Below, in pieces: positions 1-48,672 of a stretch of DNA of 48,672 nt. The position numbers were made by a program, and so were the translations under genes. Numbering within the stretch: position 1 is the first letter of the stretch; every line of letters begins with the position of its first letter. The stretch comes from Bacteroidales bacterium (GTDB lineage Bacteria > Bacteroidota > Bacteroidia > Bacteroidales > P3): the NCBI GenBank assembly GCA_017633985.1, contig JAGBOF010000030.1, positions 1 to 48,672 on the forward strand, written 5' to 3'. Below the pieces are notes generated by a model. That model did not search any database. It had not been told where the DNA came from and was given only the letters and a program-made list of their open reading frames with translations.

Positions 1-1
1 T

Positions 2-823
2 AACATTCCTACTTACGGGTCAATTGACATTGATATGAATTCCAAGTTAAGCGGACAGACAAGTATTTCTCTCGGCTACAGAATATTTTCATGGGATTAT
101 TCGTTTGATATAGTTAACGGCTACAGCAGTGATTTTAATCTGTCATGGCTGGATAACGCATGGGGAATTGAATACCGCAGTCATACAACTAAAGGATTGA
201 ACGGTACGCTTGACGCTTCCGCCACGGCAGGTAATTTACCCGTAAAGGAAAATGACACCCGTCTGAGGGCAACAATAATAAACGGATATTATGTTTTCAA
301 CTCCGAAAGATATTCCTTACCTGCTGCAATGGAGCAATCATTAGTACAACGTAAGTCCGCAGGCTCGCTTACTGCATACGTATTGTATCTTTCTGCCACG
401 TTGGAAGCAAACAATTCAAACTTGGTTACCATGCTCGGCGGAATGAAAAAGGTAGAGTTTTATCAGACAGCCATAGGATTGGGCTACGGTTACAACTATA
501 CACCTAACAAAGGACGGTTACTTATCCATGCTTCCGCAGCACCGCTGTTAGTGTTTTTCAACAAAAACTTCATCACCGCAGATTATGCTTTCCCTCTTAC
601 AGACGGTTCATACTATCATGTAGATATGCTCAAAGAAGTAAAGACCAAGCACAATTATTTCCTTACAGGCGTAGCCCGTGCATCAATATTTTATCATATC
701 ACCCCGCGTATATACTTTGGTTGTGCAGCACTTATAAATAACATCCGCTTTGACAGCGACAGCGGAGTGGAGATAAAGATGAATGATTGGATTGCAAACG
801 CCACTATCGGCATACGTTTCTAA
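2..823 (+). CDS. DUF4421 family protein, C-terminal part (truncated by window edge)
   Basis: The frame is open from base 2, with no stop upstream of the first ATG at 35, so the gene very probably begins before the window. The visible 274 residues alternate aromatic and polar residues in the way of an outer-membrane beta-barrel and end in an aromatic residue (GIRF). The segments NGYYVFNSERYSLPAAMEQS and QRKSAGSL resemble what I know of DUF4421 proteins of Bacteroidota, a family of unknown role thought to sit in the outer membrane. Nothing here shows a substrate. Family assignment is from memory of the motif; the barrel is inferred. Confidence 0.7.
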   Translation, partial: NIPTYGSIDIDMNSKLSGQTSISLGYRIFSWDYSFDIVNGYSSDFNLSWLDNAWGIEYRSHTTKGLNGTLDASATAGNLPVKENDTRLRATIINGYYVFNSERYSLPAAMEQSLVQRKSAGSLTAYVLYLSATLEANNSNLVTMLGGMKKVEFYQTAIGLGYGYNYTPNKGRLLIHASAAPLLVFFNKNFITADYAFPLTDGSYYHVDMLKEVKTKHNYFLTGVARASIFYHITPRIYFGCAALINNIRFDSDSGVEIKMNDWIANATIGIRF

Positions 824-885
824 AGACCGTCATTATGCTTATTTTGTAGATTGTTTTTGCAAAACAATTTTACAAAAATTTATCT

Positions 886-893
886 TAATTTTG
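886..893 (+). promoter_or_regulatory. Bacteroidota -7 element (TAATTTTG)
   Basis: TAATTTTG matches the Bacteroidota -7 consensus TAnnTTTG and lies 33 bp before the ATG of the C39-like lipoprotein gene, with a TTG-containing AT-rich stretch about 25 bp further upstream. It supports a monocistronic unit. Confidence 0.6.
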
Positions 894-925
894 CAGGTTC
901 ATAAAACAATGGGATTAATACGGAT

Positions 926-1687
926 ATGAAAAAAGCGAAATTTTATTTTATCGGATTGATACTGGTTTTTGTCGGTTGCTCTTCGCCTGTTAACAAGGCT
1001 GATGCGGATTGCGGCAGCGTAAATACCAAAAATAAAAACGCCGTGCTGTTAAAAGATTTCCCGACATTGCAACAGACCCAAGATTATACATGCGGCAATG
1101 TCTCCGCCCTTATGGTTATGAAATTTTTCGGCGACAGCAGTGAAACGGAGATGCAATTGGCAAAAAAGATGCACACACATACCGACAGCCAAACGCCGAA
1201 TGCCGAGCCGGGAACGGCAAAACAATGGACTGATTACGGAACTAATGTTGAGGAAATATACAATTATTTTAAAGACAGGCAGGATTACCGCATCGTTTAC
1301 TCAAGTTACGGCGTTAAAACGGAACTTCTGACGGATACTTCCGCAGTCGGAATTCAGGCGGTGGGTAATCAAAAACCTGAATTTGCGGATTACGGCGAGG
1401 CAGCGAAGTTTTTTGCTGACAATATCAAACACGGCAGACCTATAATGGTGTGCTGGAACGCTTGGGGCGGACATTGGACTGTTTGTATAGGGTATGACGA
1501 TAATAAAACGCCTGATTTTTTTGACGATGATGTGCTTACAATGGCTGACCCGTATGATTCGACCGACGGAATAGCTGACGGCTACACCAAAGTGTCATTA
1601 GTGCAATTTTTTTACGATTGGTTCTGCACTATGACGCCTAAACCTTACCAACTTCAACCGTACATAGTAATTGAAAAGGTAAAATAA
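926..1687 (+). CDS. C39-like (papain-fold) cysteine peptidase lipoprotein
   Basis: This 253-residue protein starts with a lipoprotein signal (hydrophobic run ending FVGCSS), so it should be anchored in the envelope. The rest has the layout of peptidase C39-like proteins: a cysteine in QDYTCG (about C56), a histidine in GGHWTVCIGYDD (about H183) and an aspartate in ADPYD (about D208), a complete Cys-His-Asp set in the right order. Such domains cleave peptides, often at glycines, but no ABC transporter or bacteriocin-like peptide gene is adjacent, so its substrate is unknown. It has its own -7 element at 886 and is followed by another single-gene lipoprotein unit. Confidence 0.75.
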   Translation: MKKAKFYFIGLILVFVGCSSPVNKADADCGSVNTKNKNAVLLKDFPTLQQTQDYTCGNVSALMVMKFFGDSSETEMQLAKKMHTHTDSQTPNAEPGTAKQWTDYGTNVEEIYNYFKDRQDYRIVYSSYGVKTELLTDTSAVGIQAVGNQKPEFADYGEAAKFFADNIKHGRPIMVCWNAWGGHWTVCIGYDDNKTPDFFDDDVLTMADPYDSTDGIADGYTKVSLVQFFYDWFCTMTPKPYQLQPYIVIEKVK

Positions 1688-1762
1688 CCAACTCAAACGT
1701 ACCTTTATCGCATATTTATCTGTAAATGAATATATAAATGTGCGGTATAAAAAAATTTTTAC

Positions 1763-1770
1763 TACTTTTG
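1763..1770 (+). promoter_or_regulatory. Bacteroidota -7 element (TACTTTTG)
   Basis: TACTTTTG fits TAnnTTTG. The next gene starts at 1930, so transcription from here would give a leader of about 150 nt, longer than for most genes in this window. No strong hairpin is obvious in that leader. Confidence 0.5.
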
Positions 1771-1929
1771 CAGATTATAACAACTGATTGTATACGAATA
1801 ATGCTGCTTTAGATTTAAACAAAATCAGCAATTATTGCAATGCTTTCGCAATGTAAATATCTTAAAAGGCAGTAACATTTATTTACTATGCATAAAAATT
1901 AAAATAACCTATAAAAACAGTATAATAAA

Positions 1930-2628
1930 ATGAAGAAAATTTGGCTTATTGCATTGATTGTTTTCGGTTTGATAACATTTGTATCTTGCAGTGATGATGA
2001 AGACGACAACAAAACAAAGATTCCCGACACCGAAACGACAACTGGAGCAACTCCTGCAACGGAAACGGATACCGCAACGACACCTGAAGACACTGCGGCA
2101 ACAAAAGGTAAGATTCTTATCGTATATTTCTCCTGCGCAGGGGAGAATTACGGCGTCGGAGTGATAGAAAAGGGAAATACATTGGTGATGGCGGAATATA
2201 TTGAGCAATTTACACAAGGTGATATGTTTGAAATAGTACCCCAAACTCCGTATCCCGACAGTTATCAGGAGAAATTAAATCTTGCAACGCAGGAAAAGAA
2301 CAACAATTCCCGCCCTGCAATCAAAAATACTCTTACCAACCTTGACGATTATTCCGTTGTATTTATCGGATGTCCTGTCTGGTGGAGCGACACTCCTATG
2401 ATAATGCGCACATTCTATGAAACATATCCGCAACTTGCGACAAAAACCCTCGTACCTTTCGGAACACACGGCGCAAGCAGCATAACACCTATACCGAGAG
2501 TTATAAAAGAGTATTTTCCTGACGCTGTAATCTTGGAAAGCTTGGGATTGCAAGGCTCGCAAGTCAGAGACGAAGCTTCGAAAGACAAAGTAAAATCGTG
2601 GCTTGGGAAAATAGGTATTTTAGACTAA
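1930..2628 (+). CDS. Flavodoxin-like lipoprotein
   Basis: The 232-residue product has a lipoprotein signal (LITFVSCSDDED) and a Thr/Glu/Ala-rich linker to about residue 57. A flavodoxin fold follows: a first strand with phosphate-loop region (ILIVYFSCAGENYGVG), a central VVFIGCPVWWSDTPMIM strand-loop that in this family sits by the flavin, and a late TLVPFGTHGASS segment. Known relatives bind FMN and carry electrons or reduce quinones. Here an envelope-anchored version is implied by the lipobox. The phosphate loop is less Ser/Thr-rich than in classic flavodoxins, so FMN binding is likely but not certain. The redox partner is not visible nearby. Confidence 0.75.
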   Translation: MKKIWLIALIVFGLITFVSCSDDEDDNKTKIPDTETTTGATPATETDTATTPEDTAATKGKILIVYFSCAGENYGVGVIEKGNTLVMAEYIEQFTQGDMFEIVPQTPYPDSYQEKLNLATQEKNNNSRPAIKNTLTNLDDYSVVFIGCPVWWSDTPMIMRTFYETYPQLATKTLVPFGTHGASSITPIPRVIKEYFPDAVILESLGLQGSQVRDEASKDKVKSWLGKIGILD

Positions 2629-2686
2629 ATATTAAGCAACCGAAATTTTAACTTACTAAAATAAAACACTGCATCATAAAATTTTT

Positions 2687-2788
2687 ATCGCAGATTATTT
2701 TATTAATCACGCAGATTATTTTACTGATCACGCAGATTATTTTACTGATCTGCGTGATTATTTTTTTCTTATCGCAGATTAATTTTCT
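2687..2788. repeat. Modular intergenic repeat, copy A
   Basis: Three copies of CACGCAGATTATTTT or ATCGCAGATTATTTT in direct orientation are followed by the opposite orientation CTGCGTGATTATTTTTTT, so the block can fold as a hairpin with a T-rich 3' side. It lies just after the flavodoxin-like gene and before a promoter. The same words recur in at least eight other gaps of this window. A terminator role is inferred. Confidence 0.7.
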
Positions 2789-2923
2789 TAAGCGGCGTAT
2801 TGTAAAAACAAGACAATGTAATACAGGATTTATATGCACTTTTAAGGGAATTATCTGCCGCATTGCGGAAATAAAGCAACATATTTTTCTGACATGATTA
2901 AGTTTTAGTTTGGTTATTTTCCG

Positions 2924-2931
2924 TAATTTTG
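2924..2931 (+). promoter_or_regulatory. Bacteroidota -7 element (TAATTTTG)
   Basis: TAATTTTG sits 30 bp before the ATG of the VanX-like gene, after a TTTGG stretch about 20 bp upstream. It fits TAnnTTTG. Confidence 0.6.
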
Positions 2932-2960
2932 CAGTCATATAATATATAATTACAGTAAAA

Positions 2961-3716
2961 ATGAGAAGAAAAAAAATGTTATTGCATGTTGCATTGATAA
3001 GTCTTGTACTTATCGGCACATCCTGTTCAAAAAACAAATCAAATGCGGACAACAATTCCTCAAATGCACAATCCGTTGAAACAAACACCGCAAACGACGG
3101 CAGCGAAAACTTCGTTAATTTGGCAGAAGCCGTACCTGATGCCATTTTGGAGATACGCTACTACTCTACTTACAATTTTGTGGGCAGCAGAATAGATGGT
3201 TACATTGAGCCCATGGCACTTCTGACCAAGGAGGCGGCAAAAGCGCTTAAGCAAGTAAGTGATGAACTCGTTCAGATGGGATACCGCTTAAAGATATACG
3301 ATGCTTACCGTCCGCAAAAGGCTGTTGATCATTTTGTAAGGTGGTCTAAAGATGACAACGACACGCTTATGAAACGTTATTTCTATCCTGATTTAAATAA
3401 AAACGTGCTTTTCGTACAGGACTACATAAATGAAAAAAGCGGACACTCAAGAGGTTCGACCGTTGACTTGACTTTGTTTGACATGTCTACGGAAAAAGAA
3501 GTTGATATGGGCGGAACGTTTGATTTTTTCGGAGAAGAATCCCACCCTGACTACAAAAAAACTCTTACCGAGGCTCAATATTCCAACCGTATGTTGCTTC
3601 GCAACGTTATGATCAAGCACGGATTTAAGCCTTTGGCTTCCGAGTGGTGGCATTTCACGCTTACAAACGAGCCGTTCCCTGATACGTATTTCAATTTCGA
3701 AGTAAAAACTTTGTAA
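2961..3716 (+). CDS. D-alanyl-D-alanine dipeptidase (VanX/DdpX-like), lipoprotein
   Basis: This 251-residue protein has a lipoprotein signal (LVLIGTSCSKN), so it probably acts in the periplasm. The M15D zinc ligands are all present: SGHSRGSTVD gives H162 and D169, and SEWWH gives the catalytic E228 and the third ligand H231. The upstream YDAYRPQ is the family's arginine-containing active-site segment. VanX-type enzymes hydrolyse D-Ala-D-Ala. In VanX itself this serves vancomycin resistance, but DdpX-like members without vanH/vanA neighbours, as here, are usually assigned to peptidoglycan dipeptide salvage. No resistance cluster is visible. The gene is monocistronic, between a repeat block and rlmI. 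Confidence 0.85.
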   Translation: MRRKKMLLHVALISLVLIGTSCSKNKSNADNNSSNAQSVETNTANDGSENFVNLAEAVPDAILEIRYYSTYNFVGSRIDGYIEPMALLTKEAAKALKQVSDELVQMGYRLKIYDAYRPQKAVDHFVRWSKDDNDTLMKRYFYPDLNKNVLFVQDYINEKSGHSRGSTVDLTLFDMSTEKEVDMGGTFDFFGEESHPDYKKTLTEAQYSNRMLLRNVMIKHGFKPLASEWWHFTLTNEPFPDTYFNFEVKTL

Positions 3717-3827
3717 TACCGTACCGCATCTTTATCTTTTGCCAAATAAACGGTACGGAAAGTTAAAAGAATTTCATTTACAATAATAACAAGAGAATAA
3801 TAACACAAAGCGTAGAAATTAAATCAC

Positions 3828-5126
3828 ATGGCACAGGAATATAAACGCATAATACTGCAACCGAATAAAGAAAAATCTTTATCACGCCGCCATCCGTGGC
3901 TGTTTTCTGGTGCAATAGCAAAAAAAGACAGCAATATAAAGGACGGAGACATTGTCGAGATTTTTTCAAATGATGGAAAATATTTGGCAACAGGCTATTT
4001 CCAAAACGAGACCATCGCTGTAAAAGTTTTGACATTCGAAAAACAGGAAATAAATCAGGACTTTATCAACCAGAAAGTGCTTTCTGCCGTAATGTACCGC
4101 AAAACCATGGGCATGTTCGGCGATGAAAACAACACCATATTCCGTCTTATCAACGCCGAAGGCGATTTCCTCCCGGGATTAATCGCTGATTTTTACGAAA
4201 ACATGATTGTCGTTCAGTTCCACAGCGTGGGTATGTATCTGATGCGCGATATGATCGTAAAGGCATTGGCGGAAAATGTGCCCGATATCGAATTTATTTA
4301 CTCCAAATCATCTTCCACCCTACCCAAATGCCAAGACATCCAAGCCAAAGATGAATTCCTTTGGACCAAAAGCCGTGAGGGTAAAGCGTCTGCATTTTCC
4401 GATGAATTTTTCAACCAAATTATGATGTGGGTTGCCACAGAAAACGGATGCAGATACAGTATTGATTTCAAACAAGGGCAAAAGACTGGATTTTTTATCG
4501 ATCAGAAAAGCAACAGAAAACTTGTCAGCGAATTGAGCCGCGGCAAAACGGTGCTGAATTGCTTTTGCTACACAGGGGGATTCTCTCTTGCTGCATTGAA
4601 AGGCGGAGCCGTGAAAGTGGATTCGGTTGATATTTCCAAAAGGGCGCTTAATATCTGCGACGCTAACGTGGATATGAACGGTTTTCATAACAAAACGGCG
4701 GTGACACACTTTGAGGACAAAGAACTTGCCGAAGATATTGCCGCCAAACCCATAGTCCATGAATCCAAATGCGAAGACGTGGTGGAATACATCGATAAAA
4801 TCCCATCAGATATGTATGATATGATCATCTTGGACCCGCCAGCTTTTGCAAAACACCAAAGGGACGTCAATAAAGCGTTGAAAGGTTACCGTACCATCAA
4901 TCAAAAAGCGATGGAAAAGATAAAAAGCGGCGGTCTTTTGTTCACTTTTTCCTGTTCGCAGGCCGTTTCAAGGGAAGAATTTGCTACGATGCTGTTTTCT
5001 TGTGCCGCATTGGCGAAAAGAAACGTAAGAATAGTAAGACGTTTGCCGCATAATTACGACCACCCGCAAAGTATTTTCCACCCCGAAGGCGAATATCTCA
5101 AAGGCTTCTTGCTTTACGTGGAATAA
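3828..5126 (+). CDS. rlmI: 23S rRNA (cytosine-C5)-methyltransferase, RlmI family
   Basis: The 432-residue protein has an N-terminal PUA domain (RHPWLFSGAI and DIVEIFSNDGKYLATGYF, residues about 20-75), a central RlmI-like domain and a C-terminal Rossmann methyltransferase. The SAM-binding segment is NCFCYTGGFSLAAL (about 243), followed by DISKRAL, the catalytic-region motif DPPAF (about 335) and FSCSQ. Family members methylate C5 of a cytosine in 23S rRNA (C1962 in E. coli) in the cytoplasm. It is slightly longer than E. coli RlmI (396). The insertion lies in the middle part (about 280-320), where ELAEDIAAKPIVHESK interrupts the usual spacing. No canonical -7 element is obvious upstream. Confidence 0.85.
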   Translation: MAQEYKRIILQPNKEKSLSRRHPWLFSGAIAKKDSNIKDGDIVEIFSNDGKYLATGYFQNETIAVKVLTFEKQEINQDFINQKVLSAVMYRKTMGMFGDENNTIFRLINAEGDFLPGLIADFYENMIVVQFHSVGMYLMRDMIVKALAENVPDIEFIYSKSSSTLPKCQDIQAKDEFLWTKSREGKASAFSDEFFNQIMMWVATENGCRYSIDFKQGQKTGFFIDQKSNRKLVSELSRGKTVLNCFCYTGGFSLAALKGGAVKVDSVDISKRALNICDANVDMNGFHNKTAVTHFEDKELAEDIAAKPIVHESKCEDVVEYIDKIPSDMYDMIILDPPAFAKHQRDVNKALKGYRTINQKAMEKIKSGGLLFTFSCSQAVSREEFATMLFSCAALAKRNVRIVRRLPHNYDHPQSIFHPEGEYLKGFLLYVE

Positions 5127-5184
5127 ATTCTGCGATATAAGGCGGTAAGGCTGCAATTCCATAATGCCTTTAAGCTGTTTATTT

Positions 5185-5291
5185 CCGCCCCGTGGCGTTT
5201 TAATTTGAAAAAAACTGTTTTTTTACCCCGAAAAAACCCTTTTTTTGAGGTAAAAAAACCCTTTTTTCAGAAATAAAACGCCACGGGGCGG
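5185..5291. repeat. Large palindrome with A/T-run core, copy 1 (probable bidirectional terminator)
   Basis: An 18-bp left arm at 5185-5202 (containing CCGCCCCGTGGCG) is perfectly complementary to 5274-5291. Between the arms lie runs such as GAAAAAAACTGTTTTTTT and AAAAAACCCTTTTTTT that can form their own A/T stems. The element lies between convergent genes (rlmI plus, CHU_C protein minus). A related copy sits at 44916-45024, also at a convergent junction, and both are followed by AAGACGCAA(G/T)AAGGCA. Terminator function for both strands is inferred. Confidence 0.75.
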
Positions 5292-5335
5292 CGACAAGAC
5301 GCAAGAAGGCATAGGTAAATAATAATAAGGCGGGC

Positions 5336-5375
5336 ACAAAAAAGAAAAATCCGCACCGTTTAAAACGTATGCGGA
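5336..5375 (-). terminator. Rho-independent terminator for the minus-strand surface-protein genes
   Basis: Read on the minus strand, a stem TCCGCA/TGCGGA (5370-5375 with 5350-5355) encloses CGTTT/AAACG and is followed by ATTTTTCTTTTTT. It lies about 170 bp after the stop of the 5543-7696 gene. Confidence 0.7.
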
Positions 5376-5542
5376 CCCCTTTAAAAATACATTTATGAAA
5401 AATCAGTAAGTAAGTTTTCTTTTAATACGTACGGCTTTGCTGTAAGTAGAGTTTAATGTGAATTAACATGCGTATTGTTTTTATAAATTCCCGCTAAACG
5501 CTTGGCAAAAGCGTGCTGCACTTGGCAAATACTGCAAACGGT

Positions 5543-7696
5543 TTAACCGACAATATTAACTTCGCCCGTTTTGCGGTATTTCTTGCCTTCTTTTCCCTTA
5601 CGGTAATAATTTACAGTGTAGATATATGTGCCGTTTTGGCAAACCGATCCTTTGTATTTGCCGTCCCAACCTTTGTTTATGTCTTCTGTTTCAAATATCA
5701 ACCCGCCCCAGCGGTTGTATATCTGCAAACTCTCGATTACTATGTCTTCGCTCGACGGGTAAACCTTGAATACTCGGTTCTCGCCGCCGTCACCGTTAGG
5801 TATGATAGCATTTGGTGCCCATATATCAATAGGATCTTCCGCTTCCAAAACCAGTACGACCAAACTGTCGCAACCGTTAACCGTTTTGCTGTCATGTTCG
5901 TAAATTCCGCTGGTGCTTTCATAGAATCCGTCACGCTCGTAAACCGTTCCCGCACCTATCTTGGCAAATATCGTGTCGTTATAGTTCGGGTAAACGGTAA
6001 GTGAAAGCACTATTATGGAGTCGTTGCCGTTTAAAGCGGTAAGCGTATCGGAATAAACGCCGGTGGATGTAAGCGTTCTGCTGCCTAACTGGTAGGTTTC
6101 GCCTTCGCACATTATGCGGTTGATATATATTTTGTCGTCGTAGCGGAGATTCAATGTTATTACGCTGTCGCAACCCGCTGCATTAGGCAATATCTTTACG
6201 TATGTGCCGTCGTCGTTTATTAAGCTGTCGATAAAGTTATAAGTTACCCATGCGTAAATGGTGGTGTCTATTGTCTTATAGGATTTTTCAGACACATTAA
6301 CTTTTATATGCACCACACTGTCGCAGCCATCCATTGTAGGCAATACGGCAGTGTATACACCAGCTGCATAAAGCCTCTGTCCGTTAAAATCTATGGATTG
6401 TTGTTCGCATATAGTCGTGTCAAGATTCACTTCATACACTGGATTAACGTTCAGATGCAAGGTAACGATACTGTCAATACCGACATCGGTTTGCAAAGTA
6501 TCGATATAAATTCCTTGTTCTTCCGCCAAGATGTCATTGAAATGGTAAGTCTCACCCTCGCAAATGTCGGCTGAAATATCTTTGCGGATTGTTATGTCGT
6601 TTATTACAACTATTGTGTCGTAGTTCAAACAGTATTTCAAAAACGAAACATCGTCAAAACAAAAATCGTTACCGTTTTGTGATACTCCGAAGTTCTTTAC
6701 ATCCAAAGTAATCAATGTATCGTCTTCCGTTGTAACATCCACATACAAATCTTCCCATACACCCCAACCTGCTTTTAAGGTGTCGTAAGTCGGTTTTACC
6801 GATTTATTTTTTACAAAGAACCCGAAAATTGCATAATCCTTACCCGGATTTGTATAAGTTCCGCTTGAATTCAAATTTGCAAACTTTGCTCGGAATCTGT
6901 ATGTCGTATAAGGTTCAACAGTAAACGTAACGGAATAAAATGTCTGCCCTCCCGATTTTTGTTGTCCGTCTCCGAAAAAGAAATGATCGCCTGTCTGCGG
7001 CGGATAATTCCATCCGGGTGCGTTGAATTCACTCGGGCACCAATAGTCAGGGTCGCCTTTTTGCGATACTCCTATGGAATAGACTCCCCATCCGAAACCA
7101 CCAGAACCGTTTGGGTCAGGTTTGGGCTTGTATGTAAAATCTGAAGTAAATCCTATATTGCCATGCTTTGCCGCTTCTTCGAAATCGCCGTTAAACACCA
7201 TTTCGTTCTCGTCTTCAAAAGTTGTCTTGATAACATAAACGGCTGTATCTTTAGGATGAACGGTTAAAGAAATACTTTTTGCTTCGGGATCGGATATATT
7301 AGACATGTTGCTGTTATCCAAAGCCAAATTATCCTTATTCAAGGCAAACCATTCGTATGTTTCCATTGAGGTATTGTCCGTCCTTAACTCTATAACGGTA
7401 TCGGTTAATGTGCTTAAGTTAATAGTGTCACGTCTTTTAAGCATCTTTTCTTCAAACATAGGATTGACGGCACACATTTCCGAGCCGGGAGTTTTCAGTT
7501 TGCACCACACTTTAATGTCTTTGCCCGTCGCAGTTTTCTTACCTGTCTTTCCCGAATGGGTAAACACCGTCGTGTCGTTGTACCAATAAGCCTCACCCGA
7601 CCATATAACGACCGTAGTGTCTTCAGTATATATGCTGCCGTATGCTTGTGATAATGTAATTAATAAAAGCGTCAATATAAATAACGTACGTTTCAT
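5543..7696 (-). CDS. T9SS type B (CHU_C) surface protein, 717 aa
   Basis: The protein starts with a signal peptide (MKRTLFILTLLLITLSQAYG). Residues about 150-370 look like a carbohydrate-binding or jelly-roll region introduced by MVFNGDFEEA and ending FCFDDVSFLKYC. Four repeats of about 70 residues follow, with the pattern ICEGETY...GIYIDTL...DSIVTLHLNV. The C-terminal domain is of the gliding-motility-associated CHU_C kind (WAPNAIIPNGDGGENRVF, YNRWGG, GWDGKYKG, GTYIYTVNYY). Known CHU_C proteins are exported by T9SS and held at the cell surface or released. No promoter motif lies in the 62-bp gap to its upstream neighbour, so the two are probably cotranscribed. The N-terminal half differs from the neighbour while the C-terminal half is nearly identical. 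Confidence 0.8.
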   Translation of the reverse strand: MKRTLFILTLLLITLSQAYGSIYTEDTTVVIWSGEAYWYNDTTVFTHSGKTGKKTATGKDIKVWCKLKTPGSEMCAVNPMFEEKMLKRRDTINLSTLTDTVIELRTDNTSMETYEWFALNKDNLALDNSNMSNISDPEAKSISLTVHPKDTAVYVIKTTFEDENEMVFNGDFEEAAKHGNIGFTSDFTYKPKPDPNGSGGFGWGVYSIGVSQKGDPDYWCPSEFNAPGWNYPPQTGDHFFFGDGQQKSGGQTFYSVTFTVEPYTTYRFRAKFANLNSSGTYTNPGKDYAIFGFFVKNKSVKPTYDTLKAGWGVWEDLYVDVTTEDDTLITLDVKNFGVSQNGNDFCFDDVSFLKYCLNYDTIVVINDITIRKDISADICEGETYHFNDILAEEQGIYIDTLQTDVGIDSIVTLHLNVNPVYEVNLDTTICEQQSIDFNGQRLYAAGVYTAVLPTMDGCDSVVHIKVNVSEKSYKTIDTTIYAWVTYNFIDSLINDDGTYVKILPNAAGCDSVITLNLRYDDKIYINRIMCEGETYQLGSRTLTSTGVYSDTLTALNGNDSIIVLSLTVYPNYNDTIFAKIGAGTVYERDGFYESTSGIYEHDSKTVNGCDSLVVLVLEAEDPIDIWAPNAIIPNGDGGENRVFKVYPSSEDIVIESLQIYNRWGGLIFETEDINKGWDGKYKGSVCQNGTYIYTVNYYRKGKEGKKYRKTGEVNIVG
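5552..6475. repeat. 924-bp duplicated segment, copy 1 (partner 7768-8691)
   Basis: This segment aligns without gaps to 7768-8691 at a fixed offset of 2216 bp. It encodes the last repeats and CHU_C domain of both tandem surface proteins. Only a few scattered base changes are seen, leading to two or three conservative residue differences (for example final NIVG versus NIIG and TMDG versus TMEG). Similarity drops sharply upstream of it. Confidence 0.85.
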
Positions 7697-7758
7697 TGTA
7701 AGTAATTATTATTTTAGTTTATTTAATCTCTGTGTTTATTTAATCTTGCTTTGTATTG

Positions 7759-9843
7759 TTATCCTATAATATTAACTTCGCCCGTTTTGCGGTATTTCTT
7801 TCCTTCTTTTCCCTTGCGGTAATAATTTACAGTGTAGATATATGTGCCGTTTTGGCAAACCGATCCCTTGTATTTGCCGTCCCAACCTTTGTTTATATCT
7901 TCTGTCTCAAATATCAATCCGCCCCAACGGTTGTATATCTGCAAGCTCTCTATTACTATATCTTCGCTTGACGGGTAAACCTTGAATACTCGGTTTTCGC
8001 CGCCGTCACCGTTCGGTATGATAGCATTCGGTGCCCATATATCAATAGGGTCTTCCGCTTCCAAAACTAATACCACCAAACTGTCGCAACCGTTAACCGT
8101 TTTGCTGTCATGTTCGTAAATTCCGCTGGTGCTTTCGTAGAATCCGTCACGCTCGTAAACCGTTCCCGCACCTATCTTGGCAAATATCGTGTCGTTATAG
8201 TTCGGATAAACAGTAAGTGAAAGCACTATTATGGAGTCGTTGCCGTTTAAAGCGGTAAGCGTATCGGAATAAACGCCAGTGGATGTAAGCGTTCTGCTGC
8301 CTAACTGGTAGGTTTCGCCTTCGCACATTATGCGGTTGATGTATATTTTGTCGTCGTAGCGGAGATTCAGCGTTATTACGCTGTCGCAACCCGCTGCATT
8401 AGGCAATATCTTTACGTATGTGCCGTCGTCGTTTATTAAACTGTCAATAAAGTTATAAGTTACCCATGCGTAAATAGTTGTGTCTATTGTCTTATAGGAT
8501 TTTTCAGACACATTAACTTTTATATGTACCACACTGTCGCAGCCTTCCATTGTAGGCAATACGGCAGTGTATACACCAGCTGCATAAAGCCGCTGTCCGT
8601 TAAAATCTATTGACTGTTGTTCGCATATAGTCGTATCAAGATTCACTTCATACACTGGATTAACGTTCAGATGCAAGGTAATGATACTGTCCATTCCGAT
8701 TTCGGTCTTTAATGTGTCGATGTAAGTACCTTGTTCTTCTACAGTCTTGCCGTTGAATTGATAGGTTTCACCTTCGCATAACGTAACGTTGACTGTCTCC
8801 CGTATTCTGGTATCATTAACGATGGTTATCGTATCGTATGCGGTACACATCTTGTAAAACCTGATATTGTCTATCGTAAAATCGTTACCTCCTTTAGCCG
8901 TGTTTTGATTTAAAATAGTTATAGTTGCCAATGTATCGTCGCCACTGTACCATATTTCATAAAAATCTTTAGTCCAAGTATCTTTTTTAGCAGATATCTT
9001 AAAAACATCACCCAACTGTACACCGTTTACAGCAAATTGAAAACGCGGAATAGCCGACTCATCACTGTTGGAAATATTGGCAGCATCAAACATAACAATA
9101 TAGTTCACATGAGGCTCACAGTCAAAGGTTGATGCATAAGCAATTTTATTCTGTCCCGGTGCACCGTTTGCTATAAGCATATTGCCATATTCCGATCCTG
9201 CAAAGTTACTGAAATTGGAATGATAATCATTCGGATTGTCCCCTACCGTATATTTACCTTCGTCCCATAAAGCCGTACCACCTTTTGTAGACACATAACC
9301 GTAATCGCTCCAAAAGCCCAGTTTGCCTTCTTCGAAATCACCGTTAAAAACTATATTGGTGTAATCTTCTTCCATTGTCTGAAGAACATATTGCACTGTC
9401 TGCAAAGGATGAACCGTTACCTGTACAGTATTGGAAGTTTTATCACCCGAAATATTCTTTTCATCGTCGGGATTAACCGCAAACCACTTATAATGCGGCG
9501 AAGACTCCTGTGTAGTCAATGTTATAACCGTATCCGTTTTGGTTTTAAGCATTGTATCGCCTATAATCTTCACATAACAACCTTCCGAACCGACATTATT
9601 GGCTGTAAACCTTACGTCCCACGCCTCTATAATGGTTTTTCCTGATTCGTCTTTGGTTTTAAAATAATACGTACCCGAGTGTGTGATAACCGAATCGGGA
9701 TTATCGGTATATATTGCCTGTCCTTGTATACCTAATTTGGTAATATGCACGGTATCCAGCGGAGCAAACGCAGATATTTCCGCCATCAAAGCATTATTAC
9801 CAAGACAGAACAACAAAACAATTATAAACAATATCTTTTTCAT
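7759..9843 (-). CDS. T9SS type B (CHU_C) surface protein, 694 aa, tandem paralogue
   Basis: The signal peptide is MKKILFIIVLLFCLGNNALM. Residues about 165-340 form a jelly-roll-like region (IVFNGDFEEGKLGFWSDYG ... DFTIDNIRFYKMC), distinct in sequence from that of the downstream paralogue. The C-terminal about 310 residues are the same four ICEGETY/DSI repeats and CHU_C domain, nearly identical to the neighbour. This suggests two cell-surface proteins with different ligand-binding heads on the same stalk and anchor. A -7 element at 9870 (minus) fits as the promoter of both genes. Confidence 0.8.
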   Translation of the reverse strand: MKKILFIIVLLFCLGNNALMAEISAFAPLDTVHITKLGIQGQAIYTDNPDSVITHSGTYYFKTKDESGKTIIEAWDVRFTANNVGSEGCYVKIIGDTMLKTKTDTVITLTTQESSPHYKWFAVNPDDEKNISGDKTSNTVQVTVHPLQTVQYVLQTMEEDYTNIVFNGDFEEGKLGFWSDYGYVSTKGGTALWDEGKYTVGDNPNDYHSNFSNFAGSEYGNMLIANGAPGQNKIAYASTFDCEPHVNYIVMFDAANISNSDESAIPRFQFAVNGVQLGDVFKISAKKDTWTKDFYEIWYSGDDTLATITILNQNTAKGGNDFTIDNIRFYKMCTAYDTITIVNDTRIRETVNVTLCEGETYQFNGKTVEEQGTYIDTLKTEIGMDSIITLHLNVNPVYEVNLDTTICEQQSIDFNGQRLYAAGVYTAVLPTMEGCDSVVHIKVNVSEKSYKTIDTTIYAWVTYNFIDSLINDDGTYVKILPNAAGCDSVITLNLRYDDKIYINRIMCEGETYQLGSRTLTSTGVYSDTLTALNGNDSIIVLSLTVYPNYNDTIFAKIGAGTVYERDGFYESTSGIYEHDSKTVNGCDSLVVLVLEAEDPIDIWAPNAIIPNGDGGENRVFKVYPSSEDIVIESLQIYNRWGGLIFETEDINKGWDGKYKGSVCQNGTYIYTVNYYRKGKEGKKYRKTGEVNIIG
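7768..8691. repeat. 924-bp duplicated segment, copy 2 (partner 5552-6475)
   Basis: Second copy of the segment described at 5552-6475, direct orientation, ungapped. The high identity of the DNA, including synonymous sites, implies recent duplication or gene conversion. Confidence 0.85.
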
Positions 9844-9869
9844 ACTTTATTTACAAGTATTTAATTGTG

Positions 9870-9877
9870 CAAATTTA
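9870..9877 (-). promoter_or_regulatory. Bacteroidota -7 element, minus strand (TAAATTTG)
   Basis: CAAATTTA on the plus strand reads TAAATTTG on the minus strand, 27 bp before the ATG at 9843. It is the only good TAnnTTTG for the tandem surface-protein pair. Confidence 0.55.
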
Positions 9878-9963
9878 CAAATAATTAATCAAAACAAAGC
9901 ATTTTCCTGATGTTTTTTTGTTTTTATTAACACCTTTCATCATAAAAGAAACTTTTTTTATAT

Positions 9964-9971
9964 TAATTTTG
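9964..9971 (+). promoter_or_regulatory. Bacteroidota -7 element (TAATTTTG) deciding the mtgA start
   Basis: TAATTTTG lies 19 bp before ATG 9990. An in-frame ATG at 9918 would lie upstream of this element and so outside the transcript, which favours 9990 as the start. Confidence 0.6.
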
Positions 9972-9989
9972 CAAAAATTTACGAAGAAA

Positions 9990-10724
9990 ATGGCGCAAAA
10001 CAAGGATATAACTGCGAAAAAAAAGAAAAGGAAATTCTCATTTAAGAAATTTTTCAGACGCTTGGGCTTGGCAGTCCTTATTTATTTCCTATGGACGGTA
10101 CTGATTACCTTTGCTTACAAATGGATTAATCCGCCTATTACCATACTTATGGTGCAAAGATGCCTTGAACAAAGTTTTTCTTCCTCAAGACAGGTAAGGT
10201 TGAAGAAGACTTGGGTGGATTATGATGATATTTCAAAGAATATGGTGCTTGCCGTGATAGCTGCGGAAGACAATAATTTCCCAAATCATAAGGGTTTTGA
10301 CTTCAAAGCCATTGAACATGCGCAAAAAGTCAATAAACAACGCGGCAAAAAAGCATTCGGAGGCAGCACAATAACCCAACAAACGGCTAAAAACGCCTTT
10401 CTTTGGATCCAAAAGTCCTATATACGCAAAGGATTGGAAGCCTGGCACACCGTACTTATGGAAACATTTTGGTCCAAACGCAGAATAATGGAGGTTTACC
10501 TCAATATAATTGAATTCGGCGACGGAATATACGGCGTAGAAGCCGCTTCGCAATACTATTTTCACCATTCGGCAAAAACACTTACCAAAAGGGAAGCCGC
10601 ATTGCTTACTTCCGTTTTACCTTCCCCGCTTAAAAGAAATCCCGCCCATCCTTCCTCTTACCTCAACCGCCGTGCAGACAACATACAAAAACGTATGAAC
10701 ATAATAGGACGTCCGAGAATTTAG
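9990..10724 (+). CDS. mtgA: Monofunctional peptidoglycan glycosyltransferase MtgA
   Basis: Starting at ATG 9990 (MAQNKD) the protein has 244 residues: a lysine-rich cytoplasmic tail, one transmembrane segment (LAVLIYFLWTVLITFAYKW) and a GT51 transglycosylase domain. GT51 motifs are seen in order: AAEDNNFPNHKGFD with the catalytic glutamate, GGSTITQQTAKNAFL, then KRRIMEVYLNIIEFGDGIYGVEAAS and REAALLTSVLPSP. No transpeptidase domain follows, so it is the monofunctional form, which polymerises lipid II at the outer face of the inner membrane. It is followed after 6 bp by xerD, probably in one transcript. Confidence 0.9.
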   Translation: MAQNKDITAKKKKRKFSFKKFFRRLGLAVLIYFLWTVLITFAYKWINPPITILMVQRCLEQSFSSSRQVRLKKTWVDYDDISKNMVLAVIAAEDNNFPNHKGFDFKAIEHAQKVNKQRGKKAFGGSTITQQTAKNAFLWIQKSYIRKGLEAWHTVLMETFWSKRRIMEVYLNIIEFGDGIYGVEAASQYYFHHSAKTLTKREAALLTSVLPSPLKRNPAHPSSYLNRRADNIQKRMNIIGRPRI

Positions 10725-10730
10725 AAGAAC

Positions 10731-11678
10731 ATGGACTTTGACGGATATTTGGAGGATTTTAAGTATTTTTTATCGGTGGAACGCTCGGTAAGCAACAACA
10801 CCACTGCCGCATATATGATTGATTGCGGCAGGTTCTGCGAATTTCTCAAAGACAATTACCCTGATATAAGTCCAAAGGAGATAACTCCGCAAATTATAAA
10901 CGGATTTTTAGACAGCATAATACTTTTTACCGACCGCAGTGAGGAAGAAAGATTACTCAAAGCAACCTCCCTGACACGTATAATACAATCAATCAGGGCG
11001 TTTTTCAGGTTTTTAATCCTTACGGACGTCATTGACAAGGACGTAAGCCAACTGATAATAACACCCAAAGCCGAAATAAAATTGCCCGTTATATTGGAAC
11101 AAAGCGAGATATTCGCAATGATGGATGCCGTGGACACAAGTACGGGATTCGGTGTAAGAAACCGTCTGACTATTGAGTTCTTATATGCAACGGGATTGCG
11201 TGTAAGTGAGTTTGTGAACCTAAAAACGGAAAACATCAACCTAAAAGATGAATATTTGGATATAATAGGCAAAGGCAATAAGGAAAGATACGTCCCCGTT
11301 GCAAAGAAAGTTTTGGACGATTTGACGTATTATACCGACAATTACAGAAGTAAAATAGACATCAAACCCAAAGACAGGGATTATGTGTTTATATCCGAAA
11401 GGCGTAAGGGCAAAATGACCCGTCAGGCTGTCAACAAAATGCTTAACGAAACGGCTTTAAAGGCGGGAATAACTAAAAAAATACATCCGCATATATTAAG
11501 ACATTCCTTTGCTACGGAACTGATACGCTCGGGAGCCAGTTTGATAGCCGTAAAGGAAATGATGGGGCATGCAAGCGTCCGTTCAACCGAAATTTATGTC
11601 AATCTGAACACGAAAGACCTCAAAGAAACTTTGCAAAAATACCATCCGTTTTATCAAAACAACAAGACGCAAAAATAA
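10731..11678 (+). CDS. xerD: Tyrosine recombinase XerD-like
   Basis: The 315-residue protein has an N-terminal SAM-like core-binding domain and a C-terminal catalytic domain with all expected residues: R in ATGLRVSEFVNL, K in GKGNKERYVPV, HxxR in HPHILRHSFATEL, H in MMGHASVRS and Y in TEIYVNL. Length and absence of extra domains fit the housekeeping Xer recombinase that resolves chromosome dimers at dif with a partner, rather than an integron or phage integrase. XerC versus XerD cannot be settled from this sequence alone. No dif-like site was recognised here. Start ATG 10731 lies 6 bp after the mtgA stop. Confidence 0.85.
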   Translation: MDFDGYLEDFKYFLSVERSVSNNTTAAYMIDCGRFCEFLKDNYPDISPKEITPQIINGFLDSIILFTDRSEEERLLKATSLTRIIQSIRAFFRFLILTDVIDKDVSQLIITPKAEIKLPVILEQSEIFAMMDAVDTSTGFGVRNRLTIEFLYATGLRVSEFVNLKTENINLKDEYLDIIGKGNKERYVPVAKKVLDDLTYYTDNYRSKIDIKPKDRDYVFISERRKGKMTRQAVNKMLNETALKAGITKKIHPHILRHSFATELIRSGASLIAVKEMMGHASVRSTEIYVNLNTKDLKETLQKYHPFYQNNKTQK

Positions 11679-11777
11679 GACGGCGTTTTACGAAATTATT
11701 CTGCGTGATTAATAAATTATTCTGCGTGATTAATTTCTTAAAACGCCGTAAAAATTTCTTAAAACGGCGTCTTTTTT
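11678..11777. repeat. Modular intergenic repeat, copy B (probable bidirectional terminator)
   Basis: The block starts at the last base of the xerD stop codon. AGACGGCGTTTTA on the left pairs with TAAAACGGCGTCT on the right, enclosing two direct CTGCGTGATTAAT words and an inner AAAACGCCG. It ends in a T run and lies between convergent xerD and the comB-like gene. Confidence 0.75.
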
Positions 11778-11792
11778 CAGTCTGTCGGCGTA

Positions 11793-12527
11793 TCATTCGT
11801 ATCTTATTAGTTTTCCGTCTTTTAAGACAGGTACCGATTTACACGTATTGAGCGTAAAAGTGTAATCAAAAACATCGTCAAAATGTGCTTTACGCAATCG
11901 GTGGATATGGGATGCTTTTTCCAGATAGCCTTGCAGGTCATCTTTGGCTTTTTCCCACAAATCCATTGCGGCAAATGCCGAATCGTCTTTGCATTCAAAC
12001 AGTTTATTGCCCTCAATATCGGTTTCCTTAAGCAGAAGTTCGCTTAAAGCCCCCGCAAACAATGTATCTTCCAAGCAAAACGTATTCTTCCAGCCCGAAC
12101 ATAATATTTCAACGTTTTTATTCTCCTTAACAAGACAATCCTTAAGTGCATTCAAATCGGAGAATGCCCCTATCATTACCGCATAAGGGCTGTATGTTTG
12201 AGCCAGATGCAATGCCTGCGTACCGTTAGTGGTTGTGTGGACAATGGTTTTGCCGTTTATGGAAGCGTTACGGAAATTCAAAGCACTGTTACCGTAATCC
12301 GCAAAATCCAATTTCCTTTCTATCCTCTCCCCTGCCACTAAAAATCCTTTGTTTTTATAATCCATTGCTTCTTCGAGTGATGCCACGGGAATAATCTGTC
12401 CGCCGAATTCGATAATGGTGCACATGGTCGTTGTAGCACGCAAAACATCTACGACAATACATATAAACGGGTCCTCATGTTTGGCAAAACCGTAAAGCGC
12501 AGGTGAAAATACCGCCGTTATATTCAT
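11793..12527 (-). CDS. 2-phosphosulfolactate phosphatase family protein (ComB-like)
   Basis: The 244-residue protein carries the ComB family signature: VVDVLRATTTMCTII near the N terminus, GERIERKLDFADYGNSA, HTTTNGTQALHLA and CSGWKNTFCLEDTLFAGAL. ComB was characterised in methanogens, where it removes phosphate from 2-phosphosulfolactate in coenzyme M synthesis. Many bacteria that make no coenzyme M carry homologues whose substrate is not known. No other sulfolactate gene is nearby, so only the family is claimed. It lies downstream of a CHU_C gene across a 131-bp gap with a simple repeat. Confidence 0.75.
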   Translation of the reverse strand: MNITAVFSPALYGFAKHEDPFICIVVDVLRATTTMCTIIEFGGQIIPVASLEEAMDYKNKGFLVAGERIERKLDFADYGNSALNFRNASINGKTIVHTTTNGTQALHLAQTYSPYAVMIGAFSDLNALKDCLVKENKNVEILCSGWKNTFCLEDTLFAGALSELLLKETDIEGNKLFECKDDSAFAAMDLWEKAKDDLQGYLEKASHIHRLRKAHFDDVFDYTFTLNTCKSVPVLKDGKLIRYE

Positions 12528-12584
12528 AATTCATTTAGCATTTTAAAGCATTTAATATAGTATTAGCGCATATCACATAGTACA

Positions 12585-12658
12585 TCCTCCATAACACCTA
12601 CTACATACTACATATCACATCATACATACTACATAATACGTCCTACATACTACATAGT
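12585..12658. repeat. Short degenerate repeats of CATACTACAT
   Basis: The gap before the CHU_C stop contains several copies of CATACTACAT-like words (CTACTACATACTACATA, CATACATACTACATAA, CCTACATACTACATAG) spaced irregularly by 8-20 bp. No good hairpin is seen. Words of related sequence (TACTGCAT, GTACTG) also occur in the gaps at 34533-34580 and 38331-38400. Function unknown. Confidence 0.5.
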
Positions 12659-14590
12659 TTAGTCATAAAGTAGGAAGATTCCGCCTTTGTTTTGCTCCAT
12701 TCCGTCGGAATCGGTGAACGAAACCTTATAAACGTATGTTCCCACAGGGCAGAATTCATCTTTATATTTTCCGTTCCATCCTTGGTCGGTGTCATTTGTT
12801 TCAAAAAGTAACGTACCCTGCCTGTTAAAGACCTTAAACGAATAAGTACCAGCACGTACGAAGTGACAAGCAGGTTTAAACGTTTTCAGATTCTCGTGAA
12901 CCCCGTCTTTAGGACAGAAAGCGGTAGGAACGAAAAGCACACTTTCGAATTTGGCATAAGCATTGGATGATACAGCTTCGTATTCTGTGATATCAGGGTT
13001 GGAAGTATTGTTGGTAACGGCTTTAACTACATAGAAAGTTCGGTCGGTAGCAGAAACCATGTTGTCTGCATTGTCTATATAGGAGTTAGCAGTCGTTGTG
13101 CCTATTTTTTCTGCGTTTTGCATGTCACGTTCTGCAAATCTGTATACCTGATATGCCGTAACAGTCCAATTTTGCGGTCTGAAAGGAGTCCAAGACAACT
13201 TTATTTTCGATTGGTTGGACGCATCAACCTGCAATTGCATTGCCGTAAGGCTGTTGGAATAGGTGTAATTGCCTCCGCACAAATCAGGGGCTGCCAAATA
13301 ATATGTATAAAGATGTTCGTTTGCAGGCAAAAGCAATTCATCAGTCATTGTAATGGTTGAATATCCCGTATAAGCAATATCTTTAACCTTTTCAAACTCT
13401 CCGTCATCCGTCTGACGGTACAATTGATACCCTCTAACCTCTTTAAGTGCATCCAAATAAGCCACAAGCGTTATCTCCATGTTGTCTTCACTCACCGAAG
13501 CCGTCTCAAGATATATAAAATCCAAAGTATCGGCATTATTCAAATCCAAACTTATTACATTGGAACAGCCTTCATGCTTTACATACAAATAAACATTACC
13601 GTTAATTGCAGGAAGTTGCACTTGATAGGACAGATCCGCCGTTTGGGCAATGAGATTATATGTCTGATCTTCGTCAGTTGCCATATAAATTTCGTATTGT
13701 CTTATCTGTACGGAATTATCAGGTGCATTCCACGACAAGGTCAGCGGTTCGTTACAATCACTTCTCTTACCCTTTAATACAATATTGTTATACGTCTGAC
13801 TGTTAGGTGAAGAGTTGCGGCAATAATCGAAGGCAAATACGGAAATCTTATTGGTATCCGTCACACTGCACGGTTCACATACATAAGAAGTGATATCGCC
13901 TCTTTCTATCACGGTCAAAGTATCGCGTATACCGTTTTCATTGATTTTACAAACCACATAACCTTTGGTATCAGAAGCCTGCGAAGGTTTCCAGGATATA
14001 ACAAGTTGCTGCGTTTGTATATCAACTGATAAAGGCAATAATTCAGGAGTATCGGGTCCTTCATTATCCTGCTTTGCCATCTGCACGATATTGCTGAAAG
14101 ACGAACAATCATTATAAATTGCCTCCACACGGTATTGAATACCGCACACAGACATTTGTTCCGCCTGTTTAATCAATACTCCCGGCTCCGCCTCCTCTAC
14201 AAACGCATATTCACTTTCACTGAATAACTTACTGTAAAGCTTATATGTACTTGCATTCTGATCAGTGTTCCAATTGCCGACATATTCATCGGCAACGTTG
14301 CCACTTTCGGTAACAGTAAGCAATATAGTTGAGAATTCAGGTGCCGTAACTAACGAAGCCATGCGGTATTTCACCGACTTTTCGTTAGCATTCACGCCGT
14401 GATCGGTATAAGTTCCCTCTTCCAAATTGCCTATAACCGTCCACTGTCCGTCATCTTCCCTTTCAATTTCCGCAGACGGTGATGCCGCATACGTTATTGT
14501 CACACTGCCGTCCTCATTGACCTGCGTACACTGTGCAGATGCGGAAAAATACGCACAAATAAATAAAATAATAAAATAAAAACGTTTCAT
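12659..14590 (-). CDS. T9SS type B (CHU_C) protein with fibronectin-III-like repeats
   Basis: The 643-residue protein has a signal peptide (FYFIILFICAYFSASAQ). Its body is a string of fibronectin-III-like modules of about 90-100 residues, seen in LVISWKPSQASDTKGYVVC, LTLSWNAPDNSVQIRQYEIY and IKLSWTPFRPQNWTVTAYQVY. The end is a CHU_C domain (VPTAFCPKDGVHENLKTF, FKVFNRQGTLLFETND, GWNGKYKDEFCPVGTYVYKV). It should be exported by T9SS and act at or outside the cell surface. It begins 12 bp after the stop of the M16-like gene, so the two form an operon. No enzymatic motif is visible. Confidence 0.8.
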   Translation of the reverse strand: MKRFYFIILFICAYFSASAQCTQVNEDGSVTITYAASPSAEIEREDDGQWTVIGNLEEGTYTDHGVNANEKSVKYRMASLVTAPEFSTILLTVTESGNVADEYVGNWNTDQNASTYKLYSKLFSESEYAFVEEAEPGVLIKQAEQMSVCGIQYRVEAIYNDCSSFSNIVQMAKQDNEGPDTPELLPLSVDIQTQQLVISWKPSQASDTKGYVVCKINENGIRDTLTVIERGDITSYVCEPCSVTDTNKISVFAFDYCRNSSPNSQTYNNIVLKGKRSDCNEPLTLSWNAPDNSVQIRQYEIYMATDEDQTYNLIAQTADLSYQVQLPAINGNVYLYVKHEGCSNVISLDLNNADTLDFIYLETASVSEDNMEITLVAYLDALKEVRGYQLYRQTDDGEFEKVKDIAYTGYSTITMTDELLLPANEHLYTYYLAAPDLCGGNYTYSNSLTAMQLQVDASNQSKIKLSWTPFRPQNWTVTAYQVYRFAERDMQNAEKIGTTTANSYIDNADNMVSATDRTFYVVKAVTNNTSNPDITEYEAVSSNAYAKFESVLFVPTAFCPKDGVHENLKTFKPACHFVRAGTYSFKVFNRQGTLLFETNDTDQGWNGKYKDEFCPVGTYVYKVSFTDSDGMEQNKGGIFLLYD

Positions 14591-14602
14591 TGCCGTATAT
14601 GT

Positions 14603-15880
14603 TTACTTTGTATTTTTTGCCGTTGATATAATAAAACTGTCAGTATTCAAATAAGTTTCCGCCAATCTTATAATATCATCAGCAGTTATGTTTTTAACTA
14701 TATCCATTGACTTGCCGTTGTAATCATCCGCTAAACCGAACCTGACGAACTGGTCGTAACTGTCGGCAATCTCGCTTACGCCGTCATTGCTCCGCAACAT
14801 CTCCCCCATCATATAGTGTTTAACCGTATCCAATTCCTCTTTGCTTACTTTTTGCGTCTGCAAAATTCGGATTTCTTTAAAAATCTCCTCCAAAGTCCGC
14901 CCGTCCATGCCTGCAGTCACGTCAGTAACTATCATAAACACCGAGCCCTTGGAAAAAGGTGCGATAAAACTGTCTATACCGTACGTATAACCTTTGTCTT
15001 CCCTTATATTGCTCATAAGACGTGAATTAAAATACCCGCCGAACAGGCAATTAAGCACCGTAAGAGGTATGTAATCCTTATGATGTATGTCTGGGAAAAA
15101 CTTACCCATACAAACAGAAGCCTGAACTGCAGAGTCCAAATTCACGACAGTCGTTTCAGCCTTGGGATTTAAGTTTACGGCTATACCACCTGATGATGTA
15201 TCGGCAGTATCTGCGTTCCAATTATTTTTTCCCAATATATCTCCTAGCTGATTATAGAAAACGTTATCGGTATTGCCCGCAACGATTATATAGCATTGAT
15301 TGAACGTATAACGTTTTGAGTAAAACAATTTAAGATCTTCACTTTTTACCTTGTCATAGTCTTCAAACGATGCATACCTGCCGTAAGGATTTTCCCTTCC
15401 GAACAGATTTGCCATAAATTCCCTGTGTGCCAGAAAAGACGTTTGGCGGCATTTGGTCAAAAATTCCTGTTTTGAATTGTTTATTGTTATATCCAACTTA
15501 TCTTGATTGAAAAGAGGATACAGTAATATCTGTTCTATAAGACGCAATACTTCGGTTTGGTACTGTTTTAAGAAAGAAAAATTCAATACGGTGCGTTCAT
15601 TTGACGTTGAGGATGAGAAATTCACCCCGTAATAATCCATTGCATCCGCCAAAGACAAGGCTGAATAATCCTTGGTATCCTGTGCCAATTGCGTTTTGGT
15701 CAATGATGCGGTGAAATATTTGTCCTGATAAACCGTACCTGCATTTTTAAAAACTATCTTTACAAAAACGACATCCATGTCCTTGTTTTCAAAACAATAG
15801 ACTGGAATACCGTTAGTCAGTTGTATCTTTTGCGGTATATAATTCTTTATTTTAATATCATTAAAATCCGGTATATTCAT
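14603..15880 (-). CDS. M16 peptidase-like protein lacking the zinc motif
   Basis: The 425-residue sequence follows the M16 (insulinase/pitrilysin) two-domain layout: LTNGIPVYCFENKDMDVVFVKIVFKNAG at the start, NPYGRYASFEDYDKVKSEDLKLFY and CYIIVAGN in the middle, then LNCLFGGYFNSRLMSNIREDKGYTYGI in the second half. The HxxEH zinc motif expected near residue 55 is replaced by a stretch with no histidine (FTASLTKTQLAQDTKDYS), so it should not be an active zinc protease by itself. In many Bacteroidota an inactive M16 protein pairs with an active one, but no active partner is adjacent. No signal peptide is visible. Its downstream neighbour is a CHU_C protein. Confidence 0.8.
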   Translation of the reverse strand: MNIPDFNDIKIKNYIPQKIQLTNGIPVYCFENKDMDVVFVKIVFKNAGTVYQDKYFTASLTKTQLAQDTKDYSALSLADAMDYYGVNFSSSTSNERTVLNFSFLKQYQTEVLRLIEQILLYPLFNQDKLDITINNSKQEFLTKCRQTSFLAHREFMANLFGRENPYGRYASFEDYDKVKSEDLKLFYSKRYTFNQCYIIVAGNTDNVFYNQLGDILGKNNWNADTADTSSGGIAVNLNPKAETTVVNLDSAVQASVCMGKFFPDIHHKDYIPLTVLNCLFGGYFNSRLMSNIREDKGYTYGIDSFIAPFSKGSVFMIVTDVTAGMDGRTLEEIFKEIRILQTQKVSKEELDTVKHYMMGEMLRSNDGVSEIADSYDQFVRFGLADDYNGKSMDIVKNITADDIIRLAETYLNTDSFIISTAKNTK

Positions 15881-15917
15881 CTGTTTTTATTCTTAAAAAA
15901 ATCAACAAGCCTTCCCA

Positions 15918-15987
15918 CGGAAATAATACGCCGTTTTATTTTACTAAAACGCCTGATTATTTAATTAAAACGCCTGATTATTTCCGC
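15918..15987. repeat. Modular intergenic repeat, copy C
   Basis: CGGAAATAAT at the left end pairs with ATTATTTCCG at the right end; inside are ACGCCGTTTTATTTTA, then two direct copies of TAAAACGCCTGATTATTT. It separates the TonB receptor gene from the M16-like gene, both on the minus strand. Confidence 0.7.
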
Positions 15988-16016
15988 AATATGTAACTTT
16001 CATAAATTCAATTGTT

Positions 16017-18422
16017 TTAAAATTCAAATGTCAAGCGTGCATTAAGCCTTGTAGGAGTCAAATAATCGGGCACGGCAAACGATGCTCCTGCGTAATCCTG
16101 TACATACATATAGGATATCACGTTCTTATTGCCGAAAACATTCAACCACTCAAGATTTAACCATATCTTTTTTATGTTTTTCATAAAATTGGCCTGTGCC
16201 CATCCGCTTTGCTCGTCTTTAAGCCTGAAAGTAAAAGCCATATCAGCCCTTAAATAGTGCGGCATGCGGAAAACAAAATTGCCTGTCGGCGGATAATACG
16301 GATAACCCGACCCGTAATTAAAATTAAGATACACCCGCATCCACGGCATATTAGGCAAATAATCCTGAAACGACACACTGACGTTAAATAACTGGTCGGT
16401 AGGACGCGGAATATATCCTTGACCGTCATCTTCTATATCCTGCTTGGTCTGCATCAACGAAAGCGTAATCCAAGAATCTATACCCTTGATAAATTCTCCG
16501 AAAAGTTTCATGTCTATTCCCGCAGCATAACCTACGGCATTATTATCAGCCGAATATCTTATCCTCACATTGTCCAATCTATAAGGAATCAAATCCCAAA
16601 GATGTTTATAATATGCGGCAGTTGTCAATTTAAACGGACGGTCCAGCATTTTGAAATTCCAATCCGATGAAAGCACAAAATGAAGCGATTTCTGGGATTT
16701 TATATCAGTATTAAGAACGCCCTGTTCATTCCTGAACTCACGGTAAAACGGGAATTGGGCATAAATACCCGTAGCAAAACGCAAAAGAATATCGGCTTTG
16801 GTCTGCGGTTTCAAAGAAACGGAAGCACGGGGTGAAGGGAAAAACTCTTTATTATATGTCCAATACTGACCTCTTGCCCCTATATTGACATAATACGTTC
16901 CGTAATCTTTGTAAAGTCTGAACTGACGTTGCACGAATCCCGTAATACGCGAAGAAGATATATCATGGTCGGAATTATAATAGTTCTGAAGAAGTGGAGG
17001 TGTTACGGGATCGTATTGTCCTATCGCATCAGGGTTGGAAGGAACAGTATAATCGGCACTGTCCACCATTTTCCATTCCCGTATCTTATCATTGATACGT
17101 TCATACTGATATTTAACGCCCCATGACAAGAATCCGTTATTATAATACTTATATCCCTTATGCTCAAGATTCATTATATCCGCATTAAGTTTATTTCTGG
17201 CGTGCTCCAAATATGTACCGATACCACGGTCAAATTCATCCTCGGATCCCAATCCCCCTGTCTCATACAACCAATACTGTCCCTGAATGTCGTATGTCTC
17301 TTTCTCCGAGGTATTGAACGCAGAGGCTATAAATTTCAGCTGAATATCTTTCTGCGGTGCGTGTGTAAGCATTAATGCTCCGAACAAAGATGTAAATCTA
17401 TCCTGTTCCTGACCGTCAAAATACACCTTAAGATTCATAGACGTGTATATACTGCCGAATTGCGTCTGTCTGGTTTGCGGAATAAACTTATAATTATTGT
17501 CGGATATATTGCCAAGAAAAGCAATCTCCGTTTTCTCGTTCATATCGTATGTAATATATGCCTGCAAATCGTTGAAATCAGAATTATATTCCCCTTCGGT
17601 ATCCAAAGACTTCAAAAGATAGCCCGTTGATTTGTTTCTGAATCCTATTTGATACGTCATACGCGAACCTATCAATCCTTCCAAATGAGCGGTTGCACCC
17701 AACAGGGAAAGGGATGCACTACCCGAAAATCTCTCCTGCGGTTTGCGGTATTTTATATCCAATACGCTGGACATCTTATCGCCGTATTTCGCATCGAAAC
17801 CGCCTGAAGAAAACCTTATATCGCTTATCATATCTGTATTGATAAACGAAAGTCCCTCCTGTTGTCCGTTACGTATAAGCAACGGTCGGAAAATCTCAAT
17901 ATCATTTACATATACAAGGTTTTCGTCAAAGTTTCCTCCCCTTACACTGTATTGCGAAGACAATTCATTGTTGGATGATACACCTTCCTGCGACTTTATG
18001 GTGTTTTCAACGCCTTGATTAACACCCACGCTTATCTTTGCATCCTCGGGATTTATCCTTGTAATACCTTCTTCACGGCTGTTGTCGCCTTTAATCTCAA
18101 TCTGATCCAAATCAGTCGAAGAATGCTTCATACTGACGTTTATTATTTTGGTCTCCCCCGATTTAAAAGTCACAACGGTATCGAAATCAGCGTAACCTAT
18201 ACACGAATAACGTACGGTATACTTCACCCCGGCTTTGAGTTTCAATGTATAATTACCGTCCCTGCCGCTTATCGTTCCCACGGGTCTTGATAAATTCAAA
18301 GTACCTATGCTGACGTTCTCTATATTTTTGCCGTCAGTGTCCGTGATTCTGCCCTTTAATGTCTGGGACTGCACGCTTAACAATGCAAATGCAGCCAATA
18401 TCAATATTACAAAGCGTTTCAA
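16017..18422 (-). CDS. TonB-dependent receptor with carboxypeptidase-regulatory-like N-terminal domain
   Basis: The 801-residue protein has a signal peptide (FVILILAAFALLSVQSQ). Next comes a carboxypeptidase D regulatory-like beta domain (LKGRITDTDGKNIENVSIG, GRDGNYTLKL, residues about 20-105), then a TonB plug (SSQYSVRGGNFDENLVYVND, FINTDMISDIRFSSGGFDAKYGDKMSSVLDI) and a 22-strand-type outer-membrane barrel. It ends in phenylalanine (RLTFEF), as outer-membrane barrels do. No SusD-like partner is adjacent, so it is not a typical glycan utilisation pair and the substrate is unknown. A -7 element at 18459 and flanking repeat blocks on both sides suggest a single-gene unit. Confidence 0.85.
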   Translation of the reverse strand: MKRFVILILAAFALLSVQSQTLKGRITDTDGKNIENVSIGTLNLSRPVGTISGRDGNYTLKLKAGVKYTVRYSCIGYADFDTVVTFKSGETKIINVSMKHSSTDLDQIEIKGDNSREEGITRINPEDAKISVGVNQGVENTIKSQEGVSSNNELSSQYSVRGGNFDENLVYVNDIEIFRPLLIRNGQQEGLSFINTDMISDIRFSSGGFDAKYGDKMSSVLDIKYRKPQERFSGSASLSLLGATAHLEGLIGSRMTYQIGFRNKSTGYLLKSLDTEGEYNSDFNDLQAYITYDMNEKTEIAFLGNISDNNYKFIPQTRQTQFGSIYTSMNLKVYFDGQEQDRFTSLFGALMLTHAPQKDIQLKFIASAFNTSEKETYDIQGQYWLYETGGLGSEDEFDRGIGTYLEHARNKLNADIMNLEHKGYKYYNNGFLSWGVKYQYERINDKIREWKMVDSADYTVPSNPDAIGQYDPVTPPLLQNYYNSDHDISSSRITGFVQRQFRLYKDYGTYYVNIGARGQYWTYNKEFFPSPRASVSLKPQTKADILLRFATGIYAQFPFYREFRNEQGVLNTDIKSQKSLHFVLSSDWNFKMLDRPFKLTTAAYYKHLWDLIPYRLDNVRIRYSADNNAVGYAAGIDMKLFGEFIKGIDSWITLSLMQTKQDIEDDGQGYIPRPTDQLFNVSVSFQDYLPNMPWMRVYLNFNYGSGYPYYPPTGNFVFRMPHYLRADMAFTFRLKDEQSGWAQANFMKNIKKIWLNLEWLNVFGNKNVISYMYVQDYAGASFAVPDYLTPTRLNARLTFEF

Positions 18423-18458
18423 TTCCTCTTTATTATTATTTAATCCCTATTTAAAACG

Positions 18459-18466
18459 CAAAGATA
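18459..18466 (-). promoter_or_regulatory. Bacteroidota -7 element, minus strand (TATCTTTG)
   Basis: CAAAGATA on the plus strand reads TATCTTTG on the minus strand, 37 bp before the TonB receptor start at 18422. Confidence 0.6.
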
Positions 18467-18509
18467 CAAAATTTATTTGCATTAACAACACTTTTATCGC
18501 ATTTGATTA

Positions 18510-18595
18510 AAATAAAACGCCGTTTTACGAAATTAATCTGCGTGATTAATAAAATAATCAGCCTGATTAATTTATTAAAACGGCGTTTTATTTTT
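18510..18595. repeat. Modular intergenic repeat, copy D
   Basis: AAATAAAACGCCGTTTTA at the left end pairs with TAAAACGGCGTTTTATTT at the right end. Between them lie CTGCGTGATTAAT and CAGCCTGATTAAT. It follows the DUF5103 gene on the minus strand and precedes the TonB receptor promoter. Confidence 0.75.
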
Positions 18596-18618
18596 GCTAT
18601 AAGGATGTGCCTGTAAAT

Positions 18619-19872
18619 CTATCGGTTATATTCGACCGTCAAAGTGCCTAACAAACGGTCATAATCATCACTGAAATCATGGTAATACACATATACGGTA
18701 TACACGTTGTTGGTCTCGGAAAAATTTCCTTCCGCAGGAGCCGTCAAAAGCTGTGTATCATTATTATATCGGAACAATATCTGATAATTATAATACCCTT
18801 GTTTCAAATAAAGCGACACATGGTATTGTCCGTCTGCAAAATTCATCTTGCTGTTTGCGTCGGCACGCCAATTATTCATATCCCCCAATACGTAATACGC
18901 TCCTTCCAAAGTTTGCGGCATAGGCAAAAAGAAATGAACCCATGCATAATCGCTTTCAGTGGACGGATTGCTGCCGTATTCGTTACGTATATAAAATTTT
19001 CCGTTCAAATCTTTGTCGTAAGAGTAAGGAAGACGGCTTTTTATTCTCTCTTTAAGCAGATAAACCTGATTCTGTCCGTTTTGAAAATCGAATTTGGCAA
19101 TATATTGCGTCTTCAAACGCAAAGAAGTCATGTCAAAAAATCTGAAATCATTACCCGCAAAAAACTGATTGGACTGATCAAACGAATAATCAATCTTATT
19201 GCCCGACATTCCCCGCATTTTAAGTTGATGCGAAGAATATTCATTTCCGTTTTGCACTGCAATAACTTTCATAAATTGCTCCGGATTGGAGAAAAACATC
19301 CCGTTTTTGCCCGAAACACGCACATTAACTTCCTGATGTGTCTTCATTAAAGAAGCATCCGACGAAGGTTTGATCTCCAATTCCGTTTCCGCACAATCTT
19401 CTGCAACATACATTCTCCGCGTAAAGACAACATTGTCGGGATTGCCCTCGGTAAATACTTTAATTATATAATTACCTGATTTCAAAAGCCGCATATCCCC
19501 CGAAGGTACGGTCTGCGAATAATGAACATAACGTTGAACGGTATTAAACGAATTTTCATAGTTTTCAATTGGCTGCACATCAAAACCTTCTACATACAAA
19601 TCCCTGTCAAGCTTACTTTGCATCCAATCGGAATTACAATGGATGAGCGTATATTCGTATCGGCGGGTATCCTCCCGCAGTTCGTCAAATTCCAAAAGCA
19701 ATGTACCGTTTTTTTGCAACGAAATAACAGGCTGGCTTAACACATCACCGTTTTTATGCAGCATTACCGTTTTTATAAGCGGCGAATACACCCGGTTTTC
19801 ATAAACAAATTGGGCGTTAAGTCCGCAAGTGACCACGCCCAAAAGGAGAATAAACAAAATGAATTTTTTCAT
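18619..19872 (-). CDS. DUF5103 family secreted protein
   Basis: From the ATG at 19872 the product is a 417-residue protein with a clean signal peptide (MKKFILFILLLGVVTCGLNA); an in-frame ATG 12 bp upstream (19884) would only add four residues before it. The sequence matches what I know of DUF5103, a Bacteroidota-restricted family: NRVYSPLIKTVMLHKNG, YEYTLIHCNSDWMQSKLD, NYENSFNTVQRYVHYSQTVP and a C-terminal GAYYVLGDMNNWRADANSKM segment resembling a carbohydrate-binding or early-set fold. Function is unknown. It is expected in the periplasm or outer membrane. It lies 36 bp downstream of the aminopeptidase P gene on the same strand. Confidence 0.75.
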   Translation of the reverse strand: MKKFILFILLLGVVTCGLNAQFVYENRVYSPLIKTVMLHKNGDVLSQPVISLQKNGTLLLEFDELREDTRRYEYTLIHCNSDWMQSKLDRDLYVEGFDVQPIENYENSFNTVQRYVHYSQTVPSGDMRLLKSGNYIIKVFTEGNPDNVVFTRRMYVAEDCAETELEIKPSSDASLMKTHQEVNVRVSGKNGMFFSNPEQFMKVIAVQNGNEYSSHQLKMRGMSGNKIDYSFDQSNQFFAGNDFRFFDMTSLRLKTQYIAKFDFQNGQNQVYLLKERIKSRLPYSYDKDLNGKFYIRNEYGSNPSTESDYAWVHFFLPMPQTLEGAYYVLGDMNNWRADANSKMNFADGQYHVSLYLKQGYYNYQILFRYNNDTQLLTAPAEGNFSETNNVYTVYVYYHDFSDDYDRLLGTLTVEYNR

Positions 19873-19908
19873 TATCAAAGTCATTAATATGTTTAACCGA
19901 AATGTCCG

Positions 19909-21300
19909 CTATTTTGCCATTTCAGCTTCAACTTCTTCTATTGTTTTAGGAATAGGTTTACCTAATAATCGGCAACCGTTTTTGGTTATAAGCACATCGT
20001 CTTCTATTCTTATGCCGCCGAAGTCTTTGAATTTCTCCACTTCCTTGTAATTGATAAACGAAGAGCATTTCTTTTCTGCTTTCCACATGTCAATCAATGC
20101 AGGAACGAAGTAGCAACCAGGCTCATCGGTTATAACAAATCCTTGTTTCAATTCTCTGCCAAGACGTAACGATGCCAATCCGAACTGTGTCGAGCGGATG
20201 TTTTTCTTATCATAACCTACGTAATTCTCACCGTAGTTTTCCATATCGTGAACATCCAATCCCATCATGTGACCCAATCCGTGAGGCATGAACATTCCCA
20301 TTGCTCCTTGCTCAACTGCTTCGTGTATGTCGCCTTTCATCAATCCTATTGCCTTCAATCCTTCGCCTAACTTCTGAACTGCGGCTTTGTGAATGTCAGA
20401 ATATTTTACGTTTGGCTTACAAAGGTCAAATACTAACAGTTGTGCATCCAATACTGCCTGATATATTGCTCTTTGTCTGTCGTCAAATTTTCCGCCTACG
20501 GGAACCGAACGCGTTATATCCGAGCAATAACCCATCAAGTTCTCACATCCTGCATCCGAAACGACCATTCGGCCTTTTTTAATCTTCAAACTATGGTCAT
20601 GTCCGTGCAAAATCTCGCCGTGAGTTGTCAATATAATAGGGAAAGACACTGGTCCGCCGCCTGCAAGTGCGATACCCTCCATAGTACCTGCGATTTGGTA
20701 TTCGTAAGTTCCCACTTTGGCAGCCATGTGCATCATAGTAGTGTGCATATCATACGCCGTAGCTATGGCATTCTCTATTTCAGCAATCTCTTCTTCGCTC
20801 TTGATGGAACGTTGCTTAACACAAGCGGCAATAAGTTCCACCGAAACGTATGCAGCAATGAATTCGCTTCGGATATGTAACAAATCAGCAACAAATTCCA
20901 CGTTTTCACGGCGGTATTGAGGCACAAAATGAACTTTTCTTCCCGCAAAAACGGCTTTATCTATCAGATTACGAAGGTCTTTAATTGTTCCGCTGTGTTT
21001 AACACCTATGGCCTTGGCTCTTTCTGCCAATGTAGGAACAGGACCCGTCCAAATAATGTCGCTGATATCCACTTCCTCTCCGAAAAGATACTCATCGCCC
21101 GATTCAACGTCAATAACGCCGACCAGACCTTGCAAATCATATCCGAAAAAGTATTTAAAAGTGGAATCCTGACGGAAAGAATAAGTATTAGCTTGGTAAT
21201 TAAAAGCCGAATCAGAGTTTCCGACGATAAGGATTAAGCCTTTGGAAACGTCTTTCATTAATTGTTTACGCCTGTCAACGTAAGTTTTCTTTGCAAACAT
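19909..21300 (-). CDS. pepP: Xaa-Pro aminopeptidase (aminopeptidase P, M24B)
   Basis: The 463-residue protein has the N-terminal creatinase-like domain (SNSDSAFNYQ-like region, FKYFFGYD, DEYLFGEE) and a C-terminal pita-bread metallopeptidase domain. The five metal ligands are present: two aspartates in VSDAGCENLMGYCSDITRS, histidine in HGLGHMMGLDVHD, and glutamates in TDEPGCYF and GIRIEDDVLI. The enzyme removes N-terminal residues before proline in the cytoplasm using two metal ions, usually manganese. It starts 27 bp after the rhuM-like stop on the same strand. Confidence 0.88.
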   Translation of the reverse strand: MFAKKTYVDRRKQLMKDVSKGLILIVGNSDSAFNYQANTYSFRQDSTFKYFFGYDLQGLVGVIDVESGDEYLFGEEVDISDIIWTGPVPTLAERAKAIGVKHSGTIKDLRNLIDKAVFAGRKVHFVPQYRRENVEFVADLLHIRSEFIAAYVSVELIAACVKQRSIKSEEEIAEIENAIATAYDMHTTMMHMAAKVGTYEYQIAGTMEGIALAGGGPVSFPIILTTHGEILHGHDHSLKIKKGRMVVSDAGCENLMGYCSDITRSVPVGGKFDDRQRAIYQAVLDAQLLVFDLCKPNVKYSDIHKAAVQKLGEGLKAIGLMKGDIHEAVEQGAMGMFMPHGLGHMMGLDVHDMENYGENYVGYDKKNIRSTQFGLASLRLGRELKQGFVITDEPGCYFVPALIDMWKAEKKCSSFINYKEVEKFKDFGGIRIEDDVLITKNGCRLLGKPIPKTIEEVEAEMAK

Positions 21301-21327
21301 AGTCTTTATATTTTTTATTTTGTTAAT

Positions 21328-22335
21328 TTACTTGTTTAACTTCCTTTGATAATCTATCAAAGTATCCAAATATTCTTCTTCTATCGGAGAAAGTGTCCGC
21401 CTTTGATACTTTCTGTACTCGGCAAGTGCCTTTTCCATCGCCTGATTGTGCGAAACAGTGCCTGCATTATCCAATATATCCGTTCCTGTTGCGGAAAGAA
21501 TATTATCTAACTGCTTAATATAATCTTTCATATACACGGGAGTATGACGCATTGCCTGAATTTCTGCAAAATCAAAGTAACCGGAGACAAGATTATTCAT
21601 AACCTTTAACTCTTCTTTGGAAAGATAATTTTTAGCTACTTTTATATCCTTTATACTTGGTAAATTACCCTCAAAACTTGTCAATCCCATAAAAGGTTTT
21701 TCGCTGTCAGCCCTCAAGTATATCAACTCGGCTGCGGTATGTCCATGAACAGCAAAATGTATTTTGTTTTGAACGATTTGAAAGAACTTAACGGATTCCT
21801 GACTTTTAGGATTGTAATCCGCACTTGTGGCATAAATATCCAAAACTTGACGGTAAAGAACTTTTTCAGATGACCGTATATCACGGATTCTGTCTAACAA
21901 TTCTTTCCAATATGTTCCGCCGCCATTGTTTTTCAACCTTACATCATCCATTGTAAATCCCTTTACAATGTATTCATGTAAGCGCTCGGTAGCCCACCTC
22001 CTGAATGCAGTACCTTGCGAAGAGCGCACCCTGTAACCTACCGCTATTATAACGTCAAGATTATATAATTTAACGTTTTTGGTTTGTGTCTTATTAAGTA
22101 TAGCACCATGCGGAGTGGTATGTGAATAATTTGCACACACCACCGATTTCTCTAATTCATTTTCATCAAAAATATTCCTTAAGTGCTTAGATATTGTAGT
22201 TCTATCCTTACCGTACAGGGTGGCTATTTGGTCTTGGGACAACCAAATATTGTCTTGTTGCAGTCTTACATCAAGTTTAACCTTTCCGTCCTCGGATTGA
22301 TACAGTATAATATCATCTGAATAGTTTTCCTCCAT
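21328..22335 (-). CDS. RhuM family protein
   Basis: The 335-residue sequence carries the RhuM signature: IILYQSEDGKVKLDVRLQQD, a helix-turn-helix-like WLSQDQIATLYGKDRTTISKH, KNVKLYNLDVIIAVGYRVRS and FRRWATERLHEYIVKGF. The C-terminal half (LLDRIRDIRSSEKVLYRQVLDIYATS, FAVHGHTAAELIYLRADSEK) is helical and has a His-containing segment reminiscent of the Fic/Doc-related part of this family. RhuM was first noted in a Salmonella pathogenicity island; its molecular function is not established, and homologues are scattered and horizontally mobile. Here it sits between housekeeping genes without mobile-element remains. Confidence 0.8.
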   Translation of the reverse strand: MEENYSDDIILYQSEDGKVKLDVRLQQDNIWLSQDQIATLYGKDRTTISKHLRNIFDENELEKSVVCANYSHTTPHGAILNKTQTKNVKLYNLDVIIAVGYRVRSSQGTAFRRWATERLHEYIVKGFTMDDVRLKNNGGGTYWKELLDRIRDIRSSEKVLYRQVLDIYATSADYNPKSQESVKFFQIVQNKIHFAVHGHTAAELIYLRADSEKPFMGLTSFEGNLPSIKDIKVAKNYLSKEELKVMNNLVSGYFDFAEIQAMRHTPVYMKDYIKQLDNILSATGTDILDNAGTVSHNQAMEKALAEYRKYQRRTLSPIEEEYLDTLIDYQRKLNK

Positions 22336-22447
22336 ATCGTACAGCGTCGTTTTCAGTTTGCAATATTATGAAATTTTATCCACTTGAACAAAAGTTTTAT
22401 AAAAAATATTCAAAATCATTGATAAAAAACCTGACATAACATACCGC

Positions 22448-22530
22448 AAAAATAAAACGCCGTTTTAAAAAATTAAAACAACGTTTCAGTAAATTAATAC
22501 GGCGTTTTAATTTCTTAAAACGCCGTATCG
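22448..22530. repeat. Modular intergenic repeat, copy E
   Basis: AAATAAAACGCCGTTTTA, then TAAAACAACGTTTCAGTAAATTA-like inner sequence, then ATACGGCGTTTTAATTTC and TTAAAACGCCGTAT. The words can pair in more than one way. It lies immediately downstream of rny on the minus strand. Confidence 0.7.
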
Positions 22531-22548
22531 CTAAATTATTATTTATCT

Positions 22549-24090
22549 TTATTTTGCATAATTGACCGCACGGGTTTCCCTGATTACAGTTACCTTTATC
22601 ATTCCAGGGAATACCATCTCCGTTTGTATCTTTTTAGATAAATCAAGTGATAATTGAGTCGCTTCATTGTCGGAAATCTTATCAGCGGCAACAATAACAC
22701 GCAGTTCCCTTCCTGCCTGAATTGCGTATGTCTTTACAACACCGTTGTAACTCATAGCCATCTCCTCCAATTTATTCAATCGGTTAATATATGCCTCCAC
22801 AACCTCACGGCGTGCTCCAGGTCTTGCTCCTGAAATAGCATCACAAACCTGAACAATAGGTGCATAAAGACTTGTCATTTCTATTTCGTCATGATGGGCT
22901 CCTATTGCATTGCATATTTCTGGCTTTTCTTTAAATTTTTCCGCCAACTTCATACCGTGAATTGCATGAGGAAGTTCTGGCTCGTCATCAGGCACTTTAC
23001 CTATATCGTGTAACAGTCCCGCACGTTTTGCAATCTTCGGATTCAAACCTAATTCTGCCGCCATTGTTGCACATAAATTTGCGACCTCACGTGAATGCTG
23101 CAAAAGATTCTGACCGTAAGATGAGCGGTATTTCATCTTACCTACCATACGGACTAATTCGTGATGAAGATTTACTATACCCAAGTCTATACAAACACGC
23201 TTACCTGCTTCCATCACCTCCTGTTCAACCTGTTTCTTGGTTTTGGCAACCACTTCCTCTATTCTTGCAGGATGTATACGACCGTCGGTTACAAGTTTGT
23301 GCAATGACAATCTGGCAATCTCCCTTCTTATTGGATCAAAACATGAAAGCAATATCGCATCAGGTGAATCATCAATAATAACTTCCACTCCCGTAAGGTT
23401 CTCAAGAGTACGGATGTTTCTTCCTTCCCTGCCTATAATTCTTCCTTTTACTTCTTCGTTCTCAAGATTAAAGACGGATACGGTATTTTCAATAGCCGTT
23501 TCTGCAGCCGTACGCTGTATGGATTCTATAACGATTTTCTTCGCCTGCTGATTGGCTGTCATCTTGGCTTCTTCCACAACTTCCATTATCTTACCCATAG
23601 CATCGGATTTCGCTTCCTCTGTCAATGTTTCAACAAGTTGTGCTTTAGCCTCCTGGGCAGATAATCCTGCAATTTGTTCTAACTTCTGAACACTCTCCTG
23701 ATAAGCTTTTTCTACTTCCTGCTGTCTTGCAACAAGCCGGTCGGCTTGTTTCTTTAAGGCATCTTTAGCATTGTTATATTCAACGCTCTTCTTTTTAAGT
23801 TCTTCTACTTCTTTATTGAAAGCTTGTTCCTTTTGACGCAATTTTTGTTCGTTTTGAGCAACTTTATTAGTTCTTTCGCGGCATTCTTTTTCGTTGTCCG
23901 CTTTCATTTGCAAAAACTTTTCTTTTGCCTGTAAAAGTTTCTCCTTTTTAATTATCTCCGCCTTGTCTTCAGCTTCCTTTACAATATCTTCACTCTTTTT
24001 TACAAGAGTTTTCCGCATCTTCGTAGTTGCAAGCAATATTCCCAAACCGCATGCAACTACTGCGACAATTACATTTATTAATATACCCAT
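22549..24090 (-). CDS. rny: Ribonuclease Y
   Basis: The 513-residue protein has an N-terminal membrane segment ([19 protein letters not shown]), a long charged coiled coil (residues about 30-200), a KH domain with [12 protein letters not shown], and an HD phosphohydrolase domain with AGLLHDIGK and a following AIGAHHDE. It ends with the conserved RNase Y tail ([12 protein letters not shown]). RNase Y is a membrane-attached endoribonuclease that begins mRNA decay. The order coiled-coil gene, zapA, 6S RNA, rny matches the conserved Bacteroidota arrangement as I know it. Confidence 0.92.
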
Positions 24091-24165
24091 AATCTTTGTT
24101 TTATCAGTATTCAGTTCTTTCGTTCAAACATTCCGATAAAACAATTGTATTGATAAAATAAAAAA

Positions 24166-24377
24166 GACTGCATCCCGCCGAAAACATTGGAGTATCTGCA
24201 AAAACTCCTTTATGAAGGTTTTAGGCTTTAAACGGTATCAAGCTTCCGCCGCTTGTGTTACCAAGATTTACATATTTGAACATGTAAATTGGGGTCTGCT
24301 TTAGCCGTCAATTGCACCCGTTTCTGTATTATTACTGTTGAGTTTGCGAACTGTTATTTCCGACAACGAATGCAATC
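24166..24377 (-). ncRNA. ssrS: Probable 6S RNA
   Basis: On the minus strand, a 5' segment (24377-24364, GATTGCATTCGTTG) pairs with a 3' segment (24180-24166, CGGCGGGATGCAGTC) over 14 base pairs with one bulged G, and a T-rich run follows at 24165-24152. Inside are an AAACGG/CCGTTT stem (24323-24318 with 24235-24230) and an apical hairpin, CCAA-TTTACAT with ATGTAAA-TTGG, at 24292-24261. Length of about 212 nt, a long closing stem, a large internal bubble and an apical rod are the 6S layout. The position between zapA and rny is where 6S RNA is found in several phyla next to zapA. 6S RNA binds housekeeping RNA polymerase in stationary phase. Not verified by a covariance model. Confidence 0.75.
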
Positions 24378-24426
24378 TTTTATCTCTGTATTTTATTTCA
24401 AAAAACTTTACGACCTCTTATTCTAT

Positions 24427-24729
24427 TCAGTCTAAATTTGCGGAAAGGTATTCATTTATATCTTTTAATTTCTCCAATAACTTTCCGTTTGCTTCGGCAT
24501 CACCTGCCGCTTTCTTATTTCTTATTGCGGATACGGTACTTTCCAATAAAGCCATAGCTAAAAGATCTTGTTTATCTCTGTATACTGCACCCTTTGCAGC
24601 ATATCTTTGCACCGATTCTTCTATCAACGTACCCGCTTGACGGAATATTTCTTCATCCTCACGCCTTACCCTTACCGAATAAGGCCGCTGTAAAATATCT
24701 ATCTTTATCGTCAAACTACTATCCGTCAT
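24427..24729 (-). CDS. zapA: Cell division protein ZapA
   Basis: The 100-residue protein matches ZapA: SLTIKIDILQRPYSVRV at the N terminus with the family's arginine-bearing strand, EEIFRQAGTLIEESVQRY, and a C-terminal helix (LAMALLESTVSAIRNKKAAG) that forms the dimer coiled coil. ZapA binds and bundles FtsZ filaments at midcell. Its start overlaps the end of the upstream coiled-coil gene by 11 bp, implying cotranslation. The probable 6S RNA follows. Confidence 0.85.
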   Translation of the reverse strand: MTDSSLTIKIDILQRPYSVRVRREDEEIFRQAGTLIEESVQRYAAKGAVYRDKQDLLAMALLESTVSAIRNKKAAGDAEANGKLLEKLKDINEYLSANLD

Positions 24730-25039
24730 TATCCTTTGAAATTATCGAAATACTTTTATTTATTTTTCTCAATAAATCGTTTATTATCAGTTTGCTTTCA
24801 GAAACATCTGAACAGTTGTTTAATATATTTGTTAAGTTACTTATATTTTTATTTTCCTTCAATTCTCTGTTTTGCATCACCGTATCGTATACCTGTTTTT
24901 GCAATGACTCTATCTCCCTATCCTTATCCTCCAACAAAGATTTCAATCTTTTGTTTTCAGATACCGCTTGCTGTATCCTTATATCTATTTCCTCTAATAT
25001 TTTGTCTGCTTCACTCACAACGATACTTTGCCATTTCAA
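24719..25039 (-). CDS. Small coiled-coil protein upstream of zapA
   Basis: The 106-residue protein has a heptad-rich central helix (ILEEIDIRIQQAVSENKRLK, LLEDKDREIESLQKQVYDTV) and a second short amphipathic helix near the C terminus. It has no signal peptide and no catalytic motif. The overlap with zapA suggests a partner role in division, perhaps ZapB-like, but that is inference from position and coiled-coil content. A TAAATTTG word lies only 5 bp upstream of the start, so transcription might be nearly leaderless; this is uncertain. Confidence 0.65.
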   Translation of the reverse strand: MKWQSIVVSEADKILEEIDIRIQQAVSENKRLKSLLEDKDREIESLQKQVYDTVMQNRELKENKNISNLTNILNNCSDVSESKLIINDLLRKINKSISIISKDNDG

Positions 25040-25091
25040 ATTGCAAATTTATTACATTTATATGATATATGCAAAATTTACCCTACATTTT

Positions 25092-26300
25092 TTATTCAAT
25101 AGGCAATTGGTGCCCCATCTTATCCTTTTTGGTCTTCAAATAATGAAAATCATATTCATTAGGTTCTATCACAATGGGAACGATTTCTGATATTTTTATA
25201 CCGAATCCTTCCAATCCTATTCTTTTCAACGGATTGTTGGTCATAAGGCGCACTCTTGTTGCATTCATATCTCTTAAGATTTGGGCGCCTATTCCGTAAT
25301 TTCTCTCATCGGCTTTAAAGCCCAATGCCAAATTAGCCTGAACAGTGTCCATACCTTCATCCTGAAGTTTATACGCATGCAGTTTATTTACCAAACCGAT
25401 ACCTCTGCCCTCTTGATTCATGTATACAACCATACCCTTACCTTCGCGCTCTATTTGCTGCATTGCAGTATGCAACTGATCTCCACAATCACAACGCATA
25501 GAACCGAAAATATCTCCCGTAGCGCAACACGAATGAACCCTTACCAATACAGGTTCGTCTTTCTTCCATTCTCCTTTTTTTATAACCAAATGGGTAAATC
25601 CGTTATTCTTTTGTGAATATGCTATCAGTCTGAAGTGTCCCCATTTGGTAGGAAAATCAACTTCTTCGTGCTTTTCTATAAGCGTTTCGTGATTCAAACG
25701 GTAAGCAATCAAATCCTCAATGGATATGATTTTCAAGTTGTATTTTGCAGCAAATTCCTTCAAGAAAGGTAATCTTGCCATCGTACCGTCATCATTCATA
25801 ATTTCCATCAATGCACCTACCGGTTGTAATCCTGCCAAACGGCACAAATCAACCGTAGCCTCGGTGTGACCTGCACGTTTAAGCACACCTTCATCCTGTG
25901 CATACAAAGGATTTATATGTCCCGGACGACCGAAATCCGAAGCTTTTGCCTGCGGATTTGCCAAATGCCGTATCGTTTCACATCTGTCATGGGCAGATAC
26001 CCCCGTTGTACAGCCTTCAAGTTTATCAACCGTAACCGTAAAAGGCGTTCCCAATACAGAAGTATTATCCGTTACCTGATGCGGCAAATCCAATTCTTTA
26101 CAACGTGATATAGTTATAGGAGTGCATAACACACCTCTTGCATGTTTTAACATAAAATTAACTTTATCAGGTGTAATCTTTTCTGCGGCAATAATCAAAT
26201 CTCCCTCATTTTCTCTGTCTTCATCATCCACAACTATCACGAACTCACCGCGTCTGATATCCTCTATTGCTTCTTCTACCGTATTTAATTTTGTGTTCAT
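25092..26300 (-). CDS. ribBA: Bifunctional DHBP synthase / GTP cyclohydrolase II
   Basis: The 402-residue fusion begins with 3,4-dihydroxy-2-butanone-4-phosphate synthase ([44 protein letters not shown]; residues 1-200) and continues with GTP cyclohydrolase II (residues about 205-400). The second part has zinc cysteines in [17 protein letters not shown] and the substrate loop [18 protein letters not shown]. It supplies both precursors of riboflavin. No FMN riboswitch-like element is apparent in the 50-bp leader. It has a divergent promoter shared with the LysE-family gene region. No other rib gene is in the window. Confidence 0.92.
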
Positions 26301-26349
26301 AAATCATTTTTCTTTAAATAAGTTGCGTCTTATTTGTTCAAATATTTTG

Positions 26350-26357
26350 CAAAGATA
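26350..26357 (-). promoter_or_regulatory. Bacteroidota -7 element for ribBA (TATCTTTG, minus)
   Basis: CAAAGATA on the plus strand reads TATCTTTG on the minus strand, 50 bp before the ribBA start. It lies 12 bp from an opposing -7 element, so the two divergent promoters overlap. Confidence 0.6.
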
Positions 26358-26368
26358 AGAAATTTTTG

Positions 26369-26376
26369 TATTTTTG
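26369..26376 (+). promoter_or_regulatory. Bacteroidota -7 element for the LysE-family gene (TATTTTTG)
   Basis: TATTTTTG fits TAnnTTTG and lies 41 bp before the ATG at 26417, opposite the ribBA promoter. Confidence 0.55.
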
Positions 26377-26416
26377 CAATCTTAAATAAAAAAAATTCTT
26401 AATCAGAATGTAATTT

Positions 26417-27070
26417 ATGGGTGTATTTCATATCATAACTCAAGGCATATTATTCGGACTTACCCTTTCGTTTATGGTTGGTCCGGCTTTCTTCAAATTA
26501 ATCCAGACAAGCATTTCCCAAGGATTCCGTTCTTCTTCGCATTTGGCTTTGGGCATTTCGTTAAGTGATATTATAATGGTGTTTATTGCATGGTACGGAT
26601 TATCTTCCGTTTTTGAGACAAGAGAAGCGCAAAAGATTATTTCCGTAATCGGAGGCATAGTCATCATTATATTCGGGCTTTACACAGCCAACAAACGTCA
26701 CATATCAGCGGCGCCGCACCGTTCTTTAATAAACGAAAACAAAATAAGACTTAAATATTTGGGTCAGGGATTTTTGTTTAATATCGCAAACCCGGGCACA
26801 TGGTTCTTTTGGCTTATACCTATAGGTCTCGCCAATGCCTACTCAAAACATTCCGAACAAATCATCTTCCTTATCTCAATATTATTGACCAATCTTACTA
26901 TGGATATAATCAAATGCGCTATAAGCAATGAATTGAAAAAATTTCTTACTGATAACGTTATTACCATTATAAACCGTGTCGTGGGAACTATACTTATAGT
27001 ATTCGGTGTATATCTGGCATTATCTTCTTTTTTACCTGAATCCGGCAATATTATTAATAGCATACATTAA
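26417..27070 (+). CDS. LysE family exporter
   Basis: The 217-residue membrane protein has six hydrophobic segments. The first, ILFGLTLSFMVGPAFFKLIQ, carries the GP motif of LysE/RhtB exporters, and segment two follows SQGFRSSSHLALGISLSDII. The mid loop has NIANPGTWFFWL, also typical of the family. These inner-membrane carriers export amino acids such as lysine, homoserine or threonine; the substrate here cannot be told. The gene is single and divergent from ribBA. Confidence 0.82.
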   Translation: MGVFHIITQGILFGLTLSFMVGPAFFKLIQTSISQGFRSSSHLALGISLSDIIMVFIAWYGLSSVFETREAQKIISVIGGIVIIIFGLYTANKRHISAAPHRSLINENKIRLKYLGQGFLFNIANPGTWFFWLIPIGLANAYSKHSEQIIFLISILLTNLTMDIIKCAISNELKKFLTDNVITIINRVVGTILIVFGVYLALSSFLPESGNIINSIH

Positions 27071-27161
27071 TATATATGCATAAATAAATATCATTTCTCT
27101 GTACTTTCTCCTACGTTTCATGTAAACTGCTATAGTTCTCTTATTTAACTATACTGAAAAT

Positions 27162-28427
27162 TCACTCTCCATTTGATTTACATCGTTGAATATCTAATAA
27201 AATTTCACTATTACCTTGTGTTCTTATTGATGCCCCTGCATTTATTATTATTTCATCGTTCGCCTTAATCTCTAATTTTCGCCCATCATGTAAAAAAACA
27301 TTAGTATCTAATATTATGGTTCTTGCTTGTATTAAATCATAATTTAAACTTTCATTATGACTATAATTATCACCAATGGATATTATATCTTGGGAATAAC
27401 ATTCTGGTAAGGCATAAACTTTAACATAATCTACAAACATTGTATCACTTGTAAAATCTGCATTGGGTCTTCTGTCTATTACTCCTATATCACCTTCATC
27501 ATAACCATATTCAACGGCGGTATTAAGAACTATGCACATCGTATCAGAAGGATAATATGAAGGTATTTTTACAATTTTCCCAGCCATCAAATCGTTTATA
27601 CAAAGTCCTGAATCATCATCAATATCCCTATACTTAAAAAATCTTTGAATACAGTAATCATCAATATATATCTCAATTTTATCCTCACTCCATATTATTC
27701 TGTAGATATGGTAATCATTTAGTAATTCATGCAACAGAGTGTATGGGAAATTTATATTCTTTTTCAATGTATCTTCATAGAAAATTTTTTCAGTGCATTT
27801 TTGTGAAGGAAATCCATCTTTATTTTCAAAATTTTTATCCGCATAACAATTTGCCAACAACATCTGTTTATGTGTAAACAATTCGGCACAATCAATTTCG
27901 TTGTAATAAGCATAGCCGCTTTGACCGTACATCCAAAATGCAGGATTCAATCCGTAACTTTTAGGAAATTTTATTCTCGCCTCCACAATGCAATTAATGG
28001 GAAATCTTATCAAAGATTCTATTTCGCCTGTCGTGAATTCAAATATTGATGAATCATTTATTGCAACATTATCTATCCAATCTATAGGATAAACTCCCAC
28101 GAAAGGATGGGGTTCCCGCCTTATTATAATCTTTAATAAACCGTCTTCAACTTTAACATTTTGTGGTCTGTGATAAGCCTTCTGATTAAAGAAATCATGA
28201 TCTCTTGGAACAGGCAAACTATATTTCCATAAAGAAGTGTTTAATTCCGTACCGTCGAAAGAATCTTCAAACACGCATTGATAGTGGCGGATATGACTGT
28301 TTACAGTTTTCTGCAATATTAAAGTGTCGTATGAATATGTATCACCCACATCACATGTACAGTCTTGTGCATGTAATACCTGCAGAATAAAAATTCCGAT
28401 TATAAAAAAATAACATTTTATACTCAT
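27162..28427 (-). CDS. Glycoside hydrolase family 16 protein
   Basis: The start ATG 28427 overlaps the upstream stop as ATGA, so the two genes are translationally coupled; an upstream in-frame ATG at 28520 would run into the preceding coding region and break the signal peptide. From 28427 the 421-residue protein begins with SIKCYFFIIGIFILQVLHAQ (signal peptide). The GH16 domain has FEDSFDGTELNTSLWKYS, GEIESLIRFP, NPAFWMYGQSG and the catalytic NEIDCAE (about residue 176) with both glutamates. GH16 enzymes cleave beta-1,3 or beta-1,4 glucans and galactans; the substrate is unclear. The last about 75 residues form a beta-rich tail (TIILDTNVFLHDGRKLEI) rather than a clear T9SS sorting domain. Confidence 0.82.
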   Translation of the reverse strand: MSIKCYFFIIGIFILQVLHAQDCTCDVGDTYSYDTLILQKTVNSHIRHYQCVFEDSFDGTELNTSLWKYSLPVPRDHDFFNQKAYHRPQNVKVEDGLLKIIIRREPHPFVGVYPIDWIDNVAINDSSIFEFTTGEIESLIRFPINCIVEARIKFPKSYGLNPAFWMYGQSGYAYYNEIDCAELFTHKQMLLANCYADKNFENKDGFPSQKCTEKIFYEDTLKKNINFPYTLLHELLNDYHIYRIIWSEDKIEIYIDDYCIQRFFKYRDIDDDSGLCINDLMAGKIVKIPSYYPSDTMCIVLNTAVEYGYDEGDIGVIDRRPNADFTSDTMFVDYVKVYALPECYSQDIISIGDNYSHNESLNYDLIQARTIILDTNVFLHDGRKLEIKANDEIIINAGASIRTQGNSEILLDIQRCKSNGE

Positions 28428-29380
28428 GTTAATATAACTCTTTTTATTACAGTTTCTCCGTCTGCATAATGTATTTTTATTATATATAATCCTCTGGATA
28501 ACTTTGACACATCCAAACATACATTATTATTATTAACATATTCTGACAAGATAATTTGCCCGTAAGTATTCAAAACATTAACACTGCTAATATTTTTATT
28601 GTCAGACTTTATGCACACATTATCTTTGGCAGGATTAGGAATTATCTTTATAACAGAACTTTCAGGAGTTTCATTATTTAATGATTTATAAAAGCAATAA
28701 TCGAATTGATCATTATGGTATAACATCTCTCCGTTATACTCATAGCAAATAACCTTTTGGTCATAAGGTGTGAATAAATAGTGATCAATATTCCCAATAC
28801 CCTCAACCCATCTTCCTGTTGATGTTAAAAAGTATCCTTTTTGCAAACTCAACGCTTGCCCGGAGTTTATCATAGTCAATATTCTCCGCATCTTACCTGC
28901 GAAAAATACTGTATCATCCTGCTTTATTCTTAATACGCCTCTGACATTAGCACCTTCAGGCCACCCCCATATAATAGTGCCTACACTACCCCTAAAATCA
29001 TACAAATCTCTGTAATATCCGCCTTCTATAACTGCCACAACTCTTTTATCATATTCCCCGAGTTTGTACATAAACTCTCTGTCACCGTTATCATATATTC
29101 TATATAAATTCTTACACTTTACAATTGCTGTATCATATCCGTTAATATAATCCTTCGTATTCTCTTGATTACTAAACCTGCACTCCATCACGGTATCTTC
29201 GTCCAATAATTCATAAATAATAGTTGTTGTATCATCATTCTGGACCATTAAAACATACCATCTTTGTATGCCGTCTTTTACAATAGGTGTATATTCGTAT
29301 TGCTCCGTCTCCTGTGAGTAGGAAGTAAGATATAATGCCAAACACATTAAAACCGCTATAATTCTGTTCTTTCTTTTCAT
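28424..29380 (-). CDS. Secreted protein with T9SS type A sorting domain
   Basis: The 318-residue protein has a signal peptide (NRIIAVLMCLALYLTSYSQ), a central domain with no recognised family, and a C-terminal type A sorting domain (IIPNPAKDNVCIKS, VNVLNTYGQIILSEYV, LSRGLYIIKI). T9SS cargo with this tail is exported across the outer membrane and often anchored by a lipopolysaccharide. It shares an ATGA overlap with the GH16 gene, suggesting the two act together, for instance in glycan degradation. A -7 element lies at 29475 (minus). Confidence 0.75.
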   Translation of the reverse strand: MKRKNRIIAVLMCLALYLTSYSQETEQYEYTPIVKDGIQRWYVLMVQNDDTTTIIYELLDEDTVMECRFSNQENTKDYINGYDTAIVKCKNLYRIYDNGDREFMYKLGEYDKRVVAVIEGGYYRDLYDFRGSVGTIIWGWPEGANVRGVLRIKQDDTVFFAGKMRRILTMINSGQALSLQKGYFLTSTGRWVEGIGNIDHYLFTPYDQKVICYEYNGEMLYHNDQFDYCFYKSLNNETPESSVIKIIPNPAKDNVCIKSDNKNISSVNVLNTYGQIILSEYVNNNNVCLDVSKLSRGLYIIKIHYADGETVIKRVILT

Positions 29381-29474
29381 ACTACTATACTTTCTTTATT
29401 ATTTAGTAAGAATCATCCGTTTTGTTTCAATCTTAATACCGTCTATTACCAGTTTAACAAAGATACGTTGATTG

Positions 29475-29482
29475 CAAAATTA
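29475..29482 (-). promoter_or_regulatory. Bacteroidota -7 element, minus strand (TAATTTTG)
   Basis: CAAAATTA on the plus strand is TAATTTTG on the minus strand, 95 bp before the start at 29380. It would drive the T9SS-GH16 pair. Confidence 0.5.
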
Positions 29483-29661
29483 GTAAATTTTACTAAAATG
29501 TATATAATTACAAGATATTTTTCATATCTATCATTTTTTATCACTTACCAATCTATGTTGTCTACTTAATTTCTTCTCTTATTTTTCTATACTTCATAAA
29601 AAATTTCAAGTTAGTTTTTCATTTTTCTGTTAAAAAATTTGGCAAATAAAATAATAATCAA

Positions 29662-29669
29662 TACTTTTG
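29662..29669 (+). promoter_or_regulatory. Bacteroidota -7 element (TACTTTTG)
   Basis: TACTTTTG lies 85 bp before the ATG at 29754. A 15-codon open frame (ATG 29693, stop ending 29740) falls in the leader; whether it is translated is unknown. The rest of the gap 29381-29660 is AT-rich and shows nothing recognisable apart from the opposing promoter. Confidence 0.55.
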
Positions 29670-29753
29670 CAGAAATTTAAAACAAAAACATTATGAAATA
29701 TCACAGAATTAAAATAAACTACTTTGTAAATAACATTTAAAATTTAAAATATC

Positions 29754-30803
29754 ATGAAAAAGTCAGTTATTTTTTGTGCACTGCTTTGCAGTTTTATTAC
29801 GTGTGCCTTGTGCCAAACGAAAGACAAAATACCTCAAAACTTTATTGATTCTCTGAATTACAGAGAGTATGACGGTAATTATTACTTCCCCCGTTGACAG
29901 CAATGAAGTCACTTTGGATGTCTTCAGGCTTAACTCTGACAGTACTGATATAGTTTCTGTCAGTAGAGACGTCGGCATTTATGTTTTTGGTGATATGGAA
30001 CGCACTGTAGAAGACTTCGCCCAATCTTTCTATACCGATACTGCAATGAGAATCTACGGCGTATCAATTCCGTTTTGGTGTTTGCAATACCGTAACATGC
30101 ACCCATATATATGTATCGCAGACAGTAATTTTGTAATACAAAAAAAGCCGCAATTTTCCGTGAATATGATGACACAGACTCTGTTTCAAGAGAAAATTCC
30201 TATAGATTCTTCCGCTATAAAGAAGTCTTTTTTGATAAACCCGTAAAAGTAAAAGGACAGTTTTACGTAATACTTGACAATCCGAAACCTGCTCCTTATA
30301 CCGGGTATAATTGGGATAAAGAAAGTGCCAGAGACGCTCTCATTGCTCTGGTCATGCAATTCTGTACACCTGATCCAACCGAAAAAATATTCAGAATGTC
30401 AAGAAGAGTTGACATTAAAAATCAACATGTAGATTTTGAAAGTCAATATACCGACACTTCGTGGCACAACAAAAACACAGTTTTTTTCATGAGTATGTTT
30501 CCTATACTTTGCCCGCAAAAAGAACAAGGCGACACTATGCATCACGGCAGCGGGTTGGAAGATATTGACATAAACGGTTACACATATATTTACCCAAACC
30601 CCGTAAAGCATGAACTGAATGTAAGCTGTTCGTTCAGCATGAACAAAATTGAAATTTTTAATAGTGCAGGGCAAAAAACCGAGGAAATCCCGACAAAAGG
30701 TTACAACCACTACATAGACCTGACAAAATATGCAAAAGGCGAATATTTTGTAAAGATATACACCGATTACGGCACTGCCGTCAAAACCTTTATAAAGGAA
30801 TAA
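29754..30803 (+). pseudogene. T9SS type A cargo protein with two frameshifts
   Basis: The reading frame starts at ATG 29754 with a signal peptide (SVIFCALLCSFITCALCQ), but stops at TGA about 29898. Coding similarity continues in frame +1 from about 29869 (ITSPVDSNEVTLDVFRLNSD) to an A7 run at 30140-30146, then returns to the first frame through KAAIFREYDDTDSVSRE to a type A sorting domain (YIYPNPVKHELNV, YAKGEYFVKIYTDYG). Removing one C from the C5 run at about 29889-29893 and adding one A to the A7 run restores one protein of about 350 residues. Both changes are in homopolymers, so sequencing error is as likely as true decay. The middle domain is unrecognised. Confidence 0.75.
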
Positions 30804-30824
30804 ATTTTAAATAGGAATATTAAA

Positions 30825-31325
30825 TTAAAACTCTATGACTGCATCATCGTCTTTGGCAAAGCGGATGCGGTCATATTTCATTTTGGATTTTTTATAACCT
30901 TTTTTGGCAGCCAAGGCATAATAATGTCTTGCCCTTATAACATCTCTTTCCACTCCTATTCCGTAGTAGTAACTGTCTCCCATGGCATCCAAGCCTAATG
31001 ATGCACCGCACCAAGAAGCCTGTTCATATAATTCGAAGGCTTTAACGCTGTCTTTTTCGACGCCTTTGCCTTCGCGGTAACAGTTACCTAAAATTACCTG
31101 GGATTCTGCCAAACCCTGACGCGAAGATTTCTCCAACCAATAAACCGCAACGGAATCATCTTTTGCCACCCCTTTGCCTTCCTGATAACAAAGAGCCAAA
31201 AACATCTGCGAACAGGGATCGCCTTTTTTTGCCCCCGCCATATATTGTTGGGCTGTCTGTGATTGAATACTGTTTGCAAACAAAACTATCAACACCGTCA
31301 CTATTATTTTTCCGTAATATTTCAC
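30825..31325 (-). CDS. Sel1-repeat secreted protein
   Basis: From a GTG at 31325 the 166-residue protein begins KYYGKIIVTVLIVLFANSIQ, a signal peptide, and then holds about three Sel1 repeats (LALCYQEGKGVAKDDSVAVY, LGNCYREGKGVEKDSVKAFE, MGDSYYYGIGVERDVIRARH). Longer open frames reach 31472, but the -7 element at 31354-31361 lies inside that extension and there is no ATG between it and the GTG, so the GTG is preferred. Sel1 repeats form alpha-solenoids that bind other proteins; partner unknown. Convergent with the frameshifted T9SS gene. Confidence 0.72.
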   Translation of the reverse strand: MKYYGKIIVTVLIVLFANSIQSQTAQQYMAGAKKGDPCSQMFLALCYQEGKGVAKDDSVAVYWLEKSSRQGLAESQVILGNCYREGKGVEKDSVKAFELYEQASWCGASLGLDAMGDSYYYGIGVERDVIRARHYYALAAKKGYKKSKMKYDRIRFAKDDDAVIEF

Positions 31326-31353
31326 TTTATCAATGTTTTTTAATTTCACAAGG

Positions 31354-31361
31354 CAAAAGTA
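31354..31361 (-). promoter_or_regulatory. Bacteroidota -7 element, minus strand (TACTTTTG), decides the Sel1 start
   Basis: CAAAAGTA on the plus strand reads TACTTTTG on the minus strand, 29 bp before GTG 31325, with a TTTTGAAAA stretch about 15 bp further upstream. Confidence 0.55.
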
Positions 31362-31482
31362 AGATATTTTTTCAAAATAACGCTTTTTCCCGTTATCTTT
31401 TAATAATAATTGCGGCATTTTTTGCAATCTGCCGTACATCCTTAAAATCATATAAATACAAAGGTGCGGCAAACGGCGAAAA

Positions 31483-31566
31483 TAATCAGGCGTTTTAATA
31501 AATTTTCATCGCTGATTAATTTACTGAAACGCCGTTTTATTTTAACGAAACGCCGTTTTAATTTTT
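31483..31566. repeat. Modular intergenic repeat, copy F
   Basis: Words AATAATCAGGCGTTTTAATAAATTT, ATCGCTGATTAATTT, ACTGAAACGCCGTTTTATTTTA and ACGAAACGCCGTTTTAATTTTT follow one another. It lies between divergent Sel1 and yceD genes, so here it is not simply at a 3' end. The remaining gap to 31730 shows nothing recognisable. Confidence 0.65.
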
Positions 31567-31733
31567 CGGGAAGGTTTTTTGATTTTTTCATACATAAAAA
31601 CCGTTTTATAACAGGGCTTTTCATTACATCTTCTTAACACTTTCAACCAATCATAAAACATTTTAAATTAACAATTTACAACCTAAACTAAAATAAATTG
31701 ACGCAATATTATTGTCATATTAAAAAAAAGTTG

Positions 31734-31741
31734 TATTTTTG
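31734..31741 (+). promoter_or_regulatory. Bacteroidota -7 element (TATTTTTG) for the yceD-rpmF-plsX-fabH operon
   Basis: TATTTTTG lies 23 bp before ATG 31764. In-frame ATG-like starts further up (from 31698) would precede the promoter, so 31764 is chosen. Confidence 0.6.
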
Positions 31742-31763
31742 CAACTTCAAATTTGTAGATTTT

Positions 31764-32291
31764 ATGTTTGACAAGAGCGTTTATATTATTGAGCACAGCA
31801 AGTTGGCAAAGGGACATAACGAATTGGAGTTCAAGGCAGACAAAAGTTTATTTGATGAATTTGAATGCGAAGATGTTTTGAATGTAACGGCAGATGTGAA
31901 AGCCGATGCAGTAAAAAGCGAACGTTTGATTGAGTTTAAATTTGTTTTTTCGGGCGTAATTGAAACGCAGTGCAGCAGATGCTTATCGCCTATGGCAATA
32001 CCAATCAACAAAAAAACCTCTCTTTACGTCAAATTCGGAGAACAAAACGACATGACGGACATAAGCGAGTGGATTATCAAAGAAAGTGAAAACATAATTG
32101 ACTTGTCAAACTACATTTACGAAGAATTGAGAATAGAAATACCGATTGCACCCGTGCATAAACACAAAAATGAGTGTAATCAACAGATGATAGAAAAACT
32201 TTCTGCGGTTAACGAAGAAAATTTGAAAGCAAAAGAAAGTGAAACAGATCCCCGTTGGGCTAAATTGGCGGAATTAAAAAACAGTCTTTAG
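31764..32291 (+). CDS. yceD: YceD/DUF177 family protein
   Basis: From ATG 31764 the 175-residue protein has the DUF177 core: FSGVIETQCSRCLSPMAIPI with the CxxC pair, followed by IDLSNYIYEELRIEIPIAPVH. YceD accompanies rpmF in most bacteria and has been linked to 23S rRNA handling; its exact role is not settled. It opens a four-gene block, with a 58-bp gap to rpmF. Acts in the cytoplasm. Confidence 0.85.
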   Translation: MFDKSVYIIEHSKLAKGHNELEFKADKSLFDEFECEDVLNVTADVKADAVKSERLIEFKFVFSGVIETQCSRCLSPMAIPINKKTSLYVKFGEQNDMTDISEWIIKESENIIDLSNYIYEELRIEIPIAPVHKHKNECNQQMIEKLSAVNEENLKAKESETDPRWAKLAELKNSL

Positions 32292-32349
32292 CATTAAGGG
32301 AACTAAAATATTAATGATTATAAATATAACTTTAAAAATTTAGAATAAA

Positions 32350-32538
32350 ATGCCAAATCCAAAACACAGATTCTCACAAACGAGAACAGCAAAAAGAAGA
32401 TCACACGATCACGTTGAAGGAGTACAGTTAGCAAATTGCCCTAATTGCGGTGCAGTTGTTCAGTCTCACAGAGTTTGTCCTGAATGCGGATACTACAGAG
32501 GTAAATTAGCAATAGAGAAAAAGGACGACAATAAATAA
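32350..32538 (+). CDS. rpmF: 50S ribosomal protein L32
   Basis: The 62-residue protein begins MPNPKHRFSQTRTAKRRSHD and has two CxxC pairs (CPNC and CPEC), a zinc-ribbon form of L32. It is a structural protein of the large ribosomal subunit near the peptidyl transferase region. It is followed after 21 bp by plsX. Confidence 0.95.
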   Translation: MPNPKHRFSQTRTAKRRSHDHVEGVQLANCPNCGAVVQSHRVCPECGYYRGKLAIEKKDDNK

Positions 32539-32559
32539 TAATAACTTATTCTTTTAGCT

Positions 32560-33507
32560 ATGAGAATAGGTTTGGATGTAATGGGCGGCGATTATGCCCC
32601 CGCTGCAATAGTAAAAGGTGCAATAGCAGCAAAAGAAGAACTTTCCGCAGACGATGAACTGGTCCTTTTCGGAAGAAAAAGCGATATAGAAAAGGTATTT
32701 GAGCAGTGCGGCGGTGCAAATATTTCGGATTTCACAATTGTGGACTGCCCAGAAGTTATAGATATGCACGATTCCCCTATAAAGGCTTTCAAAGTTAAGC
32801 CTGATTCGTCTTTAGCCGTAGGGTTCGGTTATTTGAAAGCGGGTAAAATTGATACGTTTGCTTCTGCGGGCAATTCAGGTGCTATGCTTGTAGGAACGAT
32901 GTACAGTGTAGGTTTGGCAGAGGGCGTATTGCGTCCTTGTTTGGCTGCATTGATTCCGAAAGAAAAAGAAGGTGTTACGGTTTTGTTGGATGTGGGAGTA
33001 GACACTGACACAAAACCTGATACGCTTTACCAATTCGGTCTTTTGGGCAGTCTGTATGCAGAAAGTACGCTGAACATTAAAAATCCGAGAGTTGCACTCT
33101 TAAATATAGGAGAAGAAGAAGGCAAAGGCAATTTGCAGTGCAAAGCCGCTTACCAATTGATGAAAGATTCTTCTTACAACTTTGTAGGCAACGCCGAACC
33201 GAGGGAAATTTTTTCAGATAACGTTGACGTTATTGTCTGCGACGGTTTTGTAGGCAATTTGATAATGAAAAATATCGAAGCCTTTGCTCGCAGTGTTGCC
33301 AAAAGAGGTTTGGTTGATGATTTCATAAAAAGATTTAACTATGAGATATACGGAGGGTTGCCTTTGTTGGGTGCTAACAAAGTGGTCATTATAGGACACG
33401 GTGTTTCCAACGACAAAGCAATCAAATCAATGATTCTGCAATCCAAAAAGATTTATCAATCCGATATTATCTCACGCTTGTCGGACAGTTTCAAAGCGAA
33501 TAAGTAA
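32560..33507 (+). CDS. plsX: Phosphate acyltransferase PlsX
   Basis: The 315-residue protein starts MRIGLDVMGGDYAPAAIVKG and has SAGNSGAMLVGTMY, GVTVLLDVGVDTDTKP, ALLNIGEEEGKG and VDVIVCDGFVGNLIMKN, all PlsX hallmarks. PlsX converts acyl-ACP to acyl-phosphate, the first step of phosphatidic acid synthesis with PlsY. It is membrane-associated. Gap of 16 bp to fabH. Confidence 0.95.
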   Translation: MRIGLDVMGGDYAPAAIVKGAIAAKEELSADDELVLFGRKSDIEKVFEQCGGANISDFTIVDCPEVIDMHDSPIKAFKVKPDSSLAVGFGYLKAGKIDTFASAGNSGAMLVGTMYSVGLAEGVLRPCLAALIPKEKEGVTVLLDVGVDTDTKPDTLYQFGLLGSLYAESTLNIKNPRVALLNIGEEEGKGNLQCKAAYQLMKDSSYNFVGNAEPREIFSDNVDVIVCDGFVGNLIMKNIEAFARSVAKRGLVDDFIKRFNYEIYGGLPLLGANKVVIIGHGVSNDKAIKSMILQSKKIYQSDIISRLSDSFKANK

Positions 33508-33523
33508 ATTTTTCAGAATTAAG

Positions 33524-34513
33524 ATGGCAAAAACAAGAGCTATAATAACTGCTGTTGAAGGTTATGTTCCAGAAGATGTAATTGACAACACGATGTTAAG
33601 TAAGATGGTTGATACTACGGACGAATGGATAATGACGCGCATAGGTATCAAGACCAGACATATTCTTAAAGGTGACAAAGGACCGTCTGATATGGCGAAA
33701 ATTGTCGTTGACAAAATACTTCAAAAGAAAAATATTTCTCCCGATGAGATAGATTTGATAATCTGCTGTACGGTTACTCCCGATATGCAATTCCCTGCAA
33801 CGGCTAACATAATTGCCGACAAATGCGGAATAAAAAACGGTTTTGGTTTTGATATCAATGCCGGCTGTTCGGGATTTATCTACGGTATCACAACGGGAAG
33901 TAAATATATTGAAAGCGGTTTTTGCAAAAAGGTATTGGTTATCGGTGCCGAGAAAATGACTTCTATTGTCAATTATGAAGACCGTACGACATGCCCTATA
34001 TTCGGTGACGGTGCAGCGGCTGTTCTGTTGGAAGCTGGCGAAGACTCACCTTACGGTGTTATTGACGAAGTGCTGCATTCCGACGGTGTAGGTGTCAAAC
34101 ATCTGCATCAGGTTGCAGGCGGCAGTGTCCACCCTGCATCAATAGAGACCGTGATGAACAAACAACACTTCATATATCAGGAAGGTCAAGCCGTATTCAA
34201 ATGGGCGGTAACCAAGATGGCTGATGTTACGGAAGAATTATTGGCAAAAAACAACATGCAAAAATCAGACATCACATTCTTGCTTCCACATCAGGCAAAT
34301 CTACGTATAATCAAAGCAACGGGCGAACGTCTGGAATTAAAAGACGACCAAGTTTTGGTTAATATAGAAAAATACGGCAATACCACTTCGGCAACAATCC
34401 CTATGCTTATGTACGAAAACCAAGATAAATTCAAAAAAGGTGACAATCTTATTTTGACATCTTTCGGTGCAGGATTTACATGGGGAGCCGTACTTGTCAA
34501 ATGGGCAATCTAA
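33524..34513 (+). CDS. fabH: Beta-ketoacyl-ACP synthase III
   Basis: The 329-residue protein has the Cys-His-Asn triad: C in DINAGCSGFIYGI, H in LLPHQANLRII and N in YGNTTSATIPM. TTDEWIMTRIGIKTRH at the N terminus and TSFGAGFTWGAVLVKW at the C terminus are family motifs. FabH condenses an acyl-CoA starter with malonyl-ACP to begin fatty acid synthesis. As last gene of the block it links starter condensation with PlsX acyl transfer. Confidence 0.95.
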   Translation: MAKTRAIITAVEGYVPEDVIDNTMLSKMVDTTDEWIMTRIGIKTRHILKGDKGPSDMAKIVVDKILQKKNISPDEIDLIICCTVTPDMQFPATANIIADKCGIKNGFGFDINAGCSGFIYGITTGSKYIESGFCKKVLVIGAEKMTSIVNYEDRTTCPIFGDGAAAVLLEAGEDSPYGVIDEVLHSDGVGVKHLHQVAGGSVHPASIETVMNKQHFIYQEGQAVFKWAVTKMADVTEELLAKNNMQKSDITFLLPHQANLRIIKATGERLELKDDQVLVNIEKYGNTTSATIPMLMYENQDKFKKGDNLILTSFGAGFTWGAVLVKWAI

Positions 34514-34532
34514 AAAATATATAATATTCTAA

Positions 34533-34580
34533 ATGCAGTATGCAGCATATACCTTTGAGGTTAAATGTTACATACTGCAT
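34533..34580. terminator. Hairpin after fabH
   Basis: ATGCAGTATG (34533-34542) pairs perfectly with CATACTGCAT (34571-34580) around a 28-nt loop, followed by CTCTTTATT. The T run is weak, so termination is probable rather than certain. Confidence 0.5.
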
Positions 34581-34625
34581 CTCTTTATTAGCGAGTACTT
34601 ATAAATAATAAATACACTGCATAAG

Positions 34626-35480
34626 ATGGGAAAGATGACAATAACATTTCTTGGTACGGGAACATCATTAGGCGTTCCTATTCCCGGATGTGATTGTAAT
34701 GTCTGCCTATCTTCGGATAAAAGAGATATAAGGCTCCGCACTTCGTGTTTGGTAACGTTTGATGATGAAATAAATTCTAAAACAGGTAAAGCATGGCAGA
34801 TTTGCATTGATGCGGGTCCCGATTTCCGTTATCAGATGTTGCGCGAAAATGTGCAATATCTTGACGCAATTCTTTTAACCCACGAACACAGGGATCATAT
34901 TGCGGGATTGGATGACGTACGTTCTTACAACTATCTGCAGCAATGTCCGATGCCTGTATTCGGAAACAAAGAAGCATTAATAGGTGTAAAAAAGATGATG
35001 TATTATGCCTTTGAAAATGCCGTGTACCCCGGTGTCCCTGAATTTGAACTGCATGAAGTGTCAGTTCATAAGGAAGACAGCAATAAACAAAGCACTGTTG
35101 CAGGCAGTGACATACTGAATGAAATACATTTTGGCAACATCAAGATAATGCCTATCGAGGTTATGCATGCCCAATTACCCACCTTGGCATACAGAATAGG
35201 TGATTTTGCTTATATAACGGATGCGAAAACAATCAGCAACGAAGAAAAACAAAAGTTGTCAGGCGTAAAAACATTAGTTGTCAATGCCCTTCGCAGGGAA
35301 GAACACTTTTCACATTTCACATTGGACGAAGCACTTTCTTTAATTGACTTTGTCCAACCCGATGTTGCATACCTGACACATCTGTCCCATCTTATGGGAC
35401 CGTATAAAGATTTCGGACAGTTCTTACCTGACAATGTTCATTTAGCTTATGACGGTCTTAAGATAATATGCGGCATATAA
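34626..35480 (+). CDS. Metallo-beta-lactamase-fold hydrolase, PhnP-like
   Basis: The 284-residue protein opens TITFLGTGTSLGVPIPGCDC and has the metal motif LTHEHRDHIAGLDDVR, later metal residues in VMHAQLP and ITDAK, and LTHLSHLMG near the end. The cysteines in GCDCNVCLSS match the extra zinc site of PhnP-type phosphodiesterases. PhnP hydrolyses 5-phosphoribosyl 1,2-cyclic phosphate, but homologues outside phn operons, as here, have unproven substrates. Cytoplasmic; no signal peptide. Confidence 0.75.
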   Translation: MGKMTITFLGTGTSLGVPIPGCDCNVCLSSDKRDIRLRTSCLVTFDDEINSKTGKAWQICIDAGPDFRYQMLRENVQYLDAILLTHEHRDHIAGLDDVRSYNYLQQCPMPVFGNKEALIGVKKMMYYAFENAVYPGVPEFELHEVSVHKEDSNKQSTVAGSDILNEIHFGNIKIMPIEVMHAQLPTLAYRIGDFAYITDAKTISNEEKQKLSGVKTLVVNALRREEHFSHFTLDEALSLIDFVQPDVAYLTHLSHLMGPYKDFGQFLPDNVHLAYDGLKIICGI

Positions 35481-35586
35481 CTTACGCCACACAGACCGAA
35501 TCACAGCAAAAACCTATCTTTCAATATCATTTTGCATTGTAATTCAAAATTTATTTGCACTTTTGCAAAACAGAACATATAAAAAT

Positions 35587-35909
35587 ATGCAAGTATATTA
35601 CGATAACATATTAAATAGTATCAGAAGTAAGCAAAAGAAATAATTCCTGAAGATGCAAAATTAATTCTTTTCGGTTCTCAAGCAAGAAAAGATGCCGATA
35701 ATGAGTCTGATTGGGATTTGCTTTTATTGCTGAATAAAAAAGATATTTCCGAAACAGATTACAATAAGTATGTATGGCCGTTGGTACAGTTGGGGTGGAA
35801 TCTCGGCGAATATTTTTCCGTTAAAATGTATTCCATGGAAGATTGGAATAAAAGAATATTCACACCATTCTATAACAACGTAGAACAGGAAGGAGTTTTA
35901 TTTTACTAA
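35587..35909 (+). pseudogene. MNT-type nucleotidyltransferase, frameshifted
   Basis: ATG 35587 begins MQVYYDNILNSIRSK, then the frame stops at 35641-35643. One frame over, the sequence continues AKEIIPEDAKLILFGSQARK and DADNESDWDLLLLLNKKDIS to a stop at 35909. A single extra base in GTAAGCAAAAG (about 35629) joins them into a 107-residue protein. GSQAR with SDWDLL is the catalytic GSxaR...DxD pattern of minimal nucleotidyltransferases. Such proteins often form two-gene modules with a HEPN partner; none follows here. Either the gene is broken or the base is a sequence error. Confidence 0.75.
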
Positions 35910-36003
35910 TCTGCGAGAAGAAAAAATTATTCTCGCAGATTATTTTATTAATCACGCAGATTAATTTTTTTATATCGCTGATTAATTTCGCGGGACGGCG
36001 TTA
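35906..36003. repeat. Modular intergenic repeat, copy G
   Basis: Starts within the last codons of the preceding gene. AATCTGCGAGAAG, TTCTCGCAGATTATTTTATTA, ATCACGCAGATTAATTTTTTTA and ATCGCTGATTAATTTCGCG follow. CTGCGAGAA and TTCTCGCAG form a strong 9-bp hairpin. It lies between the convergent nucleotidyltransferase and hflX genes. Confidence 0.7.
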
Positions 36004-36023
36004 GTTTTCTGTGCAGTGTGTTT

Positions 36024-37193
36024 TTACCACAAAAAATTATTGTAAGGATAGATTTTTGCGTGAATTGTTTTAATTCGATTGTACAGTACCTGTTTTAATT
36101 CCTCTATATTTTGCTTTTCTTTGGCGGAAATAAAAACCACTTCGCACTTTTCGTTATTCAAATACGTCCGTTTCCAATCCTCAAGCGTGAAGTTATATTT
36201 CTCAACGGGCGTCAAATCGTCCTCTTCTTTCTTAATATATGTATAAGCATCTATTTTGTTAAAGACAATTATCATCGGCTTATCCCCCGCCCCTATCTCG
36301 TTAAGCGTTTTAGTCACCTCGTTTATCTGATTCTCAAAATCAGGATGCGAAATATCCGCCACATGAATCAATAAATCCGCTTCCTTAACCTCATCCAATG
36401 TACTTTTAAAACTTTCAAGCAATGTGTCGGGCAGTTTGCGTATAAAGCCCACCGTATCAGTCAAAAGAAACGGCAGATTCTCTATAACGACTTTGCGTAT
36501 CGTGGTATCAAGGGTTGCAAAAAGCTTGTTTTCCGCCAAAACATCCGATTTTGACAGCATATTAAGTATTGATGATTTGCCGACATTGGTATAGCCGACA
36601 AGGGCTGCACGTACCAATTGCTGACGGTTCTTTCTCTGAAGAGTCTTTTGCTTGTCTATTTCAATAAGTTTCTGTTTCAAAAGAGAGATTTTCGACAATA
36701 CGATACGGCGGTCGGTTTCTATCTGCGTTTCTCCGGGTCCTCTCATATTAAGACCGCCTTTTTGTCTGTCAAGATGCGTCCACATCCTTTTAAGACGCGG
36801 CAACAGATATTTGTATTGTGCCAGTTCCACCTGTATCTTGCTGTGTGCGGTAGAAGCATGCTGTGCAAAGATGTTTAATATCACCTGTGTACGGTCTAAA
36901 ACCTGACAATGCAAAACGTTCTCAATATTCCGCAGTTGCGCAGGCGACAATTCATCATCGAAAACAACGTATTCAAACTCATTTTCGGCAATATAGTCCT
37001 TTATTTCCTGCAATTTGCCACTGCCTACGTATGTACGGGAATCCGCTTGAGGCAATCTCTGGCTGAAAGATTTCACCGCAACTGCACCAAGTGTGGTTAT
37101 CAAAAAATTCAGTTCGCTTATATAATCTTCAAGTGTTTTATCGCTTATATAAGGTGTCTGCACGAAAACCGTTACGCATCTGTCTTGTGTCAT
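36024..37193 (-). CDS. hflX: GTPase HflX
   Basis: The 389-residue protein has the HflX N-terminal domain (SQRLPQADSRTYVGSGKLQE), the linker region GGLNMRGPGETQIETDRR, and a GTPase domain with GYTNVGKSS (P-loop), DTVGFIRKLP (G3) and FNKID (G4). HflX binds the 50S subunit and splits stalled ribosomes, for example after heat or antibiotic stress. It lies 26 bp downstream of a flippase-like membrane protein gene on the same strand. Confidence 0.92.
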   Translation of the reverse strand: MTQDRCVTVFVQTPYISDKTLEDYISELNFLITTLGAVAVKSFSQRLPQADSRTYVGSGKLQEIKDYIAENEFEYVVFDDELSPAQLRNIENVLHCQVLDRTQVILNIFAQHASTAHSKIQVELAQYKYLLPRLKRMWTHLDRQKGGLNMRGPGETQIETDRRIVLSKISLLKQKLIEIDKQKTLQRKNRQQLVRAALVGYTNVGKSSILNMLSKSDVLAENKLFATLDTTIRKVVIENLPFLLTDTVGFIRKLPDTLLESFKSTLDEVKEADLLIHVADISHPDFENQINEVTKTLNEIGAGDKPMIIVFNKIDAYTYIKKEEDDLTPVEKYNFTLEDWKRTYLNNEKCEVVFISAKEKQNIEELKQVLYNRIKTIHAKIYPYNNFLW

Positions 37194-37219
37194 AAATTAT
37201 CGATATATATTTTCTGAAT

Positions 37220-38290
37220 CTAATTACCGTTTTGTCTTTTGCGTTCACTGACGGCTTTTGTGAATACCGGCAAAACCGCCAAGCCGACTATAATATATGG
37301 ATAATAGGTAAACAGACGCCAAAGCAATGCCAATACTCCTTCGAAGCCTTCTTTGAGAAATCCATTTAAGAACAAAGGAAATGCAAACTCCGCCACACCG
37401 CTTGAACCGGGCGTAGGAGACACACAAAGTACTATCCACATCACCAATTGACGCACATAAATAACGGCATGATTGGTTATATTCGGGTTAAATGCCGCCA
37501 AAATACAGTTAAGCACCAAAAACCTACATGACCATGAGGCAACGGTAACCAGATACACCTTTATCCAATAAAGAAATGATTTGTGCTTAAACTCCTGCGA
37601 AGAAATCAAAACATCATCACCCATTTTATTGAATTTATGTTGCCAACGTTTGAAAATTCTCTTGTTTCCAAGAGAGTAAATAAAGTTCTTGAATTTATGC
37701 GGATAGAAGAAAATAGCGGTAAGTATAAAAAGCGTCAAAAGAACCATGAAGCTGTATCCGAGAATAAACACATGGGTTTCTGAAATACGCAATCCCAATA
37801 CGGAAAACTTAAATTTGGTTGCAAAAGATGCCGAATAACCGCAAACAAGTACCGTCAGCGGGGTAATGATGATATAAAACAGTTCGTCCAAAAGCGTGGC
37901 TATCATAACCATTGCCGTACTTCTTCCCGCACCCAGCCCTTCCAAAGGAAGGATAAACAATGCCACTGCCGAACCTCCCACACTTGTGGGCGTGACAGTC
38001 GAAGAAAATTCCCACAACATGATTATGCGGAACGCCTGTTTCCAAGACAATCTGTTGTCTGAAAGCATCCTTATTCTTATCATATAGGTTATTTCCCTTC
38101 CGCATTCAAACATTACAGCCAAAAGCAGGCATATAACCGTATAAGAGGTAAACATTCCCGCCAATTCCGAAAACAATGCCGAATTTTTGGAATATTCCCT
38201 TGCCACCATATAAAAACCGACACCCAATCCTATAAGGACGGGCACGATTACTTTATTAAATTTAAATATTCCTAAAGGATTTTCTTTCAT
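37220..38290 (-). CDS. Lysylphosphatidylglycerol synthase TM-like membrane protein
   Basis: The 356-residue protein has about eight hydrophobic segments and the pattern of the UPF0104/LPG-synthase membrane family: FEFSSTVTPTSVGGSAVALF-like region (LWEFSSTVTPTSVGGSAVAL) and SPTPGSSGVAEFAFPLFLNG. In MprF this part flips lipid; free-standing members have no catalytic domain and unknown substrates. It probably moves a lipid or lipid-linked molecule across the inner membrane. Precedes hflX. Confidence 0.75.
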   Translation of the reverse strand: MKENPLGIFKFNKVIVPVLIGLGVGFYMVAREYSKNSALFSELAGMFTSYTVICLLLAVMFECGREITYMIRIRMLSDNRLSWKQAFRIIMLWEFSSTVTPTSVGGSAVALFILPLEGLGAGRSTAMVMIATLLDELFYIIITPLTVLVCGYSASFATKFKFSVLGLRISETHVFILGYSFMVLLTLFILTAIFFYPHKFKNFIYSLGNKRIFKRWQHKFNKMGDDVLISSQEFKHKSFLYWIKVYLVTVASWSCRFLVLNCILAAFNPNITNHAVIYVRQLVMWIVLCVSPTPGSSGVAEFAFPLFLNGFLKEGFEGVLALLWRLFTYYPYIIVGLAVLPVFTKAVSERKRQNGN

Positions 38291-38333
38291 TCTTATTAAA
38301 GCAAAAATATGTACTGCTTACTATGTAAGGTGT

Positions 38334-38400
38334 ACTGTGTTCCATGTACTGCATAATAGGTGTGCCGAAGATTGCACGGCACATTGTACACAGAACACAG
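38334..38400. other. Nested hairpin between mscS and the flippase-like gene
   Basis: CTGTGTTC (38334-38341) pairs with GAACACAG (38393-38400), TGTAC (38345-38349) with GTACA (38386-38390), and GTGCCG (38362-38367) with CGGCAC (38377-38382). No T run follows on either strand at once, so termination is uncertain. Confidence 0.5.
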
Positions 38401-38410
38401 CATATAAAAT

Positions 38411-39265
38411 CTACCCTTCGTATCTTCCGATAACTGTATAAGGACAAGGTAAATTCTCTTTTATTGTGTAGTTGTATAATTCACGCTGTAAATAAGCGTA
38501 AAGCGTCCAATAATCCTCCATCTTACACCAAGCACGCAATTCAAATGATATAGTACCCGGACCGATTGTCACCCAAACTGCAGCTTCAGGGTCTTTCAAT
38601 GTCAAAGGATTGTTATAAGCAATTTCTTTCAAATCCTTTTCAACTTTATCTATAACAACCTTCTTATCACCTGCGACCTGCATTTTAACATCCACCCTTC
38701 TTTGCGGTTTTGTGGAGTAGTTGGTGATATTACCGCCCGAAAGCGTTCCGTTAGGCAATGTTATAAGTTTATTATCCCATGTGCGGATAACTGTAGAGAA
38801 TATCTTCATCGTCTCAACGAAGCCTTCGTAACCTTGCGTAGCGATATAGTCGCCTATTTTAAACGGACGGAAGATAAGAATCATTATTCCGCCTGCAACG
38901 TTTTGTATTGTTCCGCTCAAAGCCATGCCGACTGCCAAACCTGCAGCACCTAACAAAGCGATGAATGATGTCATCGGTATACCTATGTAATTGATTACCG
39001 CCAAAATCAACATCACTTTCAAAGCTATTGACACTATCGATGTGATAACGGGCCGCAATGTTGCGTCTACATTTCTTTTTTCAAAGACTTGTGCCAGTCT
39101 GTTACGGATAAACTTAATGATTCTGAAGCCCACATACAAAATAATCAGGCCTATTACAATTTTCTTAACGGCATCCAAACCGTTTTGGGTAAACCAATTG
39201 ATTACTGCATTAACCATATTGTTAGGATCACCCGCCGCTGTTGCTTGTAAAAATAACATAAACAC
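38411..39265 (-). CDS. mscS: Small-conductance mechanosensitive channel (MscS)
   Basis: The 284-residue protein has three N-terminal membrane helices; the third, pore-lining one is LLGAAGLAVGMALSGTIQNVAGGIMILIFRPFKIGDYI, with the glycine/alanine packing of MscS. A cytoplasmic beta domain (TLPNGTLSGGNITNYSTKPQ) and C-terminal domain follow. It opens under membrane tension to release solutes. A single gene flanked by repeat copy H upstream. Confidence 0.88.
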   Translation of the reverse strand: MFMLFLQATAAGDPNNMVNAVINWFTQNGLDAVKKIVIGLIILYVGFRIIKFIRNRLAQVFEKRNVDATLRPVITSIVSIALKVMLILAVINYIGIPMTSFIALLGAAGLAVGMALSGTIQNVAGGIMILIFRPFKIGDYIATQGYEGFVETMKIFSTVIRTWDNKLITLPNGTLSGGNITNYSTKPQRRVDVKMQVAGDKKVVIDKVEKDLKEIAYNNPLTLKDPEAAVWVTIGPGTISFELRAWCKMEDYWTLYAYLQRELYNYTIKENLPCPYTVIGRYEG

Positions 39266-39342
39266 TTAATTTTTTATAATTCTTATACTTTTTTACGCTG
39301 TTTTGTCACTTTAGAAAACAAATACGCTACATTAACGGAATA

Positions 39343-39453
39343 ATGCGGCGTTTTATTTTATTAATCTGCGTGATTAATAAAATAATCTGCGAGATTAAAA
39401 AATTATTATCGCAGATTAATTTTCTAATCACGCAGATTATGTTGACGTTTTGT
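39343..39453. repeat. Modular intergenic repeat, copy H
   Basis: GCGGCGTTTTATTTTATTA, ATCTGCGTGATTAAT, AATCTGCGAGATTAA, ATCGCAGATTAATTTTCTA and ATCACGCAGATTAT succeed one another; ATCTGCGTGATTA pairs with TAATCACGCAGAT-like sequence downstream. It follows the BspA-like gene on the minus strand and is duplicated at 42611-42732 together with the end of that gene. Confidence 0.75.
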
Positions 39454-39462
39454 AACTTCTTA

Positions 39463-41898
39463 TTATTCTATTATCAACGGCTGCGTAAATTTACCCACAT
39501 GAATGTAGTAAACACCCGTTTCAAAATCGCTAACATTGATATTGAATTTCGGAGATGTGATATTGGATTTATAGATAACTTGTCCTTTATTGTTTACAAT
39601 AGTAACCGTTTGGTTCTTATCCGATATCAAATGTCCGACATCCACTGTAACAACGTCTTTTGCCGGGTTCGGGTAAATACTGATGATTCTTTCTTGCTGA
39701 ATTTCTTCAATCCCTGCCGTAACCTGCAATATCAATGTAACAATACTGTCGCATCCGTCACCAGTTTGCAGATTTAAAGTATATTCACCTGCATCGGATT
39801 CTGTGAAACCGAAATTATTGTAGGTTTCTCCGTTGTTTATCGTAGCATAAATATATGTCCTCGTCACTCCGCACGGCGTTATGGTGTCATGAAGATACAA
39901 AGTATCGGTAACAGTCTCTGTTATGGTGTCGTGAAGATAGATCGTATCGGTAACAGTCTCTGTTAATGTAATGGTATCATATAAAGTAGTTTTTATTGTA
40001 TCATGTAATGTTACTGTATCAGTTACATTTTTTATAATTGTTACAGTATCTACGAATTTAGGGATAACGGACAGATTCAAAGTAATAATACTGTCACATC
40101 CCGCAGTTGATTGTAACGTAGTTGTATATGTTCCTGATGTTGTAAGGTTGCTGTTTGCGAATGAATAACTCTCTCCTTCAAAGATAGAAACTTCAACTTG
40201 TGTTTTATATGCATCTTTTTCTACCAGATAGAGATTAACTATGGTGTCCGGGGCGTTTTGTGTTATGAATCTCTTTGTATAGAATCCAGGGAAAGTAAGT
40301 TTATTCCAACCGAAATACATTTCACCGTTATATATAAACGTGCTGCCTTCACAACCTGCAACAACAGAGTCAATAATAACAGGAGGTGCTAACGGACTTA
40401 CAGTATCATTACACCATTCCGTTATTGTTAAGAATTTTGTCCAATCGGAACTTTTTAATTGATAATAAGTCATTCTCCCGCACGGGACAATAATTTTTGT
40501 ATATATAGATGAATCCATCGTGGTATATGGTGATAATTTTTGTTTATAATTATATATTGCATACTTTTCTTCAAATGAAGGAGGATTCTCTGCATATACA
40601 ACTATAGTATCCATTTGACATTCATCAAATGCATGGTTCTTGATTAAATAAACGTCTTTCGGAATAGTTACGACTTTTAAATGAGCACATTTTTGAAATG
40701 CTCCGTTTGGTATAGATGTTACTTTTTCAGGAATTTCCACTCTTTTTAATCCTGAATTATAAAAGGCAGAATCGCTTATTGTTGTAATGGAATTAGGCAA
40801 CTGTATAGATGTAACGCTGTCGCACCACATCATAAAATATTTCGGAAGACTTTTAACAGAATCTCCTATAATTATTTGTTTTATTAAACTACTATTATCA
40901 TCGTTAGCATACTCCCCACCTAAATCATATATACCAAATATTCCTCTATGACGTAATTTATAAAGATAATTACTGCTACTATACCATTTTTCATTTCTAG
41001 TTATGGTATGACTTGCATTTATTGCATTATAAGTTACCTTTTCTAAATTGGTGCATCCCACAAAAGGAAGTTCTCCTATCCAAGTAATTTGTGCAGGTAT
41101 GGTTATTTCTTTTAATCTGGATAAACCTTTCAAAAAGAAATGCGGAATATATTTGACATTACTGCCAATAGTTACTTCGCTGATTTGATAACAATCTTCC
41201 AACCAATGTTTATTAACAGGAGAAAGTTTTCCATTATATTCATATGAATAATAACACTCCGAAACATTAATAATACTGTCTGCATTATAATAAAGAGACG
41301 TAACACTAATACAACCTTTAAAAGAAGAAAGTCCTATATATTTAACTCTCTCCGAAATCTTTATTGTCTGTAACGCCTGACAATAAGTAAAGGTAGAATC
41401 TCCTAAAAATCTCAAACTGTCAGGCATTTCGGTAGTTAATTCTTTGCAATTATAGAACGCCATGCGTTGAATAGTATCCACAGTGTTAGGAATAGAGAAT
41501 TCTTCCAAAGATGTACATCCATAGAATGCTTCTTGTCCTATATAAGTCATCTTCTTGGAACTGTTAGTTAAAACCTTTTGCAGATTTATGCAGTTTATAA
41601 ATGCTGCATATCCTATACGCTCTATACTTTTAGGAAGTTCTACACTGAATAGTTGATCACAGTCTCTAAATGCTTCATTGCCTATTGTGGATACTGTATA
41701 ATTTACACTTTCGTAATACACAGATTGAGGAATGGTAACATTCCCTGAATAACTGTTATAGGTCTTATCCTTATATGTCACGCTGACGCTTATTTTGTTG
41801 GGATTTATATTGTAATAAATCCCGTTTACCTCGAAATCGTATGCGAATAACTGTATGCTTAATATTGTTAAGCATAGTAAAGAAAAAATCTTTTTCAT
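39463..41898 (-). CDS. BspA-type leucine-rich-repeat protein with T9SS type A sorting domain
   Basis: The 811-residue protein has a signal peptide (FSLLCLTILSIQLFAYDF) and about twelve BspA-type leucine-rich repeats between residues 50 and 450 (for example VSTIGNEAFRDCDQLFSVEL, YIGQEAFYGCTSLEEFSIPN). Two DSI/GETY repeats like those of the CHU_C proteins at 5.5-9.8 kb follow, with a short low-complexity repeat between (TVTDTIYLHDTITETVTDTL). A type A sorting domain ends it (ISIYPNPAKDVVTVDV, GVYYIHVG). BspA-like proteins mediate surface adhesion. A strong AAGGAGGT sequence precedes the ATG by 4 nt, unusual in Bacteroidota. It lies 18 bp after a 90-residue gene. Confidence 0.82.
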   Translation of the reverse strand: MKKIFSLLCLTILSIQLFAYDFEVNGIYYNINPNKISVSVTYKDKTYNSYSGNVTIPQSVYYESVNYTVSTIGNEAFRDCDQLFSVELPKSIERIGYAAFINCINLQKVLTNSSKKMTYIGQEAFYGCTSLEEFSIPNTVDTIQRMAFYNCKELTTEMPDSLRFLGDSTFTYCQALQTIKISERVKYIGLSSFKGCISVTSLYYNADSIINVSECYYSYEYNGKLSPVNKHWLEDCYQISEVTIGSNVKYIPHFFLKGLSRLKEITIPAQITWIGELPFVGCTNLEKVTYNAINASHTITRNEKWYSSSNYLYKLRHRGIFGIYDLGGEYANDDNSSLIKQIIIGDSVKSLPKYFMMWCDSVTSIQLPNSITTISDSAFYNSGLKRVEIPEKVTSIPNGAFQKCAHLKVVTIPKDVYLIKNHAFDECQMDTIVVYAENPPSFEEKYAIYNYKQKLSPYTTMDSSIYTKIIVPCGRMTYYQLKSSDWTKFLTITEWCNDTVSPLAPPVIIDSVVAGCEGSTFIYNGEMYFGWNKLTFPGFYTKRFITQNAPDTIVNLYLVEKDAYKTQVEVSIFEGESYSFANSNLTTSGTYTTTLQSTAGCDSIITLNLSVIPKFVDTVTIIKNVTDTVTLHDTIKTTLYDTITLTETVTDTIYLHDTITETVTDTLYLHDTITPCGVTRTYIYATINNGETYNNFGFTESDAGEYTLNLQTGDGCDSIVTLILQVTAGIEEIQQERIISIYPNPAKDVVTVDVGHLISDKNQTVTIVNNKGQVIYKSNITSPKFNINVSDFETGVYYIHVGKFTQPLIIE

Positions 41899-41902
41899 AC
41901 TT

Positions 41903-41910
41903 ACCTCCTT
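41903..41910 (-). promoter_or_regulatory. Canonical Shine-Dalgarno sequence before the BspA-like gene
   Basis: On the minus strand AAGGAGGT ends 4 nt before ATG 41898. Most genes in the window have no recognisable Shine-Dalgarno sequence, as is normal for Bacteroidota, so this one stands out. Confidence 0.6.
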
Positions 41911-41916
41911 TTTGTT

Positions 41917-42189
41917 TTAGTTAAGAAGTTTAAAACTCTTGATAAGAACGCTTTTAGGCTCTTTATCCACTTGATAACCCTTGACATTGTAACGTCTTGT
42001 TATCTCCCTTGCAATTTGAGCATTCATTTGCTGCTGCATATTCTTGTCGGCAATCAAATTGATATACTCTTTAAGGTATTCAGGATTGTTTTGAATAAAA
42101 CAAAATACCTCATCCGTAATGTCAGTTACTTCTGCATTAGGATTTTCATTCTGAAATCTGTTCAGTAAATAATTAATGTACTGTTGCAT
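41917..42189 (-). CDS. Hypothetical protein, 90 aa
   Basis: The small protein is mostly helical by composition (QQYINYLLNRFQNENPNAEV, EYLKEYINLIADKNMQQQMN) with a charged C terminus (YQVDKEPKSVLIKSFKLLN). There is no signal peptide or known motif. Gap to the BspA-like gene is 18 bp, so it is probably cotranscribed. A structured leader of about 300 nt precedes it, from a -7 element at 42503. I do not recognise the family. Confidence 0.6.
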   Translation of the reverse strand: MQQYINYLLNRFQNENPNAEVTDITDEVFCFIQNNPEYLKEYINLIADKNMQQQMNAQIAREITRRYNVKGYQVDKEPKSVLIKSFKLLN

Positions 42190-42328
42190 CTTATTAAAAT
42201 ATTTTTAACACACCTACTCTAAAAACAGTTTTCGGTATTCCCTGTTTTGAGATTGAGGCTATATGTTTTAAGGAGGATAAAAGAAAGACGTAAATCTTTC
42301 GTATTAGCCGCTTATTTATGGAATGGTT

Positions 42329-42436
42329 GTCTGGAATACCCCTATACAAATAAGAGAACGATACAATTCACGTCAAAGACGCAACTTGCCGTAACTTTTA
42401 TTATTCTTGTATAGCGGTTAAAAGTTTTCCAGACAT
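42329..42436 (-). promoter_or_regulatory. Structured leader RNA upstream of the 90-aa gene
   Basis: On the minus strand GTCTGGAA (42436-42429) pairs with TTCCAGAC (42336-42329), and inside it CTATACAA (42414-42407) pairs with TTGTATAG (42349-42342). Both stems are perfect 8-mers and nested. Inside again is CGTC-TTT-GACG. The promoter lies about 65 bp upstream, the gene start about 140 nt downstream. A shorter AAAACAG/CTGTTTT stem lies nearer to the ATG (about 42218-42244). No riboswitch family is recognised. Confidence 0.55.
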
Positions 42437-42502
42437 TTATCCACAAGAACAAAAGCTTCAAGCTCAATTTGCTGTGCCAATTATATATTGAAATTGACTC
42501 TG

Positions 42503-42510
42503 CAAAAGTA
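42503..42510 (-). promoter_or_regulatory. Bacteroidota -7 element, minus strand (TACTTTTG)
   Basis: CAAAAGTA on the plus strand reads TACTTTTG on the minus strand and is preceded by ATCTTTG. Transcripts from here would carry a leader of about 310 nt to the 90-residue gene. The same ATCTTTGTACTTTTG context occurs at 43519. Confidence 0.55.
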
Positions 42511-42610
42511 CAAAGATTTTTCGAATTTGCAACAAAATTTCACTGAAAAGATATTTTCAGACATTAAAGCATCGACTGCTAAAATGAAGACGCCGTCCCG
42601 CAAAATTATT

Positions 42611-42732
42611 CTGCGTGATTAATAAAATAATCTGCGAGATTAAAAAATTATTATCGCAGATTAATTTTCTAATCACGCAGATTATTTTCGCGTTTTGTAA
42701 CTTCTTATTATTCTATTATCAACGGCTGCGTA
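42611..42732. repeat. Copy of the end of the BspA-like gene plus repeat H (copy I)
   Basis: 122 bp align ungapped with 39366-39487 with three mismatches. The copied part covers the modular repeat and the last about 25 bp of coding sequence of the BspA-like gene (encoding the end TQPLIIE), in the same orientation. There is no coding body attached to this copy, so it is a remnant. Confidence 0.8.
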
Positions 42733-42785
42733 TGATGTGTTAATCAGAGCAGCAGTAATATCACAACCGATTTTCAGTCAGCAAT

Positions 42786-42827
42786 AGTACAAAGACTTTT
42801 TGAATTAACAAGAAATTCAAAAAGAAA
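42786..42827. repeat. 42-bp direct repeat, left copy
   Basis: AGTACAAAGACTTTTTGAAT and the following 22 bp match 43522-43563 at 41 of 42 positions. The inner part, TTTTTGAATT...AATTCAAAAA-like arms, can form a hairpin. The two copies flank the two-gene DUF6169 unit. The left copy lacks the intact CAAAAGTA of the right copy, so it is a dead promoter. Confidence 0.75.
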
Positions 42828-42891
42828 AAGAAAACAATAATCTATTGCTTTCTTTTGTTTATTACCGATAATAATATGTACAAATGCTTAA

Positions 42892-43374
42892 TTATATTCC
42901 TATTTGATACAAATCTGTTTTAAGCAAATCGTAAAAAGACCGAAGCAACAGCTCTTTGTTTGGATTATTTCTTGTAAAATAAATGGAAATAAACAACCTA
43001 TAATCATCCAAAGGAGCTGAAGCGTCATACTTCAATATAGAACCGTCAGCATACTTATCAAACCAACGGTCAAATACTTTCCTGCGCTTTTCTTCCTTCC
43101 CGTCGACACTGTCACATACCATTATCATAGCATTTTCTTGTTTTTGGAAAAAATGCTTTAATATCTCGGCAACAGTTAATGATATTTGTGTATCTATAGG
43201 ATGTGCTTTAGGATTTTCCGGTTCTATACTGAACGAGTATGTATTAGGAAATTGAGGATAATATTCCGAAATATCAACAAAATATGCACGGTATTTTATG
43301 CCGTCTTTGCTGATAAAAGTATAAGATAGTCCGTCTTGAATCCAATTATAGCGGTGTTGCGAGTTTGATGCCAC
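42892..43374 (-). CDS. DUF6169-like hypothetical protein
   Basis: The 160-residue protein has an aromatic-rich N-terminal half (YNWIQDGLSYTFISKDGIKY, YFVDISEYYPQFPNTYSFSI) and a C-terminal KVFDRWFDKYADGSILKYDA region; its layout resembles DUF6169, a family of unknown function often found as two-gene units in Bacteroidota. There is no signal peptide. It overlaps the upstream 50-residue gene by 29 bp in a different frame. Direct repeats flank the pair. A toxin-antitoxin-like role is possible but unsupported by a motif. Confidence 0.55.
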   Translation of the reverse strand: MASNSQHRYNWIQDGLSYTFISKDGIKYRAYFVDISEYYPQFPNTYSFSIEPENPKAHPIDTQISLTVAEILKHFFQKQENAMIMVCDSVDGKEEKRRKVFDRWFDKYADGSILKYDASAPLDDYRLFISIYFTRNNPNKELLLRSFYDLLKTDLYQIGI

Positions 43375-43495
43375 GTTCCTTTGCTGTTTTTACAATATCA
43401 CCGCCGTTTTGAATGCATTCCCTTATTGCTTTCTTATCCTCAAGCAATTTTAAAAAGAAATTATCCTTCTTTGTCTTTTTAACGTCTGATTTCAT
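43346..43495 (-). CDS. Small basic protein upstream of the DUF6169-like gene
   Basis: From ATG 43495 the 49-residue protein is lysine-rich (KSDVKKTKKDNFFLKLLEDK) and ends TAKERGIKLATPL, resembling the start of a short helix-turn-helix or antitoxin-like segment, though no family is certain. A longer frame starts at 43528, but this is upstream of the expected transcription start. The -7 element at 43519 and overlap with the next gene support expression as a pair. Confidence 0.5.
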   Translation of the reverse strand: MKSDVKKTKKDNFFLKLLEDKKAIRECIQNGGDIVKTAKERGIKLATPL

Positions 43496-43518
43496 CTTGA
43501 TATTCCTATTCTGTATGC

Positions 43519-43526
43519 AAAAGTAC
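43519..43526 (-). promoter_or_regulatory. Bacteroidota -7 element, minus strand (TACTTTTG)
   Basis: CAAAAGTA on the plus strand reads TACTTTTG on the minus strand, 24 bp before ATG 43495. The adjoining inverted repeat (about 43531-43559) is placed as an upstream operator would be. Confidence 0.55.
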
Positions 43527-43563
43527 AAAGATTTTTTGAATTAACAAGAAATTCAAAAAGAAA
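43522..43563. repeat. 42-bp direct repeat, right copy, with inverted-repeat core
   Basis: Partner of 42786-42827. It contains TTTTTTGAATTAACAAGAAA and then TTCAAAAAG, giving an inverted repeat directly upstream of the minus-strand -35 region of the DUF6169 pair. Confidence 0.7.
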
Positions 43564-43650
43564 TATTGCAATTATATCGTATTGCCGTTTTTTTGTCCAA
43601 CGGGACATTTTTGCCTCTTATTGCACTACTTGAGGTAATAAGAAACAAAG

Positions 43651-43658
43651 TAATTTTG
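43651..43658 (+). promoter_or_regulatory. Bacteroidota -7 element (TAATTTTG) for the efflux adaptor
   Basis: TAATTTTG lies 38 bp before ATG 43696. A TTG at 43672 in the same frame is less likely, because the lipoprotein signal begins cleanly at the ATG. Confidence 0.6.
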
Positions 43659-43695
43659 CAAAACCGTAAATTTGAACAAACAAAAGCAATATCCA

Positions 43696-44754
43696 ATGAA
43701 AATAAAAGTAATCTTATTGGCGGCGGCAGTCATCTTATCCGCCTGCGGCAAACAAACAAAGCAAGAAAGCACCGTTCACAGCGTGATAACCGTCAATCCG
43801 CAACCGACCGACGGTAATTCATCCCAATCATTTGCAGGAATAATCGAAGAAGGCGGCGAAATAAGCGTAGGCTTCAAGACCGCAGGACAGATTAACGGCA
43901 TTTTCGTAAAGGAAGGTGACTATGTAAAACAAGGACAACTGATCGCAACTTTGGATGACAACGATTACCGTTTGGGATTGGACGCTGCACAGATACAATA
44001 TAACCAATTAAAACAGGAGACAGACAGAATAAAGCAACTGTATGTCAAAAACAGCGTATCGGGCAATGATTACGACAAAGCCATTGCGGGATTGAAACAG
44101 GCGGAAATCAATCTGGAGTCAAACAAGAACAAAGTCGCTTACACCAAACTATATGCCCCGACAAGCGGATACGTTCAAAGCGTAAACTTTGAGCGCTCGG
44201 AGATGGTTAATGCGGGAACGCCCGTAATAACTCTGCTGGACACCAAACAAATGGAGGTTGTTATCAACATACCGTCATCTCTTTATGTCCGCAAAGAGCA
44301 GATGAAATCATTTTCATGCACAGGCGCTTTTGCGCAAAGTGAATCCGTCAAACTGAACCTCATCAGTATAACCCCGAAAGCGGATAATAACCAACTGTAC
44401 CGCATGCGTCTGACATTTCCTTCGGGTTTTAAGAAAGCAACTGCGGGAATGAACGTAAATGTAAGCATAAATATGGATGACAAATCCGATATGGGCAATG
44501 TAACTCTGCCTATGGGCAGCGTATTTGAGTACAAAGGCAAAACGTATGTATGGGTTGTCAATACGAACGATTCAACCGTCACCCGCAAAGAGGTTGTCAC
44601 TCTCGGCACCGCCGATAACGGCAATCTGATAATAAGTTCGGGCGTAACATCATCGCAATCCGTTGTCAAGGCAGGTGTGAACGTTTTGCAACAAGGCGAA
44701 AAGGTTAAGATAATATCCCGTCCCGCCGCAACCAATGCGGGAGGTTTATTATAG
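43696..44754 (+). CDS. RND-type efflux periplasmic adaptor (HlyD/MFP family), orphan
   Basis: From ATG 43696 the 352-residue protein is a lipoprotein (KVILLAAAVILSACGKQ) with the usual adaptor order: a barrel-sandwich half (GEISVGFKTAGQINGIFVKE, GDYVKQGQLIATLDDNDYRL), an alpha-hairpin (residues about 95-145), the second lipoyl half (YTKLYAPTSGYVQSVNFERS), a beta-barrel and a membrane-proximal domain (VWVVNTNDSTVTRKEVVTLG). Such adaptors bridge an inner-membrane pump and an outer-membrane channel. No pump or TolC-like gene is adjacent; a terminator follows directly, so it is an orphan here. Confidence 0.82.
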   Translation: MKIKVILLAAAVILSACGKQTKQESTVHSVITVNPQPTDGNSSQSFAGIIEEGGEISVGFKTAGQINGIFVKEGDYVKQGQLIATLDDNDYRLGLDAAQIQYNQLKQETDRIKQLYVKNSVSGNDYDKAIAGLKQAEINLESNKNKVAYTKLYAPTSGYVQSVNFERSEMVNAGTPVITLLDTKQMEVVINIPSSLYVRKEQMKSFSCTGAFAQSESVKLNLISITPKADNNQLYRMRLTFPSGFKKATAGMNVNVSINMDDKSDMGNVTLPMGSVFEYKGKTYVWVVNTNDSTVTRKEVVTLGTADNGNLIISSGVTSSQSVVKAGVNVLQQGEKVKIISRPAATNAGGLL

Positions 44755-44792
44755 GCTTATCACTTTGCAAAGACAATACGCAATATCGCGAC

Positions 44793-44836
44793 AAAAATCA
44801 TATAAGACACGGTTGTTTTATATGATTTTTGTTTTA
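44793..44836 (+). terminator. Terminator of the efflux adaptor gene
   Basis: AAAAATCATATAA (44793-44805) pairs perfectly with TTATATGATTTTT (44818-44830) around a 12-nt loop and is followed by GTTTT. Confidence 0.75.
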
Positions 44837-44915
44837 TAATACGGCGCCTTAACGCATCGTTAAGTCAAAATACTTATGCCCTATCTTAAAAAAATCACGC
44901 CTCAAGGCGTTTCAT

Positions 44916-45024
44916 TTTTGCCCCGTCGCATATTAATCCGAAAAAAACTGTTTTTTTCAGTCAAAAAAAGGGTTTTTTCTGATCAAAAAAACCCTTTTTT
45001 TGAAATTAATACGCCACGGGGCGG
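44916..45024. repeat. Large palindrome with A/T-run core, copy 2
   Basis: The right arm, ATTAATACGCCACGGGGCGG (about 45006-45024), pairs with a partly decayed left arm TTGCCCCGTCGCATATTAAT at 44918-44937. Between are GAAAAAAACTGTTTTTTT and AAAAAAACCCTTTTTTT-like runs as in copy 1. The sequence after it (AAGACGCAATAAGGCA) also matches copy 1. It sits between convergent genes. Confidence 0.72.
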
Positions 45025-45060
45025 AAATAAGACGCAATAAGGCAACCTTAACATGCGGAT

Positions 45061-45888
45061 TTATGCCTTTTTGTGCTTGAATTGCAAAGGTGTTTTGCCT
45101 GTTTGCTTTTTGAACCAATTGGAGAAATTGGACGTATCGTCAAATCCGAGATTGAAAGCTATTTCTTTGGCGGACAAAGTGTCAAAACGCAAAAGTCTTT
45201 TGGCTTCTAACAACAAGCGGTTGTTGATATAGGTCTTCAAAGTAAGGTTACACGCCGATTTTACTTCCTTTGCCAAACGATTTTCGCTCACTCCCATCTG
45301 TCCGACGTAGAAATCAATGTTGCGCTTGGCGGTAAAATTCTTTTCAACAAGGTTGAAAAACTCTTTAGCAATGTTTGCAGTTAGCGGTTTGGTGGTCTGA
45401 TGGAATTTTCTTTCGCATTGAAGTAACAAAACACGCAAAAGACTTTGGCAAACGGTGGACTGATAGATATCTTTTGCGGACTGCAATTCATTTTCCAGCA
45501 AAGAAAAAATCTTTTTTGCGGAATTTACGTCCGTATTTACCGTTCTTGAGGGATTGGCAAGCGAAAGGAATTCGGAAGAATACAGAAACGATGCGTCATT
45601 TTCGCTTATTGCGAAAAAATTATAAGTAAAGAGAATCATCTTTCCCTGATAGGAGTCGGAGAAATCGAATTCGCATACTTGGTTTGGGAGAATCACAAAA
45701 ATATCACCTGCACCAAGTGTAACGTCTTGGAAATCTATCTTAAAATTACCTCGCCCATCTTCCACGAACAGCAATTCGAAAAAAGTCGTACGGTGAGCTG
45801 CGGGAAAGATTCTGGTTGAGCGTTTGTTCTTTCCTAAAGTCTTTATCTCAATTTCCAATACCGATGGTTTAAAATCGTAAGTTTTCAT
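45061..45888 (-). CDS. AraC family transcriptional regulator
   Basis: The 275-residue protein has an N-terminal cupin-like sensing domain (FFELLFVEDGRGNFKIDFQD, GDIFVILPNQVCEFDFSD) and a C-terminal pair of helix-turn-helix motifs (NIDFYVGQMGVSENRLAKEV, SAKEIAFNLGFDDTSNFSNW, KKQTGKTPLQF). The ligand is unknown. The gene is not next to an obvious target apart from the convergent efflux adaptor. It has a -7 element at 45912. Confidence 0.85.
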   Translation of the reverse strand: MKTYDFKPSVLEIEIKTLGKNKRSTRIFPAAHRTTFFELLFVEDGRGNFKIDFQDVTLGAGDIFVILPNQVCEFDFSDSYQGKMILFTYNFFAISENDASFLYSSEFLSLANPSRTVNTDVNSAKKIFSLLENELQSAKDIYQSTVCQSLLRVLLLQCERKFHQTTKPLTANIAKEFFNLVEKNFTAKRNIDFYVGQMGVSENRLAKEVKSACNLTLKTYINNRLLLEAKRLLRFDTLSAKEIAFNLGFDDTSNFSNWFKKQTGKTPLQFKHKKA

Positions 45889-45911
45889 ACTGCCTTGCCG
45901 TTATTTGAGGG

Positions 45912-45919
45912 CAAAGTTA
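45912..45919 (-). promoter_or_regulatory. Bacteroidota -7 element, minus strand (TAACTTTG)
   Basis: CAAAGTTA on the plus strand reads TAACTTTG on the minus strand, 24 bp before the AraC-type start at 45888. The rest of the gap up to 46088 shows nothing recognisable. Confidence 0.6.
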
Positions 45920-46088
45920 CGAATAATAATTGTATTTTCTTATCCTGCCGCAGCATTGTTGCTTGGCAAACTGAAAAAAGGTATGTTTGTGAAAATGATG
46001 CGCAATGTTGCTGCCTTATTCCCGCAACTCTACTGAATTTCATCGTAAATTTTAAAAAAAACATGCGTTTTCAAGCCCTCAAACTACA

Positions 46089-46178
46089 AAAGTGCCTCAT
46101 GAAAATGTAAAATTTACAAAAAAGTGCCTCATAAAAATGTAAAATTATTTGGAAAGTCCCTCATAAAAGTGTAATTTT
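46089..46178. repeat. Three direct repeats with a 32-bp period upstream of the DUF4143 gene
   Basis: 26-bp units start at 46089, 46121 and 46153. Their shared core is AAAGTGCCTCATAAAAATGT followed by AAAATT; the third reads AAAGTCCCTCATAAAAGTGT then AATTTT. Exact 32-bp spacing is about three helical turns, so a protein could bind all three on one face. The third unit contains the -7 element of the next gene. Confidence 0.8.
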
Positions 46179-46179
46179 G
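46172..46179 (+). promoter_or_regulatory. Bacteroidota -7 element (TAATTTTG) inside the third repeat
   Basis: TAATTTTG lies only 16 bp before ATG 46196, so the transcript would have a leader of about 10 nt. Its overlap with the repeat suggests the promoter itself is the target of whatever binds the repeats. Confidence 0.6.
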
Positions 46180-46195
46180 CAAAAATTTTCAGGCA

Positions 46196-47488
46196 ATGAA
46201 GCGCACTATAATACAAGATCTAATTAACTGGAAGCAAAGTCAGGACCGCAAACCGTTGATTCTTCTCGGCGCAAGGCAGGTCGGCAAAACTTATATATTG
46301 AAACAATTCGGCAAACAGGAATATGAAAATGTTGCTTACATAAATTGCGACAACAACGCATTGGTTCAAAATCTTTTTGCCGAAGATTACAATATGGAAA
46401 GGATAATTCTTTCCATCGGTGCGATAACAGGCGAAAATATAAAGAAAAATAAAACTCTCATTATCTTTGATGAAATCCAGGAACTGCCTAAAGGTTTGTC
46501 TGCGTTGAAATATTTTTGCGAGGATGCGCCTGATTATCACGTTGCAGTGGCAGGTTCGTTGCTTGGTATCACGCTTCATTACGGCGAATCGTTTCCTGTG
46601 GGCAAGGTAAATATACTAAATCTTTATCCGATGAATTTTGAAGAATTTTTGTTGGCAAAAGGCAAAAATCAACTGTATAATATCCTCACCGAAAAGCAAT
46701 GGGAAGTTATCAAAGGCTTACAAAGTCAGTTTATTCAGTTACTTCGTGAATATTATTTCGTAGGCGGTATGCCCGAAGCGGTATTAAAATTCACCCAAAC
46801 CAATGATGCCGTCAGTGTAAGGCAAATTCAAAAAGATATATTGTCGGCTTACGAAAAAGATATATCAAAACACGCCCCTAAAGACACTGTTGTCAGGATT
46901 AATCAGGTATGGAACTCTATTCCTTCGCAACTTGCAAAAGAGAATAAGAAGTTTATTTACGGTGTAATCAAGAAAGGAGCAAGGGCAAAGGAATATGAAC
47001 TGGCTGTTCAGTGGTTGATTGATGCGGGATTGGTGTATAAAGTTAACAGAGTGAGAAAACCTACTATGCCATTAAAGGTTTACGAAGACATTGCGGCGTT
47101 CAAACTTTATCTTTTGGATACAGGCTTGCTTGGTGCTATGAGTGATATTCCTGCCGAATTGCTTCTTTTGCCCAATGCTATGAAAGAAAGTAAGGGAGAC
47201 TACACTGAAAACTTTATTTCTTCACAATTGCACACCGTTAAGGATATTGTGATAAATTATTACAGCAAAGAAAACAGCACGTTGGAGATTGATTTCGTTA
47301 TTCAGAAGAATGCGGATATTTATCCTATAGAAGTAAAATCCGAAGCGAATGTTCAATCCAAATCATTGAAGACATTAATAAAAGACAATCCGAATTTGAA
47401 AGGCGTAAGAGCCTCAATGCTGGATTACAAAGAGCAAGAAAATATAACCAATGTCCCATTGTATGCCCTGAAAATATATTTTAATTAA
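46196..47488 (+). CDS. AAA ATPase with DUF4143 domain
   Basis: The 430-residue protein has Walker A (LLGARQVGKTYIL, residues about 22-34), Walker B (TLIIFDEIQEL, about 86-96) and a sensor-like VAVAGSLLGI. The middle is DUF4143-type (FVGGMPEAVLKFTQT, AYEKDISKHAPKDTV), and the end holds a nuclease-like strand set STLEIDFVIQKNADIYPIEV followed by KSEA, giving an ExD...ExK pattern like PD-(D/E)XK folds. These proteins are common, often multi-copy, in Bacteroidota and archaea, with unproven function. Isolated gene with an unusual repeat promoter. Confidence 0.82.
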   Translation: MKRTIIQDLINWKQSQDRKPLILLGARQVGKTYILKQFGKQEYENVAYINCDNNALVQNLFAEDYNMERIILSIGAITGENIKKNKTLIIFDEIQELPKGLSALKYFCEDAPDYHVAVAGSLLGITLHYGESFPVGKVNILNLYPMNFEEFLLAKGKNQLYNILTEKQWEVIKGLQSQFIQLLREYYFVGGMPEAVLKFTQTNDAVSVRQIQKDILSAYEKDISKHAPKDTVVRINQVWNSIPSQLAKENKKFIYGVIKKGARAKEYELAVQWLIDAGLVYKVNRVRKPTMPLKVYEDIAAFKLYLLDTGLLGAMSDIPAELLLLPNAMKESKGDYTENFISSQLHTVKDIVINYYSKENSTLEIDFVIQKNADIYPIEVKSEANVQSKSLKTLIKDNPNLKGVRASMLDYKEQENITNVPLYALKIYFN

Positions 47489-47518
47489 ATAATTCCTCAT
47501 CATTTCAAATTTTCTTTG

Positions 47519-47526
47519 TACTTTTG
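47519..47526 (+). promoter_or_regulatory. Bacteroidota -7 element (TACTTTTG), 284 bp before the acetyltransferase
   Basis: TACTTTTG preceded by TTCTTTG. Nothing as good lies closer to the gene, so the transcript probably contains the structured region that follows. Confidence 0.55.
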
Positions 47527-47579
47527 CAACTGCAATAGTGCAATAAAACATGCAATAACTATTATTTCACATTCAAAAT

Positions 47580-47768
47580 AAGTCCGACAAACTCATTTTG
47601 TAAAAACGTAAATAAATAGTTCAGGCAAAGTTCTGTTTGAAAATAGATCTTACAAAACGAAGTTTGCACTTTAGGTGTATAACTCTCTATGTAAGACAAG
47701 GTATTCAATGTCGGACTTTACCTGAATGTGATTAGAAAAAGTTTACACCTTATTTTATTTTGTTTTTA
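47580..47768 (+). promoter_or_regulatory. Structured leader or small RNA upstream of the acetyltransferase
   Basis: AAGTCCGACA (47580-47589) pairs perfectly with TGTCGGACTT (47709-47718), enclosing AACTCATTTTGTAA (47590-47603) with TTACAAAACGAAGTT (47650-47664). An alternative pairing, TTCAGGCAAAGT (47620-47631) with ACTTTACCTGAA (47715-47726; 11 of 12 pairs), uses part of the first stem's right arm. AGGTGTA (47673) can pair with TACACCT (47744-47750), followed by TATTTTATTTTGTTTTT. The competing stems and the T-rich end look like a regulated terminator or an independent RNA. No known family is recognised. Confidence 0.55.
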
Positions 47769-47809
47769 TAACAAGTGATTGACGGTTATTGCAAAAACCG
47801 TTAATCAAA

Positions 47810-48418
47810 ATGGAAAACAAAGAACTTAAATCAAAGAAAGAAAACATTTTTAAGCGATTATTTGATTACTCCTTACCTATTGAGTACATCAAAAGCGATT
47901 ATTGCAGATATTACGGCACAAGTAATGTCAGCATGTTAAAGATTACAGTTTGTACATTCAAGAGTCCGTGCCTTGCTTATTCGTATTGGTTCCGCCTATC
48001 AAAGAAAAAAGGAATTTTTTATTTGTATTGTCTATACAAATTAAGCAGAACCAAACGCCATACAGGCATACAAATCCCGCCAAATACCAAAATAGGTTAC
48101 GGATTATATATCGGACACGGTTGCGGTACGATACTTAATCCTACAACCGTCATCGGCGATAATTGCAACCTCTCCCAATTCTCCACAATAGGTTCTAATC
48201 ACGGGCAGGCTGCCACAATAGGCGACAATGTCTATATAGGACCGTCCGTATGCATAGTTGAAAACGTGCATATCGGCAACAACGTAAGCATAGGTGCCGG
48301 TGCAGTGGTGACAAAAGACATTCCCGATAATGCAACCGTCGCCGGAGTGCCCGCAAAGGTCCTAAACTATAACAATCCCGGCAGATACATAACCAAAAGA
48401 TACGTAAGAAAACATTAA
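47810..48418 (+). CDS. Serine acetyltransferase-like hexapeptide-repeat protein
   Basis: From ATG 47810 the 202-residue protein has a short helical N-terminal part (IKSDYCRYYGTSNVSMLKIT) and a C-terminal left-handed beta-helix (IQIPPNTKIGYGLYIGHGCG, TVIGDNCNLSQFSTIG, ATIGDNVYIGPSVCIVENVH, VSIGAGAVVTKDIPDNATVA). GHGCG and the VAGVPAKVL end match CysE/EpsC-type serine acetyltransferases, but the N-terminal domain is shorter than in CysE, as in acetyltransferases of surface-polysaccharide clusters. Substrate therefore unsure: serine or a sugar. A structured leader precedes it. Confidence 0.75.
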   Translation: MENKELKSKKENIFKRLFDYSLPIEYIKSDYCRYYGTSNVSMLKITVCTFKSPCLAYSYWFRLSKKKGIFYLYCLYKLSRTKRHTGIQIPPNTKIGYGLYIGHGCGTILNPTTVIGDNCNLSQFSTIGSNHGQAATIGDNVYIGPSVCIVENVHIGNNVSIGAGAVVTKDIPDNATVAGVPAKVLNYNNPGRYITKRYVRKH

Positions 48419-48434
48419 TACGGCGTTTTAGGCA
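48414..48434. repeat. Single word of the modular intergenic repeat
   Basis: ATTAATACGGCGTTTTAGGC carries the CGGCGTTTTA word and starts within the stop region of the acetyltransferase gene. No partner word lies nearby. Confidence 0.4.
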
Positions 48435-48483
48435 TAATGGTCAAAATCGTAGGCTAAAAATGGGGTTAATTTATTAATTTACT

Positions 48484-48491
48484 TATCTTTG
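48484..48491 (+). promoter_or_regulatory. Bacteroidota -7 element (TATCTTTG) for the transposase
   Basis: TATCTTTG lies 22 bp before ATG 48513, as expected for a Bacteroidota promoter. Confidence 0.5.
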
Positions 48492-48505
48492 CAAAGATTT
48501 TTTAG

Positions 48506-48672
48506 CTGCAATATGAAAAAAAGTGTAAATTCTGTGGTTCGTGTCACATAAAAAAGAACGGAAGAATTAGAGAAAAGCAACTCTATAAATGCCTTGATTG
48601 CGGTAGGCAGTTTACTTATTCAAAGCAATCAGTGTCAACGAGTAATCTCTATGACGATTATGTCCTCGGTAA
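48506..48672 (+). CDS. Insertion-sequence transposase N terminus (runs off the window)
   Basis: From 48521 the frame reads KCKFCGSCHIKKNGRIREKQ, LYKCLDCGRQFTYSKQ, a zinc-ribbon with two CxxC-type pairs as at the start of IS1-like and related transposases. The ATG at 48513 is in another frame: after it comes an A7 run, and one more A would join ATG to this frame (MKKKCKFCGS). Without that, the only upstream start in frame is CTG at 48506. The catalytic part is beyond the window. Terminal inverted repeats could not be judged. Confidence 0.65.
   Translation, partial: MQYEKKCKFCGSCHIKKNGRIREKQLYKCLDCGRQFTYSKQSVSTSNLYDDYVLG

What the first reader, a model, noticed from the sequence alone, without database searches (positions are those of the whole stretch)
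2687..42732. Dispersed modular palindromic repeat family in intergenic gaps
Copies at 2687, 11678, 15918, 18510, 22448, 31483, 35906, 39343 and 42611 (plus a single word at 48414) are built from the same few words (CTGCGTGATTAAT, ATCGCAGATTA, AAAACGCCGTTTTA, AAACGCCTGATTATT) joined by AT spacers in varying number, order and orientation. They fold into hairpins and usually lie at gene ends. Free combination of words distinguishes them from ordinary terminators and from REP or MITE elements of fixed sequence. They may be terminators spread by recombination, or targets of a nucleoid or recombination protein.
Basis: partly seen in the sequence, partly recalled or inferred. Interest (0 to 1): 0.75.

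Follow-up and report, generated by a model that had tools for sequence, protein, structure and literature searches.

The report
Two-turn-phased intergenic repeat arrays
Gaps between genes in this bacterium often hold short arrays of imperfect repeats spaced exactly 21 bases (two turns of the DNA helix) apart; several related species have arrays with a 21- or 22-base spacing but different words, which suggests a DNA-level role that no known repeat family explains.

Summary
All nine sites are arrays of 3-6 degenerate ~17-bp dyads at an exact 21-bp step; site centres in 40 own-genome loci lie 21 bp apart 137 times, 20 bp once, 22 bp never. In the window the words are confined to the arrays (34 of 47 profile hits; the other 13 match a shuffled expectation of 11.6). 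The exact word is absent from 13 same-genus species, yet 6 of the 8 sampled to 25 kb or more gave a 21- or 22-bp hit, mostly arrays with other words; no other period from 14 to 40 exceeds two hits. Sisters G001/G005 keep the backbone but not the core. RNA folding, curvature and dyad symmetry each fail in some species; only the 21/22-bp step is shared. Arrays fill 59 of 137 gaps of at least 100 bp in six species, divergent gaps included. No REP transposase in 14 genomes. I favour platforms for a species-specific DNA-binding protein that can act as a bidirectional barrier (confidence 0.4); RNA terminators and function-free minisatellites stay open. No protein was identified.

The parts
2672..2804 (.). 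21-bp array, 6 units (tandem gap between + genes)
11665..11783 (.). 21-bp array, 5 units, starts at the stop codon of a phage-integrase-family gene (called xerD here, name recalled); convergent gap
15913..15990 (.). 21-bp array, 3 units; tandem gap
18498..18600. 21-bp array, 4 units; 3' of the T9SS plug-protein gene; below the cut, found
22446..22540 (.). 21-bp array, 4 units; directly 3' of the RNase Y gene
31478..31570 (.). 21-bp array, 4 units; gap called divergent (right-hand ORF not verified by family)
35900..36004 (.). 21-bp array, 3 units counted by the unit cutter; 3' of a GTP-bdg_N/M GTPase gene (HflX-like, name recalled)
39336..39446 (.). 21-bp array, 5 units; tandem gap
42592..42695 (.). 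21-bp array, 4 units; 42605-42732 is 97% identical to 39360-39487
5161..5311 (.). second family (A6-7 / core / T6-7), best period about 22 bp; convergent gap
44894..45044 (.). second family, other copy; convergent gap; this stretch has many 70-85% matches dispersed in G013

Best explanation
The repeats are DNA-level arrays. Each unit is one degenerate site (in this species a dyad of two half-words such as TTAATC and TAAAAC around a GC-containing core), mostly 3-6 and up to 14 in a row at exactly two helical turns, so that a protein can sit side by side on one face of the helix. I infer a dimeric, sequence-specific, abundant DNA-binding protein (nucleoid or insulator type) whose preferred core differs between species, so that cores change together over many loci while the step stays. 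By blocking the gap from both sides such an array would act as a bidirectional barrier, and at some gene ends it stands where relatives have an ordinary terminator. Shown: the step, the unit grammar, confinement to gaps in the window, species-specific words, in-place unit inversion and whole-unit loss between sisters. Inferred: the protein, its binding, the barrier function.
For: Exact step: centre spacing 21 bp 137 times, 42 bp 6 times, 20 bp once. Over the window plus stretches of 28 relatives the period spectrum is 21:31, 22:17, 42:19, 44:9, with at most 2 at any other period from 14 to 40 and none in Markov controls (hits not filtered for coding or simple repeats). Own units: T at -7 92%, A at -6 82%, centre C/G 93%; 174 distinct of 229; dyad symmetry above column-permuted controls, mean z 2.30, n=58. 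Orientation of like cores random, 23:23, and unit order/flip no better for RNA folding (50 of 58 arrays tested). Core differs while spacers are shared: AATCNCGCAGATTA 113 times in G000, 0 in G001 and G005, whose arrays read e.g. TTAATCTCTCACACTAA with spacers also common in the own genome. Arrays in divergent gaps with Pfam-supported genes on both sides in the 5 cases submitted. Polarity of spacers ignores gene direction, 15 vs 13. xerD 3' gap: own and 6 of 10 relatives carry an array, in species-specific words except that the sisters G001 and G005 agree.
Against: No binding protein was identified and no array was shown to bind anything. Dyad symmetry is absent in G007 (z 0.00, n=13) and G012 (z -0.37, n=5), so a uniform dimer model fails there. 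Several unrelated word families coexist in one genome (G013), which would need several proteins or a sequence-blind ruler. Between G001 and G005 the 13 alignable arrays change faster than other intergenic DNA (8.3% vs 5.9%), not slower. Own arrays have a strong A-before-T spacer order (T-to-A steps 8 vs 44.7 +/- 3.6 expected), which resembles bidirectional terminators and is not predicted by a plain site array. Apart from the xerD gap, array positions are mostly not shared at the orthologous gaps looked at.
Confidence: 0.4

Rival explanations
1. Bidirectional intrinsic transcription terminators: units pair with each other in the RNA, and the T-type spacers act as U-tracts.
For: Arrays sit close to 3' ends (median 38 nt; 61 nt in six species); in own loci only 1 of 45 array-bearing 3' ends has a canonical hairpin-T element before the array (the space is short, so this is partly geometric); RNase Y in own has an array where most relatives have a hairpin-T element, read by eye; xerD in G009 has a hairpin-T element, by eye, where others have arrays. 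RNA folding z: own -2.95 (57 of 58 arrays), G001/5 -2.30 (25), G013 -4.37 (14). Unit order has a small folding effect, mean z -0.40. A-then-T order in own and G013.
Against: 10 of 51 own arrays and 11 of 59 array-bearing gaps in six species are divergent, 5 own cases supported by Pfam on both sides. Fold z is -0.26 in G012 (n=4) and -1.37 in G007 (n=13). G007 has terminator plus array at RNase Y (by eye), and the A-then-T order is reversed in G007 (1:5, 9 arrays) and absent in G001/5 (7:5, 37 arrays, sisters not independent). Spacer polarity ignores gene direction. Hairpins need no strict 21-bp step.
Confidence: 0.25
2. Function-free minisatellites made by a mutational ruler: a two-turn-long DNA or protein-DNA structure templates duplication, loss and hairpin-loop inversion of units in AT-rich gaps.
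For: Many word families at the same step, several in one genome; exact 21-bp unit loss, in-place inversion of one unit and A/T flips at palindrome centres between G001 and G005; substitutions faster than in other intergenic DNA; positions turn over.
Against: Does not by itself explain one shared core type over many loci of a genome, a T at -7 that stays prominent in G001/5 (0.78) and G012 (0.93), though not in G007 (0.49), or arrays in 59 of 137 gaps.
Confidence: 0.2
3. Mobile element (REP/BIME, MITE or BrickBuilt type) copied by a transposase.
For: Dispersed, species-specific, intergenic. Some end features recur: TGTAAC at +8 in 9 of 116 flanks, ACGGCGT at +7 in 5, TTTTGC at -2 in 13, and a few copies share about 50 bp of flank.
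Against: No Y1 transposase (PF01797) match in 14 genomes, with 5 of 14 control genomes ringing; no terminus common to most of the 116 flanks (the longer shared flanks look like paralogous gene ends, by inference); arrays absent from the sister genome show no clean insertion.
Confidence: 0.08

Closest known systems
REP / BIME elements (E. coli, Pseudomonas and others)
   Same: Dispersed, intergenic, modular palindromic units in mixed orientation, species-specific, often 3' of genes; BIMEs are regularly spaced
   Different: REPs carry GTAG or CGTC tags and GTAG types go with RAYT transposases (PMC3733652, PMC2817692, passages read); here no such transposase, free half-words, and a strict 21/22-bp step
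BrickBuilt MITE minisatellite of Porphyromonas gingivalis
   Same: Intergenic imperfect 23-nt tandem repeats at 19 loci (PMC4596501, section 5 read, other passages seen); same order of bacteria, recalled
   Different: BrickBuilt has one repeat sequence, and many copies have leader, tail and IS-like terminal repeats; here no common terminal repeats, many words, 21 or 22 bp, and arrays in about two fifths of the larger gaps sampled
Intrinsic bidirectional terminators
   Same: 3'-end bias, hairpin potential, A-before-T order in own arrays
   Different: Also in divergent gaps; on average no folding advantage of the real unit arrangement; strict helical step
Hairpin-loop small inversions (recalled from chloroplast intergenic DNA)
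   Same: In-place flip of a short segment between inverted flanks
   Different: Here units belong to phased arrays

Membership tests
REP/BIME | cognate Y1/RAYT transposase in the genome | tested here: not met
   PF01797: 0 of 14 genus genomes at E 0.001; drafts, completeness 69-100%
REP/BIME | stem-loop with GTAG or CGTC tag at one end (PMC3733652, passages) | tested here: not met
   Main half-words TTAATCTG, TTAATCAC, TTAAAACG carry no such tag; read from the unit table, no separate tag search was run; CGTC occurs inside some outer units
REP/BIME | extragenic, many copies | tested here: met
   122 word hits genome-wide; 34 of 47 profile hits in window arrays, rest at chance
MITE / BrickBuilt | terminal inverted repeats or common leader and tail | tested here: not met
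   116 flanks of 58 arrays listed; no terminus common to most, though TTTTGC at -2 recurs in 13 and TGTAAC at +8 in 9
MITE / BrickBuilt | target-site duplication / clean empty site | tested here: inconclusive
   G005:C48 arrays near 24724 and 84366 face unrelated DNA in G001; no clean insertion
Intrinsic terminator | restricted to transcript 3' ends | tested here: not met
   11 of 34 divergent gaps occupied; 5 own cases with Pfam support
Intrinsic terminator | stable hairpin followed by U-tract | tested here: inconclusive
   Foldable in own, G001/5, G013, not in G012; 16 of 45 own ends terminator-like when the array is included
Phased A-tract curved DNA | curvature above composition-matched controls | tested here: not met
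   Own arrays z 0.38, G012 0.60; but G013 2.46, G001/5 1.77, G007 1.47 (wedge values recalled from memory)
CRISPR array | identical repeats with unique spacers | tested here: not met
   Units degenerate, 174 distinct of 229; spacers are a few recurring AT words
Protein-binding site array | binding by a protein | not testable with these tools
   no protein identified

The most novel reading that the evidence does not exclude
A fast-evolving, species-specific chromosome-organising protein occupies two-turn-phased arrays in about two fifths of the larger intergenic gaps of these species, and its specificity switches drag the core of hundreds of arrays (extrapolated from array density) with it, a bacterial counterpart of drive-like co-evolution between a repeat and its binder.
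Probability: 0.25. Interest if true: 0.88.

Novelty: new variant of a known kind. Interest (0 to 1): 0.62.

Why it matters
If the phase is functional, about 43% of the larger gaps sampled in six of these species (59 of 137) carry a regular protein-binding or barrier structure that annotation ignores. The sister pair G001/G005 shows unit inversion, unit loss and word change at about 5% divergence, so the birth and turnover of bacterial intergenic repeats can be studied directly. The absence of REP transposases separates this from the standard explanation for modular palindromes.

Tried and rejected
RAYT/REP: no transposase. RNA hairpin as the common property: not supported by the unit-shuffle test or by G012, though a small order effect (mean z -0.40) remains. 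DNA curvature as the common property: own arrays not curved. Dyad symmetry as the common property: absent in G007 and G012. Polarity A-then-T as a law: strong in own, reversed in G007. Phage or plasmid origin: no match for one array (39330-39450) at E 0.001. Rfam: no gathering-level match in the window. Naming the host: the one genome-contig scan gave 23 stretches from other organisms, own-genome records may be left out by the tool; none has a 21-bp array at the word, and one, a Cytophagaceae MAG (L065), has a different 21-bp array elsewhere. HU-type proteins were searched mainly to obtain genome handles. Positional conservation: xerD gap widely shared, RNase Y, HflX and others mostly not.

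Limits of counts: gene calls are a simple longest-ORF scheme; 3 of the 17 G005 arrays lie in ORFs of that caller. Own array loci other than the window were chosen by word hits, so gap-type numbers are biased; one search is fairer but its G005 and G001 contigs, and the second round of G007, G012 and G013 stretches, were chosen after arrays had been seen there. The same holds for per-genome counts. Period hits were not filtered for coding or simple repeats: of the nine 21-bp window hits one is the simple repeat at 12561, and the array at 18498 is below that cut. Samples of relatives are thin, some contigs short or masked; one of 20 regions asked for does not exist.
Full report
OBSERVATION. The window is G000:C29:1-48672 of a 2.39-Mb draft genome in 36 contigs; its proteins include a T9SS plug protein and TonB-type receptors, which suggests Bacteroidales (inference); the tools did not name the species. 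A 21-bp period is found at eight of them and at all nine with a shorter window. The same scans also mark a 7/14/21-bp simple repeat at 12552-12675 and, weakly, the second family at 5207 and 44933. The word ATCWSGCRKATTA occurs 122 times in the genome, its reversed control twice.

ANATOMY. I collected 58 arrays in 40 of 42 own loci scanned (the loci other than the window were fetched by word hits). Cut in register they give 229 units, 174 of them distinct; 8 arrays kept two units, 49 three to seven, one fourteen. Each half of a unit reads T(-7) 92%, A(-6) 82%, A(-5) 78%, T(-4) 69%, and the centre is C or G in 93%. The half-words TTAATCTG, TTAATCAC, TTAAAACG and others combine freely. Distances between neighbouring profile hits (up to 90 bp): 21 bp 137 times, 42 bp 6 times, 20 once, 16 once, five other values once each. 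In the window 34 of 47 hits lie in arrays and the other 13 match a shuffled expectation of 11.6.

GRAMMAR. Neighbouring units with the same core are direct 23 times and inverted 23 times; second neighbours 19 and 7. The AT spacers follow an A-then-T order along the array: T-to-A steps occur 8 times against 44.7 +/- 3.6 in shuffles, 2 against 17.6 +/- 2.5 for inner spacers only. Cores follow the arms loosely, 63:34 by my grouping of the six main words. The order is not tied to gene direction (15 vs 13) and is not general: 7:1 in G013 (19 arrays), 7:5 in G001/5 (37 arrays), 1:5 in G007 (9 arrays).

CONTEXT. Of 58 own arrays 6 fell inside ORFs of my crude caller and 1 more lacked a neighbour; of the other 51, 27 are tandem, 14 convergent, 10 divergent. 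The flanking genes of five of the divergent cases were submitted and all have Pfam matches, for example a tRNA pseudouridine synthase and a SpoU methylase. In six species together arrays occupy 16 of 28 convergent, 32 of 75 tandem and 11 of 34 divergent gaps of at least 100 bp (convergent vs divergent p = 0.07). In own loci 45 gene 3' ends have an array within 110 nt and only one has a canonical hairpin-T element before it; of 54 ends without an array the strict finder gave 9, and more are visible by eye.

RELATIVES. AATCNCGCAGATTA: 113 in G000, 0 in each of 13 same-genus genomes, one isolated hit in each of two more distant ones (the two were read). Yet stretches of the relatives hold arrays of the same step with other words. 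Pooled over 29 genomes the spectrum is 21:31, 22:17, 42:19, 44:9, 41:3 and at most 2 elsewhere from 14 to 40, none in Markov controls. 16 of the 28 relatives gave no hit at 20-23 or 41-44, among them 5 same-genus genomes with 5-15 kb sampled each (G001 among them, which proved to have arrays later), 4 of the same family and 7 of the order. Some single hits look like coding or low-complexity repeats (G003, G015, G060). G007, G009, G012 and G016 have 21-bp arrays, G013 and G014 mainly 22 bp, and G013 has at least four word families. In 19 further genomes of the phylum (20 kb each) there was one 22-bp hit and two 42-bp hits in one genome, none at 21.

SISTERS. G001 and G005 share spacers with the own genome (TTATTTTATTAATC and others) but not its core. 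Along 80 kb of G005 aligned to G001 there are 17 arrays: 13 align, 2 face unrelated DNA, 2 cross a block edge. One unit is inverted in place, one array differs by exactly one 21-bp unit, and two palindrome centres flip A/T. The 13 alignable arrays differ at 8.3% of sites against 5.9% in other intergenic DNA; indel events are 4 (3.6 per kb: three of 1 bp, one of 21) against 45 (6.2 per kb), too few to judge.

ORTHOLOGOUS GAPS. 3' of xerD the scan calls an array in own and in 6 of 10 relatives (G001, G005, G003, G013, G007, G012), in species-specific words except that G001 and G005 agree; G006 shows a short one by eye, G009 has an ordinary terminator by eye, G011 none called, G010 runs off the contig. 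3' of RNase Y the own genome has an array near the stop codon; of 12 relatives G007 has a hairpin-T element followed by a long array, G005 a weak array hit, G004 a short array-like stretch by eye, and most have a hairpin-T element, read by eye. Other gaps are shared only sporadically.

TESTS OF MECHANISM. Real unit order and orientation fold on average no better than shuffles: mean z -0.40 (order), +0.20 (flip), +0.13 (both), 50 of 58 arrays with at least three units. Against composition shuffles the arrays do fold in some species: own -2.95 (57 of 58), G001/5 -2.30 (25), G013 -4.37 (14), G007 -1.37 (13), G012 -0.26 (4). Curvature z: own 0.38, G012 0.60, G007 1.47, G001/5 1.77, G013 2.46 (wedge values recalled). 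Dyad z: own 2.30, G013 1.57, G016 1.14, G001/5 1.02, G007 0.00, G012 -0.37. Of the properties tested only the two-turn step is common to all these sets, which were themselves picked by that step outside the own genome. No Y1 transposase in 14 genomes.

READING. A step of 21 or 22 bp in unrelated words points to the DNA helix rather than to RNA. The most economical functional account is a phased site array for a DNA-binding protein that differs in specificity between species and blocks or organises gene borders. The multiple word families per genome, the lack of dyads in two species and the fast substitution rate keep the function-free ruler model alive; the 3'-end bias, the replacement of hairpin terminators at some ends and the A-then-T order in the own genome keep the terminator model alive.

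LITERATURE. Nine searches of the held library listed no paper whose title or start of abstract describes two-turn-phased modular arrays in Bacteroidales; three of them listed only part of the papers found, and most subscription papers are not held. BrickBuilt (PMC4596501: section 5 and passages), REP families (PMC3733652, PMC2817692, PMC12306157: passages) and PMC5771137 (passages) were consulted; the rest were seen as listings only.

Noticed in passing
window 24166-24377 (- strand): Conserved non-coding stretch upstream of the RNase Y gene, seen in own and the 8 relatives whose upstream side was printed; best Rfam match 6S-Flavo at 42.3 bits, half its gathering score. Probably a divergent 6S RNA.
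   Followed up: partly
window 12552-12675: Simple repeat of 7/14/21 bp (ACTACATACTACAT type) 3' of a gene; similar stretches at other own 3' ends (L003, L103).
   Followed up: no
window 5543-9843: Two neighbouring minus-strand ORFs with 94% identical 300-nt stretches at their 3' ends, apparently a tandem duplication.
   Followed up: no
L065 1782-1958: Cytophagaceae MAG TD116_bin49 carries a very regular 21-bp array (TTCCCCATGTTAGGGGAA type), found by accident.
   Followed up: no
L216 5443-5637 (G001:C158): A 22-bp array with GGTCTGA/TCAGACC words in a genome whose other arrays are 21 bp, within a gap that does not align to G005.
   Followed up: no
window 46088-46183: Three direct 32-bp repeats upstream of a + strand ORF.
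   Followed up: no
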